A stretch of DNA of 64,000 nt from Lineus longissimus. Its lineage: Eukaryota; Nemertea; Pilidiophora; Heteronemertea; Lineidae. The notes below the pieces were generated by a model. The model had not been told where the DNA came from. It was given only the letters and a program-made list of their open reading frames with translations, and ran no database searches. A program made the translations under genes and the position numbers. This document shows positions 1 to 64,000 of this stretch, one piece after another (the stretch's first letter is position 1; each line of letters opens with the position of its first letter). Location: assembly GCF_910592395.1 (NCBI RefSeq), contig NC_088311.1, positions 18,292,501 through 18,356,500 of the forward strand, in the 5' to 3' direction.

Positions 1-751
1 TGGAAATCTCATCAGTCGATATTGACATTGTTAGCCAGGGTACTAGTATACACTCTTAAAATAAATTTGTAAAAAGCTCTTTTACAGTAATCTATTATAC
101 CGTACTTATCTGGTAGTTGCTATTGCACCGACTGTCAAATTAGGTTTTAATCATCAAAATAGTAATTCTGTTAATACCACTTCAATGGTTATTGTTTACT
201 ACATGTACTACATGTATAGGCTTTTTCAGAAGTAAATGTCGCTGTCCTTTTTACAGTTGTGCAAAACTAGTGGGCCGATTTCTTCAAAGTTGTTTTTTTA
301 AAAATCTAATTTCGGGATCAAACACAAATTCCAGGTTAGAGAATTGCAAATCAAGTTAATTGTTTTTCTTCTTTGGAGCCACCTTTGGCTTTTGGGGGTC
401 TGGACAGGGTCCGATTTTTTCTAATGGATAGGTCTCAATGAAACTTAATCTGCACGAAAAAAGTTTACTTGAGCATTTCAGCAAAATTTATCCAGAAATA
501 AGCAGTACGGAGGGGAAAATGTCAAAAGCCATGCACCACGTCAATGTACCCAAATAAATACCGAAAAAAAGTTTCGTAACCATGCTTAATGAAATATGAA
601 CATCCTCTTGGTTGCCGAAATTGGAGATAAGAAAAACAAACTTTGTAGAAATCGACCCAGTAGTTTTCGAACAGTGGCACCAAAGGACAGTGACATTTAT
701 TTATGAAGCCGACTATACCCATTAAACGGATTCTAATAATACACTAACAAA
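1..751. other. No gene recognised; probable intron of gene 1
   Basis: AT-rich sequence with no splice-bounded coding segment I can support. Gene 1 must have its signal peptide and the first half of its F-type lectin upstream of here, because its first visible exon starts in mid-domain. This stretch is therefore most likely intronic. Confidence 0.4.
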
Positions 752-1240
752 TAGCATTGTACCCGTGGCGCAGGCAGGTTCAAATGGGCTATACCTTGAA
801 TAGATGAATTGCAATGAAAATCTAATGCAATATCAAAGGTTGCAATATCGAAGAGACAAATTAAACCAACCATTTGTCCACAGACTCGGACCTAGCTGTG
901 GCATGCTGTATGCGTGCACATGAAAGTATATCAATTGGTCTGATAGAGATGATGAGGCAATGTGAATATGCCTCGTTCCTTAGTCAGCAATATGCGCCTT
1001 TTTATACGGAGAAGGAGAACCCAGATATGCCTTCACATGTCGGCCTCCAAATGGCTCGAACCAATTATTCACTATCACTACTCTAACTTTAAAATGCGTG
1101 CTCCTCCTACATGTAGCATGATCTCGGGCAAGGCACTTAGTCGACAGGCATGCTAGAAGTTCAGCAGCGTGAGCAGCTCCTTGATAAGGCCATGCCAAGT
1201 TCAGAGTGCCTCTTCAGATACATCAAGTATCGAAAGCTGT
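752..1240 (+). repeat. Dispersed repeat family R500, copy 1 (empty DIRS site)
   Basis: It starts near AGCATTGTACCCGTGGCGCA and shares hundreds of bases with 20467-20994 (same strand) and with the two halves 40518-40709 and 47270-47620 (opposite strand). No coding potential is conserved, so it looks like a non-autonomous element. This copy lacks about 40 bp at its right end. It carries the uninterrupted word AAAATGC at 1091-1097, which is where the DIRS element entered the third copy. Confidence 0.8.
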
Positions 1241-2138
1241 GGTCACAGAGGTCGAGCCCTACAATTTCACCGAAGGTAGCACGTTTCGTCATTAATTGTC
1301 CTAGACTCTTCAAATTTGATATCTAGACACCTTTTGGGCATCTGTACATATTTTAAAAAACTCCGGTCAATGTGACATACTTTTCAGGGTTAAGTAGGTC
1401 TGGTCATAAAACTCTATGTCAGTTAAATTAAGAAACCTTCACTGTGTGATCCTCAAAGGTGCATCAGTGATCGATATGATCAAGATTGACATAGAGCGTA
1501 GAACATTTTGTCAGAAAGGTCAAACTCTAAAATTCCACTGAAGTTGATACGTTTCACTACTATTTGTCTGAGATTCTTCAAATTTCATATGGAGACACCT
1601 ATTGGGCATCTGTACAAGTTGACCCAATTTAGGTCAATTGTGACCTAGTTTATCAAGTTCACAGAGGTCAAACTCTAAAAGTGTCATTGACAGTGCCATA
1701 TTTTGTCATACATGTGTCTAAAAGTCAATTTAACCTCATATGTCATTTCATCTGCAATTAAATGATTCCCAGGTGAGCACAATGTCCCCTGGACATTTCA
1801 TTTCTTTCTGGGCAGATAAAGGTGATAGTCTGAAACAATATTTTCATCGGTTGGTGCTCGGTATAAGCATCCTGAGATTCAGGTTATTTTTAGTCTACGT
1901 CATATACATGAACCTGTTTGAAATTTCGACAAGTTGAGTATGTTGAGAACCACTGGTTATGCCAGGATGCGGAATAAGAGGCTGATGGACTAAGCAGAAT
2001 GGTGGGCAAATTCATCACTTAATATAGTGTAATTTGCATGTGACTCTCAATGATTTGAAAGTTTTGACTGACACTTCTTTCATTCAACATCACTTCAACA
2101 CCCATTACAATATTAACATTTACACACACTGTGGGTGG
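1241..2138. other. Non-coding; degenerate direct repeats of ~270 bp
   Basis: Two stretches, about 1258-1350 and 1530-1625, share blocks such as CTTCAAATTT followed by GGGCATCTGTACA at matching spacing. A third partial start near 1663 repeats GAGGTCAAACTCTAAAA. No exon is supported. Confidence 0.4.
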
Positions 2139-2494
2139 ATTAAGAAATGCATGAATTTTCACTAGGATTGACTTGGGTGCCTTTTGAGATACAGGGGTGG
2201 CGAGTGCTCTAATTTTTTGGGATATCATAATGTCTAGACGAGAGTATTGTTGTGATATTTTGACACATCACTTAAATTTTGCCATAAATCTAAAATCATC
2301 AAACTTATCTTAGAGTAAAAGATTAAGAAATGCATGAATTTTCACTAGGATTGACTTGGGTGCCTTTTGAAATACAGAGGTGGTGAGTGCTCTAAATTTT
2401 GGGATATCATAATGTCTAGACGAGAGTATTGTTGTGATATTTTGACACATCACTTAAAATTTGCGATAAATCTAAAATCATCAAACTTATCTTA
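2139..2494. repeat. Tandem duplication, 182-bp period
   Basis: Copy 1 (2139-2312) and copy 2 (2321-2494) are nearly identical, both running from GATTAAGAAATGCATG to AAACTTATCTTA, with only a handful of differences. This is a recent local duplication in an intron. Confidence 0.9.
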
Positions 2495-2885
2495 AGCAAA
2501 ATTTAGAATAATTTAACGAACAACCAACACCTATTATCAACCGCATCGCCTTAGAGTGGATATCTTTGTAGTTATTTATCCTAAAATGTGGCGCATTTTT
2601 ATCCATTCAGCCATTACTAAAATCTGCCTACGGTTTTCGAGACAATGGCACTCAGTCACCCGTGACCGCATAAAACGGCGATGTACGTGTTAAAAAAAGT
2701 ATGTACATGCAGCTCCTCCTATTTGCTTTTAGTTTTCCATGAAATGTATACTTTTTAAGGTTCACCCTGTATAAAGCTAGTTTAAAATGTTATGTATGTA
2801 ACCTCTTACAAAAGTCGAATCGTCCCAATTGCTTTGTAAAGTCAAAATGCATTCTCTAAATAGTATGTGCGTTTCGTCATTGCAG

Positions 2886-3086
2886 ACAAACTGACGAATT
2901 TTAAGATCTTGATAGATGAAAATCTCTGCCATCATGAAACTGGAACAGTACAGTTTAGTCGAGCACAAGAAATTAAATGTGACTCGCCGGGTCCTGTTGT
3001 CGGAAGACGCCTGAAGATCCAACGAATGGAACCATCGTCTGCTCTTACATTGTGCGAAGTGAGCGTACAGGCTTTCCAATATAGAG
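2886..3086 (+). CDS. Gene 1 exon: C-terminal half of F-type lectin (fucolectin) domain
   Basis: The acceptor TTTCGTCATTGCAG precedes 2886 and the donor GTGCGT follows 3086; the exon is phase 1-1 and codes about 67 residues. The reading includes RRLKIQ and LTLCEVSV, matching the conserved ends of F-type lectin domains (a late Cys in a TLCEVEV-like strand, preceded by a GRY(V/I)-like strand). The N-terminal half, with the fucose-binding His/Arg residues, must lie upstream, so binding ability cannot be judged here. Confidence 0.75.
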
Positions 3087-6000
3087 GTGCGTGTAGGCAA
3101 GGTCACGGTATTGACCTATGCAGGGTTTTTCACTTTATCTCCTCCCTCACAGCCTTATTGCTCCTATACTTCTGCATTTTGTCAGCATGTGTTCGTGTAG
3201 CGTTCGACTGAGTTACCTAGTAAATGACTAGTACACTAACGAGCATGGTAAATCACACCTTTGTCATGTTTGTCAGCAGCATCACAACCCTAATAAATTG
3301 ATGCAGCTGTATTATACCAGTCTGAAGTTGTTTAACACAGGCTGTAGAATTCTAATTTATTGAACTTTAAGTACATCTTTCAGCATGCCAAACCAAGCGC
3401 TATGGCCCCAACTGCAACAACCGATGCCAATGTGCCAATGATGACACGTGTGATGACAAGACAGGACAGTGCCCATCTGGGTGTAAAGATTTTTTCACAG
3501 GCCCTTACTGTAACATAGGTACGTAAGGAATGAACCTTAAGAAGGACCATTGGTATTATTAAGGGTAATATTACCCAGCTGTCGGCTGCCCAGTCACCTC
3601 CTATTCTACAAGCAGTTTCCATCAACAAATTGCACAAAAGAAGGAAAAATTCGAAATCTGACTGAATTATCACGCTTTTCCGATGTTGACTCCGATTTGA
3701 CCCGCGAGTTAGCTCTCAATGCGTCGATCCTTTCCATGTGGAACGATGCACTAGCAAGGTTCTTCCTGGAGCCATGGATCTATCCTAAGCCTACAACTGC
3801 CTCGTCCCAAGTCATTGCGCCTCGATCCGCCAGTTCCTGACGCATGGTAGGATTGTAGCTACGTTCCATCCACGGAGGTCCGGTAATGGATAGCTTCTGG
3901 AGATTCTCCATGAACTATCCATGGATTGCCCATGGATGGAATGTTCATGATTAATCCCCATCAACTATCCGTCGACGGAGACTTTTGCCTGTGTACTGAA
4001 AAAGAAGACATTGTAAATTTCGCATGGTTCCTGCGTGATTATATTCCACAAGTTGAAGATATGCCAACTTCGTTATAACCTTGAACTCTATTGAAATTGA
4101 TCATTAAACTTCAAAACAACACAAACATATATGTTGTTTTGTTTCATGCTTCTGTCTTTCCTCCTGCAAGTTGAGATATATACCAGTTGAATTGGTATAA
4201 ATTGTAGATAGTGTAAAAATGGTTGAATCTTCTGCTCAGTCCCGTCATTTACTAGCGATGCTGTTCTTTGATCTGTTGAAATTCTGAAGATACATGTTGC
4301 CTTTCTGCTTTTTCCAGCAATTACCTGCGACCCACCGTCACGACTGTTAAATGGAAAAGTTTCTACCACCTTTCTAGCAACCGTTGGTTGGTTCGTGAGT
4401 TACAAGTGCGACAAAGGCTTCGTTCTCGAAGGGAAAGAGAATTCAACCTGTGTCGAGAACGTTTACGGTCCTGGTAATGTGGCAGACTCAACTCCCGTCT
4501 GTAGAGGTGAGACACACTCAAAGGGAAAAGAAACCTGCACTCCTTGACTAATAGAGTCTTATTCAGCGTGTGCTATGAGTCAGTTCCGCCAGCAATATCC
4601 GTCTCTGCTAAATGGGCAAGTTGGTGCCCCGAAGGCCGCTGTTCTAGGCTCATTTAAGGGGGGTTATCAGTAGGTAAAGGACATCGTTTTGCACAAGGAC
4701 GGTCCTACCACGAAGACTGCAATTCTAGGATAAGCAGTCACTTATCAGTTCGTCAAAGGGCATCGTTTTGGAAGTAAGAGCTGGCCAAGGACGGTCATGG
4801 TAATTTGAAAGAGAAATTGGCACACCCGACGTCTCTGAGTGTAGGCCCATGGGAAAAGGCACTCTCCTTGCCTTGTTAGAAAAAATGTTCATATGCAAAG
4901 CGCGTGCTGTCTTTTAATCAGAACTGTACATGACTCGAATGGAATTAACCTTGTTAGAAGTTTTGTCTTTTCTTCTTTCCAGCAATAACCTGCGACCCAC
5001 CGTCCTTAACAAATGGACAAGTGTCTGTCCCAAAGCCTGCACTTCTAGGTTCAGCCGTTAGCTACCAGTGTAACACAGGTTACGTTCTAGAAGGGAAAGA
5101 GAGTTCCACCTGTGTCGAGGTTGGGACTGGTAATGTTAAAGGGAGCTGGGCTGACCCGACACCCGTGTGCACAGGTAAAACGTACATTTCATACAAAAAG
5201 AGGTTATTTTCATGTTTTTGTCCTAATAAGGACTTTGTTTGATACACGACTCAAAGCATCTTCACCTGGCCAGCAATGGTTTTTTTTTTCTTTTCCAGCA
5301 ATAACCTGCGACCCACCGTCCCTAACAAATGGACGAGTGTCTGGCCCGAAGCCTGCACTTCTAGGTTCAGCCGTTAGCTACCAGTGTGACACAGGTTACG
5401 TTCTAGAAGGGATAGGGAGTTCTACCTGTGTCGAGGTTGGTCCTGGTAATGTTAAAGGGAGCTGGGCTGACCCGACACCTGTGTGCACAGGTGAGACGTA
5501 CATTTCATACAAAAAGAAGTTCTTCTTATGTTTTTGTCCTGATAAGAAATTTGTTTGATACACAACTCAAAGCACCTTCACCTGGCTAACAATCGTTTTT
5601 TGTGTTCTTTTCCAGCAATAACCTGCGACCAACCGTCCCTTACAAATGGACGAGTGTCTGGCCCGAAGCCTGCACTTCTAGGTTCAGCCGTTAGCTACCA
5701 GTGTGACACAGGTTACGTTCTGGAAGGGAAAGGGAGTTCCACCTGTGTCGAGGATGGGACTGGTAATGTTAAAGGGAGCTGGGCTGACCCGAAACCCGCG
5801 TGCACAGGTAAGACGTACATTTCATACAATAAGAAGTTCTTCTTATGTTTTTGTCCTGATAAGAACTTTGTTTGATACACGACTCAAAGCATCTTCACCT
5901 GGCTAGCAATGGTTTGTTTGTCTTCTTTTCCAGCAATAATCTGCGACCCACCGTCCCTAACAAAAGGACAAGTTTCTGTCCCGAGGCCTGCACTTCTAGG

Positions 6001-9000
6001 TTCAGCAGTTAGCTACCAGTGTGACACAGGTTACGTTCTAGAAGGGAAAGGGCGTTCCACTTGTGTCGAGGATCAACCTGATAATGTTAAAGGGAGCTGG
6101 GCTGACCCGACACCCGTATGCACAGGTAAGACGTACATTTCATACAAAAAGAAGTTCTTTTCATGTTTTTGTCATGATAAGAACTTTGTTTGATACACGA
6201 CTCAAGGCATCTTCACCTGGCTAGCAATGGTTTTTTTGTCTTCTTTTCCAGCAATAACCTGCGACCCACCGTCCCTAACAAATGGACAAGTGTCTGTCCC
6301 GAAGCCTGCCCATCTAGGTTCAGCCGTTAGCTACCAGTGTGACACAGGTTACGTTCTAGAAGGGAAAGGGAGTTCTACCTGTGTCGAGGTTGGGACTGGT
6401 AATGTTAAAGGGAGCTGGGCTGACCCAGCACCCGTGTGCACAGGTAAGAGTTTGACAGTGACAACGGTATTCCCCTGAAGACCTACGGCGTTCGTTAATG
6501 AATATGAAACTTTGCAATTGCATGTACATGTACATGCACGTACCGGTACTGAATATAAATATATGAGGAGGAAAGGAAGGTCCTAATTATATTCAAGGGC
6601 AATGGACTGACCCGACACCTGTGTGCACAAGTAAGATAACTCATGTCTATGGATGGGAACTTTCCCTTTAATGCTAGAAGATATTCATCATTTGCTTGAA
6701 TTAGGAGTTAGGGTTTCTTTTTTTTCTTGAGTTATTCGTTATCATCATGCCGTTTAGAACTTCAAAATGTCTTTGCCTGTATAGAATGTCCGGGCCACAA
6801 TATTCTGTTCTGTCCTTCGATATTTAAAGCTATTGGCAATCATAATACCCTCCAAAGATGTATTAATATTATACCATGATCTGTCAGAATACAATAGGGC
6901 TGGACTTTTTTTTCCATGGGGATATGTTCTACTTCTACACTGGTGTAGTATAGTTCTCTAGAGGCCATGACCGTTGATAGCTCAGAGATTGTGGAGCAAA
7001 ATAGAACCTTGGGCTTTTGCCCTGCCATTGTTTGTCTTATTTTCCAGCAATATGCTCTGTGAACCACCGTCTCTAATAAATGGACGAGTTCCATCCCCAA
7101 GCCGGTTAAACAATTTTGAATGTTTCCCCTTGATCATGTTTGTTTAAAACCCTGAAACACCAGATTGACACCTATTTCTCTGTTTCTACCGTTGGAAGCT
7201 CATTGCCTCTCTAGCTGTCTATCGCATTTTATGGAAACAACGACATATGTGGAAGAAAAATCACACGTTACTTTGGCACCGCTCAATTCAGCCGTGCGTT
7301 TACCAGTCAGACACGGATCTTTGCCTGAAGCGTCTGTTACTTCCCTAAGAGGGAAAAGCGCACTGCAAGGCGGGAAATTCATTGACGGAAATGAATTCTT
7401 TTGACGTTGTAAATTTGCCCCATGTTTGGCCCTGATCATTATCAATACTGATACATGTATGATTCATATTCCATCCATAAATTGCAACACGTCACTCTTA
7501 CTTAATGGACAAGTATAATTAACCGGTGAACATAGCACCCATGGCACGACAGTGATCTTTATAGCCGATTAAGTCTTCATTCTCGAAGGGAAGACGAATT
7601 CTACGTGTGTTTACGCAGATCCGAACAGCGCCAAGGGAAAGTGGTCAGAGCTGTTCGGTTGTTGGTCAAATAGGACCTGAGTTAATTATTTGTTACAACA
7701 TGTATGGTGCTGGCTTGTGGTGGACGCCATCAAGAGACTTGTTTACAAACACAGTTTATTTTAGGCCTATGCACTTACCTTCTTACGTAAGTGCATAGGT
7801 TCATTTTATTAGTTTTCTACACTCGGCCATTCGTGTGCAGAGCTCTGTGGTGTGGAGACCAGAAGAACGTTTGCTCCTGTTTCTCCTTCTTGGACAATTT
7901 ACTCCAAGGTTCGACGTTTGTGATTAATTCTTTCCAAGCCTATAAATGGAAAGAATGCTTTTCTAACTGTGTGTCGGGCTGTGTGTCTCGAGGGATATTT
8001 CAAACTATGTATTGGCACAGACCGACATAGACTCGTGCACATGTGATACAGCTATTTCGTAAAGTCGTTTAAAACAAGTCTCTGTGGCGGCCGCAAGGAG
8101 GGGCACTTTACGTTTACGTGTACGTGTACGTGTTGTCGTACTTCCTGTTGGATGTGTACTTCCTGTTTGTCATTCAAGGCCTTCGTAAACCGTGACTTCT
8201 CTTTGTCACTCACTTCCGTTACCGGACTTGCACTCATCCTGTTCTTTTTCGTGACGTCATATCTACATGTACATGACTGTGTTTCTACTGGCGGATGTGT
8301 CTTCAGTTACAGACGGAGCGAACTTCTCCTAGCATTCAATGAGCTCTGGTGGTGTTGACACTTATAATATGTTTATGTTTACCTAGCTTGTTCCTGTTAT
8401 TGTGAATAAAGTGTGTTTGTGTATTTGTGTAAAACAGCTTCAGGGTTTGTGTTTCTTCTGGTAATTTAGTAGTGTTTTTTCATGTAGCTATGGTACATTG
8501 GTCTCTCCGACCGGATTTTTTCATCCAGATCACATTCTTCGAGGCTGTTTTGCTGATAAATTTTTCTTTCCAGGAGCATATTTCATTGGTGATTGTTTGT
8601 TGTCTTTGAAGAGATCTATGTCACAAGTTCATGCATTTCTGACATCACTTTTCATACCTACATGTATTTCATAGCGTACCGGTTGTGTGAATGCGTCATG
8701 TGCGTGCAACGTTACGTTTGCGTCATTGTAATGTAAATGAGTCATGTGCGAATGCGTCTTGTGTGTGTCACTGTGATTGAGATGTGAATGAGGTGTTTCT
8801 TGTTTCTTACATTTTCATTTACAATTCTGGTGTGGTCGTTTTGTGCGTGTCATCACTATTCACACGGCATATTTCATTCGGTACGACATTTTGGTATCAT
8901 GTTCTATTCAATGAGTTAGAGTTGTGTATTGCAAAATGGGCCAAATGCAGATAAGTGCATTTGTTATTTTCAGTTGTTTGAGCAACGGTGCTCTGGTCAT

Positions 9001-12000
9001 ATAATTTGATGATGTGTTGCATATACATGTACTCTTATAGTGATCAGTTACGTTACGTGTGTTTCATTCATTCACTGGTATTAATTTGTTACGTGACATA
9101 TTTGTGCATAAGGTAGTGTTGAGCCGAGGACTATCGGGTGTAGAGATTCTAAATAAGAATCTAAGTATTTCGTCGTGGGTTTAAGTGGAGAACCTTTGGA
9201 GCATACTTGTCGAGATTGGCACTAGCTGATTAGAAACGGTGCGTGCCAATTGCGACCGGTCATCTCGTATAAAGCATTTATTGTGCGGTGTAAAACATCC
9301 TCCCCTCAGTGTGTCTTTATTTTAATACTCAAGTACAATAGTACAATATGGCGGCAAGTTTAAATGAGTTGCTTGAGAAGAGGCGAATCACCAGAGGTCG
9401 CTTCACAAAATATATCACTGTGACAGATACAGCTGCTAAGGAAGCTGAAACACTTGTTGCTGATGATGAGTCTAATGAAAAAGATGTGCATATAGCGATA
9501 CGTACAGCTCTTTCTTCATTCAAAAGGGTTGAGGAAGTTTATGGGGAGTTATCAGGAGTGCAGGATCAAATAGATTATCATGCAGACAATGATGCTCGCC
9601 TAAAAGCGGTGAAAGATGATGATGGTGAGGTGAGATACCTCAAAGCGTACAATCATATGTGTGCTTCGATACAAGGGTTAGAGGCATGTTTATCACCTGT
9701 ACAGGAAGCAAGTGAAGCATCCGGAAAATCTGCTAAATCTGAGTTCAGCCCGGAAATGTTTGCAGAAAGCTTGTCAAAGGCTCTCGCCGGAGTGAACACT
9801 GGCGTTTCTAAGACACAACTAGAAGAAATTCTTTCTACGCTGACGCACAAGAAGCGAGTTATTCAGATCCCAAAATTCAAGGGCGATACTGAGCTATTTG
9901 ATCAATGGCGAGATCTTGTGGGTGCAGAGGTTAGAAAACCTGGGTACAGTGACGTCGAGAAGACTCATGTTGTAATTTCATTACTCGATGGAGAGGTAGC
10001 AAAGTTGGTGTCTGGTTTGAAAGACCCAAGCTACGAGGAAATAATCGAGTTCTTAGAGAATCGTTACGGAGATGTGTTAGCTCGCATTGAGAAGGCTGTC
10101 AATGAGATAGCTAGTGTTCCAGTTGTAAAAAGTCCCACAGTTCGAGAGTTGGATCCTGTGCTGAACACACTGGTGGCAAACTGGAATTACATTAAGAAGA
10201 GGACACACGATGACCCAGAGCTCATCCGATCTAGTTGGATTCTCACTGCGTTAGTAAGGAGGAAGATGCCGAAGAGTTTGGTGAGAAAGTGGGACAGCGA
10301 ACGAATCAAAGAAGAAAAGAGAACGACAGCTCCGTCCAACCTTCCAATTCGAATTGACGACTTGATCGAGAAGATCCAAGATGCAGTGAAGGTTGCTAGA
10401 AGGTCAGAGTCCCTTCCAAACGATCCAAAAAAGGAAAGATCATTTGAAAGGCGTCCATCTGGCCACGCCTTGAATGTGATCCCACAAACACAGGAGAGTA
10501 CCGAAAGTCGGTGTGTCTTTTGTGATAATGCACACCAATCCTATTCGTGTCCGTCCGTTTCCAAGATGCGTGTTGAGGAGAGATGCGAGCGTGTGAAAGC
10601 AGCAAGGGCTTGCTTCAATTGTTTGTCGAGATTCCACATGGTAAAAACATGTCGATCTAGGGGATGCAAATCGTGTAAGAAGAATCACCATACTTTGCTC
10701 CACTTCGAGAAAAGAAGTGGAAGTGACAACGCTGCGAGAAGTAATGTATCAGGTTCTTCTAACCTTACATCAAAGGTACCACATCAGAACAAAGTTGAAT
10801 CGACTGCAGGACTGGTCAAGTCTACTGGTTCAACGAATGTCGTCATGCAGAGCGGCATAGTCAAACTTGAGTCAAAGTCTAGGGTTGCGGAAGGTCGCGT
10901 GTTACTGGACACCGGGAGTGGTGTTACGTTCATTAGCCGTTCAATGGCAAAAAGATTGAATTTGAGAGGCCCCAAGGTTGAAGGTGAGTTCATCTTGGCA
11001 GGTGGAGAGGTGATGGCTACCACTACTGAGAAGGTCAAGTTCTATCTATCGGGAATTCTTCCTGGCTGGAAGGGAGAAGTTTTCGAAATTTCTGCGTACA
11101 TTTTGGACAAGCCAAGTGCTCCGATAAATGCTGTCAACGTGGATTTCACCAAGATGAGTCATTTGAGGGGTCTACAGCTCGCGGAAAGATTTCCTATCCA
11201 GGCAAACTCTGAAGTGGATGTTCTTCTGGGCATTGAAGACACTCTCAACATCTTAAAAGAGAAGAGAATCAGAGGGCCTCCAGGAACGCCCATGGCACAG
11301 AAGACTCACATAGGCTGGATCCTATGTGGGCCGTACTCAACCCAGACCGAAGTCAACCGTACTTATTGTGTCCACCGCGTCAGCTTCCAAGAACAAAATG
11401 AAACTGAGATGGCAACCCGTTATTGGGACCTTGAACACCTGGGCATTCGTCCTAATGAGAGTAAGAACTCGACTGAACTTGAGACTTCGGCCTTGGAGCA
11501 ACACCGAATGATGACAACACGAGTAGGAGACCATTATGTGACTGGATTACCACGTCATCCAAGTTACAAGGATAGGATCCTCAAAAGCAACAGAGCCTTA
11601 GCTACCAATCGTCTAATAGGACTCGAGAAGAGACTGAAGAGAGACCCCAGATTAGCATCCGAGTATGAAGCTCAGATTCAAGACCTGCTCTCAGCTGGAA
11701 GAGCCGAAAAGGTATTGGAGGATAGAGAGCCTGACAATCATCAGGTTTGGTACCTTCCTCACCATCCAGTCGTGCGAAGAGATAAGACGACGACCAAAGT
11801 GCGTGTTGTTTTTGATGGGTCCATGATTGGATATGAAGGTGTATCGTTAAATGAGACATTGCTGCCAGGGCCAGCATTGCAGCCGGATCTCCCAGGGGTT
11901 TTGTTGCGATTTAGACGCCACAGAGTGGCATTAGTGGCTGACATCGAGAAGATGTTCCTTCAAGTTAAAATGAGAAAAGAGGATCAGGATTCTCAGAGGT

Positions 12001-15000
12001 TCTTATGGAGAGGTTTGGACAAGTCCAAGGAACCGGAGGTTTATCGTTTAACAACGGTGACTTTTGGTCTCACTTCATCACCATTCTCAAGTATACAGAC
12101 GATTCTTGACCACGTGAAGACAAAGAAGGAATCATATCCAAAAGCTGTCGCTGAGATCGAAGACAACATCTTCGTTGATGATGTTCTTACTGGTGAGGAA
12201 TTAGTAGAAGACGCGGCAACTTTAACAACTGATTTGAAGACTGTTTTGTATGACGGAGGGTTTTCTTTGCGAAAATTTATTTCGAACAAGCCAGAGGCGC
12301 TATCTCATTTAGAAGAGAGAGACTTAGCTTCATTTCACAAGGTTGCAACATTTGCCGAGGAAAGCACAAAGACGCTGGGCGTGAAATACTCACCACGTGA
12401 AGATGTCCTCATGTTTTCCTTCCTTGAGAGAATGGACGATAGGCCGGTGGAGACTCGTCGTTCTGTTCTACAGCAGTTACACAGAGTATACGATCCGTTA
12501 GGAATGCTTTCTCCGTTCACCATAAAGGCAAAACAGATTTTCCAGAGAACATGGCTGACACAAGGGACATGGGACGACCCTTTACCCGAGGAGCTAGATC
12601 ATGAATGGAGGACTTGGAAGGAACAAGTTGAGATCCTCGATGAAATCAAAGTTCCTCGATGCCTCAAACCTGAAGATTTCCAGAATCCAATTTACTCCCT
12701 CCATGGTTTTGGCGATGCGTGCGAAGCTTCCTACGGCAGTGCAATCTATCTCTTGGCTGAAGATAGACCATCTGGAAGGAAGTATTCTACACTGCTCTTT
12801 TCAAAGACTCGTCTGTCTCCTATTGGGAAGAGACGTAGCATTCCTGAGCTGGAACTCATTGCCGCGCTCATCAATGCTAGACTGGTGACATACGTCAGAA
12901 ATGAACTCAAGCTGCTGATAGAGAAGACAATCTGTTGGACTGACTCTCAGGTCGTGTTGCACTGGATTTCAAAGCCAGCGTATACATGGCAAGTTTTCGT
13001 TGCTAATCGGGTGTCAGAGATTCAACAGCTTGTTAGACCACTGAATTGGAGATACGTGCCCGGCAAACTTAATCCTGCGGACCTATGCTCACGAGGTGTC
13101 ACAGCGAGAGCAGTGGTCGACTCCGCACTGTGGTGGGATGGACCACTGTTTCTGAGGCAAAAGGAAACGGAGTGGCCCCCAATAATTGTGGTCTCTAATG
13201 AAGCCGAGAAGGCTAACGAGAAGAAGAAGACAACAAGTACCTCGTTGGCGGTTTTGCCCAGTCAAAGAATCAAGGACTCCGAGGTAGAACAATATGTGGA
13301 GAAATTTTCAGACTATGAGAAATTCATCAGAGTCATGATGAGATTGAGGAGTTGGATCACACTATACCGAAGAGACAAAGCAAACAAAGATGTAGACACT
13401 GTCCGAGATGAGGGGAGTGATCGATTGAGTGAGAGGAGGAAGGAAGAACTTCATTGGATACAATGGGCCCAAGAGAAGCATTTCCAGAAGGAGATACAGA
13501 AGCTTAAAGCTGGAGAGAGTGTAGAGAAGACAAGTGTCATCGTCCAATTGAACCCATATTGGGATAAGCGATCACGAGTTATCCGCGTAGGTGGTCGCCT
13601 CAACTATGCCCCACTGCCAGAAGAAGTGAAGCACCCAATCGTTCTTCCGACTCACAATTCGTTCGTGAAGATGCTTGTGATGCATTATCACAAGATTACC
13701 TTGCATCCTGGAGCCGCTCAGACTCTAGCAAGTCTACGAAACAGATATTGGATTGTCCATGGGAAACAAGAGGTGCGGCGGATACTCAATACGTGCAAAA
13801 CCTGTCGAGAACCTCTCAAGATCGACCAACGAATGGCACCTTTGCCAGAGGAGCGTATATCAATCGCACCAGCATTCACTAATGTCGGTGTCGATTTTGC
13901 TGGGCCACTCTTCGTGAGGGTCACAGTTGGAGGTGAATCAACAAGCAAAGTGTACATTTGTCTGTTTTCCTGTATGGTGACTAGGGCCATACACCTTGAG
14001 CTTGTCGAAACACTGACTACTGAGCAGTTTATGTTGGCCTTGCGGAGAATGATGAGCCGAAGAGGACGATGTCGGATGATGCTGTCGGACAACGCTAAAA
14101 CTTTTAAGAAGGCTTCAGACATAGTCCAGAAGATTTTCAAGAAGCAGGATGATGTTAGAGACAAGTTAGAACAAGAGGGCATACGCTGGAAGTTCATCAC
14201 TGAACGTGCTCCATGGCACGGTGGGTTTTACGAGAGAATGGTTGGATCGGTAAAGAGACCATTGAAGAAGGTTCTCGGGAAATCGAAGCTCACCCAGATT
14301 GAGCTGATGACTGTTTTAACGGAAGTAGAGGCAATGGTAAACTCGCGTCCATTGACCATGGTGTCGAGTGATACAGAGGATTGGTTGCCCCTCACTCCGG
14401 GGCACCTTGCCATAGGACGAAGCCCCCAGTCTCTTCCGGAGGTTGACAAGGTTACAGCACAGACCACACTTGGCAAGCGTTGGCGGTACCAACAGTCTCT
14501 TATGAAGCAATTTTGGAACAGATGGACAACAGAGTACCTTCTCCAACTCCAGCAGATGCGGAAGTGGACCGATGTAAGGGACAACCTTCAAGTTGGGGAC
14601 GTTGTATTTTTGGCAGAAGAAGGGATGCGAAAGGGAGACTGGACGTTGGCCAAAGTGGAAGAGTTGCACCCAGGCAGGGACAACTTAGTGAGGTCCGTGA
14701 CAGTGAGGACAGCTGCTGGTCTGAGACGGCGACCAGTACAGAAGTTAAGGTTACTTGAACCAGTAGATAATCAGTAGATTATCGCGTACGATTATTACTT
14801 ATAGATTAGGACATGATGAAGTCATTGCAATTTCCGATGATAATGTTTGCACTACTAGTATACTTTGTTCAAACGATTCATATAGTAAAATGCTACAAGC
14901 GTAGCGCGCGCAAGCAACATAGAGATTTTGTTTTTAGTTTGTAGTGAAAATCTTTATACTTGGGTTAATTCGATTTTCAGAGGGGAGGATGTTCGGTTGT

Positions 15001-18000
15001 TGGTCAAATAGGACCTGAGTTAATTATTTGTTACAACATGTATGGTGCTGGCTTGTGGTGGACGCCATCAAGAGACTTGTTTACAAACACAGTTTATTTT
15101 AGGCCTATGCACTTACCTTCTTACGTAAGTGCATAGGTTCATTTTATTAGTTTTCTACACTCGGCCATTCGTGTGCAGAGCTCTGTGGTGTGGAGACCAG
15201 AAGAACGTTTGCTCCTGTTTCTCCTTCTTGGACAATTTACTCCAAGGTTCGACGTTTGTGATTAATTCTTTCCAAGCCTATAAATGGAAAGAATGCTTTT
15301 CTAACTGTGTGTCGGGCTGTGTGTCTCGAGGGATATTTCAAACTATGTATTGGCACAGACCGACATAGACTCGTGCACATGTGATACAGCTATTTCGTAA
15401 AGTCGTTTAAAACAAGTCTCTGTGGCGGCCGCAAGGAGGGGCACTTTACGTTTACGTGTACGTGTACGTGTTGTCGTACTTCCTGTTGGATGTGTACTTC
15501 CTGTTTGTCATTCAAGGCCTTCGTAAACCGTGACTTCTCTTTGTCACTCACTTCCGTTACCGGACTTGCACTCATCCTGTTCTTTTTCGTGACGTCATAT
15601 CTACATGTACATGACTGTGTTTCTACTGGCGGATGTGTCTTCAGTTACAGACGGAGCGAACTTCTCCTAGCATTCAATGAGCTCTGGTGGTGTTGACACT
15701 TATAATATGTTTATGTTTACCTAGCTTGTTCCTGTTATTGTGAATAAAGTGTGTTTGTGTATTTGTGTAAAACAGCTTCAGGGTTTGTGTTTCTTCTGGT
15801 AATTTAGTAGTGTTTTTTCATGTAGCTATGGTACAAGAGCCAACGCTTGTTCGCAAAAGTAGGTTCAGCACTACCGGACATGATTGACCAATTTCCTTCC
15901 CTCCCATATTAAAATATTTTTGTTGTGGTTTGAAATAATTTTGAGATGGTCCTTTATAATGTATTGTATTGTTCTTTTTTCTAGCTATTACCTGTGAACC
16001 TCCTGTCATATCAAACGGACATGTATCAGTCATCAAACCAGCCTTGTATGGGTCAACTGTAACCTATCATTGTAACCAAGGCTTTGTTCTGGATGGGCAA
16101 GGGAGCTCAAAGTGTATTCAAAATGGAACTGACAATGTTTATGGGAAATGGACTGACCAGACGCCTGTGTGTAAAGGTAACGTTACTCTAGAGAGAAAGC
16201 TTTCCTCATTTCCTTTCTACATTTCCCCATTTTTGGCCTTCATCATTATCATTATCGATACAATCCCTTACTTTAATTCTTTTTCCAGCCATAAGTTGCG
16301 ACACACCATTTTTACTGAATGGACAAGTAATAGCGGGTGGTCAAAGTACCCATGGCACGACAGTGATCTTCAAATGCAACGACGGCTTCATTCTCGTAGG
16401 AAAGACGAATTCTACGTGCGTTCATGAAGATCCAAAAAGCGCCAAGGGAAAGTGGTCAGAGCCAACGCCTGTTTGCAAAAGTAAGTCCAATGCCAACAGC
16501 ACAAGATTGGCCAGTTGCCATCCCATACACCCATGATAAACATTTAATTTGTTTGTGGTTTAAAGGAATTTTGAGATGGTCCTTTATAATGTAGTGTTGT
16601 ATTCTTCTTTTCTTTTCTAGCTATTACCTGTGAGCCTCCTGTCATACCAAACGGATATGTATCAGTCATCAAACCAGCCGTGTATGGGTCAACTGTAACC
16701 TATCATTGTAACCAAGGCTTTGTTCTGGATGGAAAAGGGAGCTCAAAGTGTAGTCAAAATGGAACTGACAATGTTTATGGGAAATGGACTGACCAGTCGC
16801 CTGTGTGTAAAGGTAAAGTTCCTCGAGATTGAAAGCTTTTTCCATGTCTTTTCTTCATTTTCCCAATGTTTGGCCCTCATCACTATCATTATCAATACAT
16901 GCACTGTGATTCATTTTCCAGCCATAAGTTGCGACAAACCATTGTTACTGAATGGACAAGTTATAGCGGGTGGTCAAAGTACCCATGGCACGACAGTGAT
17001 CTTTAGGTGCAACGAAGGCTTCGTTCTCGAAGGAAAGACATATTCTACGTGTGTTCATGAAGATCAAAACAGCGCCAAGGGAAAGTGGTCAGAGCCAACA
17101 CCTGTTTGCAAAGGTAAGTCCAATGCCTACCGCACACGATTGGCCAATTGCCTTCTCATGCATCCTTAATGAACATTTAATTTTTTTTTTTTTTGGAGGA
17201 ATTTTGACATGGTCCTTAATGTTGTGTTGTATTCTTCTTTTCTTTTCTAGCTATAACCTGTGAACCTCCTGTCATATCAAACGGACATGTATCAGTCATC
17301 AAACCAGCCGTGTATGGGTCAACTGTAACCTATCATTGTAACCAAGGCTTTGTTCTGGATGGGAAAGGAAGCTCAAAGTGTAGTCAAAATGGAACTGACA
17401 ATGTTTATGGAAAATGGACTAACCAGTCGCCTGTGTGTAAAGGTAAAGTTCCTCCAGAGAGAAAGCTTTCCTCACTCCTTTTCTACATTTCCCCCATGTT
17501 TGGCTTTGATCATTATCATTATCGATACAATCCCGTACTTTGATTCCTTTTGCAGCCATAAGTTGCGACACACCATTGTTACTGAATGGACAAGTAATAG
17601 CGGGTGGTCAAAGTACCCATGGCACGACAGTGATCTTTAGATGCGACGAAGGCTTCATTCTCGAAGGAAAGACAAATTCTACGTGTGTTCATGAAGATCC
17701 AAACAGCGCCAAGGGAAAGTGGTCAGAGTCAACGCCTGTTTGCAAGGGTAAGTCCAGTGGCTACCGCACCCGATTGGCCAATTTCCTTCCCATGGACCCA
17801 TGATAAACATTTAATTTATTTGTAGTTTGAAGGAATTTTGAGATGGTCCTGAATGTTGTGTTGTATTCTTCTTTTCTTTTCTAGCTATTACCTGTGAACC
17901 TCCTGTCATACCAAACGGATATGTATCAGTCACCAAACCAGCCGTGTATGGATCAACTCTAACCTATCATTGTAACCAAGGCTTTTTTCTGGATGGGAAA

Positions 18001-21000
18001 CAGAGCTCAAAGTGTATTCAAAATGGAACTGACAATATCTATGGGAAATGGACTGACCAGTCGCCTGTGTGTAAAGGTAAAGTTCCTCCAGAGAGAAAGC
18101 TTTCCTCATTTTTTTCTACATTTCCCCCATGTTTGGATTTGATCATTATCATTATCAATACAATGCCGTACTTTGATTCATTTTTTTCTCAGCTATAAGT
18201 TGCGACACACCATTATTACTGAATGGACAAGTAATAGCGGGTGGGCTAAGTACCCATGGCACGTCAGTGATCTTTAGATGCGACGAAGGCTTCATTCTTG
18301 AAGGAAAGACAAAATCTACGTGTATTCACGAAGATCCAAACCGCGCCAAGGGAAACTGGTCAGAGCCAACACCTGTTTGCAAAGGTAAGTCCAATGCCTA
18401 CCGCACACGATTGGTCTATTTCCTTCCCATGCACCCATAATAAACATTTAATTTGTTTATGTTATGAAGGAATTTTGAGATGGTCCTTAATGTTGTTATC
18501 CGAGGCTTTGTTCTGGATGGGAAAGAAATCTCAAAGTGTATTCAAAACGCAACTGACAACGTTTATAGGAAATGGAATTACCAGTCGCATGTGTGTAAAG
18601 GTAAAGTTCCTCCAGGTTGTAGGCTTCCCCATGTTTCTTCGACATTTTCCCCGTGAGAGGCCCTGATCATTATCAATACCAATACTTCATTTTCAAGCCA
18701 TAAATTGCGACACGCCATTCTTACTGAATGGACAAGTAACAGCGAGTGAGCTAAGTACCCATGGCACGACTGTAAATTTTAGATGCTATGAAGGCTTCAT
18801 TCTCGATGGAAAGACAAATTCAACGTGTGTTCACGAAGATCCAAACAGCGCAAAGGGAAAGTGGTCAGAGCCAACGCCTGTTTGCAAAGGTAAGTCCAAT
18901 GCTTATGTGCACGATTAGCAGGTTTGCGAGGGCAGTTGAAGATGTGGTAGCATTTTCTTGCGTCTCCCTATGGAAGTTGTCATGTCTGCAAAACATATGT
19001 TCATGTGAATGGTATTTTTTTTACAGCAACTACATGTTTGCTGCCCCAATTAAAAAATGGACAAGTGTCTGTTGGAAAACCCCCAAAAATTGCTCATTTT
19101 AAAAAACCGAAGGAAATTTCGTAATCCGTCCAAATAAAAACCAGGAATACATGTTTTGTAATTGTCATGTAGAGGCGCGAAAATGTTGGGATTAATAGTA
19201 GACTAACTGTACCTTATCTACTATTGCAGTCATTACATGTGAAGAACCGAAGTTAAAAAACGGAAATGTCACAACTGTAGTCAGTCCTGCAACATTTAGT
19301 TCAGTCGTCAACTATACATGCAACGAAGCTTTCGTATTAGAAGGAGCGTTCAATTCCACCTGTACCCAAAATGGCACTGAAAATGTGAAAGGAGAGTGGT
19401 CAGAACCATCGCCTACTTGTAGAGGTAAGCACCCAAGCAAGGAGAATGCAGCATAACGTTCGATCGCGATAGTCGGGAAAATGTTTCCACGGACATCTGC
19501 TTTACACCAGTAACTAGTGCGCACATTCGCTGCAAGATGAGCAAGCTGATGGGGACCTTCATAGAAAAAGTTGGCGCTTAATAGTTCGCGTGTTACTTAA
19601 ATGAGTTCGAAGCACGATGTTATCAAATTCATTCAGCTCAGTTTTTCGTAGGCAATAACTAAACGGTCGCGGTCACATATTTTTGTGCGACCAAGCGACA
19701 TATTCACTCATACAATGTCCGAGATTCAGAGAGCGTTTGACCCTTAAAGGCTCTGATCGTGGGCTGCGGACAGGACGTCGATAAATACCAAAGGCCTTGG
19801 GGGTCGGGGACTTTGCTTATTTTTTTATGGACCAACATGTGAGTATGGACCCAGCACATTGCCCTCACCACAGAAATATACTTTGAGCACCTACCCACCA
19901 TCTATAATGCCTATTAAACACTCGCTTCTATTCTACTCTCAAGAAATTACCTGTGACCAACCCGTTCTACAGCATGGTAAAGCATCCACAAGTTCCTTAC
20001 AATATAATTCAACAGTAACATACAGCTGCGAGGAGAACTATTCTCTTACTGGGAAGGCAAAGTCCACTTGCGTCCAGGAGGATAAAACTAGCATCAAGGG
20101 TGTGTGGGCTGATCCAATACCGATTTGCACAGGTGAGAACCTTTTGGCAATTTCTGATAAAAGTTTTCTTCGTCTCCTTAGTCGTGGTTTGTTGGTGAAT
20201 TTTACATGTCTTCTGTTGGTTATCAGAAATAACTCTGATGTATGACTTCGTGATGCTAGATTTATCATGTATCTTAGCATAAAGGTACTCAATTTGATTT
20301 GATTCACAGATTTAGAGTCACCCTCATCGACCATTGATCACGTGGATGGAAACTTTGGAGGACGCGCAAACACGCGTAAGTTGTGATCATTTAAAAAATT
20401 GAGAATGAGTAAATTATAGACTTAACCGAGCAATTAAATGGACGTTCCATTGCGTGTTATATACGACTAGCATTATACCCGTGGCACAGGCAGGTTCAAA
20501 TGGGCTAAACCTTGAATTGCATGGGCCGAAAGATTGAATGGCAATGATAATCTAATGCAATATCAAAGGGGCCGTATCGACGAGACAAATTAAACAAACG
20601 AATTGTCCACAGACAGGGACCCTGTTTTGTTGCTTGCATATCAAAGTATGTCAATTGGTCTGATAGAGACGATGACGCAATGTCAACATGCATCGTTCCT
20701 TTGTCAGCAATACGGAGAAGAAGAAGAACTCAAATAGGCCTTCACATGTCATGTCTGCTGCCCAATGGTTCGAACCGCTTACACTATCACTACAACTATA
20801 ACTTCAAAATGCGTGTTGCTCCTAGCAAGGTCTCGGGCAAGGCACTTAGTCGACAGGCAAGCTGTAGGTTCAGCACCGTGAGCAGCACCGTGAGCAGCAC
20901 CTTGATAGGCCATGCCAAGAGAGCCTCCTCAGATACATCAAGTATTGAAAGCTGTAGACAGACCATGGTCACCTTCATTTGAAAATCTCTTCATGTTGTG

Positions 21001-22668
21001 ATACATTTTATTCGATCTTGGTGAAATCAATTCGCCTAACGGGTACCAGGTGCAACGTATAATATCACATGGGCACACATGGTCATTAGTGTTTGAATGC
21101 ATGCCATACTCCACGCGGTGATATAAGTCAAAATGTCTGCTTTGGAGACTTCCTTGGGTTCAGGGTCAATGTTATATTCAATCCACGATTGCAGGTCACG
21201 TGATGTTAATAAACGGACGTTGTCCACACTTTCGCATTTCAATACCGAATATGGATATGCATGGACTTTTATGCAATTACTGGCAAGAATGATAATCTCA
21301 GATGCATTACTCTAATCATGTAACTTACTACTTCATCAGAGGCTTATGCTTGCATTTTTCAAGTGCTGACCCAAATGAGGTAAAAAACGCAAATTTCGAG
21401 TTCCTTGTACATTGTGCGATTTGAAGATTTTCGAATATAAAGTAATGCAAAATGAGGAAAAGCCAGGTTTTTCATTGTGTGTTCCTTTCACAATTCCCGA
21501 GCCAATAGAGAACAATCGGGATGGCATGGCCTAGCCCCCCCCCCCCCCCCCCCCCATATTACTGCAAACTCGGTCATGACCACATTTTCCCTTGCTGCAT
21601 GTATACCGTGAAAATGTTTAAACCTCTCTATTAAAGTTGTTTACATAACTTCTTTTTTTACACCTTAATAGTTTTAAAACCTCTCTCTTGGTGTCTTCTT
21701 TGTTATATCTATTTTCAGGATCAGCAATGAACATCGGAATTGATATTGGCTGCGCGACAGTTGTTCTCGTCTTGGTTTCCATTGGTATTATGTTGGCAAT
21801 TAAAAAGAAAAGGTACATGTACGTGATTTCTATTTTCAAAATTGTACCAACTGGCAACTTTCACGGTGTGATCGTGTTCAAAGCAATTAAAGTCTATCAT
21901 GAAGTTTGCCTGAATTTAATTCGGCCTTTCAATTCTGATGACTTGTTTCGATGAGAATCCCAGGTTATTTCAGACGCCTTTTATAAAACGTGAGGCCGAA
22001 CCCCAATGCCGAACTATCATTCTGTCAAACACTGTCCCTAAAATTGTTCGCACCTTTTAAGTGGACCACGTAGTTTATTGCAGTTTTTCCAATAGAAACA
22101 AATATGGCTATTTATTATTCTCGCGAATTGAGGTTATATTTGCAAAATTCGCGAGAATTCACCAAATCCGACAGTTTTCAGTATTCATTTGATCAGAAAA
22201 TTTGTAATTCAGCTTCATCGTCGGCCTTCTTTGCATATTGTAGCCGGTTTGTCGAACTTTTTGTAGGCCTATGCAGTGTAAACAGCACATTATGCTATCT
22301 CCATATTAGCGATTAACGCAGTGTTTTGCATAGAGAGGCTCAATTTCCTCAGACATTGGTCTAGAGCCTGATATTCAAATGTCGCCTTGCTGGAATAAAA
22401 CCACACAGTGCCTGCGGACAGGGCCTAAATCGTGGTGTTAAACGATAAGATAGTTCTTTTTGGTCTAATAATTCATACATTTTGTTTGTCTTGTCTGATA
22501 TTTTCCAGTCGGGAAAGCCAACCACATGAAACACCTGAAGAAGACCCACCTGCCAAATCCAACGTGACGGACTACCAGAACCCACTTTACGATATGGAAG
22601 AATGGGACGGAGGACAAAACGAAACAAGGGGCAGTCCTCATGAGACGTTCCGCCTAGATGTTGTTTGA
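2886..22668 (+). CDS. Gene 1: F-type lectin-EGF-CCP array-TM receptor (5' end outside window)
   Basis: The exon chain predicts a type I membrane protein. In order it has the C-terminal half of an F-type lectin, one EGF-like module, 17 open CCP modules, a 22-residue stalk, a transmembrane helix and a tail of about 55 residues ending at a TGA. All junctions from the lectin to the TM exon are phase 1; the TM-tail junction is phase 2. F-type lectins bind fucose, and CCP rods in selectins and complement regulators act as spacers or binding sites. A role in cell-surface glycan recognition, adhesion or immunity is therefore my inference. The CCP array is broken by fossil exons and by the BEL element at 7652-15835. 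That element would be transcribed inside an intron of about 9.5 kb (6444-15984). The signal peptide and start codon lie left of the window. Confidence 0.8.
3384..3518 (+). CDS. Gene 1 exon: EGF-like module
   Basis: Acceptor TCTTTCAG, donor GTACGTAAG, 45 codons, phase 1-1. Cysteine-rich with an opening CQTKRYGPNC and a closing GPYC, the pattern of MEGF/scavenger-receptor-type EGF repeats. Its place straight after the lectin and before the CCPs mirrors selectin order. Confidence 0.8.
   Translation, partial: HAKPSAMAPTATTDANVPMMTRVMTRQDSAHLGVKIFSQALTVT
3519..4317 (+). other. Intron of gene 1
   Basis: No exon or repeat is supported. It contains several CCATGGAT-like short palindromes around 3840-3980 but nothing I can assign. 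Confidence 0.5.
4318..4506 (+). CDS. Gene 1 CCP exon, type R, Trp-less
   Basis: Acceptor TTTTTCCAG, donor GTGAGA, 63 codons, phase 1-1. The four CCP cysteines are present. Compared with its sister exons at 49930 and 55241, it has lost the segment holding the invariant CCP tryptophan and has gained VY. The frame is open, but folding is doubtful. Confidence 0.7.
4590..4810 (+). pseudogene. Fossil CCP exon
   Basis: GCAATATCCGTCTCTGCTAA begins a CCP-like start followed by AAATGGGCAAGT, but stops and indels destroy the frame and there is no donor. The same fossil follows each of the other two type-R exons (50200 and 55510), so it decayed before the blocks were duplicated. Confidence 0.7.
4983..5174 (+). 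CDS. Gene 1 CCP exon, type E1
   Basis: Acceptor TTCTTTCCAG, donor GTAAAA, 64 codons, phase 1-1. It encodes one complete CCP with four Cys and the Trp in GSWADP. An ITCDPP opening and TPVC close bracket the domain. Confidence 0.9.
5299..5490 (+). CDS. Gene 1 CCP exon, type E2
   Basis: Acceptor CTTTTCCAG, donor GTGAGA, 192 nt, phase 1-1, complete CCP. It differs from E1 by a few substitutions, for example GRVSG for GQVSV. Confidence 0.9.
5616..5807 (+). CDS. Gene 1 CCP exon, type E3
   Basis: Acceptor TTCTTTTCCAG, donor GTAAGA, 192 nt, phase 1-1. All four Cys and the Trp are kept; the closing motif is KPACTG instead of TPVCTG. Confidence 0.9.
5934..6125 (+). CDS. Gene 1 CCP exon, type E4
   Basis: Acceptor CTTCTTTTCCAG, donor GTAAGA, 192 nt, phase 1-1. 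The opening is IICDPP, and the mid-loop reads EDQPDN rather than EVGTGN. Confidence 0.9.
6252..6443 (+). CDS. Gene 1 CCP exon, type E5 (last of the E array)
   Basis: Acceptor TTCTTTTCCAG, donor GTAAGA, 192 nt, phase 1-1, complete CCP. The unit's intron ends abruptly after the donor, marking the array edge. Confidence 0.9.
6593..7110 (+). pseudogene. Fossil E-type CCP pieces
   Basis: Around 6593-6631 only the 3' end of an E exon remains (GGCAATGGACTGACCCGACA then a mutated donor region). Around 7046-7110 only a 5' end remains: TTTTCCAGCAATATG followed by a shifted CTGTGAACCACCGTCT. Neither can be spliced as a full CCP. Confidence 0.65.
7475..7651 (+). pseudogene. Fossil type-B CCP exon, left part, split by BEL insertion
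   Basis: It resembles B exons from ATAAATTGCAAC onward but has no AG acceptor and gains an in-frame TAA soon after the LLNGQV region. The remainder (CAACGCTTGTTCGCAAAA then GTAGGT) lies at 15841-15858, beyond the retrotransposon. A sister fossil sits at 57005-57173. Decay is thus probably older than the insertion. Confidence 0.85.
7652..8497 (+). repeat. BEL 5' LTR
   Basis: TG...CA ends. It contains an AATAAA at about 8403 and a 13-bp-arm hairpin at 7766-7778/7787-7799. It appears identical to 14990-15835 at an offset of 7338. Confidence 0.95.
8499..8516 (+). promoter_or_regulatory. Candidate primer binding site
   Basis: TGGTCTCTCCGACCGGA begins one or two bases after the LTR, where the tRNA-complementary PBS of an LTR element sits. 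I cannot name the tRNA. Confidence 0.5.
8517..9347 (+). other. BEL 5' leader
   Basis: About 830 bases between the PBS and the gag-pol start, with no conserved frame. This is the expected place for packaging and leader signals, but none is recognised. Confidence 0.6.
9348..14777 (+). CDS. BEL/Pao gag-pol polyprotein, 1809 aa
   Basis: Single open frame without stops. Gag-like helical region of DUF1759 type: about residues 100-350. Zinc-knuckle cluster: from C389 (CVFC...), CFNC near 422 and CKSC near 440. Aspartic protease: DTGSG at 521. Reverse transcriptase: KVRVVFDGS near 818 and the catalytic FVDD at 942-945. RNase H: FGDACEASYG near 1120 and WTDSQVVLHW near 1197. Integrase: H-H/C-C zinc region near 1448-1485 and catalytic D1516, D1581, E1629. 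A Pao-type C-terminal domain (LRRRPVQKLRLLEP) closes the protein. All key catalytic residues are present. No envelope gene follows. The initiator is the first ATG of the long frame. Confidence 0.97.
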   Translation: MAASLNELLEKRRITRGRFTKYITVTDTAAKEAETLVADDESNEKDVHIAIRTALSSFKRVEEVYGELSGVQDQIDYHADNDARLKAVKDDDGEVRYLKAYNHMCASIQGLEACLSPVQEASEASGKSAKSEFSPEMFAESLSKALAGVNTGVSKTQLEEILSTLTHKKRVIQIPKFKGDTELFDQWRDLVGAEVRKPGYSDVEKTHVVISLLDGEVAKLVSGLKDPSYEEIIEFLENRYGDVLARIEKAVNEIASVPVVKSPTVRELDPVLNTLVANWNYIKKRTHDDPELIRSSWILTALVRRKMPKSLVRKWDSERIKEEKRTTAPSNLPIRIDDLIEKIQDAVKVARRSESLPNDPKKERSFERRPSGHALNVIPQTQESTESRCVFCDNAHQSYSCPSVSKMRVEERCERVKAARACFNCLSRFHMVKTCRSRGCKSCKKNHHTLLHFEKRSGSDNAARSNVSGSSNLTSKVPHQNKVESTAGLVKSTGSTNVVMQSGIVKLESKSRVAEGRVLLDTGSGVTFISRSMAKRLNLRGPKVEGEFILAGGEVMATTTEKVKFYLSGILPGWKGEVFEISAYILDKPSAPINAVNVDFTKMSHLRGLQLAERFPIQANSEVDVLLGIEDTLNILKEKRIRGPPGTPMAQKTHIGWILCGPYSTQTEVNRTYCVHRVSFQEQNETEMATRYWDLEHLGIRPNESKNSTELETSALEQHRMMTTRVGDHYVTGLPRHPSYKDRILKSNRALATNRLIGLEKRLKRDPRLASEYEAQIQDLLSAGRAEKVLEDREPDNHQVWYLPHHPVVRRDKTTTKVRVVFDGSMIGYEGVSLNETLLPGPALQPDLPGVLLRFRRHRVALVADIEKMFLQVKMRKEDQDSQRFLWRGLDKSKEPEVYRLTTVTFGLTSSPFSSIQTILDHVKTKKESYPKAVAEIEDNIFVDDVLTGEELVEDAATLTTDLKTVLYDGGFSLRKFISNKPEALSHLEERDLASFHKVATFAEESTKTLGVKYSPREDVLMFSFLERMDDRPVETRRSVLQQLHRVYDPLGMLSPFTIKAKQIFQRTWLTQGTWDDPLPEELDHEWRTWKEQVEILDEIKVPRCLKPEDFQNPIYSLHGFGDACEASYGSAIYLLAEDRPSGRKYSTLLFSKTRLSPIGKRRSIPELELIAALINARLVTYVRNELKLLIEKTICWTDSQVVLHWISKPAYTWQVFVANRVSEIQQLVRPLNWRYVPGKLNPADLCSRGVTARAVVDSALWWDGPLFLRQKETEWPPIIVVSNEAEKANEKKKTTSTSLAVLPSQRIKDSEVEQYVEKFSDYEKFIRVMMRLRSWITLYRRDKANKDVDTVRDEGSDRLSERRKEELHWIQWAQEKHFQKEIQKLKAGESVEKTSVIVQLNPYWDKRSRVIRVGGRLNYAPLPEEVKHPIVLPTHNSFVKMLVMHYHKITLHPGAAQTLASLRNRYWIVHGKQEVRRILNTCKTCREPLKIDQRMAPLPEERISIAPAFTNVGVDFAGPLFVRVTVGGESTSKVYICLFSCMVTRAIHLELVETLTTEQFMLALRRMMSRRGRCRMMLSDNAKTFKKASDIVQKIFKKQDDVRDKLEQEGIRWKFITERAPWHGGFYERMVGSVKRPLKKVLGKSKLTQIELMTVLTEVEAMVNSRPLTMVSSDTEDWLPLTPGHLAIGRSPQSLPEVDKVTAQTTLGKRWRYQQSLMKQFWNRWTTEYLLQLQQMRKWTDVRDNLQVGDVVFLAEEGMRKGDWTLAKVEELHPGRDNLVRSVTVRTAAGLRRRPVQKLRLLEPVDNQ
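14979..14989 (+). promoter_or_regulatory. BEL polypurine tract
   Basis: AGAGGGGAGGA lies immediately before the 3' LTR, the standard position for plus-strand DNA priming. Confidence 0.85.
14990..15835 (+). repeat. BEL 3' LTR
   Basis: 846 bp, TG...CA ends, apparently identical to the 5' LTR. It is followed by TSD copy AGAGC. Confidence 0.95.
15841..15858 (+). pseudogene. Right remnant of fossil B exon interrupted by BEL
   Basis: CAACGCTTGTTCGCAAAA followed by GTAGGT is the last part of a type-B CCP exon. It lines up with the left part ending at 7651 once the element and one TSD are disregarded. Confidence 0.85.
15985..16176 (+). CDS. Gene 1 CCP exon A1
   Basis: Acceptor TTTTTTCTAG, donor GTAACG, 192 nt, phase 1-1. 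One complete CCP with a QNGTDN sequon before the Trp (GKWTDQ). Confidence 0.92.
16289..16480 (+). CDS. Gene 1 CCP exon B1
   Basis: Acceptor TTTTTCCAG, donor GTAAGT (last exon base A), 192 nt, phase 1-1. Complete CCP with a TNSTC sequon and Trp in GKWSEP. Confidence 0.92.
16621..16812 (+). CDS. Gene 1 CCP exon A2
   Basis: Acceptor CTTTTCTAG, donor GTAAAG, 192 nt, phase 1-1. Complete CCP; opens ITCEPPVIPNGY. Confidence 0.92.
16922..17113 (+). CDS. Gene 1 CCP exon B2
   Basis: Acceptor CATTTTCCAG, donor GTAAGT, 192 nt, phase 1-1. The usual NSTC sequon is YSTC here, so this module lacks the B-type glycosylation site. Confidence 0.92.
17251..17442 (+). CDS. Gene 1 CCP exon A3
   Basis: Acceptor CTTTTCTAG, donor GTAAAG, 192 nt, phase 1-1, complete CCP (GKWTNQSPVC close). 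Confidence 0.92.
17556..17747 (+). CDS. Gene 1 CCP exon B3
   Basis: Acceptor CCTTTTGCAG, donor GTAAGT, 192 nt, phase 1-1, complete CCP with the NSTC sequon. Confidence 0.92.
17885..18076 (+). CDS. Gene 1 CCP exon A4
   Basis: Acceptor CTTTTCTAG, donor GTAAAG, 192 nt, phase 1-1. Complete CCP with FFLDGK in place of FVLDGK. Confidence 0.92.
18193..18384 (+). CDS. Gene 1 CCP exon B4
   Basis: Acceptor TTTTTTCTCAG, donor GTAAGT, 192 nt, phase 1-1. The sequon is lost (KSTC); otherwise a complete CCP. Confidence 0.92.
18497..18600 (+). pseudogene. Truncated type-A CCP exon
   Basis: Only the second half of an A exon remains (from GAGGCTTTGTTCTGGATG), joined directly to intron sequence without an acceptor. 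Its donor GTAAAG survives. Loss of the 5' half removes two cysteines. Confidence 0.85.
18698..18889 (+). CDS. Gene 1 CCP exon B5
   Basis: Acceptor CATTTTCAAG, donor GTAAGT, 192 nt, phase 1-1, complete CCP. It is more diverged than B1-B4 (ASELST, YEGFILDG). Confidence 0.88.
19026..19095 (+). pseudogene. 5' half of a CCP exon
   Basis: The acceptor TTTTTTTACAG is followed by an open start encoding TCLLPQLKNGQVSVGKPP. The sequence then runs into A-rich DNA with a stop and no donor. A still more reduced version stands at 54424-54446 in gene 2. Confidence 0.65.
19230..19424 (+). CDS. Gene 1 CCP exon, penultimate
   Basis: Acceptor CTACTATTGCAG, donor GTAAGC, 65 codons, phase 1-1. Complete, diverged CCP with four Cys, the Trp in GEWSEP and four sequons (NVT, NYT, NST, NGT). 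Confidence 0.92.
19511..19829 (+). repeat. Intron block shared with gene 2 (54447-54765)
   Basis: From TAACTAGTGCGCACATTCGC to CTTATTTTTTTATG the two blocks match with scattered differences. In gene 2 the block is fused to material matching 18900-19040. The CCP exon at 19230 has therefore been deleted from that copy. Confidence 0.85.
19944..20132 (+). CDS. Gene 1 CCP exon, last (membrane-proximal)
   Basis: Acceptor TTCTACTCTCAAG, donor GTGAGA, 63 codons, phase 1-1. Complete CCP with four Cys and the Trp in GVWADP. It is not part of the tandem families and so is probably an old, fixed module. Confidence 0.92.
20310..20375 (+). CDS. Gene 1 exon: juxtamembrane stalk
   Basis: Acceptor TTGATTCACAG, donor GTAAGT, 22 codons, phase 1-1. 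A polar Ser/Asp/Gly-rich segment (LESPSSTIDHVDGNFGG) without Cys, typical of a short stalk between the last CCP and the membrane. Confidence 0.75.
20467..20994 (+). repeat. Dispersed repeat family R500, copy 2 (empty DIRS site)
   Basis: It matches copy 1 and the split copy 3. It keeps the full right end (GACCATGGTCACCTTCATTT), which copy 1 lacks. AAAATGC is intact at 20806-20812. It lies in the intron before the TM exon. Confidence 0.85.
21535..21555. repeat. Poly-C run of 21 bases
   Basis: Uninterrupted C tract in the intron before the TM exon; its length is likely unreliable. Confidence 0.95.
21719..21812 (+). CDS. Gene 1 exon: transmembrane segment
   Basis: Acceptor CTATTTTCAG, donor GTACATG, phase 1 in and phase 2 out. 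About 22 hydrophobic residues (IDIGCATVVLVLVSIGIMLA) are followed by IKKK, a stop-transfer signal, giving a type I topology. Confidence 0.92.
22509..22668 (+). CDS. Gene 1 last exon: cytoplasmic tail and stop
   Basis: Acceptor GATATTTTCCAG; it starts at phase 2, matching the TM exon, and ends at TGA. The acidic tail contains DYQNPLYDM, an NPxY motif recognised by PTB-domain adaptors and endocytic machinery, with two tyrosines that could be phosphorylated. It ends RLDVV, possibly a PDZ ligand (weak). Confidence 0.9.
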
Positions 22669-22867
22669 GGAAAGTTCACAACATCAAACTATTCAGGATC
22701 TTTATAGCTGTGTTTCAGTTGGTGATGGTCGGTTACGTCACGCCAGTTTTCGATGATACAGGACAGTGTCAAAATTCCTCTGTGCATTCTTACGTACATA
22801 ATTTATTTCTCGATGGAGTAAAACCCTTTCTTCTGAAGACATAGGTATGAGATTTTCACAGACGAAG

Positions 22868-22873
22868 AATAAA
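22868..22873 (+). terminator. Candidate polyadenylation signal of gene 1
   Basis: AATAAA about 200 bases after the stop, with a TGTGTCTTC-type stretch about 30 bases downstream. It is the first good match after the stop codon. Confidence 0.6.
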
Positions 22874-25465
22874 AAACTGAATAACTGGCGAAAAAATCAT
22901 TGTGTCTTCATACATGTATAGTACATTCTAGCACCGCAATATTCTGCTAGCGTTGTACATGGGGACGAAAAATACAGAGGTACGTGACATTGCCGATGTT
23001 CACCACTGACTCTGTATCAAAGAATGACACTGAAGGTATCGTGTAAAAAAATTGACAAAATTTTAGAAAACGTCTTGAATTAGGGGATGGACGTAAACGT
23101 GTGTGCCTTCTTTGCCTGACAAGCCTGATATCACTGTACCGAGTCGTCAGACTGATCCGCCTATTTCATATTTTGATTGAATTTATAGTAAAGTGCGTAC
23201 ATGTATAATTTATAAGTTAGTTTATTTACTCCAGACCACGTTCCATGGTATACAGTAGATCAAATATACCCGTACTTGTCATATGTACATTGTATTACAA
23301 AGTGAATTATTAAGGGGTCTCACAAAATATTTATGCAATCAATAGCGTTGTGGCTATCATAAATTATCAGTGGTGCTTCCAAAACAGTTGTAGGCTACAC
23401 TTGCAACAAACTTGGCTGGTTCTGTGGGATATTTTTGTCTGAATCCGACAAAACAAGAGTTTGTGCCCTAAGGCATGGGATAAAATCAATAACATAATTG
23501 ATGACTTTCACACATCTTGTTGAAAACACAAAAAAAACCACAATAGCTACATGTACTAAAAGAATAAAGCAATGGCGTCAAATATAATTTTAACTTAATG
23601 TTTTTCGGAAGGGGACTCAAGATTTATTTTTTTTTGGTTATTTGCACATTAGTAGCACAAAAGAAGTGAATTCGAGTCCTATTATCACATCTAAATCTAC
23701 CACTCACCACGTGCCAATTACAATACAGAAATAAAAAAATAACAACATTGACTGGTCTAATTTCAAAATAACAATTAATCAATATTTGTTTGAGAGTTCT
23801 TGCACCTAGCCTATTTATAAAGTCACCAAATTAATAAAGACAGCTTATTAGAGATTGTCTCTATACCTTTTGGCACACAACTTGTATTATTGTTTTGGGC
23901 TTTTCAAGTTATGAAATGAGAATGTGGACAGGCTTTGTTATCAAGTGAAAATATTAAAATCTAAGTTAAATCTTTCTCTTTTCTTCTTTTTCACCATCTC
24001 AGGTGTCTTTTCTTCGTTTCCACCTCCTCCTCCGTTCCTTATCCCAAATATTACACTTTTTCCGCAGCCAGTACCTCAAATCAGCTAAGGCCCACGCCAG
24101 AATCCATCACTCATTTCAGGGTATGAAAAACTGCCCGCAGTAAAATGCTGAAGTGCAATATCCAGTTTGCTGGAACTGAATAACAACGAATGTAATAACT
24201 CCCGAGGGTTTATCAAGGTAGCCCGAAGTTCTATTTTTTAAACTGAGAAACTCTCGAATGCCGTAGGTTTAAGTTCGCTGGGGACCCAGAAAAAACCCGT
24301 TTCAATTTTCATGGCAGTGTCCGCGGACAACATCGATCCAAAAATCAGACCAAATGGCGTTTTTGAGAGTCGTTGTCTTCACTATTAAGGATTAAAATCA
24401 ATTAAGCAATACAATCACACGTAATATATCTTTTCTATCGCCTGTACCTGAAATTGGACAGAAGCCGAGTCTTGGGACAAAAATACCAGACACTCGTTTT
24501 CGTTGAAAGATATCGTCTGCCAAATATATCACCCTACGGCCACAAGCTGTTTCTGAAATAAAAGACACATCATGAGTTTTTATTGAACAATCATTGTTAT
24601 CAAATAATTGGTTTCAAAGGCCAACCACATCGGCAAAGAAGGGGGTGGGGGATTTGATAGACATCTCCACATGACAATTGCGAAATTAGTTCATGCTTGC
24701 GCACTCCCTCTGAGTGTTTTATGGACTTTAATTGTCACAGACCTACCGAAAGTGGGCACATTGTTAATTTCTTACCAGTTGCATGAGAAACAAAATGAGA
24801 CAGCTATTTTATCTGATATATTTTTCTGAATGATATTTTTTTAAACTTCGTAGCAAATAAGTTAAATAAAGTATTCCTTTAGAAACCCATATCTTGTTGT
24901 TTGTTTTCCAACCTACATGATCAGTACCTTTATGCCAATGACATGTTTCAGCTGATAAAGACAAATGATGTCCCACTGACAACTATAAATAAACAAAGCC
25001 GTAGTAGAGCAGTGACTACATGTATTTATCCCCTAGACACACCTAGAATGACTAACACAACACAGTGTATAGATTGATTATGGACCGATTAGGCCAATAT
25101 TTGAGATACATATTTATTTGCCAAACGGGCTACATAGAGAGAGCATTCTCTGCAAAACATTACAAAGGAAACCCTAGAAAGGGTAAAAGGTAAATGCGTC
25201 ACGTGACCCAAGAGATTGAATTTAGGGTCACGTGACCATAAATCAAATAAAATAGACAATTTGCTGAAACGGTTGAGAGGGTACCGCCACAAGCCGAAGG
25301 TCACTGAGTCCACCCCACAACCGGCAGAAAATGCTCTCTCAAAATAAATCCCGGCGAACCGCCGAGTGAAAATAATGACGCATATAATGACGCTAGATAT
25401 TTAAAACCGTAGCACATCACTCAAGTCTACGTGTAAGTAGCAATGACGAGGTGAAATAATGAATA
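22874..25465. other. Intergenic sequence
   Basis: AT-rich, with a long T run near 23628 and no supported exon or RNA gene. The nearest structured item is the foldback element on its right. Confidence 0.5.
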
Positions 25466-27649
25466 TAATATGTAAAGTCAAGGACTTAGTGAGCCCCCCT
25501 TTAGGTCGGGGGAGCTCCCCCGAACCCCCCTACGAGCATATGTTAAGTGCAAGCTCCAACAACTACAGCTGTTACAATGGGGGGGGACACCCCCCAAACC
25601 CCCCTCCGTCGACATAGGTTTTTACCAGTGCGTTGGGGGGAAGCTCCCCCCAACCCCCCCCCCCCCCGGTGGACAGTCAACTAGCCCTTCTGGGTCATAC
25701 TGCTGGAGGGGGGGGGGTGCGATGGGACCATCCATATAGTTCCTTCCGACACATTTTTGTTTTGGTAATGTAATACATTGTGATTGTCCTTATTCACGGG
25801 AATCGGGCGTTTCCAGTGATATACGACACTTAAATGGATTGTCCTCATGCATTCACTTTGGAAACGCATTTTAAAATAGATGTTACGTCCTGTTAATGGG
25901 GCACGTCATCATCGCGTACATTTGGGAAAAACTCCCTAACGAGACCGGAGCAGACGGCTGAAAGTAGTTTAATTATTGGCCGCTAGGGTTCAGAATGTCG
26001 CTCACCCGAATTTTTCACGCAACTTTTGCTAAATAGAGCTAGTTCTAGTTTGTAATTCATTTTGATACTTCAGATTTGGGTAGTAGACTAAAATAACTTA
26101 GTCGTCAGTGTGGTTTTAAGCAGGAAAAACGTATTTGTTTTTCTTAAAGTGCCTTTTTTGGACGGGTGTGTGCGATTGTTTTGTTTATGTCACGTGACCT
26201 CGACCATGTCGACACAAAATTGAAATAAACCACCCTTTTCTGTCATTATTTAGGACGGATATTTCTCTCATAAAAATATTAATATAATTGGCCAATTTCT
26301 TAGGCATATGATGTAGCGAATTCCCATGAAGATTTAAATTAGATGTTCTCGTAACCTGTTACAACTGGTCTGATTTATAATTCAGCGCTACAACTGGTCT
26401 GATTTATTTATTCAGCGCCATTTTGAAAAACCAAAAAAAATTGTTTGTTGGATATACAATAGTTACTCTCTTTATTTCTCTTCATTCATTATATACTCCC
26501 GCACACACGTGTATCTTAAGAGCCCCTCCTAAGAGGGGGTCTTATTAGAGTTACAACTGTCGCGTCCACCAATTATAACACCGTGTCATGACAAATTTGG
26601 TATATATGAGACTAATAAGCCCCCCTCTTAGGAGGGGCTCTTAAGATACACGTGTGTGCGGGAGTATATAATGTAAATGAATGAAGAGAAATAAAGAGAG
26701 TAACTATTGTATATCCAACAAACAATTTTTTTTGGTTTTTCAAATTGGCGCTGAATAAATAAATCAGACCAGTTGTAGCGCTGAATTATAAATCAGACCA
26801 GTTGTAACAGGTTACGAGAACATCTAATTTAAATCTTCATGGGAATTCGCTACATATGCCTAAGAAATTGGCCAATTATATTAATATTTTTATTAGAGAA
26901 ATATCCGTCCTAAATAATGACAGAAAAGGGTGGTTTATTTCAATTTTGTGTCGACATGGTCGAGGTCACGTGACATAAACAAAACAATCGCACACACCCG
27001 TCCAAAAAAGGCACTTTAAGAAAAACGAATACGTTTTTCCTGCTTAAAACCACACTGACGACTAAGTTATTTTAGTCTACTACCCAAATCTGAAGTATCA
27101 AAATGAATTACAAACTAGAACTAGCTCTATTTAGCAAAAGTTGCGTGAAAAATTCGGGTGAGCGACATTCTGAACCCTAGCGGCCAATAATTAAACTACT
27201 TTCAGCCGTCTGCTCCGGTCTCGTTAGGGAGTTTTTCCCAAATGTACGCGATGATGACGTGCCCCATTAACAGGACGTAACATCTATTTTAAAATGCGTT
27301 TCCAAAGTGAATGCATGAGGACAATCCATTTAAGTGTCGTATATTACATTACCAAAACAAAAATGTGTCGGAAGGAACTATATGGATGGTCCCATCGCAC
27401 CCCCCCCCCCCCTCCAGCAGTATGACACAGAAGGGCTAGTTGACTGTCCACCGGGGGGGTTTGGGGGGAGCTTCCCCCCAACGCACTGGTAAAAACCTAT
27501 GTCGACGGAGGGGGGTTTGGGGGGTGTCCCCCCCCCATTGTAACAGCTGTAGTTGTTAGAGCTTGCACTTAACATATGCTCGTAGGGGGGTTCGGGGGAT
27601 CTCCCCCGACCTAAAGGGGGGCTCACTAAGTCCTTGACTTTACATATTA
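25466..27649. mobile_element. Foldback palindrome: two ~1.05-kb inverted arms, 63-bp loop
   Basis: The left arm (25466-26548, 1083 bp) and right arm (26612-27649, 1038 bp) are near-identical reverse complements. The right arm lacks about 45 bases that sit near 25770-25815 in the left arm, between short direct repeats. The outer 200 bases hold three G-run/C-run hairpins. The inner ends carry GAGCCCCTCCTAAGAGG-like palindromes. No transposase frame is present. Fits a foldback-type non-autonomous element or an inverted duplication; no clear TSD was seen. Confidence 0.9.
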
Positions 27650-27921
27650 ATCTAAGACAAAATGTCTAAACCGAGTACAAAGACTATGTCGAAATCGACC
27701 CAGCAGCCTAAGTCTGACTGGGAGGAGTGTATATATGAAACTACTGCACAGATACAAAACACACCTGACAGCCTAAGTCTGACCAGGACACTAACAAATG
27801 ACCTACAAGGTCGCGAACCAAAGCCCGCCGTGCGCTTGGCACATCCTGTCGTACGTTAGCAGGCACGAGTCAAAATCGCCTCGGGTAAATGTATTGATAT
27901 GATTGTTGACACGAGAATTAG
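27650..27921. other. Short unassigned segment
   Basis: A 65-codon open frame (27662-27859, +) has low-complexity Ser/Thr/Lys content and no recognisable domain. It may be the tail of the Ngaro-like element. Confidence 0.3.
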
Positions 27922-28860
27922 TTATAAAACACGGATATATTTTCTGAAGGCATCGGATGACCACCTACCTGCTGTCCGGATGTAGGCATCGGATTTGCCC
28001 TCGATTGCGGATTGTGTTGCAGCCCCAATTCGCAAACTGTGCCCCTTAAAGCGGGAAGAGTCTAGACCGCAGAGAGAAAGTGCACGCTTGAGTGTACCGT
28101 CGAAGTCCTTGCGCAGGAAAGGAGAGCCACCGGGATGGCAGAAAAGCAGCCCGGGTGATAAACCCCGTACAGCCAAAAAGCCCCTCACGTGTTCTAACGG
28201 GCAAAATTGCGACCTAGCAAGACGCAAGGTTTGAGAGCCTTGTGTGTTGCTAGACTTAAATCTTCGAAAAGATACCAGGAGCCCATCGGATTCGACCGTC
28301 AGGTCGAACAAGTGAAGGCAGTTGGCTAGACGGGATTTAGTCGAAGGGAGCATCTCTCTCACCCTAAGAAAGGCACTCAAACCAAGTACTAGGGCAGTCT
28401 GAAACATGACCGAGTTATAGTGTGAGGGCGTAACAAGTGGGGCCGCAACCAATAATTTGGAAAGGATTTCCCTGGTAACGGGCAAGCGGACATCCGGGTG
28501 CGCACGCAAATGTTTGGCGGCGCAAAGTAATTTAGCCACAACGAATGATTTGGTCGGGTCAGCCATGTCATTAAGCTTATGTAAATAGGATATAGCCGAC
28601 ATGATGGACGCAATAGACGAAGGGGAATACCCACGGCCGTGCAAAAAGGCAATGAAAAGAGTAAAAATGGGCACCGAAATAGGAAGACATAGTTTCGTTT
28701 TGATGTAGTCGTTGAAAAATTGAGCGAAAATGTCCCAGGTCCTACGATAAGCCACCATAGTGGACGATGCAACCATGTTACTGCGCAATTCACTCAACGC
28801 AGATTCCATCCATCCGGGTAAAGCTCTTGAGGAATCGGTGTGGGCGTTGGGTCCGCCCAA
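27922..28860 (-). CDS. Tyrosine recombinase (Ngaro-like), 312 aa
   Basis: An intact frame with the complete tyrosine recombinase signature: R166 (FLRVREM), H274-x-x-R277 (GHSLR), W300 (GRW) and the nucleophile Y308 (FRKY). The N-terminal ~130 residues resemble a core-binding SAM-like helical domain. In intact elements it would integrate the circular cDNA by site-specific strand exchange. The frame begins just inside the left TSD of the Mutator-like insertion, so its natural upstream context is broken. It overlapped the RNase H frame in another phase before the insertion. Confidence 0.88.
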   Translation of the reverse strand: MGGPNAHTDSSRALPGWMESALSELRSNMVASSTMVAYRRTWDIFAQFFNDYIKTKLCLPISVPIFTLFIAFLHGRGYSPSSIASIMSAISYLHKLNDMADPTKSFVVAKLLCAAKHLRAHPDVRLPVTREILSKLLVAAPLVTPSHYNSVMFQTALVLGLSAFLRVREMLPSTKSRLANCLHLFDLTVESDGLLVSFRRFKSSNTQGSQTLRLARSQFCPLEHVRGFLAVRGLSPGLLFCHPGGSPFLRKDFDGTLKRALSLCGLDSSRFKGHSLRIGAATQSAIEGKSDAYIRTAGRWSSDAFRKYIRVL

Positions 28861-28875
28861 GGCGCCCGTTTGCAG

Positions 28876-29946
28876 GGTAGTTGATAAAGCTTGGAATCAG
28901 TGAAACCTTGGAACCAGTGATAAACCTTGGAATCAGTCCTAAAAATGCATAAAAACATGAAATAATGCCATTGGAACCTAAGGTGGTTACGAATCAATAT
29001 TTGGAGATTATTTTTACATGATCAGATTTAAATTTGACGATAGTTTAGAAATCAGTCGCATATCCGATTCAACAATCTATATTTTAGAACAACCCAGTCA
29101 TACCTCGCCTCAAGTGTACATTACTGATCTCCCAAATATGGGCATGCACGTCACGACACGCCCACCACACACCCATAATATGGACCAATCAGCGCTTTGC
29201 TTACTACGCCACCACACGGGCCCTATTTTAGCTACGGAGCAGTGTGATCATACAGGGTGATACAGAGAAGATTGACTACATCATGTTGTACCGGCTGGCA
29301 CTTATCCGTACGTCATCTTAAACATGACAAGAAACGTAGATGAAGGTTTATTACCGAAGGTTTTAGCCGGGATTGGAGATGAAAAATGTGAACAAATTCC
29401 TTCGCTGTGAGCGATTTCGTACATCTTAATGTACACATTGAGGGATGTAGATATCTTTTCGTGATGTCACCAGTTCTAAGCAGACACATGTTTTAGTGAT
29501 TCCCGTGTGCATGTTTGTCCTATCTACCAAGCTTAATCAGAGCATTATATGTAAAAAATGAGTCTTCTAATAAAAACGTTTTATTTTAGTATATGGAATG
29601 CAAAACAATCACAAAACCTTTCTTTTGCTTTCATTGAAAAGAAATCAGATATTTGCAATTGCGCTCGTCATGAATATAAGTCTATTTTTTAACGACAACA
29701 ACGCATTTCAAATGCATTCCATGATGACGTCATCCTCCACAAAAATGTGGTTTCTGGAACTACTGGCAAATTGCTATCAATAAAGTTAGCTGGGACGAGA
29801 TTGGCAGTTGGAAGGGTATAAATCGCGGAAGGAACGCACCCGATTTCATGCGGTACTTGCACAGTGATTCCACGGTTTAGTACTGACTATTCCAAGGTTT
29901 ATCACTGGTTCCAAGGTTTCACTGAGTCCAAGCTTTATCAACTACC
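28876..29946. mobile_element. Mutator-like (MULE-type) non-autonomous DNA transposon, 1071 bp
   Basis: It has ~60-bp terminal inverted repeats starting GGTAGTTGATAAAGCTTGG, flanked by a perfect 9-bp duplication CGTTTGCAG (28867-28875 and 29947-29955), the size typical of Mutator elements. Each TIR is built from three tandem 17-19-bp repeats around CTTGGAAYCAGTG, possible transposase-binding sites. The interior has no transposase frame. It sits exactly in the Ngaro-like coding region. Confidence 0.92.
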
Positions 29947-30261
29947 CGTTTGCAGAACGCATGTATCTGTAAACGAGAAAGCATGTCAGCTAATACATTC
30001 TTTTTCCCAGGAATATGCTTTGCTCTCACAACGATATTATGCACGAGGCAGGCTTTTACCAGGGACCGTACCAGGGACATTATCTGCGGTTCTTTAGATG
30101 TTTGTTTGTTTATGACGGACACTATGGCTTGGTTATCAGTGAAGAATACTATGTTCTGGTTGGCCCAATTTTTGCCCCATATCAAAAAGGCTAACACGAT
30201 AGGGAACAGCTCCAATGTTGCGATGTTAAACTGTCTCCATGCCGCGGGCCAGATCCCGTAA
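29947..30261 (-). pseudogene. RNase H C-terminal part of Ngaro-like pol
   Basis: On the minus strand an RNase H-type frame reads LELFPIVLAFLIWG, then FFTDNQAIVSVINKQ, then KHIPGKKNVLADMLSR, the acidic and His-containing blocks of Ngaro/DIRS RNase H. It is preceded by WPAAWRQFN and cut off at 30270. Its 3' end is interrupted by the Mutator-like element. Confidence 0.85.
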
Positions 30262-30272
30262 AACCAATGAGT

Positions 30273-30860
30273 TATATATATATATATGTTTATTTCGTAC
30301 TATTGTACAGAGTATTTAAATTGACATGAGTTTACAGAATTTACAGAAAAGAAAAAGAAACACCGTGATTACAAATTAACTCGTACATACAAATTCTAAC
30401 ATCGTCCTTATCTCGTCCTGTGTTAGTATTTCGTTGCCGTTTTCTAGGCTTTCTAACAACTCACGGGCTTGAGCCGCCACACGTACATCCACATCTTTAA
30501 ACTCAGCCTCACCTATGTTATGGTATCCAACATTAATCGTAAACTTATTGATACGATATTTAAGACAGACTCTAGTAGCTAGTGTTCCTACCTAGGCTTG
30601 TTGTACCCTCATACAATATTAGATTCATACATAACATCATGTAATCGTTCCCTGATCTAGTAAGGTTTTCTATGAATCTCAGTAATCATCTTTCCAATTG
30701 AAGCTCAATGGGACTGTCTCCAATGATTAAAGGAATTAGTTTGTTGTGTATTCTCATTGGTAACTTCATTATTCGCCTGACGCACTTTCGCCATGAAGTG
30801 AAAAAATTCTCCATGTGTCGACTTCCTATATCCCACAATATTGAAAACCATACATACTCA
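30273..30860 (-). mobile_element. Truncated LINE 3' end
   Basis: The element ends in a (TA)n run and TGTTTATT. Its reverse strand encodes remnants typical of the C-terminal end of LINE ORF2 (LIPLIIGDSPIELQLE, then RFIENLTRSGNDY), interrupted by a TGA. The same type of tail, (TA)n then TGTTTATT, ends the LINE at 61503. Confidence 0.65.
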
Positions 30861-31908
30861 TGCAAAAAGATTTGAACAAAAAATACCGGCTCTCGGCTGA
30901 AGCATGCCCAAAACGAGCCAAAACCATGTTGGTTCGCTTATACAAGTTGTTTATTCCTGCATCGATTCTCAGCTGGTCGGTATTGGGCCCTAGGGGGAAA
31001 CCCAGATGCGTCTCAACCTGTTTTGCATTTTATATAGAGCGCCAAATCCGATGCTGCCCGAGGAATCCGTGAAGAGCTGTAGTTGATTAGTTGTAGAGTT
31101 GCTTTCGCTTCAAAATCTTTAGGCGAGTGGGGAGACAATCGCGTGATGTCTCCCTAAGACAAAGAACTAATTTGCATACATCGAAGAGTGATGAGAATAT
31201 AAACGATGTCCTCAGATATTGAGGTTAGCAGTTCAGCGCAGGTCAGGATGACTCCCTCATAATATGGATATCTAGACGCGCCAAGAAGATAAAAATTGGT
31301 CTGTAGAGTATTTCTACGTGAATACGCACAATTGCACTGCTAAAATTCAGAATCAATGCATAAATTACACATCTGTAAAGTCGCAAATTCTTTTTCAAAT
31401 TTCAGTTTCAACCGGGGGGGGGGGGGGGTGTGCGAGCGTGGAATGTTGTGAAATTGCCGAAATTGGGCCAGGAGGGTGAAAATCGTCCTAAATTTGGCTT
31501 ACCCAGGTACCTGCGTTTATACCCTTTCAAACTCCTATTACTCATGCCCGGGCAGAACCGTGCATTTAGGGTAATATGATAAAACATAAAACAAGTAGGA
31601 CGGCCCTTTCATATTTATCATCAGATGAAAATAATCGTGATCAAAATGGGTATAATCTGTCATTTTTAGAACAACCGACGCTTCGCGTGATGTTATTTAA
31701 TTACTGTTATCAAAGGTCACTGCCTTTGGCCGTGAAAGAGGCGACAATTTGAACGGCATGTCTCAAACCGTCTAATAGACCAAGACTCCTTTGAAGTATA
31801 CGTGTATATTTATTAATTATTTCATTTGGTTTCTGCGCCCTTGGTCCGTGCAAGTCAATTCTTAAACTCTTGTCGAAACTGAGACACACGAGTTGTGCGA
31901 GGAACAAA
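30861..31908. other. Upstream region of gene 2
   Basis: No exon recognised. It holds a 15-G run at 31414-31428. The promoter of gene 2 should be here or in a further upstream untranslated exon; no convincing TATA box was identified. Confidence 0.4.
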
Positions 31909-31969
31909 ATGAGACAGTTTCTCCATTTGATTATTTTCTGGAGTGTTCTTTTTTCTGATATCTTAGCAG
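31909..31969 (+). CDS. Gene 2 exon 1: signal peptide
   Basis: ATG in a good context (AACAAAATGAG) opens 20 residues. A short positive start (MRQ) leads into a hydrophobic core (LIIFWSVLF) and a small-residue end (ILA), then donor GTAGGT at phase 1. The next exon supplies Ala/Ser, giving a standard cleavage site. Confidence 0.75.
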
Positions 31970-34900
31970 GTAGGTAAACTTGAAACATTTGTCGTTCGAT
32001 TCCGTGCTTACTCGATTTTGTTTCAGGCGAGCAGCAGTTCTTGCGGAATACGTGATTCTTTGCCTTTAATCACATCACCACATGTCCTCCGCGCTGTAGG
32101 GAGTTTTTGCAGAGCTAAGAGCCCGAAACCCAAACGCGAACGCCGATCTCTTTGTTCGAGCTCCTCATCAGGATGCCGAACAAAAGGGTAGGCGATCGCA
32201 TTGGCGTTTTGGGGGATTTGCGAAAACTCTCTAGTAAAAATCCTACCCGAATTTCGGCACTGTTTCATCAGCCCTACAGATCGCGAAGTACGAACTATAC
32301 TAAGCTACAAAAAGTTTGTCGTGTCGTCAAATATGTGCTAATCGATTTACGAAACATTCCAAACCATCTTCTATAGCGGGGTAATATGTGTTCTCTCAGG
32401 ACATTTCATTCTTTGCAGTTTCGGAAATAGAGTGAAGATTTACAACTAATTTTGCTATCAACTCCCCGGTTTACCATTCCTTTCTATATGTAAGCCAAAT
32501 GAAAAACAGCTAACTTTTCGTAGGAAGTTGGGGTGTGCCATATTGCCCCAGTGGTGGGTAAATCATAATACATTTCATTATTTTCTGAGTCCTAATTACT
32601 ATATACAACTGCAACTTACCCCTAAGATTACCATGTTCGAACGTATATTTTGAAAATTGACTCTAGGCCATATTACCCCAACCTTATAAGGCAAAATGGG
32701 GAACCCCTAATGTGTCCCCTCAAAAACACCAGGCACGGTCCGAGCAATTTTGAAAACTATACATGTACTTAGTATCTGTTAGCACTATCTTCGCAAATGA
32801 GATAACATTATAGGCCTTGTTATCGTCGAGCACAATACATTTCGTGAACCAAGCTGTAACGTTGTATGGGAAGGGGGGGGGGCATTTTTTAAATAGTATT
32901 GTTCTGGTACTAACGACAGTCCCTAGAAACCTCTGGCAGTGAAATTGTGAGCCGGGAGTGTCCTATGATCGCCTGCTAAAGTCTGACACCCTTCGATAAA
33001 ATAGCGACAACGAAAACGGCACATAATGTTCCTTCACACCAAAAAAGTACCGAGTCCCTTTATTTCTTGGCGGGAAGGTGAGCATTTTTTTTCAGGTATA
33101 TAATAGCAAGAAACGAAAACATTTGTAAATAGCAATACAAAAATGTTTTGATACAGTATTCACAGTCCGATGAAAATGGATAAGACGATAGAGTTAGTAC
33201 ATGTACGTACATGTATATTAATAAGTATATTGTTAAGAGTACTACTATATGGGCAAATTTAATATTGCGTACATGTATTTACATAATGTGCATTATATGC
33301 GACGTGAAATCATCATTTACAAAAATCAAATCAATAATTTTCCGAGCTGGATATGTTTAATGTGATGTCGATAATCATTAGCCGTTAAGTTGAGTGAAGT
33401 TGACTTGAATTTGGAGAGTGTCAGTCTAGTGGTTTCTAGAAATTACATGACTGTATAGACAAGGACGTTTCTCTGATCTCTGGGCAGAATCGTCTCGTGA
33501 CGAACGTGTACATGTACCTGAATGCAGAAATTGAATGATTTATTTATTGGTTCTTGATGTTATCCATAGCTTCACATGTTCACCGAGACGACCGCGTCCA
33601 TCTTGAAGACAAAGAAGCAAAGTCTTTCCTCGTTGAACACTCCGGCAGCAGGTATCGGCGGCAACTACTCTGGATAGGAAATCTAGGGGGCACAGATTTA
33701 AACGAAGAGTGTCGAGAAAAATGCCGCTACAGTGAGTTCTCGAAACATGGGATAAAGACAAAGAAAGAAGTTGTAAGTGATTGTAAGTTAGGAAGTAGTC
33801 GTACTACAAAGTATTTGTCTCCATAAAATGAGACTATTGTGGGTAAAGGACAGCTTAAGTAATATACATGGTATAGCCTGCGGTTAGGCCTGGTACACTA
33901 CCATATCATTTGGAACAGTTTTATGCAAATGGTGTCACGGTGCTGCATATGAGTCACGTTGTTGCCTGGTGACGGTATATTGAACCACAGGGCATACAGC
34001 ATATTTTTGCACCAAACTTTAATACTGCAGCAACCTGACCCGGCATCCTGAACCTCAGACCAACAATCAGCACTAAGGATCCAGCTTATAAGCAGTAACG
34101 TGTGCGCGAGGGGAGGAGGATACGACTGACTCTGGATTTTCGAGGATGAACTTACTGATGCTAGACGATGTTTTGAAACAATCTTTATTTTGTGTTGTAC
34201 ATGTAGCAGGCTCTACAACCATTAGTTCTATGCCTGCTAGTAATTGCATATGGACACTTTTATTCACAGAAAAGGTTCTCCCCAGGTAAAAAATTACGCT
34301 CTTGTTCCTTCGCCACGATACAAAGTACAGCTTTCTTTACATTTTTAGAAAATTTTTCTTTATTCTAAATAAGCGGTTTTTCAGAGTGTATTTTTTCATT
34401 TGTAATTAATTAACAAAATAGAATTAATGACGTGTGGTAAAGGCTCACGCCGTTCATAAAAAATTGAAATTTGTAATCGAATCTGAAACTGTGTGCCAGG
34501 CTCAATCACTTACTTGCTCTGCCTGTTGGGTAGTTAACATTTCCTATTTGACGGCTGGGTGATGTACATTCGTACATGCATATATTGCGAAAAATGCAAA
34601 TGCCTTGAATTATCCTTTATACCACGCTCAGAAGCCTAACTATTTACAAATGTAGTTGTTGTCATCATGTTGTGTTGGGGGAACTGCTCAAATGGACTCA
34701 CACTAGTTTCCTTCTTGACTCTCCTTTATTTCTTCATTTTCCCTTGGCTCTCGTACTAGGCTCTACGGTGGTTTCTCCTTGAGGGAAAGAAACCCTTCAG
34801 CTTTATACAATTGTTATCTTTATACATTGTAACCAAGACGATACTGATATTTCATCATCCTGCCAGTGACGTTGCAACCTTTGATACAGCTTGTGTTCTG

Positions 34901-37900
34901 CTCTTTTTACCTAATATGGCATCATTTTGATTGAACCCCAAGTTCATTAAACAATTCCAAATCCCAAAAGTATACAACGTGTTGGGACAGTCTCACCAAT
35001 TGTTTACTTTACTCTGGTCACCACAACATCTCGGCCACTTTACCCCTATTTGTTTACTTGTAATTTTGAACATGAAGGTATCAATCTATATCATTCAATT
35101 TGTGTCTTAAACAAAACCGCTGTGTGAGGCTTAACACTGGACACCTGGATGTCACTAGTTTACCCTAGTGTCGTCATATAATCTTGTTGCCAACATTCTC
35201 GCATAGTTATGCGTTGTCATTTACCTGCCTTCCCTGTGGTGTGATTAACATTACGTATGTACATTCGTCCCCAAAAGTTTACATTATACATTTAATAAAA
35301 TAATGGTGTGTGTCATACCAATTTTTTTTTCTTTAATGCAAAACTTGGCACTCATTGAAAAATATCATGCGAATATCACGATATCAAAATACATGTAACA
35401 TGAAAATCGATCTTTTTACATCCTGGTGTTATCAATATATAAATATACGAGAATCATACTCTGGTCAATTCATTGACTTTCTGTAAAAAATATTTGGAAA
35501 AAAATATGTTTGTTATAATAATATCGCAATTATCTAAATTGAAAAAGTGCCAAATTTTAGGGAAAACGTGGAAGTTATCTGGACATTTAAATATCCCATT
35601 TCGTCCAAAATCAATGAAACTGGTCATTAATGATTTTGCCATTATAAAGGGCATCAAAAGAAACAAAGCATTTAATGAAATCTCATATGTTTGAGATTTT
35701 GCGATATCAACAAAGCGGAAACATATGTTTTTCGAACTTTCCTCACAAAAAGTCAGAGAATGGACCAAAGTATGATTCTGTTCCATTTCAATTTTAATAA
35801 CTGCAGGATTCGAAAAGATAGTCTTTTACATTTTTACGTGCAATGCCATATTTTGCATATAGCCAAGGAAAAAAAGATATGGCATGCATTATTTATTGTA
35901 GACCTATTCGAAAGTTTTAAGTGTATGTAAACTTTTGGGCACGACTGCACAGCTGAGTGATGGGCGATGAGTACGACAGCCTCTATTTTCAGTAATCTAC
36001 CTGTGACCTACTGAACTGACCCTGATCAATGATGCAGATTCCAAACACAAATCACCGTGTGCCTATATGGCCGAGTTTTGGCTTGCTGTTGGAGCGATTT
36101 TTTGTACGATTTCTTTTGTACGATTTATCATTTCAGCTGGACTTCATGAAAGAATACAATTGCAAACATAAAGGATTATTACCATGTCCTTATGGTCAAG
36201 CGTGTGTGGCGACAAATGGAGACACATCCATAAATACCAAGCTGCACGTAAACTGTTCTGGTAGGTCGCTCACCACTCTGCCTATACGTTCATAGCATAA
36301 AACCTCACCACTATGATCATGGCATAAAACCTGCTCTTTCGAGAAGACACTATTTGCATTAATTTAAACAACTTTACTCCATAACCGAATTTAAATCTAA
36401 GCAATCTGATTTTATAGCTCCTTTAAATTGTCGAACCTACAGTCTACTGATATTTTACAGATTGAATCATCTTACCACAACCCGTTATTAAAATAATACA
36501 CAGTGGTAACAACTTCAAGTGGATACTTCATATTTTGTCAATATTGGATGACATGATTGAGTCATAGCGAATCAAAATGAAAAAACCTTTAATATAGGTT
36601 CTTAAAAATCTCAAAAATCATTTATTGCACGGTTTCATTTTACTGGAAAACCGCTACAGGGTGCATATTGGTGTTAGCCATTGAACCATTAAAGGTTTTC
36701 AAAAGCGCAAAAACCTTTATTTCTAAAAGTGTTCTCTGGCAAATAGACCTTCCCATACACTAGCAATATGTCGGCACCCTTCGCACAGCCGAGCACTGCT
36801 CAACTGTTCTGTCTGAAGTCTTCTTACCTCGCATTTTCAGCTTCAATCCCTTGTTTCTAGCGTGAGATGAGTCTGTCGCACGATTTCAACAGAAAGGGGC
36901 CTCTTAGTCTCAACTCTTTTTTCTTGGGTGATTTGCGTTTTTCACACGATTTCCATCGACACTCCATTTTACTGCTAAAACATCTGAGATTCCTTATACG
37001 ACCTATAGAAATCTATTTTCTGGATATGGTGTCCTCTCGGTTTCTCAAGAACCCGATTTTAGTCAGTGTATCACCTAATTATGTTCCATGCAACGTCAAA
37101 AGGCCCTATTTCAAGCTAATAAGACCGGGCAAATTTAACTGATCGAACTCAGAAATAGTTTCGTGTCAGGGTGTCTTGCGTCTGGGCTGCATCTCACACT
37201 CATGCCACAGAAGATAAATAGGGTGGTCCAAAAAAGTGTGCAATTTTAATTTGCCATAATGTCTACCAATAAATATTGTATTTCTGCCATGGGTTTGATC
37301 GACAGCTGACCTGGGCGTCTTCAAGAAGGCATTGAAAACCTATCTTTTTAAATTAGGCTATTTTTAAATCCCTTTTTAATCATGTGGTCCTAAATTGTTT
37401 TATTGTTTTATTGCTGTATTTTAGTACTTTGAGCACATTGTTTCTTAGATTGTAAGGTGCCTTTGAGCAATTTGTTGATAAAGGCACCTAAAAATATGTT
37501 TTAATAATAATAATAATAAGATAGTGTTAATAGACAATCATATTAACAGTGAAAAGCATTCTCGTCAACTCCAATTACATGTACTTCATTTTTTATGATT
37601 ATTTAAATGTTCGATTTTCAGAATCTTCATTTTCCAACACTTTTTGAGGTTCTCATATTCAGTGTCGATGCACATCACGGTTTGAATGGGCATGTAAATA
37701 AGACAAAAACAATGAGGTTTTTATGGTATCAGCAAAGTCTCATGGGCATGTGCAAGCACCCCTGAGTGATAACATAAATATGAAGTGTGCAATTGGATAG
37801 AGAAATAGCTCTGGTTCATTATTGCATCGCCGGAACATGCGAGAAAAGTTAGAGGAAATGGACATTCTAAAAATCAAACACGTTACGAAGAAACATGTCT

Positions 37901-40900
37901 TTTAAACATGTGAGGAAAAAAGGTGGACTTAAAAATGCTTCATCGTCATAATGTATAACATCAGTGCCTCCCCGGCAGAAAAATCTTAGCAGACTGACAA
38001 TATTTGTAGAAACATTACGGAAATTATAATTACACACTTTTTTTGGACAACCCTACAAGATCAGAAATCGGAACAAGTGACCATGGAGTAATAGGCGTAT
38101 ACATTTTGTAGTAGTTGATGGTATTTGAAATCAAAGCAGGCCCTTAACCGGACTTCTTTTTTCCATTCTGAAATCGTGTCATGTTGAACTCTGTTTTCAG
38201 ATATAGTTTGCACGAAACAGCTTCCTCTCGAAAACGGTGAGGTTTCTGTATCGAAAGTGACCATCGATGGTACGGCGAAGTACTCGTGCAAAAAAGGTTA
38301 TGCTCTAAAAGGAGCATCAAGTGCCACGTGCGAAATAAGCGGCGAAAAGGGGAAATGGTCAGTTGATAGACCCCAATGTCAAGGTAGGTAAAGCTGCCAA
38401 TAAAATAGAGAGAATAGAGAGGTTCCGATTTGGATCGCAGAACGAGAATGAGAACAAGGTGATGTTTTCTCTAGTAGACGACATCAAGTTGTTTCTAGAC
38501 ATAGGCCTAGCCGACATTAAAGGAATGCTCTTTCATTGTATGTCGGTGAAGAGGCAACGCGATATCCGTCGTCAATGCGACATTGTTCTTGTTCTCCTTC
38601 TCGGGTCAAAATCTGAACCTCTCTATTTAAACCAAAAGCCAACGTGAAACGAAATCTACATCTTGTCCCCTTCATAATTGTTATCAGCTCCACATACACA
38701 CATAGATTATGATTTTGAGCCATTTAAGAAAATTTGCACACCGTTCATCACCGGATGACATGTAAAATAACCTAAGCAAACCAGTAGAGACATCATGATC
38801 TGTATTGATGAGATAACAGCCTTTTTTCAAATAACCCTATATGATAGGAAAACTTTTCCAATGACACAGTGGCCCGGGGAGAATCCGAGGTAATTGAAGG
38901 TTATTTGTCTATATAAAACAATGCCTCCCGTCACATTACAAGAAGGAAGGACGATACTTTTTAAAACAATTATTTTAAGACCGCTACATCGATGTAAAAG
39001 TTTGAAATGTCCTAGAGCAGAATGTCCACGGAACAGAGGATTCTATTATGCACTTTATTCTCTGAGACATCGTTTCCACAGAACTACATGTATATATACC
39101 ATTATCTGAATATAGGACCGGACACTTTTTTCCAATTGAACACTTCCGACTACTACACCGGCCCTAAACGCAACGACATAGAATAACATAATTCCCGGTT
39201 TACGTTTGTCGCTTGCGCCAAGGATCTTAACCTCTCCATTAACATGACTGAGCCTAATAGTTAGCAAGTATAATATCGTTGTGTGTTGATGTTTTTTTCA
39301 TTTCCGGTGTCTGTGAAATACGTGTCAACTTTCACACTTTCTTTTCACAGGTGTAATCTTTGCCAAAGCAAATGTCGTAAATCTAATTAGGTGGAACAAT
39401 TAAGGTCAACAAAATCTCGTCCAAATAAACGAATCTCGAGTACTTTGTCAATGAACTATCACCTTGTAGACTGTTTTGATTTATTGTCTAGATTAATATC
39501 TAGATCACTTCATATCTTCAGCCGTGGTCCGTCAGCGACCCAACTTGGCGAATTGACAGGTGTCCGCCCAAAATCCAACACTCCCCGATCCTGTCGTGAG
39601 ATACATATATGTAGGCCTGAGGTAGGCCTAATGCACACTACATGTACGTTATTGACATCCTAGAATACCAGAGTCAGTCGTTTGCTCCACCCCTTGCTCA
39701 CGTTACTGACCCTGGAGTAACTGATGGATAATTTCGGGATGAGGCCGACAAATCCACTCTGCCCAATCAAAACGGCTCTCACATCGTTCCTTGAAAACAA
39801 ACGCGCTCTCAATCTCGAATGCATGGGCCGCGAACTTGTTGTTACACGATCTTTTAAGAAGCATCTATCTAACCCCCATCCCGCAATCGGTGAAAAACAT
39901 CGATAAATACCACAAAACAACAAAATATATAGTGCTTATCAAAGCAAGGAATGGATTGAATCTATATCATAATACTATAAGGCGGCTCGATAAAGTGCCA
40001 TTTGGGGGTAGTGTTTCGTCTCGAAATTTTGCACGTTTGCAGGTGATATGTTATCCTGATGCAACGTTATGTTTATTTTCGGAAATTTACTTCAGCGGAG
40101 CAGTAATGAGGGATTTTTAATCGGACACTGTCAACTCTCCTTACCACTCACAGAAGCCAAGTCATTGCTGTTTAGTTATGCAGAGGCTTAATCAAATAAC
40201 TGCACTCCCTGTGGGATGGCTAACATTACCTGTTGAACAGCTGGCTGAAGGGGGATGATTGGAACAGCCTGTACCTGTTGACCTGCTGAACCAAGGTTAA
40301 TGTTATTTTCAATCCACGATTGCAGGTCACCTGATCTTCGAGATTTCGCGGGGAAAGAAATTGTAAACAAACGCATGTGTGCAGTTCAAATGTAAACAAA
40401 AATGTATTTTTGTACTTTTGGTTGCTGGACTTGGGTCTTCCCGCAGTAAGGAACTGGGGTCAAATTGGTGGTCTATTGTTTATGGGTGCTGTGTTAGCCA
40501 GTGCTAGCCCTTGATTATGAAGGGATTTTCAAATGAAGGTTACCATGGTCTGTTTATGTGCTCACGACAGCTTTCAATACTTGATGTATCTGAAGAGGCA
40601 CTCTGAACTTGGCATGGCCTTATCAAGGAGCTGCTCTCGGTGCTGAACTTCTAGTTTGCCTGTCGACTAAGTGCCTTGCCCGAGATCATGCTACATGTAG
40701 GAGGAGCACGCATTTTGTGTCATTCAAACTTACCTATGGAACACTTTTGCATGTTACTCCATTTGGGCTCAAACACAAGAGTATCCCTTTAATTTTCTAA
40801 AGGGAGAACTGAGTTAACAGCTCGGCCGCCAGGCGGCGCCCTGACCGATCCCGCGAGATCGCGCCGATCTCATGCCGCCATATTCAGTCTTTACTCTTGT

Positions 40901-43900
40901 GCTTCTACGAAGCACATCGTTTTTTCAAAGCTGCCGTGAATTCGATTTAAAACCAAATTCAACCAGCCAAGTCTAGACGATTTTTGGGTTCATTCACCTA
41001 CGGAGTAGACCGCCAAACTAATCTTGGCATTAGTATTGTCCAGTCTATTTAATTATAGACATTTTCTTAGCTAGCTTAGTCGACCCGGCTCCATTATTTT
41101 GATCTTGGTAGGGTAGAGTTAAGTAGGCTATTCTCCGCTCTATTGTAATGAACAAGACTCAGATCCATTGCAATAGTGTTTAATTCAAGTAGGCATGTTT
41201 TCCTTTCCATTAATTATTGCGTCCTTTCTGGCCTACTTGGGGTTCCCAGTGTTTTTATTGTCATTGGTACCATTTTTTATATGGCGTACCCCTCCGACGG
41301 CATCCTTTGTCTCACCACAAAGGAATGCGTCTGGTGGCGGGAAACGGGCCGCGAAGACGCCTAAACCCTCTTCCGGTTCCGTTTCCGGGCATATAACCCG
41401 GAGGTCTAGCAAACCTCCCGCCACCACCCCTTCCGTCAGCCGAGTTCCGGTTCCGGCCGCGGCTGCGAAGGATGCGGGATCTGACATTATTAATGTCTGT
41501 GGTCCCAAGGGAGACTTACATCCAATAAGTCTCCAAGGGTTTAATATACCCCGGACCTCAGGGAACCTTCCGGTTCCCCTGTCGTCCGCTCCCCCGAGTA
41601 CAAGCCCTTTGTACCCGCGGGAGCACCCTGCTTCCGGTCCGCCGATTGCAGTTCCGGTTACTGACGCGGGTTCCCGTTTTTCAGTAACCGAAGACTCTAC
41701 TGGGGGTTTTTCTCAGTCTTTACTGCGAAATAACCCCAGTCCTCACGGACACAGTAGAGTAGGGCCGGACCTTATAACGCCACCTCCGAAACGCCATGCG
41801 TCTTCGGTAACAGCGTTTCCGCCCTCCGTACCTCCTTCTAAAAGGGCTTCCGGTAGCTCCATACCGGCGAAGGAGTTACGGGCATTTCCGGTTTCGGACT
41901 TCGTCCTACCGGAAATGCAGGCACCTTCCTACGTTGGCCAACCTCTTGGGTGGAACCAACCGGAAGTGCCACCCCCTCCTCGTAGCAGAGGCGTCGTTCC
42001 CATGGAACGAGCTACGCAGAGAGGACATCTGAACTCTAGTTCAGAATATGGGCAACTTCCGCTTCCGGAAGACCCATTCGCCCGCACATACGGCTTCCAG
42101 GGTTCGCTTATGCGCTCACCCTCGCCTCAACCGCCCGTCGTTGAGAGAAGCCGCACGTCGGGTCCGGAACCCGAGTCGGGACAGCAACTGTCCCAGCTCA
42201 TCCAGATGGTAGCAGGTCTTTCTGATAGACTCAGCCATCTGGAGCAGGGTTCCGGTTCCTCTGGTGCGCCTGGTCCCATCGGATACCCACCATCCGACTC
42301 CTCTATTTTAGAGGAATTTTCTGAGAACGAGAGTTCTCAGCCAGGCTACCGCTCCCCCAATCAGGAGGAGCTGTCACCAGAGGAGGCCAGTATCCTGTCG
42401 GATATGAGGACACTCAGATCCTTGATCAGAGCGTACCTCCCGCAGGATCTGTGCCCTACCCCGCCGGAACTGCCAGCCTTGTCAACACCGACCTTTTCAC
42501 TCTGGGGACAGGAAGTGGATCCCAATCCACAGGTTTCTCAAGGCTCCACTCGGGCACTTGAATTCCTTCCTCCCTCCCCGTCGGTGTTAGCAGTCTCTGA
42601 ACTTTTGGAGCGTACAATCAGAGACTCACAAGGCGCCCACCAACGTACTTCCATCCCTGTCCTTCCGGCAGTCGGACCGGAAGCTTGGTGTAAACCGGGG
42701 AAGTTGTTCACGGCACAACTTCCTCCCGTTAGGCAGTACCGCGCTGACTATTATCGAGTCAGCTCGGCCGGCTGTCCAGCTGCAGCATCGACTTCCATAT
42801 TAAAGGACGATGTACAGCTGGACCAACTCGTGCCTAGGGTGACCTCCTCCTCGGCTTACCGAGACCTTAGAGCACAAGAGGGTCTGGCCAAAAACACGTT
42901 AGCGGTGCTCTCCTACGCAGAGCACACTAACCTGGCCCTAGCCAGATCCCTAAAAGATAATGAGTCACTATCTGATGACACAAAATCGCTTGTGACATCC
43001 TTGTCACATTCGATTAGGCACGCTATTGCGCTGTCCGCCAAGACCGCAGCAAATAGCGTCCTACTCCGTAGAGACGCCGCACTGGGCTCTCTCAATGTCA
43101 TCAGATCCCTCCAGCTGGAAGGGGCCTTAAGAACCGCTCCTATGGACGGTTCTTTCCTGTTCGCAGATTCTGTGCAAGAAGCGGCTCAAGCACAGAAAGA
43201 TTGGGACAAATTATATGCCCCCACTGCGACACAGAGGGCCAAGACCTCTCTACCTAACGCTAGAAAGATAGAGAGGCCCCAGCAGGCATCGGGTTCAATC
43301 CCGTACGCCAGGCAGGTCCTGCCTAGGCCTACCCCGCCTAGTCAACCTGCTCCTGCTGGATCCTTCCGACGGGAAGCGGAGGGTCGCCGGACTGGAAAGA
43401 GGAAAAATACTTCCTCTAACCAGGGTGGATCCGGTCCGACTAAGCACTCCTTTCGCCCAAGGGGTGCTGGCCGGAAGAGGTGACTCCCCCCTCCTTTCTC
43501 CTCCCGGACGCAAAAAGGAGCCGACTCCGGTAGTCGGGGGCCGTCTGCAAAAATTTGCAGACATTTGGGACGATTGGTGCCCAAAGGGGTCCCCAGTCCC
43601 AAACATGTTGAGGTACGGAGTGAAACTAGATTTCAACCGTACCCCCCCGACTACCATATATCCAACCCCAGTTCAGCCACCGAAGGACCCAGTCAAGGCC
43701 TCTGCCCTCCAAGCAGAGGTCGCGACATTACTGGAGAAGCAAGCTATCCAGGTCCTTCAAGATCCATGCTCCCCCGGCTTTTACAGCCACGTTTTCTTGG
43801 TTCCCAAGAAAGCAGGGACATGGAGGCTGATCATAGACCTTTCCAGGTTAAACACCTTCTTGAATGTTCCTCATTTCAAGATGGAAACCACCAGGTCTAT

Positions 43901-46900
43901 AGCAACGGCGATACAGCCCAACGATTGGGCGGTATCGATGGATTTAATGGATGCGTACTTACATGTACCGATCCATCCAGACTATCAACACTTCCTTCGA
44001 TTCCATTACGAAGGAAAGACGTATCAATTCAGGGCCCTGCCGTTCGGTCTGGCATCGGCACCCCTAATTTTTACGATGATAGTCACAGCCTTCGTCGCTC
44101 CCTTTCACGTGATGGGGTTCAAGCTCCATCACTACCTAGACGATTGGCTACTCCGTTGCAAATCGCGGGAACTACTACTGCAACAACTTCAGGTTCTAAA
44201 GCAAAAAGTAGTTTCCGCAGGTTGGATTATCAACGAAACAAAGTCAGAATTCATACCATCCCAAGACTTCGTTTACGTTGGAGTTCGGTTCCTTACGGCC
44301 ATAGGGAAAATGCTGCCCCCCCTAGACAGGATAAAGAAAATTCTTCATCTCGTCGCAGAATTCAGAGGAAGGACTCAAGCTCCCGCAAGGCGATGCTTGA
44401 GCCTTTTGGGACTTCTGAATTCGGCAGCAGACCAAATCCCCCTTGGCCGTCTATATATGCGTCCCATCCAGATGTTTCTAATGTCTCTATGGAAACCCCA
44501 CAGGGACCCATTAGACAAGTTGGTATTGATACCTCAATACCTACTCAAGAACGTCTGGAACTTCTGGGAGTCGGAGACTCGTCTCCAAAGCGGTGTAGAT
44601 CTTGCTCCACCGCCCCCAGAAGTGTCCCTGTTCACAGATGCTTCCCTACTAGGGTGGGGAGCACATCTGAACAACGGGGACATGTCCATAAGAGGTCTAT
44701 GGACAAGGGAGGAGACCATTCTTCCAATAAATATATTGGAAATGAAGGCTGTCCTTCTTGCCGTGAGGGCTCTTTCCCTTCGCCTGAAGAATCGGAGAGT
44801 AACCCTGTTCTCCGACAATTCTACAGTAGTAGCATATGTCAGGAGACAGGGAGGCACAAAGTCCGGCATTCTTTGCCAGCTAACTTGGGAGCTTTACCAT
44901 CTTTGTGCCGACCTTGGAGTATCGATATGTGCCAGACACATACCGGGCAATCGCAACATCCTTGCCGACGCCCTGTCCCGTCAGAACAAGCTAGTTCAGA
45001 CAGAGTGGACACTCCATCAGGAGATTGTAGACGACCTTTGTCGCCTTTGGCAATCTCCGAAGGTAGATCTGTTCGCCACCAGGCTGAACAATCGCCTTCC
45101 CATCTATTACTCTCCACTTCCGGACGAAGAGGCCCTGGAAGTCGACAGCCTTACAGCCTCTTGGGTCGGGCTGAACGCATATGCGTTTCCACCCCTCCCT
45201 CTCATCCAACCAGTCCTGAACAAGATCTTGACCAGCCATCCGGTGAGAATAACTCTCATCGCACCTTGCTGGCCAAATCAGGCCTGGTTCCCAGCCTTGC
45301 TGGAGCTCCTGATAGATCACCCCAGGAGTCTTCCTACTTGGAAGCACCTCCTGTGGCACCCCCTGGGGAGATGCTACCACCAGAACCCTGGATTTTTCAA
45401 GTTTCACGCCTGGAACTTATCCAGTTGCATCTCCACCAGAGAGGCTTTTCGGACATCGCTGTCAAGCGCATGTCCGCACCTCAAAGGGGGTCTACCCTTG
45501 ATGTGTATCAAGGAAAGTGGTCTACCTTCACTTCCTGGTGCAGGGAGAACGGAGTTAATCCGATCTCTCCCTCTATATACAGATTAGTTGATTTCCTTAT
45601 TGAATTATTCACGGAAAGACAACTATCTGTCACGGCTATAAAAGGGTACAAGTCCGCCATCGCTTCTACCCTCCGTGTTTTAAGCACCTGGGATCTTCGT
45701 TGGGAGGACCAAATAACCCCTCTTTTCAGAGGAATGTTATTAGAGCGTCCTAGACCGGTTCACAACACCCCTAAATGGGACCTTTCTGTTGTCCTTAAGG
45801 TGCTCATGAGGCATCCTTTTGAACCCATGTCTATTTCATCCATGAAATATCTGACACTCAAAACGGTCTTTCTAGTAGCCTTGGCTACCGCCCAACGGAG
45901 ATCAGAGCTCCATGCACTTTCTTTTAAGAAGCTGGCTTTTAGAGAGGGAGGGGAGGTTATCCTGGCTTTTATACCAGGATTTCTGGCGAAGAACCAGGGA
46001 CCGGCCGCCTCTCGGCCCCCGGTTACTATTCCCTCTCTGTCAGGAACGATCTCTTATGATCTTCCTGACAGAACTTTATGTCCCGTCAGGGCCCTAAAGT
46101 TCTACATAAATAGGACAAAACCTCCCGGTATCCGCCAGGGGAGAGAGCGTTTGTTTTTGTCCTATAAGGAGGGAAATAAACGAGAGATAGCGGCCGCCAC
46201 TATTTCAAGGTGGATTGTGGAGACTATTCGTCTTTCCTACAACACCTTGAAGACTTCCTCTGATCTTCGTGCGCTAGCTAACATCTCAGCGCACGAAGTT
46301 AGAGCACTAGCCACCTCCTGGGCTAACTACCAAGGAGTTGCTCTTCAAGAAGTCGTTTCCGCTGCATGTTGGAGTAATCACTCCACATTCTCTCGTTTCT
46401 ACCTACGAGACGTTTCTTCCCTCGTAGATGGCATGCACACAATCGGCCCGATTGTGTCTGCGGGGCATGTTGTTTGATCCTGGCTAGATCAAAAAAGGGG
46501 GGGGAAGCCCGATTGAAGAGTCAAACGCGCATCTTGCGCCATTTTTGATATGCCCTATCTTCAACATCCAGGCAACCCCTAGTAGACTAGAAAGGACGCA
46601 ATTTCTTATTGTTGTTTAGCAATAATTCATTCTACACCCTTCAACATGCCTTACTTGCTCTAAGCTCTGTTGCCGGAAAGAAGATGGTTTTATTACGCAA
46701 TTCTAGCGCTTTCCGGAGAATGGGTCTATTACTCTCTATAATATGATTGTAATACCGAGATCAAAATACCGGTCCTCCGGGTTCTCCCCATTTCTTTCCC
46801 CTGGCGGTCCTCCTTAGCTAATATGCCGGTGGTGCCTCCTGGATGGAACAACAGCTCAGCCTTAGGTAAGTCCTCGTTTCCCACCTCCAATAGGTTGCTG

Positions 46901-49900
46901 GGATTCGATGCAAAAGTGTTCCATAGGTAAGTTTGAATGACACAAAATGCCCATTTCCTTACAAGAAATGGCCATTTTGTTAGTTCATACTTACCTATGG
47001 AACACGGCCCTCCCGCCGTCCCCACAAACGGGACATACTCTTTATTAACGCTCAAGAGTAAAGACTAAATATGGCGGCATGAGATCGGCGCGATCTCGCG
47101 GGATCGGTCAGGGCGCCGCCTGGCGGCCGAGCTGTTAACTCAGTTCTCCCTTTAGAAAATTAAAGGGATACTCTTGTGTTTGAGCCCAAATGGAGTAACA
47201 TGCAAAAGTGTTCCATAGGTAAGTATGAACTAACAAAATGGCCATTTCTTGTAAGGAAATGGGCATTTTAAAGTTATTGTACATGTAGTGATAGTGCAAT
47301 TGGTCCGAGCCATTTGGAGGCCGACAAGTGAAGGCCTATATCTGGATTCTCCTTCTCCGTATAAAAGGGGCATATTGCTGACTAAGGAACGAGGCATATT
47401 GACATTGCCTCATCATCTCTATCGGACCAATTGATATACATGTACTTTTTATGCACGCATACAGCACGCCACAGCTAGGTCCGAGTCTGTGAACAAATGG
47501 TTTGTTTAATTTGTCTCTTCGATATTGCTCCTTTGATATTGCATTAGATATTCATTGCAATACAATCTATTCAAGGTATAGCCCATTTGAACCTGCCTGC
47601 GCCACGGGTACAATGCTAGTATACCTTATTGAGTAACGAGTAACGAGAAAGCGGTTTGTTTTTATTTGAAATATGGTACACATTTATCATCGAACAGCGT
47701 GGGTGTTGTGGTATTAGAGGGCAGCCGGCAATCCCACTTCAAGCGTGAGTGTAGGTTTATTGAGGGCATAAACTCGGTAATCAGTGCCGAGTGTTTCACT
47801 GAAGTTCAGGATGCACTATTGAACACCAAAGCTTATTCCTAGCCGAAGATCCTGCGTTGACCAAATTCTGTACGGATAACGCTAATAAAATCGTTTAGAA
47901 TTAGGCCCCCGGCAGCGGCCAATCAGCTCCACCCGTGGGGCCTAATAGTATCAGGCTAATGAAGACCCCAGCGCTGTAATGTATTTACTATGTCATTATT
48001 GTAACGCCCGTGCGTGGACCGGTGCTTTTAGGACACGCAAAATATGTAGCTGTTCGGAGGATGGCGAGACTATCCCAGCGCAGCGTTCCCTTTTTCTAGG
48101 GATGTGCATCGAAACCTGACAACTAACAATACATGCTTTTCTTACTTGATGACGTCAAGTGAAGTTACAGAGCTGTGATTGGCGGATTGATGGACACAAT
48201 GATACCAAACTACCAGACCAATACTTTTTCCTCAAAAGGGACGAAGTGCAAGGTGCCTACTCAATCTTGACACTAGAGGCGCTGATGTCGTTCCTAAACA
48301 ACGGCTCCAGCACTGCTAAATTGCCACCATCTTGAAAAGCAGTACCGCGCATGTGGAAATGTAAAGAATCTTTACAATTGCAAAGAGGCTATCGCATCAC
48401 CACTACGCCCGAGAACACGATGGCTGCACTACGCTGCATTGATAGTTTGCAATAAATTCACGTAAAAACACACCAGAACATCTCGGGTTTTATTTACAAA
48501 GATCATATTTTGTTATTTATTTATAAAACAAGCCATTTTATGAAAGAAGGTGGCACTTACTAGGCCTGGATACGACTTTGGAGTTTGAAGTGGTGGTGAC
48601 GCAGTGTTGAAAACACCTGAATCTCAGGATGCCGATATCCAAGATGGCGGAATTTTACCAATTCCAGTGTCTGAAATTGAATTTTAATTTCGGCACTGTG
48701 CGAGTTTGGCTGTCTACTGCGAAAATGATTGGTTGACGAAACAATGGCCTGATTGGTTGGCTCGATGAACAACGTTTCTAATGGGCTACAAACCTACCTG
48801 TAAAAAGAAACTCGTCCCCGCCAGTGGCCAATAATCTGTGCCACCCGTGGGGCCTAATAGTATAAGGTTAATGGACACCCTGCGGCTCTATGTACAGTTT
48901 TGAAAAACGCCCGTGTGTGGTTCAGTGTTTTGAGGATACGCATGTAGCTGTTTGGATGATGGCCAGACTATTCCAGCGCAGCGTTTTTACTGGGGATGAC
49001 ATAACGTTCACCAGGTGCATGCCCTATGTTATTTTCGAATCGGCCAATCACTGTGCATAGGGTGACCTGTGATGCCAGTCGATACGAGGAAATAATTAAT
49101 GCGATAGAGTTGTTTATTCTCGGCCTTACGACTGAAACGGCACCATTCGAGGTCAATCCCCGTCCTTCTAGTAGTAGGACGGGCCGCGCCAAGGCCGGTC
49201 TAACCTGATACCTACATGTATATGCAAAGATAAGGGAATTAAAAACAGGATGTTTTAGAAAAAAAGTCATCTTGAGGACAAATCGTTAATTGGTGAATTT
49301 ATTTGACTTGATTTTGAATGACATACTAATGTAGCAATATTTTAATCGTAGTGTTGTCAGGAAATTGCTTATTCGCTTTTCTTGGCATCTTTATTTCTAT
49401 TACCAGCTATTTTTGAGCAGTTATCATAGAATTAGAAGTTGATAAATTCTTCTGTTTGAGGGTTGTAAATGCGAAATAAGCTTCCTTTGATAAATCTTAG
49501 CAGTTTCGAGTTCCCCTCAGGTGGCTGATAATATGAGCTGGGCATCTGCGTAACATTGCATAACGTTGCATAACATTGATTACTGACTCCAGCCTTTGAA
49601 CTGCATAAGACAATTGTAAGAATTAATCACCAATTTAGTTATTTTCGCTACGTTCAGCTAAAGATTTTGTGCCACGCCTGGATCTATTGCAACGAATTTT
49701 CATGTACATGTATACGTGTGCATGTTCATGTGCATGAAACTGAGAAAGACTTTGACTAAAAAGAATCTTAGCTGGATTTTCGACCACTGAAGGAAACTTT
49801 CTCATGAATTGACTATTTCTTGAGTATTTGATTATTTCTTGTGTCAAATTGTTGATTCTTTCTTTCCGTCCTGCGATTTACTAACGATGGTATCCTTTGC

Positions 49901-52900
49901 TTTAATGAAATACATGTTGCTTTTTCCAGAAATTACCTGCGACCAACCGTCACGACTGTTAAATGGAACCTTTTCTGCCCCCGGACTATCAACCGTCGGT
50001 TCTGCCGTGAGTTACAAGTGCGACAAAGGCTTCGTTCTCGAAGGGAAAGAGAATTCAACCTGTGTCGAGAACGGTCCTGGTAATGTCAAAGGGAAATGGG
50101 CAGACTCAACTCCCGTCTGTAGAGGTAAGACAAACTCAAAGGGAAAAGAAACCTGCACTCCTTGACTAATAGAGTCTTATTCAGCGTGTGCTACGAGTCA
50201 GTTCCGCCAGCAATATCCGTCTCTGCTAAATGGGCAAGTTTGTGCCCCGAAGGCCGCTGTTCTATGTTCATTATAGGGGGGTTATCAGTTGGTAAAAGAA
50301 AATCGTTTTGCACAAGGACGGTCCTACCACGAAGACTGCAATTCTAGGATCAGCAGTCACTTATCAGTTCGTCAAAGGGCTTCGTTTTGGAAGTAAGAGC
50401 TGGCCAAGGACGGTCATGGTAATGTGAAAGAGACATTGGCACACCCGACGTCTCTGTGTATAGGCCGTTGGGACAAGGAACTCTCCTTGCCTTGTTAGAA
50501 AAAAAATTCATATGCAAAGCGCGTGCTGTCTTTTAATCAGAACTGTACACGACTCAAATGGAATTGTCAGTTGAGTCTTAGCAGACTCTGGAGTCTCCGC
50601 CACATTGTAGGGGTATTGTTCGCATTGTGAATGGAAGGGGGATTGAGAAATTGTCTGGGTGAGAGTGGATGTTGGGATAAGACGATCGATTCGGTTGATT
50701 GGAGGGGAAAAAGACGAAATAATGTGGTCTTAGTGGTAGGGAGGGGGTTGAGAGTGATATAAATTTATGTTCTGAAGACTTATGGGACATTTGTTTAGTT
50801 TTGTTGCAAGAGCGGGGAGGGGTGAAGGGGGAGACCGAATTATGTCGTCTTTTTCATAAGGACATTTTGAGATGAGCCCTTGAGGAAGGGATGTGAGGCC
50901 GCAGTTGAATGTGTGCTTCGTATGAATGGAAGGAATGAATGAATAAATATAAATGAATGATATTAATTTTGTTTATTGATTGCTGGTGTATTTCAAGCAA
51001 TATATATCATTGACAATAGTTATGATTGCGATTAGGTTTGCAGTATACTCATCCCGAAAATGTTTGGGTGGCTTTTATTGTTTTTATTGCCATTTGGTTG
51101 AAATGGCCCGTTTGTTGTTATGCTGCGTTCCAACGACAACTTCCTGTTTGCTTGGCGTGGCTGGTGACGATGACGACGACGACGTTTTCTTCGAAGGGGT
51201 AGTGTGATTTGAGCTTGTGGACGATCTCTTCAAGGGTGATGGGGATGATGTCATTGAAGTTGGTGATGAAGTTTACTTTGAAGGGGTGGTGTAATTTGTG
51301 GTTGTGGAGTACGTTATCTTCAAGGGTGAAGCTGATGATGATGATGATGATGGCGGCGATGACATGGTTACTGCAAGAGGTAAATAAAGATATGAGCCAC
51401 AGGCCGACTTAAATTCGCCACATACTGTGGAAAGTGCTATAGATCCACGTCGGTAGGCCTACAGCACATTTTCACCGAATAGCGTGGACTAACTATACGT
51501 CCAGGAACTAAAAATGCTCTCCGACCAAAATCCAGTGCATGGATGATCAGCCGTGAATGTACACAGCCATGCATGTTGACAAAAACAAAACAAAAACATC
51601 GCACTTTCACTTCAGCGGAGCGATGGTTTATGTGCGAAATACGACTGATCAAGGCAACATAAAGTGTCCAGAAGGGAAGAACACATTCTTGAAACTCAGC
51701 CGCTTTAATTCACTGCCGTTTTTTCTTATTTCATAGCCCATAAACTCCAAATATTAAATTATATTTACCGGTATTATAAATGCTTCGATGGTGTAGACTA
51801 GTCCCTGGTCTTTATCCATTATGTTCCTCCATATGTGCAGCCAATATGTAATACACATAACGCGGGGCACCAGTCATCGTGCCGGTATGGCGAGGTTTAT
51901 TGGTTAAAATTTACATGTATTGCGCTATGCATGCCCATAGCACTTTCGCGGCTGTAACCCAGATTGACTTCTTAGTTCATGGACACCCTCGTTTTATCGA
52001 TGTTTTGCAATGCATTGCCGTGTTCATGTACATATGAAGCTTTCACCTGGAGACGAGAGTTTGCTGGAATAATTTCTTGAGGAGAATAACTTGAGGAGAA
52101 TAATACCCAAATACAAAAGTCTCAGCCGATGGCGGAGACTAATTAACCTTGTTAAATGTTTTGTCTTTTCTTCTTTCCAGCAATAACCTGCGACACGCCG
52201 TCCCTGACAAATGGACAAGAGTCTGTTTCGAAAACTGCACATCTTGGTTCAGCAGTTAGTTACCGGTGTAACACAGGTTACGTTCTAGAAGGGAAAGGAA
52301 ATTCGACCTGTGTCGAAGATGGTCCTGATAATGTTAAAGGGAGCTGGGCTGACCCGATACCTGCATGCACAGGTAAGACGTACATTTCATACAAAAAGAA
52401 GTTCTTCTTAAGTTTTGTCCTGATAAGAACTTTATTTGATTCATGACTCAAATCATCTTCACCTGGCTAGCAATGGATTTTTGTTTGTGGTTTGAAGGAA
52501 TTTTGAGATGGTCCTTAATGTTGTGTTGTATTCTTCTTTTCTTTTCTAGCTATTACCTGTGAACCTCCTGTCATATCAAACGGACATGTATCAGTCATCA
52601 AAGCAGCGGTGTATGGGTCAACTGTAACCTATCATTGTAACCAAGGCTTTGTTCTGGATGGGAAAGGAAGCTCCAAGTGTAGTCAAAATGGAACTGACAA
52701 TGTTTATGGGAAATGGACTGACCAGACGCCTGTGTGTAAAGGTAAAGTTCCTCCAGAGAGAAAGCTTTCCTCATTTCCTTTCTACATTTCCCCCATTTTT
52801 GGCTTTGATCATTATCATTATCGATACAATCCCGTACTTTGATTCCTTTCCGAGCCATAAGCTGCGACACACCATTATTACTTAATGGAAAAGTAATAGC

Positions 52901-55900
52901 GGGTGGTCAAAGTACCCATGGCACGACAGTGAGCTTTAGATGCGACGAAGGCTTCATTCTCGTAGGAAAGACGAATTCTACGTGTGTTCATGAAGATCCA
53001 AACAGCGCCAAGGGAAAGTGGTCAGAGCAAACGCCTGTTTGCAAGGGTAGGTCAAATGCCTACTGCACACGATTTGCCAATTGCCATCCCATGCACCCAT
53101 AATAAACACTTAATTTCTTTGCGGTTTGAAGGAATTTTGAGATGGTCCTTAATGTTGTGTTGTATTCTTCTTTTCTTTTCTAGCTATTACCTGTGAACCT
53201 CCTGTCATATCAAACGGACATGTATCAGTTACCAAAGCAGCCGTGTATGGGTCAACTGTAACTTATCATTGTAACCAAGGCTTTGTTCTCAATGGAAAAG
53301 TAAGCTCCAAGTGTATTCAAAATGGAACTGACAATGTTTATGGGAAATGGACTGACCAGACGCCTGTGTGTAAAGGTAAAGTTCCTCCAGAGAGAAAGCT
53401 TTCCTCATTTCCTTTCTACATTTCCCCCATTTTTGGCCTTGATCATTATCATTATTGATACAATCCCGTACATTGATTCCTTTCCGAGCCATAAGTTGCG
53501 ACACACCAATGGAAAAGTAATAGCGGGGGGTCAAAGTACCCATGGCACGACAGTGAGCTTTAGATGCGATGAAGGTTTCATTCTTGAAGGAAAGACGAAT
53601 TCTACGTGTGTTCATGAAGATTCAAACAGCGCCAAGGGAAAGTGGTCAGAGCCAATGCCTGTTTTGCAAAGGTAACTCCAATGGCTACCGCACACGATTG
53701 GCCAATTGCCATCCCATGCACCCATAATAAACATTTAATTTCTTTGTGGTTTGAAGGAATTTTGAGATGGTCCTTAATGTTGTGTTGTACTCTTCTTTTC
53801 TTTTCTAGCTATTACCTGTGAACCTCCTGTCATATCAAACGGACATGTATCAGTCACCAAAGCAGCCGTGTATGGGTCATCTGTAACCTATCATTGTAAC
53901 CAAGGCTTTGTTCTCGATGGGAAAGTAAGCTCCAAGTGTAGTCAAAATGGAACTGACAATATTTATGGAAAATGGACTGACCAGACGCCTGTGTGTAAAG
54001 GTAAAGTTCCTCCAGAGAGAAAGCTTTTCTCATTTCCTTTCTACATTTCCCCCATGTTTGGCCTTGATCATTATCTTTATCGATACATTCCCGTACTTTG
54101 AATCATTTTCCAGCCATAAGTTGCGACACACCATTGTTACTGAATGGACAAGTAATAGCGGGTGGTCAAAGTACCCATGGCACGACAGTGATCTTTAGAT
54201 GTGACGAAGGCTTCATTCTCGAAGGAGAGACAAATTCTACGTGTGTTCATGAAGATCCAAACAGCCCCAAGGGAAAGTGGTCAGAGCCAACGCTTGTTTT
54301 ATTGTACACGATTAGCAGGTTTTCGAGGGCAGTTGAAGTTCTGGTAGCATTTACTTGCGTCTCCCTATGGAAGTGGTCATATCTGCAAAATATATGTTCG
54401 TGTTTTAAATGTTTATTATTTACAGCAGCAACATGTGAGACGCTGGTAACTAGTGCGCACATTCGCTGCAAGATGAGCAAGCGGATGGGGACCTACATGT
54501 AAAAGTTGACGCTTAATAGTTCTTGTGTGACTTAAATGAGTTTGAAGCACGATGTTATTAAATTCATTCAGCTCAGTTTTTCGTAGGCAATAAGGAAACG
54601 GTCATGGTCGCATCTTTTTGTGTGACTAAGCGACATATTCACTCATGCAATGTCCGCGATTCAGAGAGCGTTTGACCCTTCAAGGCTCTGATTGTGTGCA
54701 GCGGACAGGACGGCGATAAATACCAAAGGCCTTTGGGGTCGGGGACTTTGCTTATTTTTTTTATGTTTGAGGGTTGTAAATGCGGAATAAGCTTCCTTTG
54801 ATAAATCTTAGCAGTTTCGAGTTCCCCTCAGGTGGCTGATAATATGAGCTGGGCATCTGCGTAACATTGCATAACGTTGCATAACATTAATTACTGACTC
54901 CAGTCTATGAACTGCATAAGACAATTGTAAGAATTAATCACCAATTAAGTTATTTTCGCTACGTTCAACTAAAGATTTTGTGCCACGCCTGGATCTATTG
55001 CAACGAATGTTCATGTACATGTATACGTGTGCATGTTCATGTGCATGAAACTGAGAAAGACTTTGACTAAAAAGAATCTTAGCTGGATTTTCGACCACTG
55101 AAGGAAATTTTCTCAAGAATTGACTATTTCTTGAGTATTTGATTATTTCTTGTGTAAAATTGTTGATTCTTTCTTTCCGTCCTGCGATTTACTAACGATG
55201 TTATCCTTTGCTCTAATGAAATACATGTTGCTTTTTCCAGAAATTACCTGCGACCAACCGTCACGACTGTTAAATGGAACCTTTTCTGCCCCCGGACTAT
55301 CAACCGTCGGTTCTGCCGTGAGTTACAAGTGCGACAAAGGCTTCGTTCTCGATGGGAAAGAGAATTCAACCTGTGTCGAGAACGGTCCTGGTAATGTCAA
55401 AGGGAAATGGGCAGACTCAACTCCCGTCTGTAGAGGTAAGACAAACTCAAAAGGAAAAGAAACCTGCACTCCTTGACTAATAGAGTCTTATTCAGCGTGT
55501 GCTACGAGTCAGTTCCGCCAGCAATATCCGTCTCTGCTAAATGGGCAAGTTGGTGCCCCGAAGGCCGCTGTTCTATGTTCATTATAGGGGGGTTATCAGT
55601 TGGTAAAAGAAAATCGTTTTGCACAAGGATGGTCCTACAACGAAGACTGCAATTCTAGGATCAGCAGTCACTTATCAGTTCGTCAAAGGGCTTCGTTTTG
55701 GAAGTAAGAGCTGGCCAAGGACGGTCATGGTAATGTGAAAGAGACATTGGCACACCCGATGTCTCTGTGCGCAGGCCGTCGGGACAAGGAACTCTCCTTG
55801 CCTTGTTAGAAAAAATGTTCATATGCAAAGCGCGTGCTGTCTTTTAATCAGAACTGTACATGACTCAAATGGAATTAACCTTGTTAGGTGTTTTGCCTTT

Positions 55901-58900
55901 TCTTCTTCTTTCCAGCAATAACCTGCGACACGCCGTCCCTAACAAATGGACAAGTGTCTGTCCCGAAAACTGCACATCTAGGTTCAGCAGTTAGCTACCA
56001 GTGTAACACAGGTTACGTTCTAGAAGGGAAAGGAAATTCGACCTGTGTCGAGGATGGTCCTGATAATGTTAAAGGGAGCTGGGCTGACCCGACGCCTGCA
56101 TGCACAGGTAAGACGTACATTTCATACAAAAAGAAGTTCTTCCTATGTTTTTGTCCTGATAAGAACTTCATTTGATACATGACTCAAATCATCTTCACCT
56201 GGCTAGCAATGGATTTTTGTGTTCTTTTCCAGCAATAACCTGCGACACACCGTCCCTGACAAATGGACAAGTGTCTTTCCCGAAGCCTGCAGTTCTAGGT
56301 TCAGCAGTCAGCTACCTGTGTGACACAGGCTACGTTCTCGAAGGAAAAGGGAATTCCTCATGCATCCAAAACGGATCTCATGATGTTAAGGGGAAATTGG
56401 CTGACCTGACACCCGTGTGCATAGGTAAGACAATTTCATACAAAGAGAAGGTCATTTTATGTTTTTCTTCTAATAAGAAATCTGTTTTATACATGACTCA
56501 AAGCATCTTCACCTGGCTAGCTAACTATCATTTTTCCTGTTCCTTTCCGGCAATGCTTGTGACATTTATTCCGTAAAAACGAACAAATTTCTGTCCTGAA
56601 ACCAAAACCTCTAGGCTCATCGATCAGTCAGTTACAAATTTAACGTGACACAGGTTAGTTCTCCCTGTGTTGATGGTAGTTTTGATGATTCAAAAGGATA
56701 ATGGCCGGGGCAGCTCTGTCACCACAATAAACAGTGTGAACAGGTAAAAAAAAATCCGGCATTGCAGAGGATGTTTCCTATATCTATTTACCATGTTTTC
56801 ATGGAGAGTTAGGTTCTCCTTCAAAAAGGAATTTTGTATTGAGCTCAGACAAATATCTTCGCCTGAAGTGTATGTTACTTCTTCTAAGAGAGAAAAGCGC
56901 ATTGCAAGGCGGGAAATTCATTGACGCCAATGAATTCTTTTGACGTTGTAAATTTCCCCATGTTTGGCCCTGATCATTATCAATACTCATACATGTATGA
57001 TTCTTACTTGATGGACAAGTATTAGCGGGTGAACTTAGTACCCATGGCACGACAGTGATCTTTAGATGCGATGAAAACTTCATTCTCGAAGGGAAGACAA
57101 ATTCTACGTGTGTTCAAGCAAATCCAAACAGCGCCAAAGGAAAATGGTCCCAGCCAACGCCTGTTTGCAAAAGTAGGTTCAGCAGTAGTTTGAAGTAATT
57201 TTGAGATAGTCCTTGATATTGTATAGTATTGGTCTTTCTTTCGAGCTATTACCTGTGAACCTCCTGTCATATCAAACGGACATGTATCAGTCACCAAACC
57301 AGCCGTGTATGGGTCAACTGCAACCTATCGTTGTAACAACGGCTTTGTTCTGGATGGGAAAGGAAGCTCCCAGTGCAATCGAAATGGAACTGACAATGTT
57401 TATGGGAAGTGGACTAACCAGTCGCCTGTGTGCAAAGGTAAAGTTCCTCCAGATTGGAGCTTTCCTCATTTCCTTTCTACATTTCCCCCATGTTTGGATT
57501 TGATCATTATCATTATCAATACAATCCCGTACTTCGATTCATTTTCAAGCTATAAGTTGCGACACACCATTGTTGCTGAATGGACAAGTCATAGCGGGTG
57601 GTCAAAGAACCAATGCCACGACCGTGATCTTTAGATGCGACAAAGGCTTCATTCTCGAAGGGAAGACAAATTCTACTTGCGTTCATGAAGATCCAAACAG
57701 CGCCAAGGGAAAGTGGTCAGAGCCAACGCCTGTTTGCAAAGGTAAGTCCAATGCCTACCGCACACGACTGGCCAATTGCTTTCCCACCCGTATTTAAACA
57801 TTAAAATTGTGGTTGTTTGTAGTTATTTAGAGATGGTCCTTGATAATGTTTTTGTTTTTTTTTTCATTTCTAGCTATTACCTGTGAACCTCCTGTCATAT
57901 CAAACGGATATGTATCAGTCACCAAACCAGTCGTGTATGGGTCAACTGTAACCTATCATTGTAACCAAGGCTTTGTTCTGGATGGGGAAGGGAGCTCAAG
58001 GTGTGCTCAAAATGGAACTGACAGCGTTTATGGGAAATGGACTGACCAGTTGCCTGTGTGTAAAGGTAATGTTCCTCCAGAGAGAAAGCTTTCCTCATTT
58101 CCTTTCTACATTTCCCCCATGTTTTGCCTTGATCATTATCATTATCGATACAATCCCGTACTTTGATTCATTTTCAAGCTATAAGGTACGACACACAATT
58201 GTTACTGAATGGAAAGTTAACTACAGATGCGACGTAGGTTTCATTCTCGAGGAAAGACAAATTCTACGTGTGTTCATGAAAATCCAAACAGCGACAAAGG
58301 AAATTGTTCAGAGCCAATGCCTGTTTGCAAAAGTAAGTTCAACGTTACAGCACACGAATGGCCAATTTCCTTCCCACCTGTATTTAAACATTTAAATTGT
58401 TGTGGTTTGAAGTTATTTTGAGATGGTCCTTGAAAATGTGTTGTTCTTTTTTTCATTTCTAGCTATAACCTGTGAACCTCCCGTCATATCAAACGGACAT
58501 GTATCAGTCACCAAAACAACCGTGTATGGGTCAACTGTAACCTATCATTGTAACCCAGGCTTTGTTCTTGATGGGAAAGAAAGCTCAAAGTGTACTCAAA
58601 ATGGAACTGACAATGTTTATGGGAAATGGACTGACCAGTTGCCTGTGTGCAAAGGTAAAGTTCCTCCAGGTTGGAGCTTCCTTCATTTCCTTTCTAAATT
58701 TTTCTCATATTTGGCCTTTATCATTATCATTATCGATACAATCCCGTACTTTGATTTATTTTCCTGCTATAGGTTGCGACACACCATTGTTACTGAATGG
58801 ACAAGTAATAGCGGGTGGGCTAAGTACCCATGGCACGACAGTGATCTTTAGATGCGATGAAGGCTTCATTCTCGAAGGGAAGATAAATTCTGCGTGTGTT

Positions 58901-61900
58901 CACGTAGATCCAAACAGCGTCAAAGGAAAATGGCCAGAGCCAACGCCTGATTAACGCAATCGATTGGCCAATTTCCATCCCGCCCATATTAAAACATTTT
59001 TGTTTTGGATTGAAGTAATTTTGAGTTGATCTTTGTTGATGTATTGCATTGGTTTTTCTTTTCTAGCTATTACCTGTGAACCTCCTGTCATATCCAACGG
59101 ACACGCATCAGTCACCAAACCAGCCGTGTATGGGTCAACTGTAACCTATCATTGTAACCAAGGCTTTGTTCTCGATGGGAAAGGAAACTCCAAGTGTATT
59201 CAAAACGGAACTGACAGCGTTTATGGGAAATGGAATGACCAGTCCCCTGTGTGCAAAGGTAAAGTTCCTGCAGGTTGGAGCTTGCTTCATTTCCTTTCTG
59301 CATTTCCACCATGTTTGGCCTTCATCATTATCATTATCGATACAATCCCGTACTTTGATTCCTTGTCGAGCCATAAGTTGCGACACACCATTCTTACTGA
59401 ATGGAGAGGTAACATCGGTTGGGCTCAGTACCCATGGCACGACAGTGAGCTATAGATGCGACGTAGGTTTCATTCTCGATGGAAAGACCAATTCTACGTG
59501 TGTTTATGAAGATCCAAACAGCGCCAAGGCAAATTGGTCAGAGCCAACGCCTGTTTGCAAAAGTAAGTTCAACGTTACAGCACACGATTGGCCAATTTCC
59601 TCTCCACCCGTATATAAACATTTAAATTATTGTGGTTTGAAGTTATTTTGAGATGGTCCTTGATAATGTGTTATATATATTTTTTCATTTCTAGCTATAA
59701 CCTGTGAACCTCCTGTCATATCAAACGGACATGTATCAGTCACCAAACCAGCCGTGTATGGGTCAACTGTAACCTATCATTGTAACCAAGGCTTTGTTCT
59801 CGATGGGAAAGGAAGCTCCTTGTGTAGTCAAAATGGAACCGACAATGTTTACGGGAAATGGACTGACCAGTCGCCTGTGTGTAAAGGTGAAGTTCCTCCA
59901 GATTGGAGCTTTCCTCATTTCTTTTCTACATTTCCCCCATGTTTTGCCTTGATCATTATCATTATCGATACAATCCCGTACTTTGATTCCTTTTCGAGCC
60001 ATAAGTTGCGACACACCATTCTTACTGAATGGAGAGGTAACATCGGTCGGGCTAAGTACCCATGGCACGACAGTAAACTATAGATGCGACGTAGGTTTCA
60101 TTCTCGAGGGAAAGACAAATTTTACGTGTGTTCATAAAAATCCAAACAGCGACAAAGGAAATTGGTCAGAGCCAACGCCTGTTTGCAAAAGTAAGTTCAA
60201 CGTTACAGCACACGATTGGCTAATTTTCTTCCCACCTGTATTTGAACATTTAAATTGTTGTGGTTTGAAGTTATTTTGAGATGGTCCTTGAAAATGTGTT
60301 GTTTTTCTTCATTTCTAGCTATTACCTGTGAACCTCCCGTCATATCAAACGGACATGTATCAGTCACCAAACCAGCCGTGTATGGGTCAACTGTAACCTA
60401 TCATTGTAACCCAGGCTTTGTTCTTGATGGGAAAGAAAGCTCAAAGTGTACTCAAAATGGAACTGACAATGTTTATGGGAAATGGACTGACCAGTTGCCT
60501 GTGTGCAAAGGTAAATTTCCTCCAGGTTGGAGCTTTCTTCATTTCCTTTCTAAATTTTTCTCATATTTGGCCTTTATCATTATCATTATCGATACAATCC
60601 GGTACCTTGATTGCTTTTCGATCCATAAGTTGCGACACACCATTGTTACTGAATGGACAAGTAATAGCGGGTTGGCTAAGTACCCATAGCTCGACAATGA
60701 TCTTTAGATGCAACGAAGGCTTTTTCTCGATGGAAAGCAAACTCTACTTGTGTTTACGAAGATTCAAACAGCGCCAAGGGAAAGTGGTCAGAGCCAATGC
60801 CTGTTTGCAAAGGTAAGTCCAATGCCTACCGCACACGATTGGCCAATTTCCTTCCCATGTACCCATAATCAACATTTAATATGTTTGTGGTTTGAATTAA
60901 TTTTGAGATGGTCATTAATGCTGTGTTTTATTCTTCTTTTTCTTGTCCAGCTATTACCTGTGAACCTCCTGTCATATCAAACGGACATGCATCAGTCAAC
61001 AAACCAGCCGTGTATGGGTCAACTGTAACCTATCGTTGTAACCAAGGCTTTGTTCTGGATGGGAAAGGGAGCTCAAAGTGTAGTCAAAACGGAATTGACA
61101 ATGTTTTTGGGAAATGGTCTGATCAGTTGCCCGTGTGTAAAGGTAAAGTTCCTCCAGATTGGAGCTTTCCTCATGTCTTTTTTATATTTCCCAAATTTTT
61201 GGCCTTGATCATTATCATTGTCGATACAATCCAGTACTTTGATTTCTTTTGCAGCCATAAATTGTGACACACCATTGTTACTGAATGGACAAGTAATAGC
61301 GGGTGGTCAAAGTACCCATGGCACGACAGTGATCTTTAGGTGCAACGAAGGCTTCATTCTCGAAGGAAAGACAAATCATACGTGTGTTCATGAAGATCCA
61401 AACAGCGCCAAGGGAAAGTGGTCAGAGCCAACGCCTGTTTGCAAAGGTAAGTCCAATGCCTACCGCACACGATTGGCCAATTTCCTTCCCATGCACCCAT
61501 AATATATATTTATGTTTATTCCTCCTATAAGAAGACATTACAAATAATCAAACAATAATAATCAAAACAGGAAACAAAATAAAAAAGAATTGGAAAATAT
61601 CTAAATACATATTTACAATGATCTTCTTTGAAATTGGACTGATGGGATAAGTCGGTTAGCGTTTGCTGGCTAAACTTTGCCTATGCACATGAATTGGTTA
61701 ATCAGGTTTAAGCGATCCCAAATTTCAGCCGCAGTTTTTATAATTTTCATATGATGTTCGAAGTCCAAGTGATCTATTTGCATTCCTAGTACAACATTCG
61801 TGAAACTGTCATCATCTAACTGCCAGAGGGCAGCACTTACATTTGCCTCACATTCATTTGTTATCTTGTTCCAAAACATCTCTCGTTGCCTTGCAAGCGC

Positions 61901-64000
61901 AACACATTCGCCGATAAGATGTAAAGGAGGATCGTCTACATTTGTATCACACAATTTGCATTTCGTTTTTCCTGTTCTGAAGACACGAATTGTCATAATT
62001 CTCGCCAGCGAGGCGTATTTTGACTTATTTAGGGGATCATTCTTAGCCGCCAGCCATAAAAGGGACGGGTTATCAAACGTTCTCTCTATTTTGAAAATCA
62101 TTTCGTCCCTGAATTCATTCATAAAGCAAATGTTCTCACAGTCTGCAATAAGTTTATTCACAGTTCTCTTCCAAATAGGTTTCGCTGGAAATGAATCAGC
62201 GGCCAATTTTGAGGTGATCTTTGTTAATGTTTTGTATTGGTCTTTCTTTCCAAGCTATTACCTGTGAACCTCCTGTCATATCAAACGGACATGCTTCAGT
62301 CACCAAAACCAGCCGTGTATGGGTCAACTGTAACCTATCGTTGTAACCAAGGCTTTGTTCTGGATGGAAAAGAAAGCTCCAGGTGTATTCAAAATGGAAC
62401 TGACAATGTTTATGGGAAATGGACTGACCAGACGCCTGTGTGTAAAGGTAAAGTTCCTCCAGAGAGAAAGCTTTCCTCATTTCCTTTCTACATTTCCCCC
62501 ATTTTTGGCCTTGATCATCATCATTATCGATACAATCCCGTACATTGATTCTTTTTCCAGCCATAAGTTGCGACACACCATTGTTACTGAATGGACAAGT
62601 AATAGCGGATGGTCAAAGTACCAATGGCACGACAGTGATCTTTAGGTGCAACGAAGGCTTCATGCTCGAAGGAAAGACGAATTCTACGTGTGTTCATGAA
62701 GATCCAAACAGCGCCAAGGGAAAGTGGTCAGAGCCAACGCCTGTTTGCAAAGGTAAGTCCAATGCCTACCGCACACGATTGGCCAATTTCCTTCCCATGC
62801 ACCCATAATAAACATTTAAATTGTTTGTGGTATGAAGAAATTTTGAGATGGTCCTTAATGTTGTGTTTTATTCTTCTTTTTCTTGTCTAGCTATTACCTG
62901 TGAACCTCCTGTCATATCAAACGGACATGTATCAGTCACCAAACCAGCCGTGTATGGATCAACTGTAACCTATCATTGTAACCAAGGCTTTGTTCTCGAT
63001 GGGAAAGGAAGCTCCAAGTGTAGTCAAAATGGAACTGACAATGTTTATGGAAAATGGACTGACCAGTCGCCTGTGTGTAAAGGTAAAGTACCTCCAGAGA
63101 AAAAACTTTCCTCATTTCCTTTCTACATTTCCCCCATTTTTGGCCTCGATCCATATCATTATCGATACAATCCCGTATTTTGATTCTTTATTCAGCGATA
63201 AGTTGCGACACACCATTGCTACTGAATGGACAAGTAATAGCGGATGGGCTAAGTACCCATGGCACGACAGTGATCTTTAGATGCGACGAAGGCTTTATTC
63301 TTAAAGGAAAGACAAATTCTATGTGTGTTCATGAAGATCCAAACAGCACAAAAGGAACGTGGTCAGAGCCAACGCCTGTTTGCAAAGGTAAGCCCAATGC
63401 CTACTGCTCACGATTGGCCAATTGCCTTCCCATGCACCCATAGTGAACATGTTGTGGTTTGAAGGAGTTTCGAGATGGTCCTTAATGTTGTGTTGTATTC
63501 TTCTTTTCTTTTCTAGCTATTACCTGTGAACCCCCTGTCATATCAAACGGACATGTATCAGTCATCAAAGCAGCCGTGTATGGGTCAACTGTAACCTATC
63601 ATTGTAACCAAGGCTTTGTTCTGGATGGGAAAGGGAGCTCAAAGTGTAGTCAAAGCGGAACTGACAATGTTTATGGGAAATGGACTGACCAGACGCCTGT
63701 GTGTAAAGGTAATGTTCTTCCAGAGAGAAAGCTTTCCTCATTTCTTCTTTACATTTCCCCCATGTTTTGCCTTGATCATTATCATTATCGATACAATCCC
63801 GTACTTTGATTCATTTTCCAGCCATAAGTTGCGACACACCATTTTTACTGAATGGACAAGTAATAGCGGGTGGGCGAAGTACCCATGACACGACAGTGAT
63901 CTTTAGATGCGACGAAGGCTTCTTTATCGATGGAAAGACAAATTCTACATGCGTTCATGAAGATCCAAACAGCGCCAAGGGAAAGTGGTCAGAGCCAACG
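31909..64000 (+). CDS. Gene 2: signal peptide-Gla-like-CCP array protein (3' end outside window)
   Basis: Exon chain: signal peptide (31909), propeptide plus Gla-like domain (33570), aromatic-stack/Cys-rich exon (36137), CCP (38201), then CCP exons from 49930 past the window end. About 26 are open, with seven broken ones between them. Intron phases 1, 0, 1 for the first three introns match those of vitamin-K-dependent clotting-factor genes (established knowledge), and later junctions are phase 1. The protein would be secreted or membrane-anchored, and its Gla-like end could bind Ca2+ and phospholipid membranes if carboxylated (inference). The 11.5-kb intron 38384-49929 holds a DIRS element. 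No termination or anchor exon is in the window. The exon at 38201 might belong to a separate transcript, but the phases fit one gene. Confidence 0.7.
31970..33569 (+). other. Gene 2 intron 1
   Basis: No exon recognised. A motif like GGCCATATTACCCC recurs at about 32536 and 32668, and ACATGTA words are dense at 33200-33300. Confidence 0.5.
33570..33772 (+). CDS. Gene 2 exon 2: vitamin-K-type propeptide and Gla-like domain
   Basis: Acceptor TTATCCATAG, donor GTAAGT, phase 1 in and 0 out. VHLEDKEAKSFL has the spacing of the gamma-carboxylase recognition motif (aromatic/His 6 before Ala, then Leu 4 later), followed by a basic cleavage site RYRR. The mature start then has DLNEECREKCRYSEF, like the NLERECxEExCSYEEA core of Gla domains but with three rather than four residues between the cysteines. 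Fewer Glu residues than vertebrate Gla domains, so Ca2+ binding is uncertain. Confidence 0.6.
33773..36136 (+). other. Gene 2 intron 2
   Basis: AT-rich; no exon, RNA gene or clear repeat boundary recognised. Segments near 34500-34560 and 35150-35260 resemble each other and 40190-40260 weakly (TGCCTTCCCTGTGG-like), possibly an old dispersed repeat. Confidence 0.4.
36137..36260 (+). CDS. Gene 2 exon 3: aromatic stack and four-Cys module
   Basis: Acceptor TTATCATTTCAG, donor GTAGGT, phase 0 in and 1 out, 41 codons. It starts LDFMKEYNC, with the F-x3-Y spacing of the FWxxY aromatic stack that follows Gla domains, then a region with three more Cys. Cys spacing does not fit a full six-Cys EGF. Confidence 0.6.
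36261..37299 (+). other. Gene 2 intron 3, left part
   Basis: No exon recognised; a 91-codon open frame at 36867-37142 has no domain or splice support. Confidence 0.4.
37300..37519 (+). mobile_element. LINE (CR1/L2-like) 3' tail
   Basis: GACCTGGGCGTCTTCAAGA starts a C-terminal LINE relic reading FKKALKTYLFKLGYF then a stop. It is followed by a hairpin (AGGTGCCTTT/AAAGGCACCT at 37455-37464 and 37480-37489, 15-base loop) and an (AAT)n tail at about 37502-37517. Confidence 0.7.
37520..38200 (+). other. Gene 2 intron 3, right part
   Basis: No coding or repeat feature recognised. Confidence 0.4.
38201..38383 (+). CDS. Gene 2 exon 4: first CCP
   Basis: Acceptor TCTGTTTTCAG, donor GTAGGT, 61 codons, phase 1-1. 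Four Cys with NGEVSV after the first and the Trp in GKWSVD. It is diverged from the tandem families, so it looks like an ancestral fixed module next to the Gla-like end. Confidence 0.85.
38384..40517 (+). other. Gene 2 intron 4, left part
   Basis: No exon recognised. Near 40300-40340 a stretch (TTCAATCCACGATTGCAGGT) also occurs at 21178-21197, next to R500 copy 2. It is thus part of, or beside, that repeat family. Confidence 0.5.
40518..40709 (-). repeat. Dispersed repeat R500, copy 3, left half (split by DIRS)
   Basis: Reverse complement of the right half of copies 1 and 2, ending at AGGAGCACGCATTTT. The other half is at 47270-47620. Confidence 0.9.
40728..40899 (+). repeat. DIRS left inverted terminal repeat
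   Basis: 172 bp from ACTTACCTATGGAACAC to TTTACTCTTG. The reverse complement at 47053-47224 shows one mismatch that I could see. Confidence 0.93.
41195..43483 (+). CDS. DIRS ORF1, gag-like, 762 aa
   Basis: A Pro/Ser-rich N-terminal half with a short hydrophobic start, then a more structured region (about residues 520-660) with SSAYRDLRAQEGLAKNTLAV, seen in ORF1 proteins next to DIRS RTs. A basic C-terminus (RPRGAGRKR) suits RNA binding. It overlaps ORF2 by 59 bases. Confidence 0.8.
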   Translation: MFSFPLIIASFLAYLGFPVFLLSLVPFFIWRTPPTASFVSPQRNASGGGKRAAKTPKPSSGSVSGHITRRSSKPPATTPSVSRVPVPAAAAKDAGSDIINVCGPKGDLHPISLQGFNIPRTSGNLPVPLSSAPPSTSPLYPREHPASGPPIAVPVTDAGSRFSVTEDSTGGFSQSLLRNNPSPHGHSRVGPDLITPPPKRHASSVTAFPPSVPPSKRASGSSIPAKELRAFPVSDFVLPEMQAPSYVGQPLGWNQPEVPPPPRSRGVVPMERATQRGHLNSSSEYGQLPLPEDPFARTYGFQGSLMRSPSPQPPVVERSRTSGPEPESGQQLSQLIQMVAGLSDRLSHLEQGSGSSGAPGPIGYPPSDSSILEEFSENESSQPGYRSPNQEELSPEEASILSDMRTLRSLIRAYLPQDLCPTPPELPALSTPTFSLWGQEVDPNPQVSQGSTRALEFLPPSPSVLAVSELLERTIRDSQGAHQRTSIPVLPAVGPEAWCKPGKLFTAQLPPVRQYRADYYRVSSAGCPAAASTSILKDDVQLDQLVPRVTSSSAYRDLRAQEGLAKNTLAVLSYAEHTNLALARSLKDNESLSDDTKSLVTSLSHSIRHAIALSAKTAANSVLLRRDAALGSLNVIRSLQLEGALRTAPMDGSFLFADSVQEAAQAQKDWDKLYAPTATQRAKTSLPNARKIERPQQASGSIPYARQVLPRPTPPSQPAPAGSFRREAEGRRTGKRKNTSSNQGGSGPTKHSFRPRGAGRKR
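43425..45587 (+). CDS. DIRS ORF2: reverse transcriptase-RNase H, 720 aa
   Basis: RT motifs include WRLIIDLSRLN, FRALPFGLASAP and the catalytic YLDD at residues 237-240 (YLDDWLL). RNase H from about 395 (LFTDASLLGWGAHL), a later SDNSTVVAYV block and the ARHIPGNRNILADALSR His/Asp block are present. The C-terminal ~150 residues follow the DIRS pattern (KVDLFATRLNNRLP). It overlaps ORF1 at the start and the recombinase frame at the end. Confidence 0.92.
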   Translation: MDPVRLSTPFAQGVLAGRGDSPLLSPPGRKKEPTPVVGGRLQKFADIWDDWCPKGSPVPNMLRYGVKLDFNRTPPTTIYPTPVQPPKDPVKASALQAEVATLLEKQAIQVLQDPCSPGFYSHVFLVPKKAGTWRLIIDLSRLNTFLNVPHFKMETTRSIATAIQPNDWAVSMDLMDAYLHVPIHPDYQHFLRFHYEGKTYQFRALPFGLASAPLIFTMIVTAFVAPFHVMGFKLHHYLDDWLLRCKSRELLLQQLQVLKQKVVSAGWIINETKSEFIPSQDFVYVGVRFLTAIGKMLPPLDRIKKILHLVAEFRGRTQAPARRCLSLLGLLNSAADQIPLGRLYMRPIQMFLMSLWKPHRDPLDKLVLIPQYLLKNVWNFWESETRLQSGVDLAPPPPEVSLFTDASLLGWGAHLNNGDMSIRGLWTREETILPINILEMKAVLLAVRALSLRLKNRRVTLFSDNSTVVAYVRRQGGTKSGILCQLTWELYHLCADLGVSICARHIPGNRNILADALSRQNKLVQTEWTLHQEIVDDLCRLWQSPKVDLFATRLNNRLPIYYSPLPDEEALEVDSLTASWVGLNAYAFPPLPLIQPVLNKILTSHPVRITLIAPCWPNQAWFPALLELLIDHPRSLPTWKHLLWHPLGRCYHQNPGFFKFHAWNLSSCISTREAFRTSLSSACPHLKGGLPLMCIKESGLPSLPGAGRTELIRSLPLYTD
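43565..46477 (+). CDS. DIRS ORF3: tyrosine recombinase, up to 970 aa
   Basis: Only the region from about 45390 onward is recognisable. It carries a SAM-like N-terminal domain and the catalytic set R778 (QRRSEL), H910-x-x-R913 (HEVR), W (CW) and Y946 (FYLR). The frame is, however, open for a further 1.8 kb upstream across ORF2, where the residues look like out-of-frame RT. The real start is probably near 45370-45480. No Cys/His methylase-like domain is seen. Confidence 0.88.
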   Translation: MGRLVPKGVPSPKHVEVRSETRFQPYPPDYHISNPSSATEGPSQGLCPPSRGRDITGEASYPGPSRSMLPRLLQPRFLGSQESRDMEADHRPFQVKHLLECSSFQDGNHQVYSNGDTAQRLGGIDGFNGCVLTCTDPSRLSTLPSIPLRRKDVSIQGPAVRSGIGTPNFYDDSHSLRRSLSRDGVQAPSLPRRLATPLQIAGTTTATTSGSKAKSSFRRLDYQRNKVRIHTIPRLRLRWSSVPYGHRENAAPPRQDKENSSSRRRIQRKDSSSRKAMLEPFGTSEFGSRPNPPWPSIYASHPDVSNVSMETPQGPIRQVGIDTSIPTQERLELLGVGDSSPKRCRSCSTAPRSVPVHRCFPTRVGSTSEQRGHVHKRSMDKGGDHSSNKYIGNEGCPSCREGSFPSPEESESNPVLRQFYSSSICQETGRHKVRHSLPANLGALPSLCRPWSIDMCQTHTGQSQHPCRRPVPSEQASSDRVDTPSGDCRRPLSPLAISEGRSVRHQAEQSPSHLLLSTSGRRGPGSRQPYSLLGRAERICVSTPPSHPTSPEQDLDQPSGENNSHRTLLAKSGLVPSLAGAPDRSPQESSYLEAPPVAPPGEMLPPEPWIFQVSRLELIQLHLHQRGFSDIAVKRMSAPQRGSTLDVYQGKWSTFTSWCRENGVNPISPSIYRLVDFLIELFTERQLSVTAIKGYKSAIASTLRVLSTWDLRWEDQITPLFRGMLLERPRPVHNTPKWDLSVVLKVLMRHPFEPMSISSMKYLTLKTVFLVALATAQRRSELHALSFKKLAFREGGEVILAFIPGFLAKNQGPAASRPPVTIPSLSGTISYDLPDRTLCPVRALKFYINRTKPPGIRQGRERLFLSYKEGNKREIAAATISRWIVETIRLSYNTLKTSSDLRALANISAHEVRALATSWANYQGVALQEVVSAACWSNHSTFSRFYLRDVSSLVDGMHTIGPIVSAGHVV
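46478..46910 (+). other. DIRS 3' non-coding segment
   Basis: It follows the recombinase stop. It holds an 11-G run near 46495 and no frame worth calling. Confidence 0.6.
46911..47005 (+). repeat. DIRS internal complementary region
   Basis: 46911-46950 is complementary to the element's left end (40710-40749) and 46944-47005 to its right end (47208-47269). They overlap in AAAATGC, as in a copy of the circle junction used as template during DIRS replication. Confidence 0.93.
47053..47224 (+). repeat. DIRS right inverted terminal repeat
   Basis: Reverse complement of 40728-40899 with a single visible difference (AAATA/AATA side of the GCCGCCATAT block). Confidence 0.93.
47270..47620 (-). repeat. 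Dispersed repeat R500, copy 3, right half
   Basis: Continues the target repeat after the DIRS element, from AAAGTTATTG to GGTACAATGCTAG. It matches copies 1 and 2 reversed. Confidence 0.9.
47621..49452. other. Gene 2 intron 4, right part, with a ~190-bp direct repeat pair
   Basis: 47905-48106 and 48815-49000 share CCACCCGTGGGGCCTAATAG, a GTAGCTGTT block and CCAGCGCAGCG in the same order with moderate divergence. This is a duplicated or dispersed old element. No exon recognised. Confidence 0.6.
49930..50124 (+). CDS. Gene 2 CCP exon, type R
   Basis: Acceptor TTTTTCCAG, donor GTAAGA, 65 codons, phase 1-1. A complete CCP with Trp in GKWADS and ENSTC sequon, unlike the Trp-less sister at 4318. 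Confidence 0.92.
50200..50450 (+). pseudogene. Fossil CCP exon
   Basis: Same decayed exon as at 4590 and 55510 (AGCAATATCCGTCTCTGCTA start); frame broken and no donor. Confidence 0.7.
50566..52180. other. Gene 2 intron, with GAT/GAC microsatellites
   Basis: 51165-51185 carries GACGACGAC and 51330-51350 a GATGATGAT run. 51182-51253 and 51268-51340 are diverged direct repeats (TTCGAAGGGGTAGTGT-like, then TCTTCAAGGGTGA). Asp-rich open frames here are by-products of these repeats. Confidence 0.5.
52181..52372 (+). CDS. Gene 2 CCP exon, type E
   Basis: Acceptor TTCTTTCCAG, donor GTAAGA, 192 nt, phase 1-1. Complete CCP with Trp in GSWADP; opens ITCDTPSLTNGQ. Confidence 0.92.
52550..52741 (+). CDS. 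Gene 2 CCP exon, type A
   Basis: Acceptor CTTTTCTAG, donor GTAAAG, 192 nt, phase 1-1. Complete; NGTDN sequon. Confidence 0.92.
52855..53046 (+). CDS. Gene 2 CCP exon, type B
   Basis: Acceptor TCCTTTCCGAG (weak, CGAG), donor GTAGGT, 192 nt, phase 1-1. Frame complete with Cys and Trp kept. Confidence 0.88.
53184..53375 (+). CDS. Gene 2 CCP exon, type A
   Basis: Acceptor CTTTTCTAG, donor GTAAAG, 192 nt, phase 1-1. Complete; VLNGKVSSKC variant. Confidence 0.92.
53489..53671 (+). pseudogene. Broken type-B CCP exon
   Basis: A 10-base deletion after GACACACCA shifts the frame and brings a TAA a few codons later. An extra T near the 3' end (GTTTTGC) adds a second shift. The splice sites survive, so inclusion would truncate the protein. 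Confidence 0.9.
53809..54000 (+). CDS. Gene 2 CCP exon, type A
   Basis: Acceptor CTTTTCTAG, donor GTAAAG, 192 nt, phase 1-1, complete CCP. Confidence 0.92.
54114..54300 (+). pseudogene. Type-B CCP exon with lost 3' end
   Basis: Acceptor TCATTTTCCAG is good and the frame is open to the last segment, but the final Cys codon and donor are deleted. Sequence jumps from CCAACGCTTGTT to intron matching 18905 (CACGATTAGCAGG). Confidence 0.9.
54424..54446 (+). pseudogene. Remnant of a CCP exon start
   Basis: TTTACAG followed by CAGCAACATGTGAGACGCTG is a residual exon start equivalent to 19026, cut by the deletion junction at 54447. Confidence 0.55.
54447..54763 (+). repeat. Block shared with gene 1 intron 19511-19829
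   Basis: High similarity from TAACTAGTGCGCACATTCGC onward. It marks gene-1-like 3' sequence inside gene 2 and abuts the second copy of the segmental duplication. Confidence 0.85.
55241..55435 (+). CDS. Gene 2 CCP exon, type R
   Basis: Acceptor CTTTTTCCAG, donor GTAAGA, 195 nt, phase 1-1. Differs from the 49930 exon by about one residue (VLDGK for VLEGK). Confidence 0.92.
55510..55765 (+). pseudogene. Fossil CCP exon
   Basis: Third copy of the fossil that follows type-R exons; frame broken, no donor. Confidence 0.7.
55916..56107 (+). CDS. Gene 2 CCP exon, type E
   Basis: Acceptor CTTCTTTCCAG, donor GTAAGA, 192 nt, phase 1-1, complete CCP (GSWADPTPAC). Confidence 0.92.
56233..56424 (+). CDS. 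Gene 2 CCP exon, type E, Trp replaced by Leu
   Basis: Acceptor TTCTTTTCCAG, donor GTAAGA, 192 nt, phase 1-1. All four Cys are present, but the invariant Trp position reads KGKLADL, so the hydrophobic core should be weakened. Confidence 0.88.
56548..56745 (+). pseudogene. Fossil type-E CCP exon
   Basis: TTTCCGGCAATGCTTG has no AG acceptor. GTGACACAGGTTAG and CCTGTGTTGATGG are recognisable E-exon pieces separated by deletions and stops. Confidence 0.7.
57005..57173 (+). pseudogene. 5'-truncated type-B CCP exon
   Basis: Begins inside the exon (TTGATGGACAAGTATTAGCG) without acceptor or first Cys; the rest is open to donor GTAGGT. It is the sister of the fossil in which the BEL element sits at 7475. 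Confidence 0.85.
57246..57437 (+). CDS. Gene 2 CCP exon, type A
   Basis: Acceptor TTTCTTTCGAG (weak), donor GTAAAG, 192 nt, phase 1-1. Complete; NNGFVLDG and SQCNRNGTDN variants. Confidence 0.9.
57550..57741 (+). CDS. Gene 2 CCP exon, type B
   Basis: Acceptor CATTTTCAAG, donor GTAAGT, 192 nt, phase 1-1. Complete; QRTNATT replaces QSTHGTT and adds an NAT sequon. Confidence 0.9.
57874..58065 (+). CDS. Gene 2 CCP exon, type A
   Basis: Acceptor TTCATTTCTAG, donor GTAATG, 192 nt, phase 1-1, complete CCP. Confidence 0.92.
58179..58332 (+). pseudogene. Broken type-B CCP exon
   Basis: First Cys is changed to Tyr (AAGGTACGAC), about 35 bases of the first half are deleted, and a TAG follows in frame. 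Splice-like ends survive. Confidence 0.9.
58463..58654 (+). CDS. Gene 2 CCP exon, type A
   Basis: Acceptor TTCATTTCTAG, donor GTAAAG, 192 nt, phase 1-1, complete. Near-identical to the exon at 60319, pointing to a two-unit exchange. Confidence 0.92.
58773..58949 (+). pseudogene. Type-B CCP exon with damaged ends
   Basis: The usual acceptor CCAG is CCTG. A later TATAG could serve as an acceptor and keeps frame, losing two residues. At the 3' end CCAACGCCTGATTAA replaces the last Cys and donor. Confidence 0.85.
59067..59258 (+). CDS. Gene 2 CCP exon, type A
   Basis: Acceptor TTTTCTAG, donor GTAAAG, 192 nt, phase 1-1, complete; GKWNDQSPVC variant. Confidence 0.92.
59371..59562 (+). CDS. Gene 2 CCP exon, type B
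   Basis: Acceptor CCTTGTCGAG (weak), donor GTAAGT, 192 nt, phase 1-1, complete; EVTSVGLST subtype. Confidence 0.88.
59695..59886 (+). CDS. Gene 2 CCP exon, type A
   Basis: Acceptor TTCATTTCTAG, donor GTGAAG, 192 nt, phase 1-1, complete; SSLCSQ variant. Confidence 0.92.
59999..60190 (+). CDS. Gene 2 CCP exon, type B
   Basis: Acceptor CCTTTTCGAG (weak), donor GTAAGT, 192 nt, phase 1-1, complete; EVTSVGLST subtype with NFTC sequon. Confidence 0.88.
60319..60510 (+). CDS. Gene 2 CCP exon, type A
   Basis: Acceptor TTCATTTCTAG, donor GTAAAT, 192 nt, phase 1-1, complete CCP. Confidence 0.92.
60624..60812 (+). pseudogene. Broken type-B CCP exon
   Basis: Acceptor CGAG is CGAT, and indels in the middle (GGCTTTTTCTCGATGG) shift the frame. 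The donor GTAAGT is intact. Confidence 0.88.
60951..61142 (+). CDS. Gene 2 CCP exon, type A
   Basis: Acceptor TTCTTGTCCAG, donor GTAAAG, 192 nt, phase 1-1, complete; QNGIDN removes the NGT sequon. Confidence 0.92.
61255..61446 (+). CDS. Gene 2 CCP exon, type B
   Basis: Acceptor TTCTTTTGCAG, donor GTAAGT, 192 nt, phase 1-1, complete; TNHTC keeps a sequon. Confidence 0.92.
61503..62204 (-). mobile_element. 5'-truncated LINE in a CCP intron
   Basis: On the minus strand a 178-codon frame (62206-61670) has C-terminal LINE features, including a zinc-binding CKLCDTN...LHLIGEC cluster and surrounding helices. The 3' end is an A/T-rich tail at the 61503 side. About 30 bases of the standard B-to-A intron are missing at the junction, and no clear TSD was found. 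Confidence 0.82.
61670..62206 (-). pseudogene. LINE ORF2 C-terminal fragment, 178 aa
   Basis: Open but 5'-truncated, with no RT domain left. KCKLCDTNVDDPPLHLIGEC gives a C-x2-C...H-x4-C knuckle as in CR1/Jockey-type ORF2 tails. Antisense to gene 2. Confidence 0.75.
62255..62447 (+). pseudogene. Type-A CCP exon with 1-base frameshift
   Basis: Acceptor TTTCTTTCCAAG and donor GTAAAG are fine, but ACCAAAACCAGCC has one extra A, giving 193 nt. Everything else is a perfect A exon. This could be a real null allele or a homopolymer sequencing error. Confidence 0.8.
62561..62752 (+). CDS. Gene 2 CCP exon, type B
   Basis: Acceptor CTTTTTCCAG, donor GTAAGT, 192 nt, phase 1-1, complete; DGQSTNGTT adds an NGT sequon. 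Confidence 0.92.
62891..63082 (+). CDS. Gene 2 CCP exon, type A
   Basis: Acceptor TTCTTGTCTAG, donor GTAAAG, 192 nt, phase 1-1, complete CCP. Confidence 0.92.
63196..63387 (+). CDS. Gene 2 CCP exon, type B
   Basis: Acceptor TTTATTCAG, donor GTAAGC, 192 nt, phase 1-1, complete; FILKGKTNSMC loses the sequon. Confidence 0.92.
63517..63708 (+). CDS. Gene 2 CCP exon, type A
   Basis: Acceptor CTTTTCTAG, donor GTAATG, 192 nt, phase 1-1, complete; SQSGTDN removes the usual sequon. Confidence 0.92.
63822..64000 (+). CDS. Gene 2 CCP exon, type B, cut by window end
   Basis: Acceptor TCATTTTCCAG; open through the Trp (GKWSEPT) to the last base. The final Cys and donor lie beyond the window. HDTT replaces HGTT. 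Confidence 0.88.

Follow-up and report, generated by a model that had tools for sequence, protein, structure and literature searches.

A probable Lineus longissimus membrane receptor combining a phosphatase-type lectin-EGF head with a CCP array

The DNA analysed here, called the window, is a stretch of 64,000 nucleotides from Lineus longissimus with a GC content of 38-52% in 4-kb steps. On its plus strand, between positions 2886 and 22668, 22 exons could be joined into a single open frame of 1304 amino acids, which is incomplete at the 5' end. The modules encoded are, from the N to the C terminus, the C-terminal half of an F-type lectin, an EGF, 17 CCPs, a stalk, a transmembrane (TM) segment and a tail of 52 residues carrying an NPLY motif. 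A sequence-only reading of the same DNA had proposed that the pieces join in one frame and that the order is lectin-EGF-CCP-stalk-TM-tail. The exon chain bore out the first proposal, and the second was upheld by the exon chain together with the Pfam Sushi matches and the TM hydropathy.

The chain opens with a lectin-type exon of 201 nt (2886..3086, phase 1-1), which resembles the C-terminal half of an F5/8C domain and starts at a Lys, the third basic position of the fucose motif. The EGF exon (3384..3518, 135 nt, phase 1-1) encodes eight Cys and is of the laminin/stabilin type. All 17 CCP exons lie between 4318 and 20132, six of them before and eleven after a long intron. CCP exon 1 (4318..4506), assigned by Pfam and by DNA homology to the neighbouring CCP gene, is without the usual Trp segment. 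It is followed by five exons placed by the exon chain and Pfam (4983-5174, 5299-5490, 5616-5807, 5934-6125 and 6252-6443). Beyond the intron, nine CCP exons of 192 nt each (15985..18889) start at 15985, 16289, 16621, 16922, 17251, 17556, 17885, 18193 and 18698, and CCP exon 16 (19230..19424) and the membrane-proximal CCP exon 17 (19944..20132) were again placed by the exon chain and Pfam. The 3' part consists of a short stalk exon of 66 nt (20310..20375), the TM exon recognised by hydropathy (21719..21812), in which a KKK stop-transfer signal comes after the TM, and the exon of the 52-residue cytoplasmic tail with the stop codon (22509..22668), which was placed by the exon chain. All of these exons are on the plus strand.

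An AG precedes each of the 22 exons and a GT follows the first 21. The first 20 exons are in phase 1-1, the TM exon is 1-2 and the tail begins in phase 2. As a control, the minus strand was scanned over all 64 kb for phase 1-1 exons of 120-210 nt that are free of stops and have a pyrimidine tract and a common donor; four candidates were obtained and none of them had at least seven Cys, thus chance could be ruled out for the exon chain. In the assembled protein Pfam recognised 17 Sushi stretches (425.6 bits against a cut-off of 20.7, E 2e-130), while the EGF exon stayed below the cut-offs of both EGF_STAB1-2 (19.8 bits, cut-off 27) and EGF_laminin (19.6 bits, cut-off 21) and the lectin exon was not recognised. 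Over 19 residues, the TM reached a hydropathy of 2.73, against 1.04 in the next-best stretch of the protein. With multiple Sushi domains above the Pfam cut-off and a TM, the product has the composition of a CCP receptor. The NPLY noted earlier in the tail is indeed there, as a single NPxY in the form YQNPLY, and no YxxPhi motif was found in the 52 residues. NPxY motifs bind PTB adaptors.

Since the lectin exon alone gave no Pfam match and no match among PDB sequences up to E 10, its resemblance to F-lectins could at first be taken for chance. The assignment of this half depends on its relatives, the nearest of which is 92% identical. In order to find them, residues 1-174 (lectin-EGF-CCP1) were searched against 5.8 billion proteins, with candidates of about 717-2282 residues. 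Four proteins were returned from 45 candidates, all of them from Lineus longissimus (P0001-P0004). P0001 is SVEP1-like, and P0002-P0004 are annotated as receptor-type tyrosine-protein phosphatases, epsilon-like and T-like, P0002 being epsilon-like. The lectin-EGF part of the window has 102 of 111 residues identical with P0002; the counts for P0003 and P0004 are 79 of 112 and 75 of 113, respectively. The window gene thus carries the lectin-EGF head of the Lineus phosphatases. Past the EGF, P0002-P0004 continue with FN3 and phosphatase domains, whereas no phosphatase domains follow the TM of the window gene, the tail of which has only 52 residues.

In P0002, P0003 and P0004 this lectin half is preceded by a kringle, located at residues 148-214 in P0003 and 146-217 in P0004. 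In the intact P0003 and P0004 the F5/8C match spans the first half of PF22633 (positions 2-42 and 2-41 of 91), with the kringle after it. When the kringle was deleted in silico, the score rose from 36.8 to 47.2 bits in P0003 and from 35.2 to 45.1 in P0004, and the match ran through the model (2-91 and 2-90 of 91). The kringle-deleted P0003 domain, 71% identical to the window over the C-terminal half and EGF, gave 11 PDB matches at E values up to 10. The top six are F-lectin-type (E 9.4e-25 to 9.8e-06): FBP32 (3cqo, 9.4e-25), the lectin 1k12 (4.4e-15), which we take to be the eel lectin, two Sm-hPAF entries, presumably F-lectin domains, and two fucolectin-related proteins. The other five are neuropilin-1, the best at 0.027. 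A generic discoidin domain was rejected, the six F-lectin-type sequences far outscoring neuropilin-1; chance resemblance was rejected through the matches of the relatives as well, and the F-type lectin named in the sequence-only reading was in this way retained as the probable assignment. The completion of PF22633 and the F-lectin matches after the deletion place the kringle of P0003 and P0004 inside the F-lectin fold, as judged from the sequences; in terms of the fucose motif, it comes after the position of the first Arg and before the closing basic residue.

The lectin half of P0002 starts two residues past the last Cys of the kringle and the window exon begins at the same point, therefore the missing upstream part of the window gene probably includes a kringle. 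The P0002 model itself starts inside the kringle, so the public models in this phosphatase family may be incomplete; it lacks the N-terminal lectin half, and the fuller copies are P0003 with 1544 residues and P0004 with 1664. A search with residues 66-330 of P0003 returned 16 proteins from 390 candidates, with a kringle (PF00051) listed only in the three Lineus phosphatases. In literature searches no paper was found on a kringle together with an F-type lectin, nor on an F-type lectin in nemerteans. The head is unlikely to be a bare fucolectin, as the sequences closest to it are lectin-EGF heads of phosphatases that carry a kringle. A kringle in the F-type lectin loop that bears the sugar-binding arginines makes a domain-in-domain arrangement, and it would put to the test whether an F-lectin can change from sugar binding to another use.

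The fucose motif of F-type lectins reads His...Arg-X-Asp-X4-Arg/Lys in the part of PMC5712786 that deals with it (section 8). The window covers the last basic residue of this three-residue motif alone, a Lys at 2888-2890, and the other two are expected upstream of it. In P0003 the motif His is kept (SCSHT), a Val aligns with the first Arg and an Arg stands one place later; in P0004 the three places are occupied, by eye, by His, Thr and Lys. The last basic residue is Arg in P0003 and Lys in P0004, P0002 and the window. The motif thus looks out of register in the two fuller phosphatases, P0003 and P0004. Since another residue is aligned with the first Arg in both (Val and, by eye, Thr, respectively), fucose binding is uncertain in this lectin family.

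A second CCP gene starts at 31909 in the window. It has a signal-peptide exon (31909-31969), a Gla-like exon (about 33572-33751), a Cys-rich exon that is EGF-like by eye (about 36137-36259), a CCP at 38201-38383 and further CCPs from 49930 to past 63708, where the array leaves the window. This sister gene is a relative of P0001, the gene model of which joins these head modules to the CCP array; the N-terminal module of P0001 scored 11.5 bits with Pfam Gla, below the cut-off of 27. A Gla-like head, a weak match here, would be unusual on a CCP array. Between 41177 and 46477, frames that overlap one another match a reverse transcriptase (83.7 bits) and, below the cut-off, a tyrosine recombinase, which suggests a DIRS/Ngaro-like element in an intron of the sister gene.

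Both P0001 and the sister gene share the CCP array with the window gene, and the window CCP exons are up to 98% identical to P0001. Their heads differ: Gla-like, Cys-rich EGF-like and CCP modules, with no lectin seen, and by eye no TM end was noticed in P0001. The DNA of the sister gene is homologous from 4211 onwards. The stretch 4211-5721 is 84% identical to 55152-56662, and 4217-4946 is 87% identical to 49846-50565, which sets the left edge of the homology at 4211..4217, inside the EGF/CCP-1 intron. At E<=1e-6 no plus-strand match begins upstream of 4211. A repeat at this place was considered and rejected, since at E<=0.1 the segment 3519-4250 matched only itself, apart from short inverted self-matches, within the window. 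As read from the DNA, there are two paralogous CCP arrays with different heads before the same intron, a pattern to be expected if exons were shuffled through a phase-1 intron. The join between the phosphatase-type head and the CCP chassis is likely at about 4211, in the EGF/CCP-1 intron.

Are the head and the CCP-TM exons parts of one gene? The exons of extracellular modules usually have phase 1-1. In-frame joining is therefore weak evidence for one gene, and the phases were dropped as proof of it. In order to see whether the head exons belong to a phosphatase gene with its body inside the window, ten phosphatase pieces (from the first EGF, the lectin N-terminal half, the kringle, the FN3 part and the phosphatase part) were compared with the window by tblastn at E<=1. 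Seven rows were obtained, and the only significant one was the first EGF on the window EGF (6e-10). The other six had E values of 0.20-0.97, those of the kringle and phosphatase pieces being 0.36-0.77. Since no piece from the FN3 part, the phosphatase part, the kringle or the lectin N-terminal half matched significantly, this possibility was rejected; with the EGF piece as the only significant match, no phosphatase body was found in the window to which the head exons could splice.

The 799 bases between the EGF and CCP-1 exons were searched for a first exon with which the CCP gene could begin by itself. No signal-peptide-like exon was found in 3519-4317 (0.2 expected from reversed-sequence controls), and the same search recovered 31909-31969 of the sister gene. 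Between the lectin and EGF exons, one signal-peptide-like exon was detected (3118-3196, donor GTAGCG) against 0.05 expected, from which a lectin-less EGF-CCP start may arise. Among the proteins of about 717-2282 residues, no protein with both the head and the CCPs was returned (4 matches from 45 candidates). The tail search yielded one match out of 251 candidates, the CR1 of a bird, in which the CCPs were presumably what matched, and no Lineus protein with this tail. Since neither a head-CCP protein nor a Lineus tail was found, the chimera is not represented in the gene models that were searched.

The strongest rival explanation takes the lectin and EGF exons for an orphan fragment of a duplicated phosphatase gene, unspliced to an independent CCP-TM gene, or with only the EGF spliced to it. 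The identity of the head to P0002 at 102 of 111 positions, the lack of an annotated chimera within the length range searched, the abrupt edge of the CCP-gene homology at 4211, the signal-peptide-like exon at 3118-3196 and the phases, which would match by default, are all in keeping with such a fragment. Against it stand the intact lectin and EGF exons with canonical splice sites, the lack of an own start of the CCP gene in 3519-4317 and the lack of a significant phosphatase match in the window. We regard the orphan fragment as rather unlikely and consider it probable, with fair confidence, that the head and the CCP-TM exons form one gene.

For the locus as a whole the best explanation, in which our confidence is a little lower, is a CCP-TM receptor whose head was exchanged for that of a phosphatase. 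The product would be a type I surface receptor, the window containing the 3' part of its gene, with the signal peptide, the N-terminal half of the F-lectin and probably the kringle encoded upstream of the window. Its CCP array would be a member of the local CCP gene family. The head would have been taken from the lectin-EGF front of a phosphatase, or be shared with it by duplication, and the junction would have formed in the intron, at about 4211. The most likely role is that of a receptor for adhesion or recognition: the head, at the tip of the long CCP rod, would bind a ligand, either glycan or protein, and PTB/clathrin adaptors recruited by the NPLY tail would bring about internalisation. 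Since the head is almost the same as that of the phosphatases and the gene has no phosphatase, the receptor could compete with them for ligand; a function as a decoy receptor is conceivable as well.

A wider model, which we put forward tentatively and to which we give somewhat less than an even chance, is a family with swappable heads. At one intron position, the same CCP chassis would receive one of two heads, a Gla-like-EGF-CCP head or, from phosphatases of the same chromosome, an F-lectin-EGF head interrupted by a kringle. The receptor with the latter head would be a phosphatase-free decoy or partner for the same ligands, with a link to endocytosis. If transcripts confirm the head exchange, it would be a recent step in receptor evolution that can still be traced, since the donor family, the recipient family and the approximate join can be named.

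A gene in decay, with the locus being lost and no functional receptor made, is an improbable reading, although it can overlap with the others. The CCP array is interrupted by an 8.2-kb Bel/Pao LTR element and dead CCP exons, which should lie in a single long intron, 6444-15984. The element (7652..15835, plus strand) has an uninterrupted frame of 1811 amino acids, a pair of 846-bp LTRs without any difference between them and a target duplication of 5 bp, AGAGC. In its frame, Pfam scores above the cut-off were obtained for the Pao peptidase and for the zinc-binding domain of the integrase, and scores below it for the integrase core and the reverse transcriptase. The insertion is recent, as the identical LTRs and the duplication indicate. 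Besides this insertion, decay would agree with the dead or partial CCP exons seen by eye at about 7050, 7480-7651/15836, 18500-18601 and 19027-19130 and with the degenerate CCP-1. The insertion site, however, is by eye a CCP exon with stop codons; since this exon was dead already, the element lengthens the intron without necessarily disrupting the gene. The main chain, with 22 open exons and intact sites throughout, speaks against decay. The pooled dN/dS of 0.34 (dN 0.057, dS 0.166) for 14 of the 17 CCP exons and their nearest sister-gene exons indicates that the CCP exons are under purifying selection, though the 14 exons share five distinct partner exons, so they are not 14 independent tests, and gene conversion is possible.

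The preferred reading, a CCP-TM receptor with an exchanged head, can be compared with the known selectins. According to the part of PMC5820395 available, vertebrate selectins consist of a C-type lectin, EGF, CCPs, TM and tail. The window gene has the same order of lectin, EGF, CCPs, single TM and short tail, with the EGF models below the Pfam cut-offs. The vertebrate lectin is of the C-type, and two CCPs are given there for L-selectin and nine for P-selectin, against 17 in the window gene. A further mark of selectins is that they bind sialyl-fucosylated glycans in a calcium-dependent manner. No C-type lectin was found among the Pfam matches up to E 10 in the assembled protein (2886 onward). 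An F-lectin on a CCP rod with a TM is already known. In the available parts of PMC5712786 and PMC9954269, Drosophila furrowed and CG9095 are described with an F-lectin, CCPs, a C-type lectin and a TM, and Tribolium CTL15 with one F5/8C, eleven CCPs, a C-type lectin and a TM, the latter being called the sole selectin of the species. Like the window gene, these proteins, named selectins, combine an F-lectin or F5/8C with CCPs and a TM; unlike it, they have a C-type lectin in addition, and the same parts of the sources mention no EGF in them. The window gene has the F-lectin half, CCPs and TM of a furrowed-type selectin, and its Pfam matches contain no C-type lectin. Descriptions in the available part of PMC5712786 give an F-lectin with CCP and EGF-like domains in Nematostella; this protein and the sea urchin SpCRL resemble the window gene, by description, in the F-lectin and CCP and differ from it in other extra domains. 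The relatives P0002-P0004 share the lectin C-terminal half and EGF with the window gene; FN3 and phosphatase domains are theirs alone, and their kringle is not seen in the window. Three features seem new here: an EGF placed right behind the F-lectin while a C-type lectin is absent, the phosphatase-related head and the kringle in the fold.

The selectin comparison is less new, as furrowed is an existing example of an F-lectin combined with CCPs and a TM (as far as the available part of PMC5712786 goes). The earlier idea that the selectin job was assembled independently from a different fold has to be modified, given the 102 of 111 identities of the head to a phosphatase and the known insect selectins with F-lectin, CCPs and TM. 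A true selectin analogue, with a working fucose site, no kringle, and rolling or adhesion like that of vertebrate selectins, shares their order of lectin, EGF, CCP, TM and tail (PMC5820395, in the part available) but is hardly probable, as the lectin exon begins at the second residue past the last kringle Cys of P0002 and the first motif Arg is aligned with Val in P0003 and, by eye, with Thr in P0004.

Other elements and repeats were also noticed in the window. Between 25466 and 27649 seven nested inverted-repeat pairs, with arms 94-99% complementary and C/G runs, form a palindrome of about 2.2 kb, perhaps a foldback element. On the minus strand, a tyrosine recombinase-like frame (27925-28896, below the cut-offs) and an RVT_3 frame (29922-30299), presumably RNase H-like, are possibly the remains of another DIRS-like element at 27922-30299. 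Copies of a dispersed repeat with 76-96% identity occur in both orientations at 752-1240, 20468-20955, 47263-47618 and 40564-40716. Just upstream of the lectin exon, at 2138-2501, lies a tandem pair of repeats of about 180 bp, which are 95% identical.
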